Shown piece by piece: positions 1-64,000 of a DNA stretch of 64,000 bases. The stretch is from Ascidia mentula. Taxonomy: Eukaryota > Chordata > Ascidiacea > Phlebobranchia > Ascidiidae. How positions within the stretch are numbered: the first letter of the stretch is position 1; every line of letters starts with the position of its first letter. The DNA lies in NCBI GenBank assembly GCA_947561715.1, contig OX387205.1:13459001-13523000 (forward strand), written 5' to 3'. A program made the translations under genes and the position numbers. The notes beneath the pieces are model-generated. The model saw nothing but the letters and a program-made list of their open reading frames with translations. It had not been told where the DNA came from and searched no databases.

Positions 1-91
1 TTAGCCCAACATGTCTTACATATGTTCATGATTGTGTTTTCAGTATTATTAAACTCTTCAACTTTTTATCCATCACACATTGTCTACGCAG

Positions 92-3000
92 ATTACGAGC
101 GCAATCACTATCACCATCTGACCCTGACCGCAACTGACCTTGGTTCGCCACCTCAAAGCGATCACGTGACACTCAGGATCCGCGTAACCGACGCCAACGA
201 CAATGGTCCAATATTCGAGAAACAGGACTACGTTGTGGCTCTTCGCGAAAACCTCGATCCGGGTTCTGAAATAGTTGAAGTTCGTGCTCTGGATGCGGAC
301 AGCGGTGAGAACGGCAGGACTGTGTATTACTTGGGCGAAGAGGATTCAAGCGCCAGCGAGTTGATCAACGTGGATCGAGATACAGGGATGGTCACCCTTA
401 ATCAGAAGCTGGACCGTGAATCCCATGATGGGTAAGTCAAGTCGGAGTTACGATCACATGATTTAAAAACCAACTCTTACGAAAAACGCAGAAAAGTGAA
501 ACTGGATTGTGCACGCCGTGGCATACAACGCCTTTTCCCAAACAAAATATACAAATTAATTCAAAATAAATATAGTAGAAACGATAACAAAGGCGACATG
601 CTCCACACGATGGATTCAGGCTTATCAGTAATTAATGCGAAAGTGTGTTACTTTCAGTGTAAGAATAGTAATTGAGGCGAGCGACTGCGGTGCAACGAAC
701 CGCAAAACAACCCGAACTTTCCTGACTCTCCACGTAGAGGATGTGAATGATAATGCACCGACAATCAACATCAACTACATTGTCGACTCCAAAGACAGTA
801 CAGGTATAGGGCATTGATGTTGGAAAAACAATCCGTATATTTCGGTAGCATAGTGGCTGCACCATTGCCGTTGTTTTTGTTAAATTTGCAGTCGACGAAT
901 ATTTTCTAATTGGATTTCCATGGTTAACTAACGTTTTAAAATATACGTTGGTATGATAAACACTTTATGAATAAACAAATAAGCAAATAATGATTAGTAA
1001 GCTGCTGACTGTAAACACTCTTCAGCTTATCAGGTAATATTAACCTTTTGAATTATTGTTTTCAGCTTACATTAGCGAGGACAGTCCGATTGGAACTTAC
1101 CTTGCCTACGTAAGCGCAAAGGATTTGGACAACGGAAGAAATGGAGAAGTCAAACTGACGATATGGACACAGAAGGTCACCGAAACTGGTAAGTGACCCC
1201 ACGTGTAATGGTAGTAAAATATACAAGAAGATAAGATGTAAAGAAACTGTACAGTCAGGTAATGAACGACCAAGGTCTAAAATCGGCGGATAAAACAATT
1301 TAAATTCTTTTAATACGCCGTGTCCGTCTCCACCGATTTAGACAGACTGACTGTTTAAAAACTTTATTTGAGTTATAACAAGTAATCCATTGATGACATA
1401 AGTTTTGTGTATTTTTCAGGCTACACAGTGGCGGATAGTGGTCACTTTTCCCTCGCCGCGGACGGACTGATCGGCACCGGCAAAATATTCGACCGTGAAG
1501 TGGAAAACCGGTTTAAACTGGTTATATCGGCTTGTGACAAGGGAACTTCCCCACGGTAAATATTCAATAATAACACAACAAAGCTTTTAAAATTCTACGA
1601 AATGTTCGAAATTTTACCAATTTGATTTCATTGCAGTTGCACTTTTTCCAACGTTACCATCGAGGTTTTGGATGAGAACGATAACGAACCAGAGTTCAAG
1701 AAAGATGTTTACGAAGTGACGTTGTCTGAAGGATCAGAAGTCGGAACCAACATTATAACAGTCTCTGCCTTCGACGCCGACTCCCTTAACGCACCAGCGT
1801 TGTCACTCAACCAGGTACAAGTTTTTTTCAATAATAGAAAACATTCAAACTCAGAAGAAGGTGAACTAAAACCTACAGACCAAACGCCCACATGTAGATG
1901 GTTTTTGCAAATTTGTGTATTTAATGTTCAGAAAATAAAACTGTACGAAGTGTTTACTTGTAAAAAATAGCAATGTAGATAATAACGCAAAATATTTTCT
2001 TCAGGACAAAGAAATCGCCGAGTCGAAGAACGGCCAGATTGTCTACTCGATTGATGCAGAAGAAAGATTCGTTACAATCGACTCAAGGTCGGGCAAGGTT
2101 ACCTTGATTCGACCCCTCGACCGTGAGCGGATGGAGAATATCAAGGTAGTGCTGCCTCAGCTTTGTGACGAGAATTGGAAATTTTAACGTTGTCGTATTT
2201 ATATCAAGGTTAAGATTGTGGCTACCGACGGGGGATTACCGAAGCCACATAGCAGTGCGTGTGTGCTGAATATCAAGGTGGAAGATGTGAACGACAACAA
2301 TCCCATCTTTACGAACCCAGCACTTGATAACCTGACTGTGTTCGCCACAATACTTAACAACGATGTTATTACGGTCATTACGGTAAGCTCGTAGCAATGC
2401 TTATACTACTGCTGTACATACTGTCCGCAGTTACATAGAAATCGAACCGGGTGGCATAGAAATAAAAGAATTAAACTTAAACGCGTTGATTTCAGGTGGC
2501 AGATTACGATTCTGGAGCCAACGGAAAGGTTCAGTTGGTCTTGAAGAGCGTGGATGGAATGAACGAAGGCGAGAGCAAAAACGGGGAAACACCGTTTGGT
2601 TTTTTTGTCCTGGACAACGAAAGCGGAGAACTGAGACTTAATTTGAGTCGAGAGGACCCTGAAAAGCTGGTTGGACAACACGTAGTTGTGCTACAGGTGA
2701 GAAGCATGTTGGCAACGTCTGAAGGCACTTTCACAGCAACAAAATGTGGAAGATATATTCACAGGCAAAAACGAACACAAACACTTTTACTAAGTATCGC
2801 AGTAATGCACTCTAATTTACGAACATTAAAAAAATGCTTTTCGCCTAATTATGTATTCTGCTATAGGCCACAGACGAGGGAAATCCCCCATTAAAGACAA
2901 AGGTCAACCTCGTCGTACAAATTTCGGATTCCTTGATTCCTTCTGAGCTGATGATCGGGCATAAGCCGACCTCATCGACGAAAGTCACAATTTCCACCGA

Positions 3001-5390
3001 GATGTTGATCATCCTTGTTTCACTTGCCGGCGCCACTCTGCTCCTGATTGTGGTCATTACTGTGGTGATCGTGAAGTGCAAGAAAGACAACAAGGTAACG
3101 AAAGAACGCATGTGGTTTTCAAGGCAGTTTAAATTAACGGTAGCATGCCGGCCACTGCTTCGAAAGGCACGTTAAGTTTGATGAACGGTTGTAAAGTAGA
3201 CTTAGGGTCTTCGCTGGCGACTCTTTCGGAATGCATGTTAAATTGAAAAAATCAATTAACTGCTTTACAATGATTCGCACTTTCTTTCGGCAATACGAGT
3301 GTGATAAGTTCTAACATACCAACAAATGCCTTTTGAGGACAAGCAGTCATTTCGTGGCAACTGATTCAAGACTTTCTTTGGCTTTTGTTTTGTCGTTCCT
3401 TCTCGATTTGAAATGCAAAGTATCCTGAATAATGGTTAATAATTTGCATCCGCAACGACTGATGAATGAATTTAAATTTAGCTGCAGTAGGATGAGATGC
3501 TTTGTCATGACTTATACCTGTTTACGTTTCATTGCAGAAAGTGCGGACTTACAACTGCAGAGATGCCGAGCATAAGAGCGGTTGGCTTAGGAAGAGAGGC
3601 GAATCCACAAAGAATGAAGAAACAAAATCAACTTCGACTAAATCTTCCACCGGTCATGACGCAATCACCAAAGTCAACGAGAAAGATACCAAGGGACAGC
3701 AAGATAAATCAGTCGCCGGCTCCAATAAGTCGAAGGCAACGAGGTTTGTTTTCACTTGCACAAATTACTTTGTTGGTTTTAGTTCTAAAACCATGAGATA
3801 AGACAATTAACAAAAGACAAAATTCTCAAGCTGAATGTGACAGCAGCAACGACAGTAGTTACTTACAAACAACACCACTAAAATGATATTTAAATCATAT
3901 TTTATTCACAAAACGCGAACTGCCGAAAACTGAAAGCGTTGTGTGACTGATGGGAGTAGAAGCTAACTGAGCATTTTAATTATTGAGCAGAAACCTGTCG
4001 GACTCGACGCGCGGATCATTTTCTGACCTCACAGCTTCGTCACGACAAGATTACGTCACCAACTACCAAGTGATCTCACCAGGCGAAAGGCCGCCCACGT
4101 CACTCAGCACGTTCTCGTGCGAGGGAAAGGTGTGATTTAGTGACGTAAATAATTTCGAAATGTGCATTTGAACTTTTACCTTAAAGTAGGATAGTTTGTG
4201 GTTTAATGTGACTCTGGTCAAAACGATTACTGATGCGGGGAAAATGTTATTTTGGTCAGCGCAAAGTTGTCAGAAACTACTTTGTTTATAATGTATTACA
4301 GGCGCCAATAAAGATTCAGTAGATTTTTTAACAAAACAACAGCAATGCACGCACGTCTTACAAATATTGTACAACCGATTTTCAGGCCGTATATTAAAAG
4401 TTTTAAGTAACTTGCAACTACAATCACTAAACTAAAGTTTCCTTTGATTTTAGATCGCCCAAGCAAAAATAATCGGACTCATTCCACCACCACCTGCTTC
4501 CTCACAAAACGATGGCGATAGTGGAAGGGGTGACAGTGATCCGGACAGCAGCAGTTTCAGTGGAACCAACGAACGAGACTTCCCGAAATCACTCGACGTT
4601 TTGCCTTACACGACTGTCGATATTCAAGGACAAAAATACGACTACGCTGCGCCGTCTAGCGGTAGCCGCTGTACTAATGAGTGTTTACAGTACGGACACA
4701 GCGACATCTGTTGGATGCCTTCACCGACTCACGGTAAGAAATCTGTACAAACTTCTGAAAGTTTAATAACGATTTTACCCTTTTGTTTAATGAGTTTATT
4801 TATCTGTTCCGACACCACTTAGTAAGGAGAAGTCAAAACACTATTCTGTGATGCAATGTATGAATAAAAATCACAACATTTAACGCTTTATTTGGTTTCC
4901 AGAATCTGCACTCAACAAAGCCGCTGCACACAATCACCTCCAGTTCCAGAACGAATACAATCGAGTGCTCGAGACAATCGAAGAGACGTCACCCCAACCA
5001 ACCGATTCGACGATCGCGTATGAATACGAACCGGACGCGATGCGAGAAAACGTTCGCCGTTCTATTTGCCGAATGGCATCCGAATCCCGGCGGCAAGAAC
5101 AACTACCCGAAACCGCGCATTGCCCTTATGACGTCACACAGCATGTAAATCCCCGATGGAACGACGCAGGAAGATTTTCCAACTCTTTAACACCCTCCCC
5201 AGCGCCGTCAAGCGGCATTGGCGCCTCTTCACAACTGTCTGGCGCGTCATCATCTGCCTCGTCACGCTCTGCAGGTTTCTGTGACGTAGGCCATCGTCAT
5301 CAAGTGTACGCTTCCGTTAATCAGTCAGGCGTGAGCATGCGGGAAACGCAGGAAATAATTGACGACATCGAGAAGTTGTTAGTGCATTAG
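92..5390 (+). CDS. Delta-1-type protocadherin, 3' part (13 exons, 5' end outside the window)
   Basis: Single-pass adhesion protein of the cell surface. Exons: 92-431, 658-803, 1066-1188, 1420-1555, 1637-1814, 2005-2145, 2209-2382, 2496-2696, 2867-3094, 3538-3743, 3991-4129, 4454-4733, 4903-5390 (stop TAG); all have GT/AG borders and matching phases. The ectodomain shows cadherin Ca2+ motifs DANDNGP, DVNDNAP, DENDNEP and DVNDNNP, with DRE and A-x-D motifs between them. The membrane segment is in exon 2867-3094 and is followed by KCKK. The tail has TYNCRDAEH, an acidic GDSGRGDSDPDSSS stretch like vertebrate CM1, and CTNECLQYGHSDICWMP, which is the CM2 signature of delta-1 protocadherins (PCDH1/7/9/11 group). 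The CM3 motif RVTF was not seen. The protein ends EIIDDIEKLLVH. Upstream repeats and signal peptide lie before the window. Confidence 0.93.
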
Positions 5391-5496
5391 GCGGTGTGTA
5401 ATACGCTGTGCCATTCTTTTAGTGTATAAGCTTGATTTTGTTAAAACCACTCTAACATTGCAGATCACTATACATGCGTGACAATTATTTGATGAA

Positions 5497-5502
5497 AATA
5501 AA
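5497..5502 (+). terminator. Polyadenylation signal of the protocadherin gene
   Basis: A canonical AATAAA lies 107 bases after the stop codon and is the first one on this strand after the gene. It implies a short 3' UTR. Confidence 0.6.
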
Positions 5503-6717
5503 CTTGTTTTGGCAAAATAACTCATCCTACTGATAAAAAGTAACTAATTTTGTGACAAATTATCATGAAATTAAGTAAATCGTTCGAATGTTAGGCTAGT
5601 GACTTGAACTTTTCATGGCAACCCCTTGTTCTTTCAACCGTGCCTATGTATCGCAACGCAAAACTGCATTCACGCCGTTTTTGTTTTGTTTTTGCTTCCA
5701 ACGCCGTTTCAACTGTGACGTTTTTGCTTTCTTTTCTTTGTTGCAATTAAAATCAAAAATCTTATGAAAACTGTGTTACCTTCGGGACTATTAGTGGATA
5801 AGTTGGATTTTGCAATCAAAGATGCAGCTTGAAAACTAAACTTTGAGCGCAACGCTTGCCTACGTAATTTGGAAATCCCAATTTCCCGATCATTAGCTTG
5901 GCAAGCCAACCGACCTCAAATCTGTGCATAGCTTGCCAAATTTGTTGATCAATTAGTACTTACCATTTTTTGCGTTATGAGCGCGACGATTGCTTTGTGC
6001 GGTCTGTTCACCATATTTGTCGAAATGTCATAATCACGCAGGAAGACGCTGAGCGATTATCTCTCAGAGGGTCTCAAAATTTTTAATTTTTAAGATAAGA
6101 CGTACCAAGCAGGCATGAGTTTAACGGTTGTTGAGGTTAGGATAGTTACAAAGCTCTAAAATTCTTTCGCAAATGGTACTTTTATGTGTATCAAAGTTCC
6201 AACATATGAGCACTGGAAGGATGTGTCAGACGCCACGACGAGCCACGCGAAAATGAAGAAGAAACAGATCTATTTCCGGATTTGGCAAAACAAACATTCT
6301 GAGCCTAATGCAAAACTCATGACAAAACGCGGCTTGTTTTGGAATATTTAAATACTGGCGAGAAAGCGTGCCAGTTAACACAATTTGGGTAGGAATTGGT
6401 AGCATGAGGCGTTGACGAATAACCAGTACATAAAATTAGAATACAAAAACAAGTTTCGATAAACAGCACCATCAGTTCTTATTCAAATAGAACGATAATT
6501 GAGTGAAGTGTTCACCTGTGTAACGCACAACAAGTGACGTTGGAAAAAGGTTGATTTCAGTAAGAAAATGTTAAATGTTGTTATCAAGTACATAAGAAGA
6601 CTATTATAATATATGAGTCACTAAGTCAATAGTCGAAAAAATAATAGTCAGTTTAGAGATGCAAAATGTTTGTGGGGAGGAAGGTAAAACACCAGCCCGG
6701 GCCACTATACGCAAGCT

Positions 6718-6768
6718 TCTGTCTACAGCTCACAGAAACCATATCATTGGCTCCACTTTGCCTATAAA
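6718..6768. repeat. Fragment of a fold-back repeat family
   Basis: The segment carries CTGTCTACAGCT followed by ATTGGCTCCAC. The same two blocks, in the same order and spacing, flank the outer right end of the full fold-back element at 28312-28382. It is a degenerate one-sided copy. Confidence 0.45.
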
Positions 6769-7494
6769 AAGCGCAACGGACTCTGAGCGGAAGTATCACT
6801 CAGTTAAGAGAGTGCCATGGCGCACAATGCGGCACGAACACAGTACATATTTTATTTCCTGGTATTTTAGCTAAAAGCACCCACATCTAGTAAAACCAAA
6901 TTGCCCTAAAAACGTATTAAGATAAGTTGGTGTTTTTACCTAGCAGTAGAAAAAGCAAATCCTCAGCGATTATCATCAAATTTTAAACTCTCGTGCCTTT
7001 TTTGGACATGATAAGTTATTTCTTGGGCTTTTCAAAATAAATTGCTAAAATAAATTGCCACCCATGTACCTCAGAATTAGTTGGGAAGTGAAAAGTAACT
7101 TCCTTGTTACGAAGAAATTTGCGTGTTGACCACATTTGCGTGTGGAAGTCACATTTTGGTCACGAAAAACGTGACATTATCCTCATTTTCTTGGTGGTGT
7201 TAATTCCAATATTTGGTAAAAAACGGTCGTGCAAATAGAGAAAAAATTTACAAAATTTAGGGATTGTGGTATTGTCTTTAAAAGCAACCAGTTCATATCA
7301 GGGAGGGTTAACAATGTAGCTGATTATTTTAAATAGCCAGAGTTTTCCTGTGATGTGTTGTTTAGCTTTTAAAGTTGGATTTATACCTTTAGTTGTGTCG
7401 TTAGTGGTTGGAGATAGCGTTAACTTTTTGTCAGTTGTTTTTAGGAATTCTGTTTGAACAATTAGGTACGTTCAGGCGGGGTCGAAGAAGACAA

Positions 7495-7500
7495 TATAAA
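7495..7500 (+). promoter_or_regulatory. Candidate TATA box of integrin unit 1
   Basis: TATAAA lies 42 bases upstream of the ATG at 7537. It would give a very short 5' UTR if used. No other promoter element was recognised. Confidence 0.35.
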
Positions 7501-7536
7501 GATAAATAGGGACTTTGTATAACCCTTTCCACAAGG

Positions 7537-10500
7537 ATGCTATTACACTGTTTTTTATGGTGCTTATGTCTGTATTTTCCCTCCGTCACGATTGGATCAA
7601 ACCTGGCAACTTCATCTGGCACGATTCAACTTGTTCATTCAGATGTTTTAAACGCAAATGAGATTTCGTCTGGAGACATCGCGCCCGCCTACTTTGGCTA
7701 CGACATCGATTTTCAAGGAAGGAGGTTGAGTGGCTTATAATTTAGATACACTTGGAATAAACTCAATGACTCATCAAATAATGTAAACAGGCCAAATTAA
7801 CTGGGTTTGTTATTTAGTATGCAAATGAATTAGGATTTTGACTTCATCGAATTAAATATTAACCACTATAGGAAACTTGAATTCACAACATGTGAAGAAG
7901 TAACGTTTATCTCACATAAAATTTGCTAAACCACACGCTTGTAACATGAAATCGGAGAATATATGCATGTATAACCATCCATGCTTGGTGTCTGTAAGTT
8001 ATAAGCTGACCTTAATGTTATGTGTACCTTGTTTGTTTAATGTACAGACTCTATGTTGGAGCTCCGAAGCGAAGAAATCCGGACAATAGAACACAGTGTC
8101 GAGTTGCAGATCTTCAAAGAAGTGAGCTGAATACAATGAAATTATAGTTCAACTTCATTTAATAATGAGCCAAAATTAAAATTAATGATAAACGCTACAG
8201 TAAACTGACCGCATGTGCCCTTCTTCTATATCTTTGTATACATTCGAGATTGAATTTTGACACATTTACAAGAAACACTATAGCAGTGATTCCCAACCTT
8301 TTTGCGGTTGCGTACCTCTTGGAGGTAAAACAATTTCGACGCGTACCACCTATAGTTGAGTGTTATAAAGTAATCTAGTGGATGAAGTATCGAATATTTT
8401 GAGATCAATCACGATTTTTTAAATTCGAACTGTATCCGTAAATTACGGAACGGTGCTCGCGTACCACCGGGTAGGAAACACCAGCACTTAAACCACGTGT
8501 GTGTTTGTAGATGACGTAAATTGCACAGCCAAAGGCAACATATTGTCATGCCGTGTTTCTCGTTCACTCGACACCTCGTGCAGCTCTGTTGCGCCACCAA
8601 ACGCCGAACCGGGCGACGCGTTCGGACTGAGCGTCAACGTGCTACCGGATGCTACACTAAGCGTAAGTGGATGTGTTAAACGTGGTGCGGACTTCTGCTT
8701 ATAAGGGTCGCCGGGTGTCGGGTTGCAGACGTCACATGTGTTATTTACGTCATAATGTACGGGATGCGAAATACGTCATTTTCAGGAGATACGACGGTCG
8801 TTATCGTCACAGGCATCGACCAACATGAAGTACTTGACCAAATGTGAAATACTAGCAGAAACCTGTTTCTTTTAAAAAGTTTGAATACGGTTAATTTTTT
8901 TGCCCTCATTTTCATTGCCTATAAACGAAGGGAATACCCTTCCGCACAGGAATCATACGTTTGTGTTTCCAACGTTTTGTAAACATTCATTGACTCCAAA
9001 TAAAATATTTCAGACATGTTCCCCAACCAAAGAGATGCCCTGTGGCTTACTTATGTACAGGCCGGGGTTTTGCTACAGAAGTAGAAACAGAGGAACAACT
9101 TGGAAACCAGGACCCAAAACTGCAACGAAAGGTTAGAAATGCGGTCGTTTTTGGTTTGTTCAGCAATAAAATCTCAATAAAGTAGTCATAGATAGAATCA
9201 GGTTTTTTAACTGAAAATATTGGTCGTATCAGGATTTGGGTAGTGTCACAGCTAAAACAATACCTACAAATTTCTAGTGTAAATATATCAAGTTGATGTC
9301 CTTGTGAAAATATGCCAGCCTATAAATGGATAAATATTGCTTTTAAACGTGTAGTCTTTCATTGAGCAAATCAAAAGATTAAAACTTTATATTTCTTTGT
9401 ACAGATTCGTATTGTGAACGGGATTTGGACTTAATATTCGTCTTGGATGGCTCAAGTTCAATTACATCCAAAAATTTCACACTGGTGAAAGATTGGGTCA
9501 AAAATATGGCGGCCTACTTCAGTATAGATACGGGTTTTGCCCGCATTGGGGTCGTCCAGTACTCCCATTACTACCTAAACCGGTAAGTTGTTGTCTGCTG
9601 GAAAGTGTTGCTAACAAAATCAACAGCTCAATTACTACAAAGTTCTTTTGTTCATGCCACGCAATATATTACAGTGCGCCTTTCCGGTCTTGGCGCTGCT
9701 AAAAAGACTGATTTAACATTTTCTAAAAGCACACTAGCTTTCGCGAGTTCCTCTCGCTTCATTGGGTCATGTCATATAACTTGACAATACCACAAGTGAT
9801 AGGTTATACTATTTGGGCAATTTAGCAGTTAAAAACGTGTTTTGTTCCACAGCGGCATTCACCGTCAACCATTCCTAAAGACAGAAGTCAAGCTTGGTTC
9901 CTGTCCAACAGTCGAGTGTTTCAACGTGCGTAAGACACTTTATCGTTTGACATAGAAATAAAATAGCAAATCGGCGATAGAACCATACAACTTGTTCTAT
10001 TCAGTCGTCATTTAAACTTCTCATAACATATGCCAATCTCCACCACACGGTGGCTATATAGAGCTCTATATACATTTTCAATGTAATCCTACAACGGTAG
10101 TGAACATATTTGAGGAAGTTTGTTTTATAAGGACGTGTGACTCGCACTCCTATGGCTTTGTTGGTGTGGTTTCTACTCATCGCATAATTGTACTTAAATA
10201 TATTGTGACAAATTGAGGCGACTGCATTATTATAACCTACATGTCAAAAACGTACATTGTTTTACGTGCAGAGAAGTGTGGATCGCATTCTCCAATTCGG
10301 CCACACAACCTACACAGCCCACGCACTCAACAAAACCGTGACAGATTTTGAAAACTCGGAAAGATTCACGAGAAGCGAAACTTCAAAAGTTCTTATCCTC
10401 CTAACAGACGGCGAGTGAGTAGAAAGTATTAAAATCGCGAATTAATATAGATTTAGTTTGAATAATATAGAATAAACATGACCATGGGTTGATACGAACG

Positions 10501-11344
10501 ATACAAAAAACACACCTAACCTATGCAAGGTAATTTTTTATTTTTGGTTGACATTTTGCCTTCACAATGAAGCACGAAAATAAAACAATTGACTTTAAAC
10601 GCTTCGGGAAAGTCAGGCACAGAAATAGCGCAGCGTTTTGCTGGTTAACGATTTCTATTAACAGCAGTTCGTTTTCAGTTCAACGGACGGAAACCAGTTA
10701 CCAGAGACCGCCGATTACGTCAGATCACGTGGCATAACCACGTTTGCCGTCGGGGTTGGAAAATACAACGAGACCGAACTAAGGGTATGAATAACACAGT
10801 ATAAAAACTACAAATAGTCCACGGAAAACTTGAAACACGATAAACATCAGAGAATTTACATTAAAACAACGTTATTTATGCAGACCATCGCTACTGGAAA
10901 CCAACAGTCAAAGAAAAACGTCTTTACTGTCGACGATTTTTCCGATTTGGAGAAAATCGTAGGACAACTGAAAGCTGCTATTCTTACAGTGACACTTGAA
11001 GGTATAATGTAACCAACAAGTCTTGGCGCAGATTAGGAAGATTGTATACTGGTTGCGTATGAAGCAAAATCATTCCAATACTTGTTCTATGTGTTTGTTT
11101 TATGTACAATTGTACATCAGTTTCACTGCAAAACGTGTAACGTAGTTGACAGTTTTGATGGAACAACTCATAAATCGTATACTCGGACAATTCGCGGTTC
11201 TCCACCTACTTCATTTATTTATATTGGCGCAACGAAGTGTGCTTAAAAGTAACTTGTGTGTTTGCTTCAGGTGGTTCCAACACAGCGGCGTCTTCGTTGG
11301 GATTACAACTGGGAGAAATGGGGTTTTCAATGCAATCTAGCAAG
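7537..11344 (+). CDS. Integrin alpha variable unit 1 (signal peptide, blades 1-2, alphaI domain)
   Basis: N-terminal half of an alphaI-containing integrin alpha chain, 408 codons. Exons: 7537-7724, 8048-8121, 8511-8662, 9014-9131, 9405-9582, 9853-9925, 10272-10414, 10679-10784, 10884-11001, 11271-11344. The ATG opens a hydrophobic signal peptide of about 20 residues. YFGYDIDF and LYVGAP are blade 1 FG-GAP motifs; GDAFG belongs to blade 2; exon 4 has YRPGFCYRS and a TW. The alphaI domain starts at DLIFVLDGSSS, giving MIDAS motif DxSxS; the MIDAS Thr is in TYTAHAL and the MIDAS Asp in LLTDG. FAVGVG and TVDDF follow. VTLEGG keeps the Glu that acts as intrinsic ligand in alphaI integrins. It ends GEMGFSMQSSK in phase 0 at donor GTGTAT. 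Ligand specificity cannot be read. Confidence 0.88.
8284..8484. mobile_element. Probable non-autonomous hAT transposon relic in intron 2 of unit 1
   Basis: It begins CAGTGATTCCCAACCTTTTT, a typical hAT-type end, and finishes with GGTAGGAAACACCAG, a diverged inverted partner (about 9 of 15 positions match). The flanking 8-mers CACTATAG and CACTTAAA agree at 5 of 8 positions, so the target duplication is decayed or doubtful. There is no transposase in its 201 bp. Confidence 0.5.
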
Positions 11345-11383
11345 GTGTATAATCTAACTTGCAGTACTTGGGAATGGTTGCTT

Positions 11384-11456
11384 GGGTGTGTGTGTGTTGT
11401 GTGGGTTTACGTGCTTGTGTGTTTTTTGCTTTCGTGTGTGGCTGTTGTGTGGAATG
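11384..11456 (+). repeat. GT-rich tract after the last exon of unit 1
   Basis: An imperfect GT/GTTT-rich stretch begins about 40 bases after the last donor of unit 1. Similar tracts follow the last exons of units 2 and 3 and precede the constant region at 45151-45203. If the intron is retained, this tract would encode a strongly hydrophobic tail ending in a TAA at 11459-11461. Confidence 0.7.
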
Positions 11457-12192
11457 GTTAAAATAAGCGGAACGCGATTGGCCGCGTAAGATATCAGGTT
11501 AGTCACGTGGCTTAGCTCTGTCTAACGATAGCAACTAAACAATTCATGGAAAGGTGAGTAATTTGATGAATGGGATTCCATCTAAGACCTACGTTAGTCA
11601 CTCGCAACATGGATCGAAGAGCGAGTAAGTTGGTAAGAGATGGTTACACTGTGGTAGGCAATCTCCTTTGTCTTCATCAGGCATTCTTTTACAAAAACCA
11701 ACGCCCGAAACTTATTAAACACTACCGAAAAAGTACATTACCGAAACTTAAATTCAAGTCATTGTTTGAAAAAGGAAGCGGGACATATGGATAAGCAACT
11801 ACTTTTAACCAGCGACCTTGAAGTACATGAACACGTTTACACGTTTTCTGCCAATACAAAAATGTTGAATTCGTGGAAATATTCTGTGAAAAAAAATATC
11901 TCACTTCGCGTCAGCACTTTTAAGCGCACTTCCTTTAAGTTACGTCGGGGAAGTTGCGAAACCAGAAAGTGCAGAATAGCAGAGAAGCGACAGGGGTTTT
12001 CAATTCAGATTGAAGGACGCGGAAGCGATCATTTTTGAGTTAACATATTAGAGTCGAGAGTAGGTAAGGGGATTCAAAATACTGTATATAGAAAGGCTAC
12101 ATGTGACAACGTCGGTGCACATGTTCGTTAAGCGCATTACGAATGATTCAAAATTAAATGTAATACAATCAGTCGGATATTTTTGTGACGAC

Positions 12193-12200
12193 TATATAAA
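12193..12200 (+). promoter_or_regulatory. Candidate TATA box of integrin unit 2
   Basis: TATATAAA lies 173 bases upstream of the ATG at 12366. That distance suits a 5' UTR of about 140 bases. Sequence evidence only. Confidence 0.35.
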
Positions 12201-12365
12201 ACTGAACGTGGGTTCCCAGACGAGTAAGGAAAGGCCTGACTGCTTTAAAAAAAATTTAATTGCAGAATAAAGAAATGGGACTAAGCAGTCGAGATATAGT
12301 TGTGATAATAAGAATTCTTTGTTTTCTATATGTTTTTATATAGGTGTTTGAAGCCATAGCGAGCC

Positions 12366-15300
12366 ATGATGTTGTATAAGGACATTTCCAGGATTATTTG
12401 TATCTTATTTCTTTGCTTGTTTGCTACAATGCAATGTCATAACCTGGCTACCGATTCTAGTATTGTAGCAACCATTAAAGACAGTGGAAATAACGACAAT
12501 ACAACAGCAAACTTTTTCGGGTACAGCATAACATTGGGACCGGATACGTGAGTTCAATTGATCATACATGTTGAATTTGCATGAAATTGTGAGAATTCAA
12601 TGTAAATTTACGGATTTGCTCATAATTGTGAGAATGAAGAGACTGGCTCAAATATTGTCAACATTTTCATGTTTCATGCGAAAAACGTATTGGCAAGAAC
12701 TGATGATCATCAGTTGAAGTCACTGTAAATTGCTATTTAAGTCAGTGTAAATTGCTAATGGTATTTCGGCAATCGGCAATCGGCAACAAATAAACATGCT
12801 GTCACGTATTTTCGACAACCAATCGCATCCAATTCCAACGGCATCAATGCCAAACAGTGCCAGTAACTACGTGATAAATAAAGTAGTTCGATGAGAATTT
12901 GCTTTCGACACAAAACTGACATGTTAAATATTAATTCGTAGATTGGACGTGGGCTCGCCATTAACATCATCCCCGAACAAAACCAAAGGTAACATCCACT
13001 GGCAGTTGAAAATCGATTTCAGGCGAAACGACAGAGAAAATAAATTTGTTACTGGCAAAAACTGAACCGTTGAATAATAACAAATATCACTATTTACTAT
13101 AGATCTTGTTTACAAACCGTCGATACCTTTTTGTAAGATAACATTTACGGTGTGGTGGCCATTTATAGGCACATAACATTAACTCTCCGGAAACGGCAAT
13201 AAATAAGTTGTTTATCAGAGGGTAAAATTTTGAGCTGCCCCACAAGAAAATTGTTCCAACATCAATCTTCAACAACATTTTGCACCGACATCACCCCACC
13301 GTTCGTGCAACCTGGGGACGCTTTCGGCCAGACTGTTCAAAACTCAATTTCCGACTTGGTGGTACGTTTGCGAAGTTTTTTGTTGTTGTTTAATGTTTGA
13401 TGAAATTTGCGGGAAAAGATTGTGGATAGGAAAACCAGCTTCAGCGTTTTAAGTGGAGGAAAAAGCAACGCCTTTTCATTATGTAAATTAAAAATGGATA
13501 AAATTGAACCCTATAGGTGCTACTCAACAACCGCAACTTCGCAACTGGCGTTCGAAAAGGGTCGATTTCGGAACGAAAATATTGAATGTTATTTAACAAC
13601 CGTTCATTGGTTTATATAATTATTAAGATTTTTTTCCAAGCATTGTGAAAGTGTGGCGTTGTTATCAAAATTGGATTCGTTTGCAGACCTGCTCTGCAAC
13701 TAAGAAGCAGGAATGTACACAGGTCAATTACAACCCAGGTTACTGCTACAGAAGTCTAGATAATGGATCCAGCTGGCAAGCGGACCCGAAAACATCACGT
13801 GCAGGTTGACTTAGGTTTCTGGTATTTCCGCGGGATTTTGTTCCCGCGCAATAACCGTCGATGACGCATTCAACGAATGAATTTTTCCTCGCACATGAAG
13901 CAACTGAATCTTACATTGTGTCCACGATACAACTTTGTAAACACACTTTGTTTCGCATCGCATTCTATCAAATTAATGTACTAACGTAAGGACGCATGAT
14001 CAAGTCCACCTTTTTTAACACCGGAATATAACTTACTTTGTAAAACTTTGGGACCAACACTATAGTCCATACAACTGCTCTTAAATATATTTAAAATAAA
14101 ATTTAAACGTTTCGATTGTGCCTTACAATCACTATCAATGCGAAACGCAGGCGACCGGACAAGCAGTTATATGGGTAATATTGTTTATCCTAATTATTTG
14201 AACGTTTTAAACAGATTGCTCGCAGAAGTTGGACATAATGTTTGTGTTGGATGGCTCGGGCTCCATCGGAAAGGAAAACTTCGAAATTGTGAAAAACTGG
14301 ACAATCGAACTTGCTTCGTTTTTTAACATTGCAACCCAGGCCGCCCAGATTGGAGTTGTTCAATATTCTTATTACAACAGTAGAAAGTAAACCCATCTTC
14401 AAGTATTTTTTTATCTTAACGTTGGTTTTGTGCAAGATACATTCTGCACAAAAGCGCACGTTTGCAGTGAAACTATTCGAATTTAAGATAGATTACATCA
14501 ATGTGGTGAAGGGGATTATAAACATTCTACCGGTGCAAATGCAATACAAACTGTTGATTTTGTGAAATTTTGCAGGCCTAGGTTAAACCAAATCAAGACG
14601 GAAGTGGCCCTGGGTGAATGCAGAAACCAACGATGTTTCCGCGTAAGTATTAAAAGCAACTGACAGGTCTTGGCAGGCGCTTCACAGGGACCAGTTTCGG
14701 AACAACAAAGAACTTTAGGAAATTGTAGGCGTGTTGGCGTGTATAGACTGCAAGCATATTCTACATACCCCGCAGCTACCCTTGGTATACAAGCTTAGAT
14801 ATAATGAACTTCACAAATAACTGGTATAAGCTAAAATTTATGGATACAATTATGAGCGCCTTGTTTTGGACTTTTGCCTTCGATTTTTTTGAAATTAAAT
14901 TGCATCAAAATCTGCGCCAAGTTGTGAATCCAACATTGCGACCAGTTATGTATACATGTGTTAACATGGACTGTCAGAAACGTGCTATAGTTTGCAATTC
15001 ACAAATTGTTTTAGAAAAAGGTATCCAGAATCAAACTGTTCGCATCGCAAACGTTCACAGCCCATGCGATCAACAAAACGGTTTCGGATTTTAAAACTTC
15101 AATACGTTTCTTCAGTTCGTTGACATCAAAAGTGATGATTCTTCTCACAGATGGAAAGTGAGTAGAGTTGAATAATCCAAATGTTTATTAAATGGGAAAA
15201 ATATACTTTGAACTTTTACTTCTTGGTAAACAAGTATTTTGTACTTGATCTGAGAAGTTGTTTACCATAGATAACAAGAATTCATCCAGATGGCGTTTAC

Positions 15301-16479
15301 AGAGCCGAGTCTAAAAACAATTTGCACGCTCTTTAAGCATATGAAATGCGACACCAACTAAAATTCAATTTCATGTTATTTCGAAACAGATCAAGCGACC
15401 CTGAGTATATTGCACCTTCAGCAGATTACGCCAGGTCTTACGGCATCACTACCTTCGCTATCGGAGTCGGTGACAAAATTGAAGAGTCCGAATTACAGGT
15501 GTGTTTCACGCCAGGTTCAATCCGTGTAAAAGGTTGGAAGCAAAAGTATCTCTGTTACAAGAAATAGTTCGCGAGCGAGCTACCGGCTTTGAACTGAGAA
15601 AAACCAACAGACCATAACGGGCGAGCTACGGGGCTCAAAAATGAGCTCTGAGCTCATGCAAAAAGTGTAAAATGTGCATCACAGCAAAACGTCTGTTGGA
15701 GTTAATATTTATTTTAAATTGTATTTTATGTTATAGTTGTAGAGTAAAATTTAACGTAATAATTACCGTAAAAATGATAAAATTTAGGGAATTAATAAAA
15801 TTTCAGGTTAGTTATTGCACGTTTTCAACCCATCCTAGACATTATATCATCCGTGCGAGTCGATTTTAAAACCTTTTTCTTTTTATTTGCAGGTCATTGC
15901 TAACGGAGGAAGCAGTAACAAGCGAGTTTATAACGTTGTTGATTTCCAAAAGCTGCAAACTATTGTAGGGGAACTTAAAAGCGAAATATTGAAACTGGCC
16001 TTAGAAGGTGAGCTTCAAGATTTAATAGAGTAAAAAACTATAAATCAAAGGATTGAAATTATAGCACAAGCAGACATTTTAAGTGTAAAAACCCTCACTG
16101 GAAAAAAGCTGGGAACACCACGTACGATAACGACGACCTTAAGGTTTACGTTGTTGCAAATGTTTTTATAATAAGTCTTTTGCCACAGCAAAGTTGACAG
16201 GCAGTTACACTGCAAGACAATTAACGTTAGGTCATCGATAACGCTTTTTCAGTTCTTGCGGAAGTGACTTTAATAATCTATCATGACTACAATGCCTCGT
16301 CTTTGATTAAACCTTGCGAACTTGTTTAGATTAGCTTGAACCGAAAAACAGCGGACAATACTGAAAAAATCAGAACACTTTTTCCAACATTTTGCATTGC
16401 AGGAGGGGGAAATGCCCTGTCGGTCTTCTACGGACAAGAAATGGGGGAAACAGGATTCTCAATTGCACAAAGCAATGCG
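12366..16479 (+). CDS. Integrin alpha variable unit 2 (signal peptide, blades 1-2, alphaI domain)
   Basis: 391 codons, same design as unit 1. Exons: 12366-12547, 12942-12988, 13219-13361, 13687-13804, 14215-14386, 14576-14642, 15015-15157, 15390-15498, 15893-16007, 16403-16479; all phases agree. The signal peptide is followed by HNLATDSS; blade 1 has FFGYSI and LDVGSP (a GAP variant). Exon 2 is the shortest of all units (47 bases). Blade 2 has GDAFGQTV and YNPGYCYRS. The alphaI domain has LDIMFVLDGSGS (MIDAS), a Cys pair in GECRNQRCFR, TFTAHAI, ILLTDG and FAIGVG. LALEGG keeps the intrinsic-ligand Glu. It ends GETGFSIAQSNA in phase 0 at donor GTAACT. Reading on into the intron adds a short hydrophobic tail ending in a TGA at about 16537. 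Confidence 0.87.
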
Positions 16480-16509
16480 GTAACTTTTACGTTAGTTGAT
16501 GAAAGCGCA

Positions 16510-16560
16510 GTGTTGGCGTTTTTGTGTGTGTTGGTGTGATTGAATGTGGGCGTGAGTTTG
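16510..16560 (+). repeat. GT-rich tract after the last exon of unit 2
   Basis: An imperfect GT-rich stretch starts about 30 bases after the last donor of unit 2, in the same relative place as the tracts after units 1 and 3. Confidence 0.6.
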
Positions 16561-17292
16561 GAAGTTGATGACACGTCGTTTGCGGACGGTGTGCGGTAAG
16601 TTTACAGTGGAAAGATCAAGAAATTTGGAAAATAGAAGAAAACGACACAGGTGAGACACCTCATAGTCATCCTCTTACGTCAGCATCAGTTTAAAATTAG
16701 TTGATTTACAATTAAACAAAACACCACAGCCACTCAGAGCTCGTATTTGAAGAAGTACAATCTTTTTGCAGACACGATGACTATTCTTAAAACGGGAGTT
16801 TTGCAAACACAAAACTTTGGACGTAACCTTCCTGTATATAAGGTTCAGAGGCTTCGCAGTCCAGGCATTGTAGCCTACATGGATCAGCCACTATAATGCG
16901 AGAGCTTGGATCGCCAAAAATAAAGTTTCTGCGCAAGGGGGCGATTCTGCCTTGTTATGCATGTTTAAGTATATGTACCAAAGTATGTTTTGCTTTCAGT
17001 GATTATCTGGCCATTCAGCTACAAACTAAACATACGTTATATCATATAGCATTGGCAACAACTTCTATTCAGTGTGGAAACGGCTACAACTTTTTTGTCA
17101 AGCTTTCACATGTGCTCGTATCAAAAGCATGACAAAAAGTTTTCGCTATGGTGTTTGTGTATTAGAACAAAGGAACCATGTGTGTTATGTTGCACTTCCG
17201 ATATGACGAGGTTTTATCGCTTTAAAGGTATACAAATACACCACAACTAACTCGTCGAAACAAAATGGTTTATATTACTTTAAATACTACGA

Positions 17293-17643
17293 TTACTTTG
17301 TTGGTCGACATGCTGCTATAATGAACCACTTCTGGCATAGGATACGCTGTTGCCTGAGTGACAGTTTTGCGACAAAATATCTGTAGTCAGAACAACAGTT
17401 AACGACAATGCTTGGTAGACGTTCAGATAAAGTAGGAGGACAATTTACTATTTGTGTCAAGTCAGATACAAACTCAGCGCCCAATTGTGCATAACAGCCA
17501 ACAGTAAGATAACTGCTTAACATACACGTTCGCAAGTGGGCGCCAAAGAACAACGGCAGAATTCCACATACCAATGCGTCCAAATGAAAGAGGGGTAAAT
17601 AACAATGAAAAGAGGCCCCACAAGTTTCATTTGTAGACGACAT
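17293..17643 (-). CDS. Weak candidate: 116-residue minus-strand reading frame, unknown function
   Basis: The ATG at 17643 lies four bases after a good 3' splice site on the minus strand (a T-rich tract then CTCTTGCAG). That fits either a 5' UTR intron or a spliced-leader trans-splice site, which tunicates use. The product has about nine Cys and a hydrophobic stretch ALVCGILPLFFGA. I recognise no family. No polyadenylation signal was seen close after the stop. It may be chance. Confidence 0.22.
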   Translation of the reverse strand: MSSTNETCGASFHCYLPLFHLDALVCGILPLFFGAHLRTCMLSSYLTVGCYAQLGAEFVSDLTQIVNCPPTLSERLPSIVVNCCSDYRYFVAKLSLRQQRILCQKWFIIAACRPTK

Positions 17644-18070
17644 TGTCCTGCAAGAGTAATTAAAAAAACACCAAAATAATTTAAAACTGTTTCAAACGGC
17701 AGGGCGTGATCACACCTTCTATGCTGTACAACTTAGATTGTAGAAGGCTTGTTTATAACTTGTACACACGTAGTTGCAGCATTGTTCATCAGCAATAATT
17801 GTTGTGTTTTAAACATAAAAATCGTTTCCAAAAAAATAACTGTTAAATTTGGTGGATTGTGACGTCACTATATGATATTTATTTAGTTACAAAAATTAAG
17901 TAGTACACTAAAAGTCTCTGCAGCCGATAACAGTTTAACCCGGCAAGGTCAAAACTGCGTGCCTATTTGTGCAAGTTATTTGCAAATCTGATGCAAATGC
18001 GGAACACAATACGGATCAAATAAGGGTCGGTGGCGCAGTTGAAACCACAGCAGGTATTTTCCACAATGAA

Positions 18071-18150
18071 GACTTAGGTTCAAACACAAGGAAGACGGCT
18101 TAGGTTCAAACACAAGGAAGACTGCTTAGGTTCAAACACAAGGAAGACGC
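18071..18150 (+). repeat. Short tandem repeat, period 26, about three copies
   Basis: Three copies of a unit around GCTTAGGTTCAAACACAAGG follow each other; the first copy lacks three bases. There are no unique spacers, so it is a plain minisatellite. Confidence 0.8.
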
Positions 18151-21100
18151 AGAAAAACGAAACTGCAATCACGCATTGTCTTCCTTTAATTTTTTAAGTT
18201 GAATTTACCTACGTTGACAAGCAATGATAAGCACATGTGCTGTTGCTGTAAATTGATAATAAGTTGAAATATATTTAACAAAACACGTCACAGCACCACA
18301 GAGAGTATTACCTTACCACAAGGTCAATACACTGTTGGCCAAGGCAAGTAAACTGAAGAAAAGGTAAAACCACTGATGCGTTACAATAGGCGTCCGGTTA
18401 TTTGCTTCAGGACTTCAACATAAAAGTTTAACATAAACATTTGTAACTATTTTTTACAAAAGGCATCATCAAGTACACTCTCATAGGCAACCCCCGCTAA
18501 GACATGTATGAACTTATACGTGTTGTATCAACATGTTTCAGAACAGTGTTTGTGCAGTGGTGAAGAACCGGATGACGTTATCATTATCAATTATACACAC
18601 CATAGCGTGCACAAGTCCACACTGTCGTCCGAATCTGGTAGAGTTCTGTTTGTACAGCTGTAACGTCACGGCCGTTGTATTGGTATTAAACCCCTACGTT
18701 AAGCTGGGCGCAAGGCAGCCAACGTAATGTTGTGCAGTCAGTAACCCGGATGTGAGTGACGCACATATCCGGTTAAGGGGTTTCCCCTCACGCTAATCAC
18801 GACGCAAGCCCACTGTAACCTTAGTATTTCCCGTGGGCCGCGGTAATAGTTTAACGGAAGAAAAAACAGCACCAGGCAACAATGCACCGGTTCTACTGTT
18901 GTCTGGTGTCGTTCGGGCGACGAGAGTAAGAATGGTGTTTAGCGTTAGTGTTGATAGAGTCAGTATTTAACGGGACTTAACAACTTGTGTATGTAAGCAG
19001 TTAGATGTTTAATAGGAGTAAAATTATCGTTTTCAATTGTCACGCGTGGAAACGAAGTTTAGAAGGTTGAAATTGAATGTTGAAATTAGTAATTCTCAAT
19101 CGTTTGCGTTGTAGGTTCCCCTGTGAAAACAACAACCATTTATCGCTCCCACCCTTCATGATATAAATGTATTGAAACATTTATGTAACTAATCTCCTCC
19201 GTAACCTCTGAACTGATTGCACCTTTGGGTTAAGAACTGGCCTAAAAGGTGTTAGTTGTGTATGCGTTGAAACCTATGCGCAAATGTATTCAATCTGACT
19301 ATTGAAACGATTCGCATACTTGAAACTGCGCTTGGAAACGTTTAAGGAAGTAATTATGAAATAATGGCCTCTGCTTGAAAGCAGGAGCAAACTTCTTTGG
19401 TGCTAGAGGCTTCGACCTGAGGTTAAAATTTTCAGTGGAAACCAGAAAAGGAAAACGTTTGCGAATCCTGAACTGCAGCAACATTCCGGTCCCCAGAATC
19501 AGAAAACAATACCAGTTAAGGTTTACCTTCCATTGGATTCTCTTCAAGATAATGTATTCATAAAAAATGCATTTATTATTTGCAGTTAAGCGCTGCTAGA
19601 TGTAGACCTTTTTAAACCAGTATAGGCCAAGTATTTGTGTGCACAGCGAGGATAACACAAAATTAGATCCAGCATCGTGCAATCGAGGTTATAGTCTACA
19701 GTTAATGCAAAGTTTTTATATCACGGGATAACACGCCACAGACACCCCCTGAAAGGTAGGCAAACTTAATGCCAATAAAGAACGTAAATTTAATACTACG
19801 AAATTGGGGCGTGAGCATAAATCATGCGTCAACCACGATAATGAGTAAGGTTTCAAGGAAGCCATGAAGGGATCAGTCGTGATCGGTTTCAGAGATCTTT
19901 GAAGCCATATGGGGAGAGTACTCGGAGCATCAAGACTAAGCCATTATTAGCACTAAAAGTAAAATAAAACTTCAAAAACAAGCAAGTACGAGGCAAGTTT
20001 GATGTGATTACAACTAGCGTTTAAGGTAGTTTTGGTAGTTCTGTTTTTTGTGTTGATGAGAAGTGAATGTGTGAAGCACAACAATGAGTTTGATGATTCC
20101 AAACCAAAGAAAAAGTCTGCTGGTTTAAACTTAACAGCACATATTTTGCTTGAGACAGTAAAGAACACGGGAAATAGTCACCAAAGAAGAAAACAACAGT
20201 TGGAAGTCATAGCTCAAGCTAAATAAGCTGAAATCACACGAGTAAAAAAAAGAGGTGACTTTCGACTTGGTGGCGCTTCGCATCTCATGTTGTTAGCTTA
20301 CGAAAGTCTGCAATCATGCTGATCACAAGGCTTAAGAGCACGCGTCTATTGCTACATCCGTTTTTGCAAGACCAAAGAGTGGCGAAAACAATCACGTGCT
20401 CTCACTGTAGGGTGCAAAGTACTGTAATATCCAGTACATTTATTAAAAACCGTTGTTGTAACACTTTAGACGGTGCCTGGTTCTTACCAGTAGTTCTCGA
20501 ACCCACTGGGGTGCGGTTTCTGCTCCTAGGGAGCACGGAGAGACAAACATAAGGTTTGGTTAGATGTTATACTGCATAGATCTATATTGGATTTGGATGC
20601 GAAAACTGGTTGACGGTATTAAAAACCACTAACCTCGAAGATTCAAAATTACAGTAGGCTATATCCGAATCAATAACGACCAAACCGCAACAGAAAAAAG
20701 CTGTGGTCTGTGGTTCTTATTTTGCCTCAGGCGTGCATCTGTGCATTGTTAGATCCAATGCATGTAAAAGACTCCTTAAATATGAAGGGCTAAATAACAC
20801 ACGCCTTTGTTGTGATAACTTTGTGGCAGACACGCATGCAAAACGGGCGGAAAGGGCTGTCAGACAGCGTATGCTACAGCTTTGCTTCCTATTGACAAAT
20901 TCCCTGTGTTACAGTAGCTTTGCGAAGATAGGTTTGAAGCCAAAAGAGGAATTGGTTTGTGTGATGCATATGAACACATTCGACTGATTACATTTTGAAT
21001 GCAAGGGTAAGGAAATATATTGGCGCTTCAAGTTGATCTGAAGAATGTAAGGGCAAAAGAAACATACTAACTGTGTGTCAAAATATAATACCGTTTCGGA

Positions 21101-21614
21101 TCAGACAAGGCCACAATTGCAGTATAATGCAGTTCATACCAAAAGCTGTCTATCCGCTGATCAGATTATTCTCAATAGAGATCTGTTTATATTTTATCGC
21201 GGCGTGCAGTTTGTTTCCGGAGAGATTGCAATTAAATTTGATAGCAAATAGAACTAGCTTTGAGGCTTTCTGTGGTGATTTTTAATTTAAAGTAAAGAAA
21301 ATAAATTAGATAAGGCTTATTATAAGGTTTAGAATATGATACCATATAATTCACTCTTGGCATTAACTTAAATCTTGTCAGCAATGTTTGGGACTACAGC
21401 ATTGCATTACTATATTATGACATCAACAATAAGCGTGCTATAACATATGTTTTGCAGGCGACGACCGTCAATTTAGCAGAAAAATTTTGCCGTAAGAGAA
21501 GATCTACTGCATTATATTTGACGTTTTAGCAGGCAAAAACGAATCTCATCGCCAGTGAAAACGAAACTTAAGGACCCGTCAATAGACCAGTTGAAAAACT
21601 GTAATAACACTGCA

Positions 21615-24600
21615 ATGTGGATAACCGACGCATGGATTCAATGTTTGAGCCTTCTGCAAGTGGCAACGTTCACGAACGCTTGGAACATTGCCATTGACCC
21701 CGGTACAATGGCGCATATAACGCCAACGCCGAAATTGCCATCATCTTCAAGTGCAAGACAAATTGGACCTACACAGACAAGCAACGTCTCGACCCCAGCA
21801 TACTTTGGATATGACTTCACCGTAGACAAAAATAGGTTTGTATGGACAGTAGTTTCTTATGTTATACATACTATACATTGTATACAAATGAATCCCGTTA
21901 AGAAAATCGGTCAAATCTTACAATTTTGTTTGAAAGCAATAAGCCTTTATGTCAAGAATAAATGTCATGAAATGGCTACTGGTATCAGCTGGATACAGGA
22001 TCTGCCTTTGTACGTAAGCTATCAGTGTATTCCAGAAAAACGTAGAAAAGAGTAACAGACGATCAGCGTCAGTGTAGGTGATCTTTTATTAAACCAGAAA
22101 AATTAATTTTGCTTGTTGGCATCATTAGTTTCTTTCTAGTTTTACAATATCGATGACCCTGATATCAGCAATAGGAAAATTATTAGCTATCACCTAAAAT
22201 ACGCTCTTTTCGTTGTAGTTTAACCATAGGTGCACCGAAAACAGCAAAACAAAGTCAGTCTTCCGGCATTGGCCCCAGGACGTTAAAGCCCGATTCGCCA
22301 GAAGGTAAAATCTAGAAAGTTCGAACAGGTTTCCTAAAGCATGTTTATGTGGTTAAAGAAATATGTTAATCGGACCACAGCTGTCGCTTTTACATTACTC
22401 TAAAACGTCATATCGGTTTTGTTGATCATTTACAATTCATGTATTTCGACAAACATTATTGCATTCCATCTTTTGCAACAATTTAGCTACGGGTGACATA
22501 CTGTCCTGTCCATCGAACAACCTCTTCGGTACTTCGTCCGCGACTAAATGTGCGTCGGTGGCACCCCCACAAAGTGGACCCGGGGACGGGTTCGGACAAA
22601 GTGTGGGGAAATCCCCTACTGGAGACCTTACCGTAAGTTTACCGACTTCAAAAACCATTATTATGAAAGCTAAGTGAAGATTAACTGAGATGCCGTTTTG
22701 ACAAGGTAAAAAAGGTGACCCTGTTACCTTGTCGTTTATGCACTTTCGCTTTTACCATGCAACGTCAGAGCAACAAATCAATGACCAACTATATCATAAA
22801 AAAGTGTGGCAATTTGGGAACTTGTATTTTACCAACAGGCGTTTACAATGTCACCATTGCATCTATCCCCATCGCTTTATGGTCAATCACAAGAATAAAT
22901 GAAACAATTTGGGTGCAGAATACTTGGAGTTAATTGCTTTGAATCTTAAAGTTAAGTAGACGTTTCGAACACGAGCTATACTGACGATGAACTTATGTAA
23001 TGTTCGAAACGTCTACTTAACTTAAAATGATTAATAGCATATTAGCTTTGGCTTTCCGGTTCAAAGAAAATAAACAATCAAATGTAGATTAGCCTCATGT
23101 TTAGTAACACTCTGCATACTTCTTCCGAAATTAGAAATGGTCTGGAGCGATGATCTAAGTCTAGGTTTCAATATATATGCACATTTCTATGCTTTTCTTT
23201 ATACCACTGGTTGCGGGTGGTATGAAAAAAACACCAAGTCACCGACGTTGTCACAAAATCTTGGCAGACTATTTGGCATAATACTGTTCCATAATGTGTT
23301 AAATTCACTACAGAGTTTAAGGTACGCCATTGACAAATGGTTACCTGTCGGTTTTAGTTGTGACGTTTAAGCATTTCCTTATTTTTACAATCCATCGCAT
23401 CTTTATCGCGAAAAAGCAAATGACGTAACGCAATATGAAAGACTATTCTCGTTGCATCAATCTCGTGTATGAAAAAAGTTCTTCATTTTCTTATGCCAAA
23501 ATACCAATGCAAAGCAACCCCAGCATTGGTCGTTAGGTTAACAGCAAATTTGGGCAAATTAAGTGGTCAATGTTATTACTGGTTTGTTTTTACACCCTCT
23601 GTTTTCGTTAAAAACGAAACACCGGAAATCAAACCGCATTTTCCACTTATCACAGTATATGAAAAATCCTACTGCCGAAGTTTCATAACAAAAAACCAAC
23701 AAGATAGTTAGTTGTTATTATGCGTTACATTTGCAGGCGTGTTCACCTACAAAGCAACAGAATTGCTCAAACGTAATCTACAGTCCAGGCTACTGTTACA
23801 AGAGTCGCAACGGCGGACAGACGTGGTTTGCTGATCCGGAGACTAGAAGAATAAGTAGGTGTTAAACGCAATATTGATACCTTATAGTTACGACTTGCTG
23901 TAAACTTGCCGCTCTGCATTGAACCATTGACAGCAATATTATCTCAGACTTTGTGCTTATTTTCGCTTTATATCGATCATGAAAAAGCTTTTCAGTTTAA
24001 CAGCACTTCCAGCAAACTGCGTCGCAATGTTTTTTGTGCAATTAAACGTGTGACGTAAAGGTGGAATTTGCGTAAATTTCGGTAGCTATAATTGTTTTAC
24101 GAGCATTTGTATGTTACATAGAATGTCCATCGCTATCTCTGGATGTCATGTTTGTGTTGGATGGTTCGAGCTCTGTTGGGGAGGCAAATTTTGAGATCGT
24201 AAAGTCTTGGGTAACAACACTGTCGTCCTACTTCGATCTTACAACAACCCAAATAGGAGTGGTCCAATATTCCCACTATTACATCCTCAGGTATTTACTG
24301 TAATTTACGATGTATAACATGTGTAGCTACAGCAGCAACTGCTTAGCAAAAGTTGTCATTGAACGGCAGACATTACGCAACTCTTTCGGCGTTTAAAATC
24401 CCACCAGGGCGGAGAAACCAGCATTTTAAACTAGCGGGCACGGAATTTTCCACTTTGTGGTATTTTTCAGTCCACGTCACGGGTACCAAACCATAGAGAC
24501 GACTCACTATGGAGGGCGCTTTGATCACACAACTGCTTGATACCCAATATAGTGCTATAGGCTCGGGTGCCATCCCACCTATGTAGAAGCAAAAGAGCCA

Positions 24601-26286
24601 TATTATATTCACTAAGCTTTATACAGTAGCATACACTGTTTCGTCCCATGGAAGGTGTGCATTCACAAGTTTGATACCCTACAGGTCGAACAGCTTGCAC
24701 TACCGTCTGTAGCTTAATGATAATATTACGGCTTTCGCTTCGTAAAAATAGCATTGCACAAAAAAAGGAGAAACAATTTTGGCACAATAAAACTTTCCTC
24801 GCGTTTTTTTAGTCAACGAATGAAAGTTTTCCGTGTGTTTTACAGATCGCCAGACAACCAGCCATTAATGAAAACGGAGGTCGCGCTTGGTTCGTGTCGG
24901 GTGTTTAGCTGTTTTAACGTAAGTGTGCATTCTCAAACATTGTCACAAGTTTAATTACAGTGACAAAAAAAATCTTCTTATGAAGAACCAACACATTTTT
25001 TTTTCATTTCCCTTGTGCTAATATATTCAGTGATAGAGTAAACTGTGCACGATTTCGACGAACGATTTTTTGCAGTGTTTTTGGTACAAAAATTCTTGCT
25101 TTACTTCATACATCGCCTAACAAAAAAAAATAATACTTTTTAGGAGTCTGTTAACAGAATCAAGTTGCAGAAATGGACAACGAACACTGCCCACGCCTTA
25201 AATAAAACAGTAAATGATTTCAAATCGTCAAGAAGATTCAGCCTTAAGACCACATCGAAGGTTCTTATTCTTCTCACCGACGGAAGGTAAAATGGAAATT
25301 GAATTAAAACTAAACAAGCACCTCAGTATAGGAGTCGGCATCCTTTTGAACGCATTGTGCCTGTCAAACCATGTCATAGCGTCAATGCCTTTGCAGAGTA
25401 ATATCACACTTTTTAGTAACCACTGTTTCGCGGAGATCTATTGCAAAGGTCACATAGTATTTGCAAATTTAAAGGAAAAATCACCCACTGACCGGAGTCA
25501 TCCTTTAGTTTGAATATAAACTGGTCAATCACAAGTCATTGAAAAAATAATGACCTTCCGCCTCAGTAAAATTAAAATTTTATTCTTTCTGCTATTTTTT
25601 TGGGAAAGGGGTACAGAATTATCTGTTTGCAAACGAAGTGTCTCAAGCTACAATGGTTGCACTCTCTTGCTTTGTGTGACCGAGACATCACAAAAATAAT
25701 GACCAGTTTTGGGATCAAGCACAACATGCAGACATAATATTTTTGGCTCCATGGCAACGCATTGTAAACATCTGTGTATTTTAGGTCAACCGATTCACTA
25801 TACGTCCCACAGTCAGCTAATTATGTTCGCTCCCTTGGTATAACAACATTTGCCGTTGGCGTTGGAAACCAAATAAACGAAGACGAACTCAAGGTAAGAG
25901 TTTTCGTGCGTTTTAGTGTTTGTTGGAATGACGTAGCGTCGTATGAAAGTCCTTTTTTTGCGACATTTGTAGACTATAGCCACTGGTGACACGAATTCAT
26001 CAGAAAGGGTGTACAAAGTTCAAGACTTCACCAATCTGGAGGGGATTGTGAACCAACTGAGAAACGCGATCTTAACGGTTTCGCTGGAGGGTAAACATAT
26101 AAAAATGTCATGGTTATTTTTTCGATGGAGTTATTAAGCCAAACAAATATTACCTATTATGTTGTGTATGCTCGTAAAATGAGTACGTATATTTTCCCTT
26201 TAAAAGGTGGAGGAACTTCAAACGCTTCAGACTATGCTTACACATCAGAACTGGGAGAAAACGGATTCTCAAATTTCTATTCCACG
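21615..26286 (+). CDS. Integrin alpha variable unit 3 (signal peptide, blades 1-2, alphaI domain)
   Basis: 421 codons. Exons: 21615-21835, 22219-22304, 22487-22632, 23737-23854, 24122-24290, 24846-24918, 25144-25286, 25785-25893, 25973-26090, 26207-26286. I start at the ATG at 21615 because it opens a signal peptide leading to mature WNIAID; the frame is open further upstream but has no ATG there. Blade 1 has YFGYDFTV and LTIGAPK; blade 2 has GDGFGQSV and YSPGYCYKS. The alphaI domain has DVMFVLDGSSS, Cys pair GSCRVFSCFN, NTAHALNK for the MIDAS Thr, ILLTDG, FAVGVG. VSLEGG keeps the intrinsic-ligand Glu. It ends GENGFSNFYST in phase 0 at donor GTAGGA. An AATAAA at 26486-26491 could end a short read-through transcript. 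Confidence 0.87.
22949..23023. repeat. Perfect 23-base inverted repeat (fold-back) in intron 3 of unit 3
   Basis: Arms at 22949-22971 and 23001-23023 are exact reverse complements around a 29-base loop. The arms contain GACGTTTCGAACA and the loop contains GACGATGA, a core shared with other fold-back repeats in the window. Confidence 0.85.
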
Positions 26287-26324
26287 GTAGGAGGGTTAAA
26301 AAACCGGAGCTTACTGTTTTTTTT

Positions 26325-26400
26325 GTGAATGTATGTGTGTGTGTGCGTGCGCGCGTGTATGTTTTGATAATGAATGTGTGAAATGTGTTGTGATGAATGT
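26325..26400 (+). repeat. GT-rich tract after the last exon of unit 3
   Basis: A (GT)n/(GC)n-rich stretch with GTGTGTGTGTGCGTGCGCGC begins about 40 bases after the last donor of unit 3, as in units 1 and 2. Confidence 0.75.
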
Positions 26401-26861
26401 CAGTACGCGCGTTGGCGTTTGATAATAACGCCAAAAACATTTGAAAAATGTCGTCACGTTGGGGCGATTTAGCTGGAAGTTTCATAATAAAGAAAAACGT
26501 GTCACGAGACGTTGATACGACGCCGAAGAACTCGGAAAAGTAGGGGCTATGCAGACAGGTATGCAAATGAGAACATTTAAACCAACAACAATCATTTGGT
26601 TTCCACTTTTATGTTTTGTTTTAGTTAACCTCCAACTTCAGGTGTACATACGGAATTCCTGTTTTGAGTCCAAAACAGCATCACTGAATAACTTTGCGTC
26701 TGTTGCTGACATGATGCAAGTGTGCAGTTAAACTCAAACAGGTGTTTCGCAAAAGAAGTGGCATCGAGAAAAAAGGTAGTTTTCAGGAATAAAACCTTAA
26801 TTTTTTAGTCTGTTGCAGACGATGAGGGTTTTCTACTTCATGTTTATCAATAAACTTTAAG

Positions 26862-26979
26862 TTGTCCTTCTGGCACAAAAGTTACGTAGATTTGATAAAC
26901 CCTGAAAAAGTCTCGTCGAATGACAGACGAAACGTCGGCTACAATAAAATCTACGCAACTTTTGTGCCATGAAGGACAA
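26862..26979. repeat. Fold-back element with 32/33-base arms
   Basis: Arms at 26862-26893 and 26947-26979 are reverse complements with one mismatch and one indel. The loop contains GACGAAACGTCGG, the reverse complement of the core seen in the other fold-back copies. It is likely a small MITE. Confidence 0.85.
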
Positions 26980-28211
26980 TTAATTTAAAATACCTGCGTT
27001 TCTCCTAATAGTAAATACATACGTTTATGTGGATAGACATATTCAGTTGTCACCCTAGGCGCAGTCAATTTATTGACATATACCAAGTTGCTCAAGAGGG
27101 TTAAAACCCCTATCTACGTGACACTATGCGTCTCCACAGCGGAAGGGAGCAACACGGTAAAGCCTAAAAACTTCGGGTTAACACAGGCCTGACCCTTTGT
27201 ATGCCTCGAAGAAGGGCTTGTTCTATTGAAGTCAAGAGGTGACTCAAACCACGCAGAGCAAAGGACAATCTAATATAAACTTCATTGAAAATTCCGTAAA
27301 CCCCGGTACGTTGACAAAAGAGGATGTACATAGAAATGCTACACCATGACGCTAAAAAACATAAATCACTGACGTCAGCACAAGACGGGCGCAGTGCTTA
27401 TAAAGGAAATTGTTTATTTATGAATCTCGTGCACGGTTTTACGAGTTCGGGGAGCTATGCACGTTATTTTGCCATCTTTGGATCAGTGACGTTAAACAAT
27501 TTTTTCCACCAGCAATAAACCCACTTTCCTTGTTAGGGTAAATCTTTTACCACATTTCAAAGGGTGAATGAACCATTTACGATCTTCTCGCTGTGTTGTA
27601 GTTTTGAGTTTTTGGTGCATTTGCCTTATGTACACTTTCCCGTTGTTAAATTTAAATAAACTTATTAATTTAAATCTCTTCTGGCAAAAAAACTTGTTTG
27701 TTCGACGTTTCGGTCGTTATCCAACAGACCTTCATCAGGATAATCGAAAAATAAACTTGTCGAAATGGTTGAGAACCAGTAAGTGCTCAAAACTAGAAAA
27801 ACTCGTGTTTAATGAGGGTACGACAAACTACGTTTTGGAACAGAACACACCGGCATAAAATTACAGTAAAGCTGAGCAAGTCATAGGCGCCTCCACGCGT
27901 TTAAAAAAGTATTTTTTCATATCAATAGGTGGCAGCTCGGAGTTGTTCCAAACGTTCAACTAGTGACGTCACTTTATAACAGAGGCACCGAATTGCCACC
28001 GAGTTATAAACCTGGCGAATGTCATCAGATTTAAATGAAGGGAAACACTCTGAAAAACCTGCGTATCTCGGAAATCATCTGTAACTGCTCAAATTATTAT
28101 CAGTGACAGTAAAATAAAGTCAAATAAGTATGGGCAGAAACATGTGAGCAGTAACTTTCGAAACTAAGGGGCACCCGGAAAAGTTACTTGGAAATTGACA
28201 ACAATCTGAAT

Positions 28212-28360
28212 AATTTGTGTATAAGCTGCAGACAGATGGCCACTGTTTCGGCCTAAAAGGTCTCATCAGTGCAGCTGGTGTGACTATCAGACGACTTTGC
28301 TGACCAAACGGCCTTTTAGGTCGAAACAGTGGCCATCTGTCTGCAGCTTATACACAAATT
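28212..28360. repeat. Fold-back element with 49-base arms
   Basis: Arms at 28212-28260 and 28312-28360 differ by one mismatch over 49 bases, with a 51-base loop containing CTCATCAGTGCAGCTG. Part-copies occur at 6718-6768, about 32456-32495 and 57066-57150. The high arm identity suggests recent movement or conversion. Confidence 0.88.
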
Positions 28361-29177
28361 CATATTATTGGCTCCACATTGCTAATCTGAATAATGTTCG
28401 AGAAAACTATTCGAAAACGGAAAGGTTTAAAAAACGGAAGAAAGGAGGGACTTGGTACGAGAAATAACCGATACATTCTTGACCATGACCATTATGATTC
28501 TTAAACGTCAAATCCTGGCCAAAACGCGTACATTTTCGCAAAGGTTTCTTGAGTACAATTCTCACCACTGGCAAACGCTAGTTACGTATGTGGCGGAGCT
28601 TGAATGCAGACCACCGTTTCCCGTGTTATGTCGCTCGAAGTCTGTCCCATTCAAGACATTGAGCGTCAACAACGTGGCCTAGAAATTTCGAGTGAAGGAA
28701 GTGTGAAAGGGAGTTTTTGAATAGGATCTTACTTAGACGTTAAACATGCTTTGGTTGTGAAGATTATGGGCTTTGTTATGAAACGAAGAATTAGCCGAAG
28801 ACACTGCGGTGTATACAAAAACAACTACAGAGAGTACAGTTCTTTTTGTATCAAAATTATGCGTACCCCGGGGTATATGTGTTAAGGGACAACTGAGCTC
28901 ACCATGTAGCAGGGATTTTTGTATTGTATTTAATTTTCAGGCATATACTGTGACATACTTTAGAGAAAAGGGAGCATCTTTCGCTAAGCGTATAAGTTAC
29001 ATGATGCACAAAACAATGTTTAAAATTACTGGTACAGATTTAGAAAACATAGTAAAATGCATACTCAGGCAGTCATTATTCGTACACAATAAGCGAGAGA
29101 AAAATATATTTTTGTTAGCCACAAACATTTAAATAAAAACGTTGTACTTTCTTCCTATAGTTGTTTTGTAGACAGCT

Positions 29178-32100
29178 ATGGATCAACGACAATACATATT
29201 GGTCCTATTATCGGCTATAGTTTTGCTTATAAACTACCCTTACGTTATTTGCTTTAACATTGATGCTGATGACCCAAGAATTACTGTAATCGTCAAAAAA
29301 CCTGGAACATCAACAAACAACAGTAACTCAACCGAAAAACTATTTTTTGGCCACAACGTTAAGATTGTAAAAGAAAACGATTCGCTAAGGTAAGATAGAA
29401 GATTAATAACGCCGAAATTGAATGAAGTTTTAAAACCGGTGAGGTTGTTAAACAAGGTATATTTCTACACTAAATGGAGATAATGTACATTCTAAATGGT
29501 GCGGCACTGGTTAACAAACATGTTAAAAGAGCAAACGTTTTAAGCTGAGGAGGCCTTGGAAAATGTGCTGTCAAAACCGCAACGCCAATTTTGAAGATGG
29601 GTTATAACAATGACCTTAAGGGTACCTTATAATATCCTTTCTATGACATTTTGCGATTACGCACTTTCATTGCCATAACGTAGAGTATGTCGAAGATCGA
29701 CGGACATTATATGCGATGAATTAAAGCCTTCCCCTGCAAAATGAAACACACGCTGTCCAACATCCACACGCATATAGCACACCAGGCGATCGGTTTTGGC
29801 CAAAACTTCCAAAATTGTTCATTTGCTTTCGGCACGTTCGGTCACGTATCTCGCCAATTGGTCTGCGGCAAAACCGTGTCATGGACCAAATACAGGGCAA
29901 CGCGAAACGCAATCAAGACAAGTTTGCTAAATATCGCCTTCCTTCGCACAAGTAAGTGAAGGTCAACAACTCACCTTCCTTTCCAAACAGCTTGACAGTT
30001 ACATCCGGACAATCTCAAGTGTCAACGGAAATCAACAACAAAACCGACGTAGATCACAAGGAAATATACGAATGTGGTGAGTTTTGAGTACATTACAAGA
30101 GCTTCTTGACTGAGAAATCTACGGTTTTGGCTTGAATTGAAATACTTCGGCCAATTTAAGGTCAAAAAAAAAAAAGCTCCTGGCAGAACAAAGCGATTAA
30201 TTTCTTTTCTTTCGACGATTTGATTTTCATACATCATTCCTTCAATAGGATGTACTTTAAGAGCTTCTAGGCAAAGAAAACTGTACGTTTAGATGGAGAT
30301 TCACTTGGCACATCAGGGACAATACGATTTGTTCACTGAAAAAATATTTTCTGAAGCATTAAAATCACAGTAAACTCTCACGACTGAAAACAAAAACACA
30401 GCTTTTACATGAAGTAAACCCGGAAGTATACTTTCAACCAAATCGCTTGAGTTTTTCTGCAGCCCTTAACGCATCGATGCACATCAACAGCAGCTACGTT
30501 ACTATCGACGCGCGTTGCCATGGAGACGACCATTTGGCCAATGAGACTGCACTCACCAACAATTTCGGGTTTACAACGGCAACTCTCTCGGAGAACGGCG
30601 AGATTACGCAAAAAGCGGTTGGAAACATGTTTGTTGAGAATAATGAGACTGCGTTCTACCATTTTTACACTTATTTTCAAGCTAAAGACAAACAAAAATT
30701 TAGGAGAGTAACGTTAACACTACTGCATTAAATACCTTTGTTTTAAGGTTTGTAGTCCTTTCGAGAAACAGGTATGCGGCATCACTGAAACTTTCCGTGG
30801 AGCTTGTTACGTCAGCAATAGTACAAGATCAACAAAACGTTGGATCAAGAAAGTTCCCTGTGCACGAAGTAATTTCTTCATGGTTAATTTCAGTGAAAAT
30901 TTTACAACATCGTTTACAGTAAATCACAAGTCCACAAACCCTTAATATAGTAGCAAGGTAGGCCGAAGTTTTTAACAAGAATTAACAGGCAATTAAAGTA
31001 TATACGAAATACTTTATGGCGGTTTAATTACAATGAACTGTACAGGATGTCGAAGCGGCAAGATGGATCTTATGTTCGTGATAGACGGATCGAACTCAGT
31101 TCAACTCGAAAACTTTAAGAAACTAAAAAACTGGACAAAGATTGTTACGAATGGCTTTGACCTTGAAGAGAAAGACCAAGTTGGATTGGTAAAAACTAAA
31201 ATAATCGTGCCTAACGTTTTTTGGTATTTTTTGTCTTTTTTTTAAGTTTTTATCCGCTCAGTGTTTTTATGTAACCTTGCTAAACCTCGTTGCTTTCAAT
31301 TCTCTCAGGTTCAATATTCATACTGGAGTAAGCGGTTGCCAGAAACCGCTAAACAACCCTTTATCAAGACCGAAATCTCCCTGGGACAATACAAAAACAA
31401 AACCTTATTTGATCAAGCTGTGGACAACATTACTGTACGTAACTTACAATCAATTTTATACGATATATGTTGTGAACTAAGTGACGACAAACATACTTGC
31501 GAACAGAAACACGTGTGTGTTAAAATACAAGCTTTCAGAAAAAAATAATCTCAAGAATTTGAAGCAGAGGAGCGTTAAAATAAGTTCTCAACAACATGTA
31601 TTATGAAACCTTGGTAAAAACTTATTGTTACAGTGTGCCATGCTTGTTTCTTTTCTCAGTACATGCAAATGAGCACATACACGGCGCACGCGATTATCAA
31701 GACGGTTAACGACGATTTCAACGGTAACACAAGCAGATACCCAGCAGCAACAAGGGTCATGGTTCTTCTCACAGACGGCACGGCTTCCGATAGCGAGTAT
31801 GTAGTCTTTGTTGCCATATTTAGTAGTGATGTAACGAAACAGCTATTTTTATATTCGGCCGAAACCGAATATTCGGCAAAAATTGCCGAATTAATTCGGC
31901 CGAATAAACCGAAACTAATTTTGGTATCCATCTCTTTAAACGCAATAAATTTAAACAAAACATATACTGGATTAGATCTTATCCTATCACACAGCCTTTT
32001 TTGGTGCTTGAAGAATAACCTAGTCTTCTGTACCAACTGCTTAAAGTTGATTTTTATCATTTCTGTGAAAGTCAACAAATGAAACGAACATATTCGTACA

Positions 32101-33224
32101 GTTTAAACAATGATTTTAACCTTTTCTAAACTTTGCGTATCAGCGTTATATGCAGTAGAAAAGTTTCTGTTTCGGCCGAATTTTGCAGAAATATTCGGCC
32201 GAAACCGAATAATTGCGAAAACCTTAGTTTCGGCCGAATAAATTCGGCAAACCGAACTTTCGGTGCATCCCTAATATTTAGGCTTCTTTCGTAAAGTAAA
32301 CGCCACGAGGACTTACTTGAAATCCCCATAGATTATTGAGTTGTCGTCAAATAAGTTTAAATCACATCATGTATCAGCAGAGGCAATTAAGTTTTATAGT
32401 GAGCTGAAGACAGTTTGGATGTATTTACCTGGCAAGGTTGCTGTGTGTCGGTCGCATTATTAGGTCGAAACAGTGACCCTGTCCGCAGGTTGTTAAAAGA
32501 AAATTAAATATCTGAATAAAATCTTCCCGTTTCGTTACAGCGATTTGCCGCGCGCCGTTGCCTATGCCAATAAGAATGACGTCACGTCGTTTGCAGTAGG
32601 TGTGGGGGCTTACAACTACGCAGAACTGCTTCAAATTGCGGGTTCGAGCGACCGCGTTTTTACAGTGCGAAAGTTTGATGCTTTGTACGACATCGTTGAC
32701 AGACTTCAGCAGGAGATTCAAGTGCTTGAAAGTAAGAATAAAAGTTTTGCAGCTTCGGCACGCAGTTATGTGTGTCTTGTGAGTACTCTGCTGACCTCGG
32801 ACAATAGAAAAATGTTTCATTTTCACAAAATACCAAATGATATATGTTTTGCCCCACACACTTGTGGTTCATTTATCAGTTGTTTTTACAAATATCTTTT
32901 TTTACGCAAAGTTGGTTATTAAAATTGCAAGCAGTTTACAAATGTGCATTTCGAATGACGTAAGCACAGCATTCACAAGTTCTGACAAAATTTGACTCAA
33001 CAACTTCATTGCGTCATTCCATCACCAAATATTGACTTTATGTCACCCAGAAATGGCCCTCGAGAAATACTCTCATGACTAAGAAACAGCCTGCAGGCCG
33101 CCAATTGCTCAATAGCGAGTAACTTAACAAGCGATCATGTTTTAATATTGCAGGTTCAGCGGCCGCAAACGTCACCAACGGACTACAACAATGCGAAGCG
33201 GGTTTTGCAGCTGCATTTGGCAAG
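29178..33224 (+). CDS. Integrin alpha variable unit 4 (signal peptide, blades 1-2, alphaI domain)
   Basis: 444 codons in nine exons: 29178-29389, 29991-30076, 30463-30707, 30748-30868, 31046-31188, 31309-31434, 31660-31796, 32541-32731, 33154-33224. Signal peptide, then mature FNIDADD. Blade 1 has LFFGHNV, but exon 2 reads LTVTSGQ where other units have GAP, so this exon is less certain, although its phases and borders fit. The alphaI domain has DLMFVIDGSNS (MIDAS), TYTAHAI, VLLTDG, FAVGVG. QVLESS keeps the intrinsic-ligand Glu. It ends QQCEAGFAAAFGK in phase 0 at GTAAGT. Unlike units 1-3, the alphaI introns fall just before VQYS and after DNIT, the last two alphaI exons are fused, and the Cys pair is absent. 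A hAT element sits in the intron before exon 8. Confidence 0.84.
31824..32273. mobile_element. Non-autonomous hAT element (450 bp) in an intron of unit 4
   Basis: The 8-base target duplication ATATTTAG is exact at 31816-31823 and 32274-32281. Terminal inverted repeats are TAGTGATGTAACGAAAC and, on the other strand, TAGGGATGCACCGAAAG (13 of 17 match), typical of hAT. The interior is rich in palindromic TTCGGCCGAA blocks. It has no transposase, so it depends on one elsewhere. Confidence 0.9.
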
Positions 33225-34526
33225 GTAAGTTCATGTGCCTATAACAGGATATTTTAGTGCAGAAATGTGTGATGGACTTGAGGCTGTGGATGAGACGTGT
33301 TTTTTTTTGACATACAGTATTCTTATACAATGATATATTGTGGCGTAATTCAGACGTAAATCTTGTGTTGCGTGCGACCACGGTAAGAATGTCTGCGAAT
33401 TTGGTGATAAGCTGAGTTGCTGCAAAATGTTTTACTAAAAACTCACATCGCACTTTTTTACTGGGTTTGTTATGGCTGTGGCTTTTCTCAAATGCAATTT
33501 ATAACGAAATAACGAACAAAATTTACAAATTCCTCGTTGAACTGTAAATATTTATAACAGTCCATGTATAGTAGGCATTTTCGTTATTTTTATATTTAAG
33601 AACATAGTGACTTTAATTTCACAATATCCAAGAAGGTTCCAAGATGTTTAAATCTGGTCTTACAATGGGATTTGAATGACCTTAAGGAGACTATTGGCCA
33701 ATGAATAAACTGATTTGTCTGATGTTCTGAGTTGATATGAGTGGATTACGGTAGTTGGTGGTTTTTACCACAGAGTGGCTACAATTGATTACAATTGGTT
33801 AATAGTGTGCTCTGCGTCAGTGGTTCAATACATAACTACTAAAAGAAAAACACATTACACACTGTATGTTCCGACGAAAACCAGTTGCTTGATGTAGGTC
33901 TTGGTGGTGATCTTGTTATTATGGGGTTGACACGACTGATGCAATAAGTCTATATCAAAGTTCCCCATTACGTCTTAGCGTTTTGAAGCAAGAATGAGTT
34001 GATGACGTCAAAGGGCCATGCAGCACGTTTGCACACTTTCCTGTATAAAGGAGCTGTTACATTTCAAAGCATTTCTAACTGCCAAGCCATTCATACTTCA
34101 AGTCGTGTGTGACAGTTTCGTTCCACGTTTCCTCGGTGTACATGCTATGTTGACGTTGCCAAGGAACAGGGTTTTAACCCCACAGGAGTTTCTAACCGCT
34201 TTAATGAGACTATTCACCGAGGTGATTTTTTGACATTGTTTGGGCCACGCTCAATGTGCCAGCTAGTATGGTTTTGGGCATGAGAGAAAAAGAACTCAAC
34301 TTGCATTGTAAACAAAGATATTTCATCATGGTGATCCCAAATAATCGACAGGACACTATCAGTAAAGTACAGTTTTTGTAGAAGGGTTTTTATTTATAAG
34401 CAGTGGTGGTTCAGAAAATAAAAACGTAAGAGCTATGATCAAAGTTTAATACCAGGTCAATATTTCAAACAAGTTTCAATGTCATTTTTTCATTGAAAAT
34501 GTTGCCAGGATTACAAGTCAGGGAAA
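33225..34526. other. Spacer between integrin units 4 and 5
   Basis: 1.3 kb with no supported exon. A TATA-like TTTATAAG lies at 34393-34400. No integrin C-terminal sequence was recognised. Confidence 0.5.
34393..34400 (+). promoter_or_regulatory. Weak TATA-like box of integrin unit 5
   Basis: TTTATAAG lies 127 bases upstream of the unit 5 ATG. The match is imperfect and the position only plausible. Confidence 0.22.
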
Positions 34527-37500
34527 ATGCTGTGGACATTAGTCCCTATCTGTGTAGCTATAATTCAAATAAAAACAGTGAGATCATTTAATCTAGCCGT
34601 TAACACGTCGTATCTACATACGTCACGAGGAGAAACGTACTTCGGTCAATCGGTATCGGTTGTGTCGTTACGGCCGGAAGAGCCTTTTTTAACCAGGTAT
34701 AAATTTGGGTTGATTGAAGTTTGGTTCCCAGATGATATCAGTTAACATTTTGCAGATTGTTTGCGGGTGCGCCACAACATTCAGGGGAAAATCAAAATTT
34801 AAGAGGAAGCTTAAAGACGTGCGGTAGGCAAACAATCTTTCTACTTATTTTTTGTTGGTTTTGAATTAATGCATAAACTACAGAAGCCTAAAACTACAGG
34901 CCTGTATTAACCTCTGTGTTAAGATTACATTTTGCTCTTACTTGCAAGATTTGATCGAACTTACGTAAGCACCACTATTTGCTTCATCATTAACATGCAC
35001 AACTTTTGCATACTAGACACTGTAGATTTGGTTCTGCCATCGGAAAATTCGTCAACCAACGTTACTTGCCATAGGAACGACAGTTTACATGGTTTTGAGC
35101 AGGATGTCGCAAGAGACGGTCAGGGAAGTTTTGGAATGACAATTGCTCAGAGCAGAGCGACAACAAAGTACACGGTGGTAAGAAATACTTTACTAACTCA
35201 ACGATTGATTTCGGTTATAAGTACATACCTGGCAGTTAAAAAATCAGAAAACAGCGTATTGTAGTACATTGCTACATAAGCTTGTATCCCAACCTAATGA
35301 AATGTGGCCCCAAAATACGAACATATCACAATGGGTTTGTTGCTGTGGTGTGGTCACGTATCGTTCACAGTATATCGTGAGATAAGAAGTATGGTCAATA
35401 TCTACGTTCCCATTCATTAGCTACATACTAATTAGTTTACTATTTAAAATAATCTCATCTCCACAGGCCTGTAGTCCTCTTCTGCAGCGCCAATGCCACT
35501 CTGTGTACAGGGCAGAGGGAGGCTGCTGGATATACCACAGCTTAAATTTAACGCTAAAGGGAAAACGAGAGCCTTGCCACAGTCGTAAGTCTCAACCTGG
35601 TTTTACAATAACTATGAACAGATATACTTCGGTATAGAATAGAATTACATGAAATTGAATTCTTATGAGCCGTTTTAAATGTATTGACACATATTGTTTT
35701 AATTATTTTGATTGGCATTCCGACTGTTCATGAATATGTTTTCAGCCTGTTCACCCAGTGAAATTGACCTCATGTTCGTATTGGACGGCTCGTTCTCGGT
35801 GAAATACGAAAACTTTGAGAAAGTTAAGAAGTGGGTGAAGCAGGTCACCAGCGCTTTTGATATTTCCAATGCCGTGCAAGTTGGCGTGGTAAGCAAGTTA
35901 ACCGATTTGAACAAATGCTCCCATGCCCTTTTAACAATTCAACTACACTTGGTAAAATTAATTCCACAAATTCTGTAGATAGCTTATGTTTTACAGTTGA
36001 CGAGCTGTATTTGTAAAGTACAAAATATATAAACCTTTGAGGGTACTTTGTCATAGTGTGATAAATAAAGACTGCTTCCACATCGTAAAGCAAAAAACAG
36101 CCTCATGCATCAGTTTTAAAGTGTATCCGTTTCAAAACAGATTAGTGGGTCTAAATAATTTTAATTTTGCAGGTCCAGTATTCAACATATTATCGTAACC
36201 AAGCCGAACAGCCAAGACTGAAAACAGAGGTTGGACTTGGAGAGTTTAGAAATATAGTGGATTTCAATGCGGCAGTTGACAAAATCGTGGTAAGTGTTTC
36301 AATCAATTTAGAGAAGTTTTAAATAAATATTAATTGGGCATAAGTGGTTTTTACATTGCATGAGTCAATAAGTCCCTTTAGGTCGCACAATGGTAACAAC
36401 AACATGCTGATTTGTTGGCTACTTTCTGTATTTCATAGCGTAACCTTTCGGCATTGATTTTGATGTGCTATTTAGACTCCATAGTTAGACTCACAATGCT
36501 TGCGTATAAGGCAATGGTAACTACCTTGTCCGAAATATATTCCTTTGTTATTTTTTGAAATTACGAGTTAAAGATGAAAGGTATAGACGTTGTCCTGCCT
36601 TTGTAAACAATGCGCGCAATTAACATAAAGAAACACAAATAAACAATTGACGTTCGATAGTAGGAACAATGGGTGATAATAGTTATCTATAACAAGCTAA
36701 GCCTTACTGGCCTCTGGCATTTTTTTATTTTGTACTTTCTGTCCAGTATCAGAAGTACAGCACATTCACTGCCCACGCCATTTACAAGACGGTGGACGAG
36801 GACTTCAACGGACCAACAAGCAGATACCCAGACGTGAGAAGAGTTATGGTGTTGGTTACAGACGGACAATCAACAGACACTGAGTAAGTCGTTTAGCAAT
36901 TTCACAGTACACAGGTTCTGTTACTTCACCGAGAAACGTTCAAAAATATAATGTACAAAATTGACCTGAAGCTGCAAGTAATTATAATGTTCTATAAATG
37001 CGTTCGTATGATATTGTGTTGGCACCTTCAGTTGGGGAAGTAGTTGTAACGTCAGGGCTTTGTGTTGGTTTGAATGTTATAACAGAAACGATCAAGAATT
37101 CCTGACCTTGTGCAAGAGCAAACAAGAATACGTAAAGACACATAACTAAAACAGTGTTGGTGTTTTCTTGACTCACAAACAGTTCATGTGAGTCGTTACA
37201 AACGGAGCGCGGGCTATATACGCATGTGGAAACACAAAAATAACGCCAGTTTTTTAATTGATTTACATCACTGCGAAAAAAATGCCCCTTTGTTAGGTAC
37301 GATACAATTACACAGCATGTCTATATTCGTTCTAATCGAGTTTCCGCCGTCGTTTTATGTGCAATTCAGGATCTGTGCAAACTATTCAATTTTCGCTTAA
37401 AACAGGGACCTCCCAAAGGCAACCATGTACGCCAAGCAGGCTGGGGTGGAGTCATTTGCAGTGGGTGTTGGGAACAGCTATGTATTAAGCGAACTTAAAC

Positions 37501-37878
37501 TGATCGCGGGTTCGGAAAAGAGAGTGTTTACCGTTGCAAGCTTCGACGATCTGTTCGACATCGTTCAACGCCTGCAGTTGGATATTCAAATATTGGAAGG
37601 TTCTGCACCAAAGATTTACTAAAACTTGACGCATTTGTAACTCAATAAGTATTCGGGGTATTATTGAAGTGTCGTACGTTGGACGTTCCTATTGCGTAGC
37701 TGTACTTTCGGGTTTTTTGAATTATAATCCAAATGTCTATATTAATACAACATTCGCTAAAAAGGATGCATGCAGAAAAGATAAAGTCCACTGTTGTTTT
37801 CTTGCAGGCGAATCGAGCACAGATCAAAACAGTCGTCTGACTCAATGTCAAGCAGGCACCTCAGCTTCATTCGGGAAG
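34527..37878 (+). CDS. Integrin alpha variable unit 5 (signal peptide, blades 1-2, alphaI domain)
   Basis: 393 codons, nine exons: 34527-34696, 34756-34823, 35017-35177, 35467-35584, 35746-35888, 36173-36289, 36747-36883, 37406-37599, 37808-37878. Signal peptide ending TVRS, then mature FNLAVN. Blade 1 has YFGQSV and LFAGAPQ; blade 2 has GSFGMTI and GGCWIYH. The alphaI domain has IDLMFVLDGSFS (MIDAS), TFTAHAI, VLVTDG, FAVGVG. QILEGE keeps the intrinsic-ligand Glu. It ends TQCQAGTSASFGK in phase 0 at GTAAGG. It shares the intron layout of units 4 and 6 and lacks the alphaI Cys pair of units 1-3. The spacing to unit 6 is 1.04 kb, too small for a separate 9 kb constant region. Confidence 0.88.
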
Positions 37879-38675
37879 GTAAGGAAGCATTCCAAGGAAG
37901 GTGTATTGCTCGCGGATTGATGACTGCTTGACTCGGTTAGGGTTTAGCGGAGGAAACAATTGCACGGGTCAAAATGAGTTTTCGCACGAATTTGGTTGAT
38001 TGTGTCCGTGTATATTCGACGAAACGCGGGGATACAGTTCTTTTAGGTTTATCTTTTTTTGCGTAACTCCAACCAATAGCCAGACGATGTTCACATGATC
38101 TGGATTAAGGTAGGAATCTACACTAATCTCTGTGCTGTAGTTGTTGTAGTCGGGATCAATTGGGACATATAAGATTTCACAGACATCATTCGTCACAAGT
38201 TTCGTCACAGTGAGGAAAATGCAGTAAAATCAGGATTAGCAAAAGTGAAAGTATAAGATTGATAGGAACAGGCCAATAAAATAAGACTATCAACTGCATG
38301 ATATAATCTTGTGCGTTTAGATCATATTATCGAAAAAAAGGTTAGTGGTCTTCTTTCGGGTACAAGGAAACCAGTTGTCCGGGCAGGGGTTTTTACAGTC
38401 CTAACCTCAACCCAAGTCTCATCACTGGTCACCATTGAAAGTGGTGCTGAATCGAATTGTTAATGGGAAACACGACGTTTAGAGACATGTCAATGTATTG
38501 ACGACCGTATACCAACTTCCTGTCAATTGAGTTGCTTTGACGGCGTAGCTAGAGCGTTCTGGGTCAGAAATAGAAAGTTAATACAGTCCAAATGTAAGAA
38601 TGTGCGTAGCTCGTGGAGATTCAGTTTACTAAAGAGTCTTAAATCAAATTCAAGCATTTCTTTGGAAAATAGTGA

Positions 38676-38861
38676 TACTGTCTGACACTTCTCCACCTGA
38701 CCTGAAACTTTAATGTGTGGATAGACAATGAATGACAAAGAAGCTGTCACACTATAGTTTCAGTCCTTACTATAAAGCATAAACAAACCGTCATTGGCAT
38801 GTCATTCGTTGTCTATCCATACGTTAAAGTTTCAGGCCAGGTGGAGAAGTGTCAGACAGTA
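38676..38861. repeat. 61-base inverted repeat just upstream of unit 6
   Basis: Arms at 38676-38736 and 38801-38861 are reverse complements with four mismatches. The 64-base loop contains the TATA candidate at 38771-38777. It ends 61 bases before the ATG of unit 6, so its right arm may lie in the 5' UTR. It could be a fold-back transposon or a promoter hairpin. Confidence 0.88.
38771..38777 (+). promoter_or_regulatory. Candidate TATA box of integrin unit 6
   Basis: TATAAAG lies 151 bases upstream of the ATG at 38922, in the loop of an inverted repeat. If used, transcripts would start near the right arm. Confidence 0.35.
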
Positions 38862-38921
38862 TTTTGGGTTTCAACAGTTTTATGAAGCTTAAAAATAGTT
38901 TTACTTTTAGCATGCACAAGA

Positions 38922-41900
38922 ATGGTTTCATTAGAAATGTTACGAATGATTGTACTGCTCAGTAGCAGTTTCTCCGCAAGTTTGGCATTCAATGTAGCTA
39001 AAACTGGGGGTACAGAGAAATACGTGGTCCGTGCATTGGGAAGCTCTGCAGGCAACGATTTGACCTTTTACGGCACCTCATTTTTTGGGTATGACCTTCA
39101 AGTGAAGATGTTATCAAGTCCTGGAAATTTGGGGAAAATAAGGTAAACTCCAAGAGTAGTTTTGCTGCATGTATGCATGCATGTTTAACCCGATTGAATC
39201 CAGTATCATGTAGTGACGTTTTTTAGGGTTTCAGTCGGAGCGCCAACGGAATACGTCACAACGTTTAAAGACACAACTACAGAAGAAGGAGGAATAATCA
39301 AAGAACCAGACCCAGTTTTAAGATCAGCTGTTAGGCCAACGACAGCCATGGGGTCTTTGTATTTGTGCGGTGAGAGTAACGCTCATTTCCAAGTACTTGT
39401 TAAATTTACCGTTTCATGTCACGGGATTTTTTACTGTTCTAAGAGACATGTAAGGCATTTTATGCTCGATTGTTTTCCTTTGCCTAAGCTATGATCATTA
39501 GCGTGCCAGGTTACCTGACAAAAAAACTCATAATTTTTTAAATGAAACAGATTTACTAAAACGTGCAAGAATCTTACGCTGTTGTTTTAATCTTTTACTA
39601 TGACAGAGGTCATCAAATCCACAAGATTAGGATTTCATAACGTTGGCCTATGACACCCCTGTGAACCTTGGGTAGTCGGCACAGATTGCGTTATGTAGAA
39701 ATTCTTTATAAGTGGTTTTGTTTAAACTGTACATGCTTCCCTCCGCTTTTTTCTGTGGATGGTTGACATGACCTTAAACGAACCATACAAGGTTGAGAAT
39801 CACTACCCCAGGATCTTCAGTTTGGTCACCCCACGGTAGCGGCACTTTTGACTCCATGCCATACTTTAACCACAATTAAGTTTGGCTTCTTTCTCAACAG
39901 AAACTACCAACACATTCGTGAAAAACGAGTCGGGTGTGAAAATCATTAACTGTAGCAACAGAGCAGAAGTAGACAGGGATTTGAATGGATTCGAAATCAG
40001 TGAACGTGACGCACTGGGAATTTCGCTATCCGGTTTGAAAACTGCAAGCGGTGCAAGTGATAACGAACAATTACTGGTAAGATTCAGCAAAAACAAAACG
40101 AAAATACAACTATTTTACTGCAAAAATTAAAGCGACATCAACACCACCAGAGCTAAAATCAAGGTTTTTATCAATTCAAATACATACTTTTTTATGGCTT
40201 CGAGCTATAGGTGTAGGCGTACATGTGGTAATACGCTCGTGATACAATATCTGTAAGAAAACTTGCATTGGTTGTAACTAGTTCTTAAATTCCGATTCTT
40301 GCAGACTTGTGCCCACCTTCGACTACACGACTGTGTGTCGAATTACAAAGCAGAAGGAGCATGCTACTTTTCAGAAAAGGTACCTGGACGGGGTGACTCA
40401 AAACTAGTCACCAGATGGCAGAAGAGGGTACCGTGTAGAGATAGTAAGTAGATAGTGATACATTGTTGCCTATGTTTATGCATGTCAAAATATAACCACT
40501 TAGATTTTATATTCGATTATATCGTTTGTTTCGATTTGAAAAACGAGCCAGGCCCTTTATTTCCTTTCGGTTGAGATATTTTTCTGCAAAATAAAGTCAT
40601 ATTTGTTCCTACAACCCTTTACACTTTTCAAGCAAATAACAAGAAAAATATTTGTAGGTTGTTTTGAAAAGCCGATCGACTTAATGTTTGTTCTTGATGG
40701 CTCGCACTCAGTGACGAACGCAAGTTTTGAGAAGGTCAAGAAATGGGTGAAGGACGTGACTGAGGGTTTCGATATCGCTTCCGACACCCAAGTTGGAGTT
40801 GTAAGTTTTCCTGTCGTGAAAATACAACTTAATCCACCAGCGCCTTATATCCCAATATGCAGAAACTTAGTGGGAGATTACTAGCGGCAAAAAATCATTT
40901 CGTTTCTAAAAGAGCCGTTTACTGTTATTACCAAGCGTACCGGATTAGTGGAAAGTTAATATTAGATTCTAATATCCAAACTTGCATATGTTTGAAAATC
41001 TTTCTATACGTTTAGGTTCAATACTCGTACTTTTACCCGAAACGTGTGGTGCAAAAATACATAAAAACTGAAATCGAGCTCGAACACTTTGCCGACAAGA
41101 AAGACTTCGACAAGTTGGTGGATGTTATAAAGGTAAGTTGGACAACAACGAAGGAAGGTCCTTATATCCGATGGTTGGTCAAACCTGCTTAAAATTTTAC
41201 TGCTATTCGCATTTTCCTGTCAGAAACTTTTCAGATTTTACAACTAATTCTAAATAATTAAAAGCTGCTAAAATTGACCATTATAGAGCAAACTCACTCC
41301 TGATAAATAATACCCCACAAATTTGACCTTGACTCCAAAGTAAAAAAAAAAAAATTTTAGTACCACGGCTACAGCACTTACACCGCCCATGCAATAAACA
41401 AGACTGTACAAGACGATTTTAAAGGCCCATCAAGCCGGTATCCGAAGGCAAGAAGAGTAATGATATTACTTACAGATGGACACGCGGACGATTCCGTGTA
41501 AGTACATGAAAAGAAGTAATGCTGTGGATAAACTAAAACTATTTTCACCTTATGGGTTTGAGATTGGAATTTTCACTAGTTTTTCTCTATTAAACTTAGG
41601 TGCTTAAAGATATCACAGGATCATGTCTGTGAACTCTAACAAATATCTCTGAAGGAAAAAAACTTAAAATTTTAAATATTTCAACATCTTAACAAGCAAG
41701 AACATTCAAAGCTTTTTCTCAGAAATAAAACAAGTGGCAACATATATGTCAAACCGATACCTGTGGTGAATAAACAATTCGCGCCATTGTGCAAACAAAC
41801 ACAGCAACAAGGTAATTGACAACAACCTTGTTACAGTGATCTCCCTTTTGCAACTGCCTACGCTGAACGAGAAGGTGTCGAAACCTTCGCCGTCGGCGTG

Positions 41901-42637
41901 GCTCACTACGTCATCGAACAGCTAGTGACCATAGCTGGTGGAAAACGTGACAATGTGATTACCGTTGACAACTTTGACGATTTAACCAAAATCGTCTCGC
42001 AAGTTCAACGCGGGATACAAGTAATGGAAGGTGAGCAACTATTTGTCATAAAAATTCAAAAAGCTCTTCTGGCAACAATATTGAATTGTCTCGACGTTTC
42101 GATTGTTATACAACAGCCGCCACCATGATGTAAATGTACAAATGACGTGATATTTGTTTAATGGTCAATGCAGTATGACCAAATATATTGTTTCAATTAT
42201 ATCATAAAAAGCGAAGTAAGTTTTCTCGACTAAGTGGTCAGTTTCAATAAAAATTAGTTTATCCTAAAACCAGAAAAAAAACTCCCACAGAATCAATGCT
42301 GTAAAGTTTGGGGATACTAAAACATAACTCTTTTGCAAATCTCAATAAGTATATTGTAGTCCAATTAACCTGTGTTAAACATTTTTGAAACAAACTCCTT
42401 AATGGAAACAAATCAGCCACTTGGGAACATAACTCACAGTTTTGTAAATCTTTAAGACCACAGTTACGTGGGCTATGTTGTTTGTCTTGAAAATTAGCCA
42501 CAATCTTGATATGACGAACTAGAAAGCAGAATAAAACAGTGGTAACCAACCTTCAATGTACAGGGGGAACCACAGATCCTGGTGTCACGAATGAATTGAT
42601 GCAGTGCCAGGCCGGCATCTCTTCCACTGTGGACAAG
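38922..42637 (+). CDS. Integrin alpha variable unit 6 (signal peptide, blades 1-2, alphaI domain)
   Basis: 448 codons, nine exons: 38922-39142, 39227-39369, 39901-40076, 40305-40443, 40658-40800, 41016-41132, 41361-41497, 41837-42030, 42564-42637. Signal peptide then mature FNVAKT. Blade 1 has FFGYDL and VSVGAPT; exon 2 is the longest of the set (143 bases). Exon 4 carries an RGDS at 40389-40400. The alphaI domain has IDLMFVLDGSHS (MIDAS), TYTAHAINK, ILLTDG and FAVGV followed by AH instead of G. QVMEGG keeps the intrinsic-ligand Glu. It ends MQCQAGISSTVDK in phase 0 at GTAAAT. It is the unit nearest the constant region (2.7 kb) and would form a conventional integrin alpha gene with it. Confidence 0.88.
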
Positions 42638-43825
42638 GTAAATGCAATTAGCACGACAACGACAAAAATTAGGACAAACACTAATGCAGAAATGTAACAA
42701 CAATAAATTGCTGTTTAGATAAGTAGTGAATTTTGGTTTTCCACATGTAAAAGATTTTCCTATTAGCAATCTCGTTACAATAGTCAAACTGCACTACTAT
42801 TCGAAGGGAGTTTAAAACAGGGAGATACACTAAAAACTAATTTATCCACACAGAATAAAAAAAATACCAAGGAAAAGCAAAGAAAGAGCCTTGTTTCCTA
42901 AAAAAAATCTGCTTGTCGATTTAAACCCACGCATCTCGTAAATTGCAAAAGGAAACTCGTCAAACATGACGTTTTCTGCGTTTTGTCCAAATTGCTGAAA
43001 ACCCGATTGAGTTTGGCGAATTGCCGAACATGGTGACCTTACACGCGCTGGTGTTCCAAGAAACAGAATTAACAAAGAAATCCTGCGTTGTAACTCAAAA
43101 TGCAAAATAGAGCATTTGAAAGAGTCGGAGCATGGTTTTACCACAACATCTTGTTCAACGCCATTCATTTATTTCTCCGAAATTGTGCCTGTGTTTGCGT
43201 TGCAGAAAAGCAATAGAAAACAGTTTTCAGAAAAGCAATAGCTAGAAAACTACCAGATGTAGTACCTAATAAAGATTCAATTGAAATAGCGTATAGGCTA
43301 TTATAATTGAAACTAAATGAGTAGGTAATACATCAGACCAATATGACTTGTGCCTGGAGATTGCGCCTTGTCAAGTAACTTTGATCACGCAAGCAGTGCT
43401 TCCCAAAAATGGACATTGTGCTTTTTTCTTGTAAACAATTGTTATTTCGGGCACACATTGCGCTTGTGCATAATGTTTTGCGACCAGACCGTGAGTTAGC
43501 GCATCTACACGCTCGAAAGCATTAACCAGAAACACGGCAAGGTTTTGAGTGACGAAACGCGAACTACGGCGCAGAAGCCGTACGTCATTTCCGGTTTCGT
43601 GCGTGCAAACGCGCCATTGTTGTGTGTGCGCGCGCTAACCAGCATCAGACGGTTGACACTGCTGTTGTGTACGCAATGTTCATTTGTTATGTGGTGCTGG
43701 ACAGACGATACAGTCGACTTCAGGCATTGTGATGATAACTTTGCCACAGATGGACGTACAACATTTTAGGTAAGGAGACCTTTTTGTTTTTGGATGTTGC
43801 TTTGCAGTAGCAGGTTCAGGTTGCG

Positions 43826-43845
43826 TATAATAATAATAATAATAA
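43826..43845 (+). repeat. (TAA)n microsatellite
   Basis: About six TAA repeats in a row. No functional meaning is apparent. Confidence 0.8.
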
Positions 43846-45016
43846 CTATGCATTTGGTTGATATCATGCACATATTTGGTAAGTTTGTCTGATGTGTTTG
43901 GTAACGCAATAGCCGGTACAGACTAAAGTAATCTGTTAATTAAAAGATATGCAGTTAAAATATACGAGGAGTTGCAAACAATCTTTTTCACTCCAAAACA
44001 AATATATTTGCATGCTGAAGCGAAATAGCATTTGTGGAGCGTTATTTAATCCAACAAAAAAAAACGTAAGCGTTAAACGTCAATGCTATGCCATAGCCTA
44101 ATGTGTGGTTCCTTTTGTGGATTGCTACATTTACTTGTACGTTCTGTATGTCATTATTAAGTTCATATTTCAAGGTGATTTTCCACAGGTATAACTGTGT
44201 CGCCTTTGTGTAGCAATCCTACGTGTTTAGCGCTTTGTTTTGGATTACGCATTTGTTCTGTGTATATTTCCGGCAGTGATTCACCACAATTTCGCCACCG
44301 AAGCGCAATCTCTCTTTCAACAAATGTAGGCTAATCTCAACATAACACGTGTTGCTGATAAGCCACAATAGCCCAGCAATCACAAGATAAATCGCGGTGC
44401 TGTCGTAATACGAAACAGCAACAAGGTTCAGTCTACCGGGAAATTTTAACGCTTTGCCGCACCCCGCACCCTGAGTAATGGAGTAGACCTTCGGGTGAAC
44501 TTAGGGGATAACAATATCTGACGTAATATGTACGCAAGTATGGCGGGAAATAGGACCTAGCGTGTGTAAAGTTTAAGCGGAAGAACTGACAATAAACTTT
44601 GGTTGCGTGGCACTAAATTGTGTTGGTCAAGTTTTGGTGGATTTGCTCTGACGGATAAATCAAATATCACTGCCATTCTGTGCTAAACTAAGCTTCAGCA
44701 AGCCCTATATTCTGACTATTTTAATCTTAATATTTAGCGGAAGAGTCATTTACAGCTAAAAAGCTTTTTTAAGTTACAGTTTCGCGTTATATCGAGTTGT
44801 TTTTTTCAACTTTTTTCCGCACCGTTTGTTTCATGGAATCAAAATTCGTGATATTCCAACGCCTTTCTTGTCTACAGGTCACATCGGCGAGCGATAAACC
44901 GGATATGACGTCGCAGGACAGAGGGTGAAGCCAAAGCTTGCTGTATTTGGTCAGGCTGGTAGCATTAGCTAACGTACACGCATAAATTCCCGGCTTTTGT
45001 CGGGTTTATGCGTTGA

Positions 45017-45037
45017 TACTAACGATATTTCTTGCAG
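45017..45037 (+). promoter_or_regulatory. Strong orphan 3' splice site upstream of the constant region
   Basis: A perfect branch-site-like TACTAAC at 45017-45023 is followed by TTTCTTGCAG ending at 45037. The next bases read GT TCA in the phase used by all last variable exons, but no good donor or GFS-like peptide follows. It may be the remains of a lost unit's last exon or a decoy site. Confidence 0.45.
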
Positions 45038-45150
45038 GTTCAATGCTGGAAACTAAGCAGATTTATTTTGTGACGATTTCGCGAAATACACGAAACGAGT
45101 GGTTTTACTATTTGTTTAGGGTTTTTAGGCCAAACGCGACGCGAATTGCG

Positions 45151-45203
45151 ATTGTGTGTGATTCGTATGTGTGTGTGCGTGTTGTGTGTGTGAGTGTGCC
45201 TGT
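45151..45203 (+). repeat. GT-rich tract upstream of the constant region
   Basis: GTGTGTG runs mixed with a few other bases end 127 bases before the first constant exon. They resemble the tracts that follow the last exons of units 1-3. Confidence 0.75.
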
Positions 45204-45329
45204 TAATATGCTTGTGAAATTAACTAATTTATGTAGTGAATAAATGTGTGTAGTTGCCTAACTAACAAGATAAAGATATGCAGCTAAATATTCTCCCACT
45301 AACATTATTTACCTTTGGTACTTCAACAG

Positions 45330-48300
45330 AGCGGGCGACTTGTGCTGGGAACAGTTGGTGCATACGACTGGTCAGGAACATTTACTGTGTACAGTTCAAC
45401 CTCTGATCTGGTGCCTGATATTCCTGATTTCGATCAAGTGAGATCAGTTCTTCCTCTCAGGCCCAAGGAGTCCTATTTAGGTAAATGTAATAAGATGCTT
45501 GATGAATGCGTTGCTTAATAAACATATGATTAGCGTCCTACCGCTAACGCAAATTTGGCAGTTTGAATATTTGTGCGCAATATGCTTTACATATGAAGAC
45601 TTATTTGGCGCAAGATACATTCCCCACAACCCCCTTTTCATTGATCTATATTTGAAATAAGAGTGTATTTAAAATTATTTCTATTGCTAAGATTTTAAAT
45701 AAGTTTGAGAGTGACTAAAAACAGGAAAATTTTTCCCACCACACAATTTACATAATAATTTTACACGCAATTTGCACTGCCTTGACACGAGGGACACAAT
45801 AGGCGAGGCGCTGAAAAAAACCTTGACTTGTATCGGTTTCATGCAAATCGTCCTTTGTCTTACGAAGGTTATTCGGTGACCACCGGCTACTATGAAGGAG
45901 CAGCTATCGGTGAATACATTGCTGGAGGCGCCCCACGCTACCTTATGGAAGGAGCGGTAAGTCTATGATATTAAAGCTTTACAACTTGAAACATATTTTC
46001 ATGACTATTTCTATGTTGTAAACATGACTGTAATAATTTCAATAATTTTTTTTTCAATAAAGGTTATATATACGTACAAATCTGTCGACAGATAACTCAT
46101 GCTTGTATAATTTGTATATAATACGAACACGAGCAATATAATATATGTATTTAAAAGATTTTTATTTGTAGTGAATACTTATACATGTCTAGCAGGAAAA
46201 TTTGGTTCTGTAAAAAAAAAGTATTTTTGTGATCAAGTGTAATGGCCTTTTTGACGTTCTTATATGAATGGTGAAAGACGTTACGATATGACGACATGCG
46301 CTCATTTAATTAGGGATTTGTATTAAGAACACGACTGTCATATGTTGATATTCTGTCTTGTAAAGAGTTTTATACCAAATTGTTAACAAAAATACAGACT
46401 TGCATGGAAGCAGGTCCCGATTCTCGTTTTTTCGTTGAATAGCTATGAGTAGACAACGATGATTACCAAATAAGGAAGTTATCGCTAAAGCGCCAAGCAT
46501 TTGTCCCGCGTTAACCCTAGAAGTGCGGAAGCCACAAAGATAGCTTGTAGAGTATCTTTGTGCACATTAGTGAAGTCATCGTAAGTGCAAGAGTATATGA
46601 TGGGTCAACGTGTGTTTTTCTAAATATTGCTAAATTGACGAAGGTTAAAAAGGTAACCTTGAATTAATGACCAATCGATGAAATTGATGTGCGACCTTTA
46701 AGTTGATGTTGTGGATTATATTGGTTGTTGAAAGTTCTGACTTAATTGACACCTAACACAAGGCACCTTTCGTTGGAGGAAGTTTTCCACAAACTAAGTG
46801 CTGGCTGATTTTCGATGTCTATTGTTTAAAGTTCTACGAAATTCCAGAACTCCATTTATCCGGAAATAAACGAGACAAACCCTTACAGCAATCATTGTGC
46901 ATCCAGGTGGTTGTGTATCGTCCCAACACCTTGGATAATAACAAAAACTTCACCAACGCTCACACCATACGACCCCCGTACGATGCACAAACCAACAGTC
47001 GACAACTTGGAAGTTACTTTGGAGGTTCAATCCTGTCTGCAGACCTCAACGGAGATGGTGATGATGAGTTGCTGGTCGGTGCGCCATTGTTTATTGGCAG
47101 CAACTACGATGAAGGAAGGGTGTTTGTGTACGTGTCTCAAGGACCAAACTCGGTTGCTGCTTGGGTGAGTAAAACTTTTTGGCAGAATTTTACTTTAGTG
47201 AGTGGGGATACATTTAGAAGTACATAAAAAATTATTTAAAAATAGAAAATTTTGCAATCATGCCCTGTTCAATTTGGTCGTTAATTGGATTTTGCAAAAT
47301 TGCAAATTTTTTTTACAAAAAGCTTTACTATTTGCCTAATACTCTGGATTTTTGTAAAGCCAATTACTGACTAGCATATCAATTGCGCAGACGTTTCACA
47401 CACACACCTGGTTCATTATCGGTGCACTGATGATTTCTTTGCTTTTTTTAACTTTTGTTATAATCTCAACACATTTGTGTTCATAAGCCAAAATTATGCG
47501 AAAGAAAAAAAAACCTAATGGTAATAAAACGCTTTTGAAAGGGAAGTTTAATGACGTCGAACAAGCTAATGTCCGGTGTACAGTAAAGCAATTATCACAA
47601 CAACCGACTAGAATAGCCCAAGTTGGCGCAAAGGAACGATACTGTGAAGCGGTGCAAGATAACGTAAACAAAAACAAACTAAAACATCGTAAACTGCAGG
47701 CGGACCCCAGCTACAAACCCCTTGAGCTGATCGGAGAACAGCGGGCTGGCGGGAGGTTTGGAACAGCAATGGCCGTAGCTGGAGATTTAAATGACGATGG
47801 TTTCAATGACGTCATCATCGGTGCCCCGCTCACTGATGGCGACCGTGGGGCAATTTTTGTTTATCACGGGAGCGCAAGCGGAGTTGATACTTCCTTGAAA
47901 CAGGTTGGTTTCGGGCAGGAAGGTTGTTTGTTTATATATAGATCTATTAGGCCCTGATGGCTCAGTATGTTAATGGTGCGACATGTGACCTATACTACAC
48001 AGAAAGTTTTCGCTTTCCATGAGGCAGGCACCAATTTATCATTGCTTGTAGCTTTTTGACTGTTTTGTGCCCCTCTATGGTGGAGTAAGCGTGAAAAAAC
48101 GAAACCCTTGTTTCAAAAAACAAATACCAATTTTGAGCACAGCTAAACAGCTTTCATCATTGCGCAGAAACTGGGCGTTGATTTGGTTCTTACAAAACAA
48201 GTTTCATATTAACAGGTCATCTTGGCATCCTCAATGCAAGGCAGCGACTTGAAATACTTCGGGCAATCTCTGCAAGGTGGAGTTGATCTCGATGGTAACA

Positions 48301-51300
48301 AATATCCCGATGTGGCAGTCGGCGCCCCAAAAAGTGACACAGTCGTTATTTTCAGGTGTATTTAATCATAACATTTTGCCAATCTGGAACCCAACCCTTA
48401 ATTTTTGTCACATGCCATAATGACATAGGCATTGTATATGATATTCAGTGAATTATAGCAGAATAAAGTTTGAAGTCTTTCTCACTTGTAACACAAACAA
48501 GTGCTTTCTGTGATACGTAACATGGAAAGGGAGATTTCATACAACTGTTACAAGTTGTCACACAGCGTAAAATGGTCTTTTAAAACACGACCGTACACTT
48601 TGATGATGAAAAACTAACAAAGCAATTGTTTGTGGCAGGACACGCCCTGTTGTGAAGATCACCAGTCGTCTCACGTACAGCACGGCCAGCATAGATATCT
48701 TGGTATGCTTCAACACACCGAACAGACAATGTGTCAATATCACTTCGTGCCTGACCTACACTGGCAAATCCGTGGAATTAAACTTACGTGAGTGTCGCTT
48801 ATTCTATTATTGAGAATTAATATTGAGAGTGAAAACGAAGACCCTTTATAAAAAAAGGTATAAAAGTTTAAATGTGATTACAGAAATCGCAGCATTTATA
48901 AAACATGGCAATATCCTATCCCAGCAATATCCTATCAGACATATAAGCGATAAGAGCGTGTTCCAAATTATTTCCACAACACCAAGTATTGTCTTTGAAA
49001 ACCGAAACTGTGACACATTGTTTCGTTGCTTTACACAGAGCTGCTCTACAACACGACAATCGACACAACGCTAAACCGCATCGAGTTCCGCGCTGCTCCA
49101 AATGCAACCACTGGTGAATTCGTGGACAGTGGAAGCGTCAATCTGACCAAGGACACAGAGAAATGCTGGACCCGCATTATATACGTTAAAGTAATTTTCC
49201 ATTTTTTTTAATAAAACGAGGACATGGGCATTGTACATGCACCTATCCGAAAACCAGTCTAAGGCTTATGAGAAATTGGTTATGTAATGCATAAGGAAGT
49301 AAAAAATAAACAATGTTTGTTGTTGCTGAAAGCAATTTACAGCACAGACATTTTTAACAAAAAAGGTTAACAGATTTATGAAACGGAACCAATGTTTTTG
49401 GTCTAAATTTCACTTTCCATTGCAGCAAAATATCCGTGATTACACTGCACCTTTGCCAGCATCCATGAGTTACGATTTGACTGAAGCCCACAAAGCGAAA
49501 GCTCTTTCGTCTGTTCGCGATCCGTAAGTTGCATTCTTAAGCCTGATAACTGGATTTCCCAACTATGCTTTCTATCGGTAAAATTCAAAGGTCAAGTTCG
49601 ACCCTAACATTTTCAAAACATTTTTTTTATCTACATACAACAACCAAACTTATTAATTGCAGGAAAATTTCTGCGTTGTTTGACCCCGTTCAAACTAAAA
49701 AATACATTACTCAATAATGTTTCAGGTCCATCCCAAATGTTGCCAGTACTAAAACCGAGTTTTCAAAGAAATGTGGACCTGACAAAGTCTGTTCTTTCGA
49801 TCTACAAATCGATGCCGGAATTACTCTTCCCAGCAACATCATGTTGTGAGCAAACATATTATAATGACATGTTTTGTAAAGGACCGATCTTGACTAAAAA
49901 CTATACAACAAAACCAAACCATTGACTTTAATTTTAGAAAACAGCTAATTTTTTGTGACATTGTACTATCGCCAATGTAACGGTATGGACGATTTAACTT
50001 AAAATGTGCACGCAGACCCGGTACGACAACAGACTTAAGCAAAAACGGCACCACTCTAGTGGTCACCCAAGAAACGTACATCACACCGGTTATAGTGAGG
50101 GTAAACATCAGCAACCACGGCGAAAACGCGTTCGATACCCGGATCCATATCAACTACACTTCGGCACTCAGTTGGACTGTGGTAAGTGTTTGGTGCGAAA
50201 TAACTAAAAAGATGTTCAACCAAATTTTCAAACTGCTTTTAACGCTAGGGCTTGAATAATGTTCCAAGTTGTTCCACTACACAATATGTTTTAGCTGTAA
50301 ACAAACTTACAAACATGCTTCGGTGAATTGAATAGCTTTGTGTAATCATACAATGGAAGAATGCTTCTTTACCAATAAGTGTAGTTATAATACGTACATG
50401 GGTTACATTTAGACACATTGCGACGTCATGCATACCTTAGTCCAGTGAAACTTACTAATACGACAATGAATCATTGACAGATGGAGGAAATCCAGAGTTC
50501 TAACAACCATCTGCCTTGTGTGCAAGAACTCACTGATCTCACGAGACCGAGCGGCAAAGTACTGAGATACGTCCACAACACCACACTCGGAAGTGTCATG
50601 AGACAGAACGACTGGGTAAGACTTGGTGTCGTGTGGTCCCAACTCGTCACTTAATCGATGCTTGTACAGTTTTTACGTCATGTTTCAATAACTAGCGCAA
50701 GATAAATACAAGACGATTCTACAAATGTCGAATAAAAGAAACATTTTTGCCAGCTCATAGAGCGGCATTTCCTGTTTAGGCGAATGCATACGCATCGTTT
50801 AGAGTCCCGGGGTGTTGCAATGTATCTATTTGTGATAAAACAAGAATAAAATAAGCAAAGACTCTCCAAAAAAATTATTTCTTGTTTACAACACTTGCTT
50901 TTTCTGTTTCAATTTTCCGGTAAGGGACAAAAGTTTGACCTTTTTACTTCCGCGTATTTAAATATTGCTACAAACAACAAGTGTGTTTAACTGTAACAAT
51001 TTATTTCAGTGCGCCTTCGTGTTGAAGTTTTCAACCAACAGTCTTAAACAGCTGGGCGACATTAGCCACGTGGACGTATCCATCCTTGCTACTACGTGAG
51101 TACTTTAAATCATTAGACACCAAAGAAGGGTTGTGTAAAACTAAGCGTATTTTGGTCGCATCTATAAACGAAGTTGTTGCGTGGAAACATGCGTACTTGC
51201 TGGACACACCATTTTAAGCCGGGGTTTTCTTGCTGCGAAATCACAACAACAAATGGTTCAACACTGTTCCATGTACTATCGTAATCACTTTTATAGGAAA

Positions 51301-54300
51301 CACTAGCAGGATTTCATCCCACTGCTCTGTTTACACACCATAAAACCGGTTGCACTCGAAAAGCTGGGTTAGTTGTGTAGTAAGTTTTGACTAACTAATC
51401 TTATTTTGCAGAGCAATCGGACATGAGAACGACACAAACAAAATGAACAATCAATTTAGCACAACACACCCTGTGTTGTACACATCTGCCACTGAGCTTG
51501 CCAAGTAAGTATCAAAATTTATCATCGGTTTACAATAAAATGCATTTTTAAATACGTTTTGTCAACTTCCTGTTTCAAATGAAAAATATTTGGCTAATAT
51601 TCGTATCACAAATATTTTAAATGGCAAAACAACAATACAATGAAATTCAATATGTTTCACGAGACAAAATGATAGGGAATTGCTAACTGGAGCAATTAAA
51701 CCGCCAACACCAGTAGGAGTTTATAAGCGGACATCTTACTTTCTAGGAAGTTGGTGCCTGACGAGGCTCTATTCAATTTCACCAGCACAAACGACACGGT
51801 GGTGTCGGTACAACAAGTTGGTATTGGCAGTGTCGACCTTACAATTCAATACGAGGTAGGGTGGTATGACGTATTGTTTCGTCACCGGAAGTTACGTTGA
51901 CGTCTATTTCCGAGTCACGAGCCAGCATCGCGTCATAGCGTGCGGTCGACTATCAATTAACACAATCATCGTTCAAAGTTGATTAACGAGTCGTAAAGTG
52001 TGAGTAGGTGTATGGATGATATCATTTTAAACAGCGCCTTGAAACCTCTTTCAGTGCAACTCCCCTTAATGCGTTCTTCAAGAAAAAAGAACTTTTATCA
52101 TAGGCACTCTGTAATCGCCGTTTGTCTGTATCTTACTAGTTATAATGCATAAAGTAACCACATAGCTAAACCGTTATTAGCTAAAACATAAACAATAAAA
52201 ATTAGGTACTTCGGATTTTTAGAACGAATGTTGTTTACAGGTGAAAGGACTTGGGTTTGCAACGATTCCAGCATCTACTCTCGCTTTAAGTTTTCCGAGC
52301 AAGCTCAATAATTACACACATCTCCTATACCCGTTTAAAGTTGACTGTATTCCATCGGTAGGTGTTTATAATAATAAAATCATTTAAATTGGCTATTAAA
52401 TTGGGCTAATACAAGCAAATCCTCAACAAAAGCTATCACCAGAAATAAAAAGCTTTTGCTATTAAGAGTGATACTGATTATGCCTAACTGCAGGAAACAT
52501 AGATAGATATTAGGTAAAACATCGCAGCAAATGACAGGTTTTCGTCATTAAACTTGTAAAACAAATCAGATAAAATCAAAGTCTTAACTACCCATAAGAC
52601 TGTTTGAAGATTCCGGTAATTATTCAAAGAGTTATTTTGCTCTCGCTTCAGATATCTGCGCGGTGCACATGCGAACAAACGTTGGTAAATCCCTACCAAC
52701 TTTTACTTGATTCACCGAACGTCAACAACAGCAACGGACCCAATGTTACCATGTATCCCTACCCGATACCGTTTACCCAACCAGTGGTTTTTGTAAGTAA
52801 TCTTATGTTTTGAACTATATCTACATAACTAAGTAGTTACAAATTGCCCTACTTGTAAAACACGGTGCTTTTTACCGTAACCTCATTTTGAACCAAACAA
52901 CTGTAAAAATAAACAATATTAAAACACTAAAACCTCAACAACAAAATACATAAGAATTTTACTTTTTCAATTTGTTCCAGGATTGCTCAGAAAATTCCGC
53001 AGACAAGAAATATTGTGGAAAAATAATGTGCGACATTTTTAATCTCGGAGAAGTGGACAAGGTCACCTTCACTGCCAAATTCCGCCTCTGGACCAAAGCT
53101 TTCAACTTTGAGGTTTGCAATGAAATTGTGAAATTAAAATGACCAGATTGTCTCCTTCAGGCAATGCGATAAAAACGAGAAACACAATGCATATGTTTTC
53201 ACTTTATATTTTGATGTAAATGTTTAAGTTGGTAAACGTGTGTGGTTTAATCAAAAGTCGTTGGTAAATAATTCAGCATTGTTGTGATTCATGCAGAACC
53301 TGAATGACACGGTCTTCAAGTCTTCCATTACACACGACACAACACCGTCCGAACTCATTGTCTTTCCAGATGGTTCGCGAAAAAGCGTTATCACCAAACC
53401 GGTGAGTGTCACATATTCGAGTTTTTTTTTTTTTATTATTATTGCAACAACTACAACAACGACAGAGAAAAGAGAAACAAAACACGAGCTCAAGAAACAT
53501 ACGCTAATACACAAAGCAATATTAAATTACAAAGTATTCCATTTCAATTTAAATTCATTCACTTTATTAGTTCTTAATGCAGTTTTTTTTTCTGCTGCTC
53601 TAACTTGCTGTACTTGCCGTCGAAACATAGTAAAACAGGGTTGCACTTTGGCCACTTTACATTTGTAAACACAAAATCTTGCTATTAGTAAAATTAAATT
53701 GATTAGTTTTTCCTGGTTCGTACTTACATTTACTGTACCAAAAAGTTTGAGTTGATCGGTGATAACATTTTTTTTCCATTCATTTGGCATCTAGCCATGC
53801 ATCTTCCCAAAAATTCTATTCGAGTAGTACCCCGAAAGTATTAAAAAGGTACCAGGGCGACATCGTGCGGTAAATGTAAAACACTATGTTTTAATATCTG
53901 TGTTCAGTCCTCGTATTGCGTTTCAGTTACAACAAATCAAAGGTTTCAGTAGCCCTGTATTATCGAAGTGCATTAAAAACAGCCGCCGATCGCACCATTG
54001 TCAAACATGTAAACTTGAGATATTTCTGCGTAGATCGACTTTCCTGTGAAGAAATTCTTCCCGGCTGTCCCGGTCGTGCCCCCTACGACACCCCTGTGGG
54101 TTTTCATTGTGGCTGCTATTTCCGGCCTTCTTCTTCTCATCATCATTGTTATCATCATGTGGAAGGTAAAGAAATATTTTCCTACCGTGTGAGACGCACT
54201 TGTAAAGAATCACTATAGTGTTGAGACGCACGAATTATAGATTGTCAGGTCGCTGAAGGCTGACTTCATTTCGTATTTGCCTGCATTCCATCACCCCAAA

Positions 54301-54703
54301 AATCCTACTTTCTTCGTTGAAATCGTTACGTGATGTATAATTGAACTACGACCAAAAACTCATCATGGTAAATAAGTATCAATTTTTGGCGCTAGAGAGC
54401 CATGCGTCAGACAAAGCACGCTAGTGTGCAGAACAACAATAAATTTCAATACAACCCTTTGGTCTGCTATTGGAGCGCTTGCTGAGGTGCAGCAAGTCGC
54501 CTAAATCCGACCCACCCAAATTCAAACCGAACTAAACACTGAACTAAAATCTGTATTTATTTCTGCAATATTTCTGTTTTCTTGTTCAGACTGGATTCTT
54601 CAAGAGCAAATACGCCGACATGAAGCAAGAAGCTTTAGAATGGAACGAAGCAAACACAAACGGGGCAATGGACCAGTCCACGGAAGGCATGCTGGAGAAC
54701 TGA
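45330..54703 (+). CDS. Integrin alpha constant region (blades 3-7, thigh, calf, membrane segment, tail)
   Basis: C-terminal half of an integrin alpha chain, 896 residues and stop. Exons: 45330-45480, 45868-45956, 46907-47164, 47700-47903, 48216-48355, 48639-48787, 49039-49190, 49426-49523, 49726-49845, 50016-50181, 50481-50615, 51010-51095, 51412-51504, 51747-51855, 52241-52357, 52652-52792, 52981-53112, 53297-53401, 54034-54165, 54590-54703; all phases agree. It opens in phase 0 with SGRLVLGTVGAYDWSG (blade 3). Three Ca2+ loops follow: DLNGDGDDEL, DLNDDGFNDV, DLDGNKYPDV, each near a GAP motif, as in blades 5-7 of alphaI integrins. FRTRPVVKI begins the thigh. The membrane segment is in 54034-54165 and is followed by WKTGFFKSKY, a variant of the GFFKR motif, and a tail of about 37 residues. 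It has no ATG or signal peptide of its own and must be joined to an upstream unit. Confidence 0.92.
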
Positions 54704-55293
54704 AGACAATCTTGAACAAAAATATCCTTGTGATCCAGCTCCAAGACGGTGTAGAAGCACATCTGCCGTGGTTGGCCGAGCTGAAGACAATTCCGCTTGT
54801 ATTTAGCGCCGTGTTACAGTTATTTGCGTATTAGTCGCGTTTTTATGTTATTTATGCTTTGCGTGATCATTTTTTCACCGTGTGATTTTTTTTCTTTAGT
54901 TCCTTCTGTATTTGCGCAGAGCAAACTTTATTTGCTGGCATCATCGCCTTGTTGTGTACATTACTCAAGTGTAAACGCACTTGCTCGTATGCAACTCGAT
55001 TTTTGTATGTTTCCTCTTTCTATCAGTGTGAATCCATTGCGACTGCAAGGTACTGGAAGACGACGAATGTTGCAGAAACGACCGGGCAATTTTCCAAGCC
55101 AGCAGTTCAAACTCGTGTATATCTTGAATTCAAGTCGTTTTAATATGTAATGTACGCGAAACAAATCTGCAACAAAAGCTCACACTACTGTCATCCACTC
55201 AATTTGTGTCAAAATACAAAAGGTCAGCTTTACAAGTTCCACACCGTCCAACCAAGGTAATATTACCACACGTAAAAAAACTAGGTCATTATA

Positions 55294-55432
55294 GTCGTCT
55301 CGTACGCACGCCCACAATAGCCGTAATGTTTTGAACGTATGTCTACAAGCTTTACACAGCAATTCGAAATTTGGTTGAGAGCACAAACGCAAATTGAGGT
55401 TGAATGAACTAATATTAAGCAGAAACAAATCC
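55294..55432 (+). repeat. Duplicated segment A, copy 1
   Basis: It matches 56317-56476 in the same direction, sharing blocks such as CCCACAATAGCCGTAATGTT and CGTATGTCTACAAGCTT. In this copy it directly joins segment B. Confidence 0.75.
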
Positions 55433-55433
55433 G

Positions 55434-55847
55434 AGTCACGCGATGATGCAAATGCTCACATGAGCGCGTAGGTGTTGGCGGAAACATTCTAATGGCCCAC
55501 GGATAGCTGGTATCATATTAATAAATCAAGCATATATTAAAACTTAGTGGCTACAAGTAGAAGTTGCGTATAAGCTTCTTACACATTAGTTTCTGAACTC
55601 ATGCACACGCTCAAAAAAGAGCATATAGGATGCGTAATCCACAATCACTGTCAGACGCGGTCACTTTTACAACGCACATTTTCATAACAAGCTGTTCTTT
55701 TACAAATGGGTGTGCACAACCAGTTAAATGCATTCGTTCCCAAAGCATAATCACGAGAAATAGCGTTACGGCGGCACGCGGACTTCGGGCATATGCTCGA
55801 CCAACGTATTATATCATCTTATGCAACTATTGTGATGCAGTTCCCCT
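55434..55847 (+). repeat. Duplicated segment B, copy 1
   Basis: It matches 58750-59148 in the same direction with scattered substitutions and small indels; shared blocks include AGTTGCGTATAAGCTTCTTA and CCCAAAGCATAATCACG. The frame that is open in copy 2 has several stops here. Confidence 0.78.
55520..55525 (+). terminator. Possible polyadenylation signal of the integrin constant region
   Basis: This is the first AATAAA after the stop at 54703, 817 bases away. It lies inside a duplicated segment, so its use is uncertain. Confidence 0.25.
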
Positions 55848-56316
55848 ATTTTCCCTGTTGGTTAACAGACAATGTTATGTTGTGATTTTACAGTTTTACA
55901 TGCGGAGTCTTATGCGAGTAAGGCAAAGTTGTGTCAACTGTTGTGCTGGAATAGGTTACGTGGTTAGCCGTCAGCGTAGTGTCCTTTGAACCTGGATAAA
56001 AGCGTTGTTGCAAGAAGCGCAACACTCGCGTAAAATAATGAACGCTTTATTTACACAGAACAGCTTTTTCCAAAATCAAAACTTAAAACAAGTCGTGAAA
56101 ATAGGCAACGCATAAAAACTCGCTATATTCTTAATTAACACAAACATCGCACTGGAATTTACCACTAAGCAAACAAAGGATGATGATACCTAGTTTCTGC
56201 ATTTTCATACTTGATGTTTGGTAAAAGTTACCACACGTATAGAACTATGCCAGAACAATAATGTAAAATTATGTCAAGGGAAAGAGAGTCGACGGAAACA
56301 GTTTGTGGCCTTTTGG

Positions 56317-56476
56317 TCGTCTCGTACACTAGGTGCCGCTAACTCCACGCCCACAATAGCCGTAATGTTCCAAACGTATGTCTACAAGCTTATCAAAACA
56401 ATACGAGATTCGGTTAAGAGCACGAACACAAGCGCAAATTGTGGTCGATTGAACTAAAATCATACAAAAACAAATC
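56317..56476 (+). repeat. Duplicated segment A, copy 2
   Basis: Second copy of 55294-55432. Similarity stops at AAACAAATC, exactly where copy 1 runs into segment B; here B follows only after 2.27 kb. Confidence 0.72.
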
Positions 56477-57065
56477 AATATGGACAAGGTACTCTAACCA
56501 AGCAGGTCTACTGGTGGGGTCACGACCCTGGGGGTAAACAATTATGGTTTTAATAAAGATTATAAACTATATTGCTAGACACGTAGGGTCGCGACATATT
56601 GATCAAGAGATAGAAGGCGGGGTCAAAATGTTGGGAAAGACTTGTTATAAACACGCAACACAAGAAAGTGGTGTTATGCCCAAAGAATACTCTCAGGTCA
56701 TACATTTTTTGTGACAGGGATCGCAACGAGCACAAACAACAACACAAGCAGGGCCACGTACTTGTAGTCAACATTTCGTATCAAACGCGAACATAAATAT
56801 GGTGGGTATGTAAGTGAAATCGGCACAACCTGGCGAAAAACAAGTTATTTACGAGGATGTCCGTCTCCCACAACATGAATCCCAAGATAGGAAAGGACGT
56901 ATTGATGACGTACCACGTGGGTGTATATTTTAAGTGGGTGCGAACATCCTCAGATACTGGTAAAACGCTCTGTAATGTTGTAAACCAAACATGGAATGTA
57001 ATGGTCAGTTGCAGGTTGATCGTAAGGTAACATAAAATGGAAACTTTTGTGACTATTTGTTGCTT

Positions 57066-57150
57066 AGTGCTATACAGTCATCAGCTGCACTGATAAGACC
57101 TTTTGGCTTGAAACAGTGTCCACAACTGTCTGTAACGCTACACATGGAAT
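57066..57150 (-). repeat. Degenerate copy of the fold-back family
   Basis: It carries CAGCTGCACTGATAAGACC, then GAAACAGTGTCC and ACTGTCTG, blocks also found in the loop and arm of 28212-28360. Only one side is present. Confidence 0.5.
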
Positions 57151-58598
57151 GTTATAGTCAGTTGCATGTTGTAACTGTTGGCTAAACCCACATTCCCTAT
57201 GAAAACTTGCACTTCAAAAGGCCAAGGTTTTGTCAAGGGCGTTCGGACAGGCAAGAGCGAGGTGTCTCAGAGTATCCAAAAGTTTTCCTATTGCGCCTCA
57301 TGTTAGTAACCAGCCTGACTTCATGTAGATGTTTTGTGCGGTATAAACGTGGAATGCAGCAAGACTCGACTGCGATGCTTATTTCCAACAGAGCATTTGT
57401 GGACTTGGATGGAGAGAGTCAGAATACTCGGAATATATAGGAATGGACTCAAGGGTGAGTGTTTTTAAGAGCGTGCGAATTTGATGACTTAATTTTAACG
57501 CGACCAGATCAAACCATATCGCTATATGTGTGAGACATACAAGAAGAAAGGAAACAAAAGCAAGAAACCAATTAAACTGTGAAGGAAGCCAGCAGAAATA
57601 CTCATATACATTATGCCGCTCATTAAATAAGGTGCGCCTGGTCTAAAGGTTTGGTTAGATCACCACTAAAATAGGCAGCAACTACTTTCCGCAAAACTTA
57701 CCTAATCATAACAGGAAGAAGGGGAAGTTTTGCGTGATGCGAACTGGCATGATATCGGTTATATGTTTCTTTCACCTATACCACCTTGTGCTCACCAGTG
57801 TTTGTTTAGTCAAATTCAAGACCCTTCTGGTAAAAAACCTATTTATTACATCAGTCCTTGTTCTTTGACTCGATGAAGGCTGGATGCATAACGAACAAAA
57901 CGACTGTGTAATGAATAGTTGTTTTGCCAGAAGAGTTATGTTGACTGGACATTATGCCTGGCAGCGTCAGGAACAGATTCTCCAGTGTATTATGGTTACA
58001 AGACGCAGGACGCAACAAACTTATCCATGAAAATAAGTTGTTGGGGTTGTTGAAACAAAAACAGTTTTTAGTACTCTGTAAAAACTCTCTTTTAATATGC
58101 AGAATTGCAGCACAGACATGAAATGAAATACACTTCCGAAATTTAAATGCCAGAAGAGCAATTCCTATTAATTACTATGTCTGACAGCAAGAATATCACT
58201 ATGAAATGAATAAGTGTGTCAACAAGAGCGCTAAGTTTCGTGTAAGTACCAGGCAACTAAGCACAGGAGAGGTTGGAAAGTTTACCAGTTTGTAAGAATA
58301 GCACCACACAACCGCGTCATTTCCGAACAAACACATGCCAAATGACAGGTATGCAGATACGTATGAAGTATGTGTAGGCGCGTGTTACTAGTTAAAGCAG
58401 AAAAACAAACTACGACGAACCTCTAAACAGAAAGGAACGTTTCAATTGTACGTCATGACAAAAAAACACTCCCATGAGAGTGCAACCTGGTGAAAAATCC
58501 TGGTATTTGATGTGTGTGAATCAGTAAACTGCCATTTTATTCAAACTTAACTGCATATTTCCACAGGTGTATAGAACAAAGGTACAATTCTGGTCTTT

Positions 58599-58889
58599 AT
58601 GGCAATGAGTAAACAATATAAAGGTTTTGCAAACAACTACAAGAATAGTTTAGTATCGCAAACCCCGGTGATTGCCTGCAATAAATGTCAAGCGATGATG
58701 CCAATCGCAGATTCTTGCTACTATAAAGAGCATCCACTCGATGACGTCAAGTCACGCGCTGATGCAAATGCTCACGTAAGCGCGTGGGTGTCGGCGGAAA
58801 AACTCAAATGGCCCACGGGTAGCTGGTATCATGTTATTAAATCAAGCATATATCAAAACTTCGTGGTCCCAAGTAAAAGTTGCGTATAA
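58599..58889 (+). CDS. Weak candidate: 96-residue open frame, unknown function
   Basis: The frame starts with ATG shortly after a possible 3' splice site (TTTCCACAG at about 58566) and ends TAA. It contains CNKCQAMM and a stretch KWPTGSWYHV. Its second half lies in duplicated segment B', and the same frame in the other copy (from 55434) has several stops. I recognise no family. It may be a small gene, an exon fragment, or chance. Confidence 0.2.
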   Translation: MAMSKQYKGFANNYKNSLVSQTPVIACNKCQAMMPIADSCYYKEHPLDDVKSRADANAHVSAWVSAEKLKWPTGSWYHVIKSSIYQNFVVPSKSCV

Positions 58890-59148
58890 GCTTCTTACAC
58901 ATTAGTTTCTTTTCGCACACGCCTAGTAAAAAGTTCAACAAATGAAAGTAGAGCATACGAAGCGCACATTTTTGCAACGCACATTTTCGTAACATGGTGT
59001 TTTTTCACGTATAGGTGTGCACAACCAGTTACAATGGTTCCCAAAGCATAATCACGTGAAATAGCGTATACGGCGGCACGCGGTTTTGCGCCATATGCCC
59101 GACCAATGTATCACAATCTTAAGCCACCATAGTGATGCAATTTCCCAT
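58750..59148 (+). repeat. Duplicated segment B, copy 2
   Basis: Second copy of 55434-55847. It begins abruptly at AGTCACGCG, matching the A/B junction of copy 1. Confidence 0.78.
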
Positions 59149-59930
59149 AATGCCCCAATATAGGGCAGTAACATGTGGAAATTAAAAGCTTAACCATATC
59201 GCCGCAATGGGACAAAGCGAAACTTGGTGAACTTTTCATGCCATCTTTTCAACTGACATTGTCAGCGGATATAATTACGGATAAAAGACTATCCGCGGTG
59301 TAAGGGGCAACAAGAAGCATCCTGGGCTGTAAGTTAGAAATAACGCGATACGCCACTGACGGGAAGACAGTGAGTGAAGCGTAAACAAGTGTATCCGGGT
59401 TAAACTGACCGCGCAACCTCGGCCCAATTTAAGGTAATCGCTAGCACAGGTTTGCGACGTTGATGGGTGTTATTTGTATCTTCACCCAAAAAGCGTTACC
59501 TGTAGCTCTTTACAGTGAAGACGAAAGATGTTAAGATGTAAAGCTTTAAGATGTAAAGCTCAGGTGGGAAGGTGAATTTTGATAAAACTCGTTACATGCA
59601 AGTTAGTTGTCCAGTCAGAAACAAGTTGACAACGAAATGTATTTGAAAACCTGTGCCGAAATACTGGAATTTTGTCACATGTGCACGTCACATAAGAAAG
59701 TTTTATTGAGGACGCCAGAGACAATTTCAGTCCGACCCCATGTGTTCATTTTATTTTCGTTTGGTTTGATTTCCTTTGTTTCACTTTCAAAACGAACCTT
59801 TGTATTTCATTCGCTTTCTTTGGGTTTGACTCTTTTCAGTGGTAGAAAACAATAGCCCATGTACTATAGTTAAGGAAAATTCCTGTTACTTTTGAGTGTG
59901 TAACAGCAAGATCATGAGACGACTCTGACA

Positions 59931-62900
59931 ATGTACCTCCTTAAACTTGCCGCATTGTTATTTGTTCATACGACAGATGCATTCAATATCGACGTTTCTC
60001 CGGAATCCGTCGTACGTTTTACAATCAAGGTACCTGGGACCACGAACGAGTCTATATTTGCCAGCTACAAACTCTCAACATCCATTGAAAACCAAACCCT
60101 GAGGTACACCACGATTGAAATTCATTTTTTTTAAAGATTCTATAATGCTACGGAATGAAGCTTGTATATGGTTTTACTTGTATATGTTTACATACGACCA
60201 TAGCTTCTATCGATGTAAATATATATATAAGTTGTTTTACAGGTAAATAAATTACTGGTTTTGAATGAAGTTTGGTATACCATTAGGTGCGTTGTTGTTT
60301 GGATTTAGCAAATTTAAAACATTTATGCTAATGAAACCTATACTAAGCCTCCACCAACTGCAAACAGGATATTAGCCGGTGCACCGAAATTCGATCCAGA
60401 CCCCCAAAGACCATACCTTACTAACGGAACAATATTGGAATGTCGACTAGCTTTGGAAAGCTTTAGACCACGGGAGAATGGAACGTATTTATTGAACTCA
60501 AGTAAGTCATCAGCCCGTAAGCGGTTGCATAAACTAAGATACATAAAAAAGCTGTGAAGATTGTATGACCATTAACTTTTAAAAAGCTATGTTCTGGTCT
60601 TTAGACATCGCAAATGATGCACTTACTGTTACACGAACTATTTTTTTTGTTTAGCTCAGCCCAATTGTTCAGTTTTTCTTTCCGACGACAAACTGGCGTT
60701 AGGAGACGACCACGTAGCTGGTTCGGACGCGCTCGGCTCAACTCTCCTTCCTATCAAAAACAAAGAATTGGCGGTACGCAAAACCATCCATAGTTGAACA
60801 AACCTAGTTGGTTTCCTTTCCACTTACAAAATGTATCGAAAACGTGTTTGTTGATAAACATGTGGGACTTTGTACATCAGGAAACACATTTGAAAACCAA
60901 TAAGCTATGATCAAAACAGCCATAATCCGGTCATAAAGTTCCAAAATCACCCCTTCTTTTTTAACATAACAGATATTTAATAAACTTTCTTCAGGTTTGC
61001 ACTTCTGGGCGACAGAAAAAATGTCAAACGAGCTACTTTTCACCAGGAGCATGCTTCAGTGGATCAACACCCGATCAATTTACCCCGATCGTATGGGAGG
61101 AGAAACGTAAGACCATGTGAATGAAGAATGTGTGACATATATGTTGACATCCTGATCGTCTAAACCGATCATTCATGCTGACCGTTATACTCAATCGTCG
61201 GCACCGAGGCATAGAATGTCGTAAAAATGTATTGCTTCCAAAAGCACAAGTTTTTGGGACCAGGTCTGACCCGTCGAGTTGGTGTGGTTGAGATCATGTT
61301 ACGTTTGCCATGCCACGCTGTCCCAAGGAATGCGTCAACAAAAACGTTCGGATGTCATTGGCAAGCGTTTTATCGATGGCAATGCATGTTGGACTTAAAT
61401 GCAGCCGCCTAGAACCCACCAACCCTCTTTTCCAAGAAATAATGTCACAAATGTGTTAAACCGGCGAGTAGCACGTGGTGTAAAGCGAACGGATAATTTA
61501 GCACAATGTACAACCTCCAGCAACATTAGTCCTTCAGTAAACACCCAGTAAGAATCTTTTTGTACGTTTTGTAGGCTGTTTTTTGCATTATGTGGACATG
61601 CTCTACCTGGTCGATAGTTCTGGATCCGTCAGTGACGCCGACTTTGCAACAATGCGAAATATTATGTTGTCAGTATCAGATGTTTTCACAAATATCATAG
61701 GCGACACAACGCAAGTGGCAATTCTCCAATATGGACAAAACAACCCATTCGCGTGAGTACCAAGTTAGCTGTGTTAGGCCTACTATACTGTCTGCAAAGT
61801 TTAACATTTAAGCATGTATGGTTCGATTTCTCATTTGCCACATAAATGGATATTTAGCAGGGAAATTCATGAGAACACACAACGGATTTACTGAGAATTG
61901 TGAGAAAAAAAAGACTGGCCCATTGACTTGTTTTTAGCAGTATGGGCCAGTCTGTTTATTCTCAAAACTCAATAATGTTGTTGAAACCGATTCAATTCGT
62001 ATTCCTTCATTGAAAGAAGATACAAATCAAGCAACCTTGGGCAGCAGCTTTTACTCAGTTTTATCACGTGAAAGGGTCTATTGTACATTATAGGGTATTT
62101 GAAACCATCAATCGGGATAACAAATATGCCAATTCTTTTACTGATATTAGCAAAAAAAGTCCCGCAAATATTTAACAATACTTTACCCACGAAATAAAAA
62201 CCTTTCTTTGGATTTCAGATTAGATTACGCTTCTCCCTTGCCACAATATTACCGACAACCTGCGAAGTTTGGGCAATGCAACACCGTGCAGTGTTTGAAA
62301 AATACAATCTCTTCCAACATGATTCACATGAAAGCTGCAAATACGTACACTGCGACGGCAATTAAGAGGGCGGCTCTGGTAAACTTGACTCTTATATAAA
62401 ACCCTGCATGATACTCGTGTCATGTTTTCCTATTCCGTTTTGTCATATCGTTTGTTCAGTGATTATTAATTATTTTATGACAAACTTTAACACACTTTGC
62501 TACAGTTTCTGCCAGACCTTATATAAATTTAAGGTACTGTCCTTATGGCAAAAGAACAACATAGTTCATATTTAACCGACGTTTCGTTGGATTACACCTT
62601 CTTCAATGACATTGCGCAGCAAACATGCCCCACATGGTTAAAGTATGCTAATCTTTATGTTGAGCCAATAACGTTTGTAATTGACCTGCAGACAAGGTCT
62701 CCATTTCGCCACATCAGTGCAGTTTTGGTGACGATCTTTCAAAGTAAATGTTTGTTTCAGATTGATTTCGCGGAATCTAAAAACGCGGCTGTTGCCCAAA
62801 AGGTTCTGGTTGTAATTACAGACGGAGATGCTACGGATTGGAGACTTCTTACTGATATGTCAGTAATTTTTTCCAAAACGGGAAAACTGCCACTACCGTC

Positions 62901-63849
62901 ATTCAAATATATAACCATAATATAAAAAAAAGTTTATAAAAAAGCGTGGATCTCCCATTGACGACATGGATTGGTTTTGGGATAAAACGTTAAAATTCTT
63001 TCAAAAAGTGATAACTAGGACTGGCCTAGATTTCTACGTAATCATCCAACCAAGATGTTTTTTTTTTAAATATATATATATTTCGCCTATGCGTCATCAT
63101 TTTATGTATAAAAAAAATCGAGAGTTTAAGTCAAACCCACAACAGAAACCGTAAGACAAACACAGTCCCAATCTTTAATAGGATATCATTACACTTCAGT
63201 GTTTATCATTAAGGTACAAGCTGACACAAGAAAACAACATTATCGTGTACGCCATTGGAGTTGGCAATGCCATCAATCAGCAATATCTAAAAATGAGCGC
63301 GAACGGAGGAGTTTCAAATGAACGAGTTCTGACTGCGACCGATTTTTCACACCTGCTGGTCACATTAAAGTCTCTGACACAGAAAATATCAGATGACAAC
63401 TCCGAAGGTACGAATACCAAAACCTCTACGGTCGACGCTAGGGTAAAGAGTATTACAAAAAAATCATACAAACAAACAAAAAACATAATCAAGGTTTATT
63501 TGCCCGAGACCAATCTTTTTCTAACGCCACGTGTAGTCCGTGACACGAGTAAAAACTAGAAATAATAATTTACGATGTAAAAAGACTTGAATAAAAACCT
63601 GCCGTGTCTCGCTGTTTTGTTTCAATGTGGTGGGTTGCCCTTGCGATTTGACTTTCAATTGTCATTTTATCAAAGCGCGGTTAACATATGTTGAGCAGAG
63701 GCAGGTCAGATAACCAGGATGAGTAACTGTCATGGTTACGTCATATCCGTTAGTGATGTACCACCTTTTATATTCCAGGACAAACCGCCATCAGCGTGGA
63801 GAACGCAACGGAAAACGCTTTGTTTGGATTTTCCGGGATTAAGACAAAG
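59931..63849 (+). CDS. Integrin alpha variable unit 7, start of a second gene or cluster
   Basis: 413 codons in nine exons: 59931-60103, 60368-60501, 60655-60773, 60995-61106, 61575-61752, 62219-62378, 62761-62858, 63214-63407, 63779-63849; all phases agree. Signal peptide then mature FNIDVS. Blade 1 has ILAGAPK; blade 2 has GSDALGSTL and YFSPGACFSG. The alphaI domain has DMLYLVDSSGS (MIDAS DxSxS), a Cys pair in GQCNTVQC, TYTATAI for the MIDAS Thr, VITDGD, YAIGVG. NSEGQ keeps a Glu at the intrinsic-ligand place. It ends NALFGFSGIKTK in phase 0 at GTAATA, in the intron at the window edge. It is the most divergent unit: alphaI exons 6 and 7a are fused and so are 8 and 9. It lies downstream of the constant region, so it must use another one beyond 64000. 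Confidence 0.86.
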
Positions 63850-64000
63850 GTAATAGAATCAACATTCTATGACTCAATCCAGTGGTCCACAGTAGTTGCA
63901 AATGAGTTACACTCTGCTTCAGCTGATCCTACAGTATACGCATTACGAACAAGCTGTTTTTACGGAAACTATGAGGGAATATGTGTCAAAGTTAACAATT

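Follow-up and report, generated by a model that had tools for sequence, protein, structure and literature searches.

The window (the whole 64,000-nucleotide stretch of Ascidia mentula DNA that was analysed) holds six intact N-terminal integrin units, each encoding a leader, blades 1-2 and an alphaI domain in 9-10 exons, upstream of one C-terminal (constant) region, and our exon rebuild confirms that this layout is real. We give an even chance to the explanation that transcripts of the separate units are spliced, in cis or in trans, onto the shared constant exon, in which case the locus would be the hub of a split receptor family.

Six head units and one constant region

The main features of the cluster are as follows.

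7537..11344, plus strand: unit 1; 10 exons, from the leader to the first strand of blade 3; terminal donor AAG/gtgtat; no stops; VWA at E 3e-38; metal-site residues invariant
12366..16479, plus strand: unit 2; 10 exons; terminal donor GCG/gtaact; from exon model and Pfam
21615..26286, plus strand: unit 3; 10 exons; terminal donor ACG/gtagga; from exon model, Pfam and alphaX alignment
29178..33224, plus strand: unit 4; 9 exons; terminal donor AAG/gtaagt; TG score 9 past the donor; blade-1 GAP motif lost
34527..37878, plus strand: unit 5; 9 exons; terminal donor AAG/gtaagg; TG score 4, little enrichment
38922..42637, plus strand: unit 6; 9 exons; terminal donor AAG/gtaaat; TG score 0, no tract; adjoins the constant region
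42638..45329, plus strand: stretch between unit 6 and the constant region; 2692 bases; a genome search returned itself alone
45330..54703, plus strand: constant region; 20 exons encoding the rest of blade 3, blades 4-7, three Ig-like stalk domains, a transmembrane (TM) segment and a short tail

Exon boundaries of units 1-6 and the constant region were picked by eye and then checked by script. Each unit's first coordinate above is that of its ATG, and its last is a phase-0 end with GT next; the first-pass annotation had described six in-frame units of this kind, and all six of its end positions were exact. The units encode 408, 389, 421, 414, 393 and 448 residues respectively with no stops, and their protein identity to one another is about 30-50%. 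Pfam found a VWA domain in all six (E 4e-31 to 3e-38).

That a single downstream region starts in phase 0 and carries the stalk, membrane segment and tail was likewise borne out, by the 20-exon rebuild and by Pfam, which matched FG-GAP and integrin Ig-like domains 1-3 in the constant part. This part has 896 residues, with 14 cysteines in its ectodomain, a TM segment and the tail WKTGFFKSKY. The propeller, the three Ig-like stalk domains, the TM segment and the GFF-type tail are complete in unit plus constant region; a unit alone is insufficient. A typed chain of unit 3 and the constant region can be aligned with integrin alphaX through the junction, next to which there is a gap of one residue, and the fit of the junction to the integrin fold is supported.

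Separate constant regions for units 1-5 would have contradicted the earlier annotation, and none was detected in the gaps, in the unit introns or upstream: proteins of the constant region gave no match to the gaps and unit introns (best E 4.4), and constant sequence gave none between or upstream of the units at E 0.01. The gaps between units, of 1.0 to 5.1 kb, have no detectable constant exon inside. Downstream of the cluster sit three genes with their own constant parts, in which the intron equivalent to the 2692 bases after unit 6 is 165-218 bases long. The first of them begins in the window:

59931..64000, plus strand: seventh unit, the N-terminal part of the first downstream gene, whose constant part lies outside the window, from 64068

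Dispersed half-genes and their conservation

Among the best-scored genome matches we read seven further units (A1, A2, B, B', D, E and F) at five other places on the same chromosome. Their terminal donors lie on C73 near 8.292, 8.297, 8.869, 8.874, 9.769, 15.383 and 15.395 Mb. All seven keep the phase-0 terminal donor, and no constant region was found past the last unit at each place in the 2.8-10.9 kb fetched (best E 0.7); a short local 3' exon is also compatible with these stretches. Such units must be either trans-spliced or stand-alone, and either would exceed a cis-only cluster of six. These counts leave out the matches C73:1507042, C69:10650392, C70:6.77-6.88 Mb and C73:15389382; the unit-like match G (L058), which by eye is another kind of VWA protein, closed by a stop of its own, was rejected from all counts. 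Below, the 12 separated units are the six of the cluster together with A1, A2, B, D, E and F; B' is not among them; the TG-tract scan scored it together with B, and it was compared with B for divergence. The model of B is without exon 1 and those of E and F run from exon 4 onward; unit 9 was also used from exon 4 onward, because its exons 2-3 are out of frame when joined.

A midpoint-rooted tree of 15 rows, restricted to the alphaI part and with two of 12 inner branches starred, has a 100/100 branch that puts the three downstream genes on one side and the 12 separated units on the other. On the separated side the six cluster units do not group apart from the dispersed ones, though the forks there are weak (82/80, not starred). 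Unit E sits on a long branch.

The half-genes are well kept. The DxSxS metal site is present in all six cluster units and in all six distinct dispersed units modelled; among the nine separated units modelled from exon 1 the blade motif FG is found in all and G[AS]P in eight; and the cysteine count is even in every modelled head (B, E and F being partial). Units 1-5 (2025 codons) contain no stops, whereas 0.05 random substitutions per site gave 13 on average and at least 6 in 100 simulated runs, so neutral decay is unlikely. Between the dispersed copies B and B', dN is 0.013 against a dS of 0.063. The units thus appear to be under purifying selection, and with open frames and this signal we consider it unlikely that they are decaying relics.

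This conservation extends to the ends of the units. In strength, the 12 terminal donors of the separated units match 70 internal donors (p 0.72), and nine of them (units 1-3, A1, A2, B, D, E and F) are stronger than random GTs (p 3e-6). By eye, 7 residues separate the last exon's invariant glycine from the donor in 10 of the 12 separated units and in all three downstream genes, and [EQ]xG is kept in all 12; neither feature would obviously be needed in a truncated protein. Counting against joining, the donors of units 1, 2, A1 and A2 fall in the lower quarter of internal donors, and B and B' diverge by 4.1% past their terminal donor, which is intron-like.

TG-rich tracts beside the unit ends

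TG-rich tracts lie past many of the unit ends and before the constant acceptor; those in the window are given here.

11345..11552, plus strand: TG-rich tract after unit 1; score 24; directly past the donor, up to a strong donor-like site GGAAAG/GTGAGT
16480..16650, plus strand: TG-rich tract after unit 2; score 12; best second donor-like site TGTGCG/GTAAGT at 16595
26287..26558, plus strand: TG-rich tract after unit 3; score 17; second donor-like site AGACAG/GTATGC
45031..45340, plus strand: TG-rich tract before the constant acceptor; also an acceptor-like site at about 45042 (by eye), an open frame to 45243 and AATAAA at 45239

The score is at least 9 past nine of the 12 separated terminal donors and at most 7 in 102 internal introns (p 4e-7); none of the three downstream genes has a tract (scores 2, 1 and 1). 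Only seven plus-strand TG tracts occur in 164 kb, four of which are those after units 1-3 and at the constant acceptor. The low scores of unit 5 (4), unit 6 (0) and unit E (6) count against the joining proposed below. A second donor-like site follows 10 of the 12 terminal donors at 100-300 bases, and could be a mark of a stand-alone 3' end, which would count against joining. Units 1-4 have both tract and second donor-like site, like most dispersed units; unit 6 has neither. It is also possible that 45031..45340 contains an alternative terminal exon.

Three roles for the sequence past the donors were considered and set aside. Its pairing energies with the constant intron are below those of internal introns, but a control intron gave the same lowering; therefore base composition alone was measured, and RNA pairing as a docking signal was rejected. 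Translation past the donors, read by eye, yields hydrophobic tails for units 1, D and E but stops almost at once for A1, A2 and B, so that coding for a membrane tail was rejected as a conserved function of the tract. With respect to polyA signals belonging to the units themselves, AATAAA is common (1.36 per kb), so its nearness is weak evidence.

Proposed joining to a shared stalk, and its alternatives

We propose that each unit encodes the variable part of an integrin alpha chain, namely leader, blades 1-2 and an alphaI domain with intact metal site. Its last exon, which by homology to vertebrate integrins would stop one strand into blade 3, ends at a conserved phase-0 donor; this donor would be spliced to the one constant exon at 45330, from which the chain would gain the remainder of its propeller as well as stalk, membrane segment and tail. 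For units 1-6 this could happen by long-range cis-splicing or by trans-splicing, for the dispersed half-genes in trans only, and the TG tracts past most separated donors and before the constant acceptor may mark or promote the joining. It is the joining itself, in cis or trans, and the role of the tracts that we infer. The fullest form of this proposal, a combinatorial receptor in which at least 12 alphaI-head half-genes, acting like protein-coding spliced leaders, are trans-joined to one stalk under TG guidance, takes its share of the even chance given above and is, taken by itself, rather unlikely.

The host appears to have trans-splicing machinery of the spliced-leader type. The spliced leader of Ciona, followed by GT, occurs with at most one mismatch at 2323 places in the genome (reversed control, 1), a strong sign of spliced-leader trans-splicing. 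Acceptor-like sites lie upstream of the ATG in units 2, 4 and 6 and are absent in unit 3; together with the abundant leader they hint at leader addition at some unit 5' ends.

The rival that we take most seriously, though it is on the unlikely side, is that only unit 6 and the constant region make a full integrin. Units 1-5 and the dispersed units would then be genes in their own right, each with its own 3' end and coding for a short secreted alphaI-head protein, and the TG tract and second donor would lie in a 3' untranslated part. Since intact units exist without a constant region nearby (at all five other places read, within the stretches fetched), a unit need not use 45330; units 1-4 resemble most dispersed units in tract and second donor, both of which unit 6, beside the constant region, is without; and in the cases read by eye, a frame carried past the terminal donor reaches a stop 1 to 38 codons on, with AATAAA some 130 bases past the donor of unit D. 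However, terminal donors conserved as strongly as internal ones, and the keeping of the glycine-to-donor spacing and of propeller motifs, speak against it, as does the want of a clear common motif in the read-through tails (by eye); the frequency of AATAAA weakens the case from unit D.

A strict cluster, with six promoters, cis-only joining and the dispersed units uninvolved, would fit the layout, the phase and the failure to detect a constant region between units. We nevertheless regard it as improbable: a cis transcript from unit 1 must skip the many internal acceptors of each later unit, as there are 8-9 introns per unit, and the dispersed units fall on the cluster side of the 100/100 branch, in a tree that (on weak forks) has no exclusive group of the six, and agree with the cluster units in their donors and mostly in their tracts. 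Loss in assembly of the constant regions of units 1-5 is very improbable indeed. Collapse of tandem paralogs can happen, but the window has no N, no constant exon is detectable in the gaps described above, half-genes of this form occur at other places too, and the units are too diverged to collapse.

In UGT1A and the clustered protocadherins, variable first exons are joined to common exons. The comparison with these loci made in the first-pass annotation stands in part: here too there are several variable 5' units, one common 3' region and the same joining phase, but the variable unit of those systems is one exon without internal acceptors, whereas ours has 9-10 exons with them, and here related units also lie at distant places on the chromosome. 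In C. elegans eri-6/7 and Drosophila mod(mdg4), protein-coding halves are trans-spliced from separate pre-mRNAs, but neither is known to involve scattered genes for many ligand-binding heads that share a stalk. In the secreted/membrane choice of IgM a terminal donor is read through or spliced to the membrane-coding part; there is one C region per gene there, and many heads here. Spliced-leader trans-splicing in Ciona (PMC2760879) resembles the joining that we propose in that an unpaired acceptor receives its 5' piece from a second RNA. That leader is short and has no coding function, whereas the receptor half joined here would run to about 400 codons.

Ciona also has alphaI-bearing integrin alpha chains, Ci_alpha1-8, some close together in the genome; the parts consulted of Ewan et al. 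2005 (PMC1145181) tabulate Ci_alpha5-8 as genes of 26-27 exons and, unlike the locus here, mention no half-gene or shared constant region. Our literature search, at the level of titles and abstract openings, found no published description of such a locus among the matches listed. Integrin alpha genes are usually regarded as one gene, one chain. If the heads stand alone, Ascidia mentula would have stalkless integrin heads as a family of their own; should the dispersed heads be trans-joined, machinery of the spliced-leader type would have been recruited for assembling a diverse receptor, a use that our limited literature search did not find. As the locus is laid out, several ligand-binding heads appear to share one stalk, an arrangement that would provide germline variation of receptor specificity with one signalling part in an invertebrate chordate.

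Anatomy of the cluster and its constant region

The first-pass annotation had described six N-terminal integrin alpha half-genes (units 1-6, U1-U6: leader, blades 1-2 and alphaI, or VWA, domain), each with its own ATG and hydrophobic leader, which end in phase 0 and share one C-terminal half, and exon-by-exon rebuilding bore this out, with GT directly after all six ends.

Cluster units and constant region (window positions, forward strand)
Unit 1: ends at 11344
Unit 2: ends at 16479
Unit 3: ends at 26286
Unit 4: 29178-33224
Unit 5: 34527-37878
Unit 6: 38922-42637
Constant region: 45330-54703, single, 20 exons, starting in phase 0

The 51 internal introns of the units and the 19 of the constant model all run from GT to AG, and every frame is open. 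Pfam places VWA in every one of the six units; in the constant part it finds FG-GAP and three integrin Ig-like domains. This part, which terminates in a WKTGFFKSKY tail, has matches among solved integrin alpha chains. A composite chain of unit 3 and the constant part, typed for alignment to integrin alphaX, aligned through the junction, next to which there is a single-residue gap. Given the rebuilt exons, ends, phases, domains and junction alignment, the layout observed earlier is therefore correct to the base. Nor was a separate constant region found between the units: constant-region proteins matched nothing in the gaps or introns of units 1-6 (best E 4.4).

An extra cysteine pair, placed ahead of the alphaI domain and in the last exon, is common to units 4-6, whose alphaI intron positions differ from those of units 1-3. 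An inverted repeat at 28225-28360, recurring by eye in stretches L051 and L010, is probably a small transposon. The upstream neighbour (1-5390) is a cadherin-type gene, by eye a putative protocadherin, with repeats, a TM segment and a long tail ending at about 5390.

Dispersed units and downstream genes

Genome queries with units 3 and 5, followed by a dispersed unit as query, revealed additional unit-like places on the cluster's own contig, and seven more units were read at five of these.

Dispersed units, by stretch read on the cluster's contig
A1, A2: L051
B and its copy B': L053 (C73:8866001-8876000)
D: L055
E: L056, reverse
F: L057, reverse

A1, A2 and D have stop-free models from the ATG through a phase-0 last exon; B, E and F are partial models. 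D and F lie head to head, about 7 kb apart. The 3' flanks of the dispersed units were searched for a constant region (F, 2.8 kb; E, 4.7 kb; D, 5.5 kb; B, 10.6 kb; A2, 10.9 kb), and none was found (best E 0.7). B and B' lie in tandem as copies of 5.5 kb, each with a PDCD5-like gene tail to tail behind it (by eye), and GC replaces GT at three internal donors in the D and F models (L055 544, L055 1841 and L057 reverse 3394). Four integrin constant-region matches elsewhere (G000:C52 15083398, 15178569, 15275466 and 15371336), spaced by about 95-97 kb, look like a large repeated segment.

Downstream of the constant region, three alphaI integrin genes combine a head with a stalk (numbered 7, 8 and 9, the first from 59931); tail exons were seen for the first two, and the third was modelled in part only. 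Their head/stalk junction introns measure 218, 165 and 178 bases; the stretch from unit 6 to the constant region measures 2692 bases, and a DNA search with it matched only itself. An alphaI tree, unrooted and with 15 rows, has a 100/100 branch that divides these genes from the 12 units here called separated (six cluster, six dispersed, B' left out). Units 4-6 form a clade (100/99), and five of the six dispersed units join them instead of units 1-3, at a support of only 82/80. By eye, gene 7 is almost the same in sequence as gene 8 at the alphaI start (window 61575-61752; downstream 73380-73557) and less so around it, which resembles the outcome of gene conversion.

Selection, donors and 5' ends of the units

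Units 1-5 hold no stops in 2025 codons, against 13 given by 0.05 random substitutions per site. Between B and B', dN is 0.013 and dS 0.063, and unit B has therefore been under purifying selection since duplication; their divergence is patchy, perhaps through gene conversion. More distant pairs have dN of 0.48-0.66, with dS saturated or nearly so. Metal-site residues are conserved, and the separated units modelled from exon 1 keep FG in nine of nine and G[AS]P in eight (lost in U4). The last exon carries [EQ]xG in all 12 separated units, its glycine lying 7 residues from the donor in ten of them (8 in U2, 9 in B) and in all three downstream genes; by homology this strand is part of blade 3. Cysteines after residue 25 are even in number in every modelled head (B, E and F as partial models; gene 9, a broken model, left out), and the constant ectodomain has 14.

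The terminal donors, which end the separated units, score similarly to 70 internal donors (p 0.72). In nine units (all but U4-U6) they outscore random GTs (p 3e-6), and in U1, U2, A1 and A2 they fall in the bottom quarter of the scores of internal donors. When TG was first counted in the 150 bases 3' of 80 donors, the top eight scores were all terminal (U1, U3, U2, two B copies, U4, A1, A2). Nine of the 12 terminal donors score at least 9 (U1 24, U2 12, U3 17, U4 9, A1 9, A2 9, B 10, D 27, F 28), the low ones being E (6), U5 (4) and U6 (0); 102 internal introns score at most 7, and the three downstream genes 2, 1 and 1 (p 4e-7). Thus the TG tract tends to accompany heads without a stalk directly behind. 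In 164 kb there are seven comparable tracts on the plus strand and six on the minus; three of the seven lie directly 3' of units 1-3, and one (45031-45340) lies 5' of the constant acceptor at 45330. A test for pairing between the tract and the constant intron gave no support. A second donor-like site follows 100-300 bases past the terminal donor in ten of the 12 (best score at least 7.9; not U6 or D), an enrichment over sequence after internal donors (p 7e-5) and over random places (p 2e-4). From B to B' the segment past the terminal donor diverges by 4.1%, which is intron-like (introns 4.7%, exons 2.4%) and patchy.

The Ciona spliced leader (SL), followed by GT and with at most one mismatch, matched 1070 + 1253 places in the 196-Mb genome, and its reversed control 0 + 1. 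The total of 2323 seems high; some of the listed matches form a tandem array spaced mostly by about 720 bases (G000:C1:15239664-15292838). Together with two weak genome matches to glycosyl hydrolase family 6 and the alphaI integrins themselves, this points to an ascidian host that would use SL trans-splicing. In the 80 bases before the ATG, the best acceptor-like site is strong in U2 (10.5), U4 (9.7) and U6 (8.0) and likewise in the three downstream genes (6.6-8.8); U1, A2, D and U5 have intermediate sites, and U3 and A1 none (12 starts against other ATGs, p 0.015). This hints that SL may be added at the 5' ends of some units; such sites carry no information on promoters.

How heads may meet the stalk

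We give roughly even weight to the reading that heads are joined to the shared constant exon, whether in cis or in trans, which is favoured because the donors are kept, as are the strand and its spacing, the stalk is single and the tract is shared. Dispersed heads would necessarily be joined in trans, with the constant region as the RNA that accepts and each unit as an RNA that donates. Cluster heads could be joined in cis, but would have to bypass the internal acceptors that each later unit contains. Slightly more than half of the weight given to joining goes to the case in which all heads, those of the cluster as well as the dispersed ones, meet the stalk in trans. A UGT1A-like cluster joined strictly in cis is a separate reading and seems improbable. 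On promoters, on cis or trans joining and on the role of the TG tract, we infer rather than observe.

The chief rival, to which we assign a modest probability, is that only unit 6 runs on into the stalk, the other cluster units (1-5) and the dispersed ones being stand-alone heads. Unit 6, with neither TG tract nor second donor, fits this well; the blade-3 strand in the last exons would have no obvious use without the constant half. An assembly artefact appears very improbable.

Eight alphaI integrins have been described in Ciona, four of which are tabulated with 26-27 exons (Ewan et al. 2005, PMC1145181). Among the titles and abstracts listed by literature searches, which drew mainly on open-access papers, no integrin locus of this kind appeared. 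Set against known loci with variable units and a constant region, the integrin layout is a new variant of that layout; if trans-splicing proves true, the locus would stand further from any system known to us.
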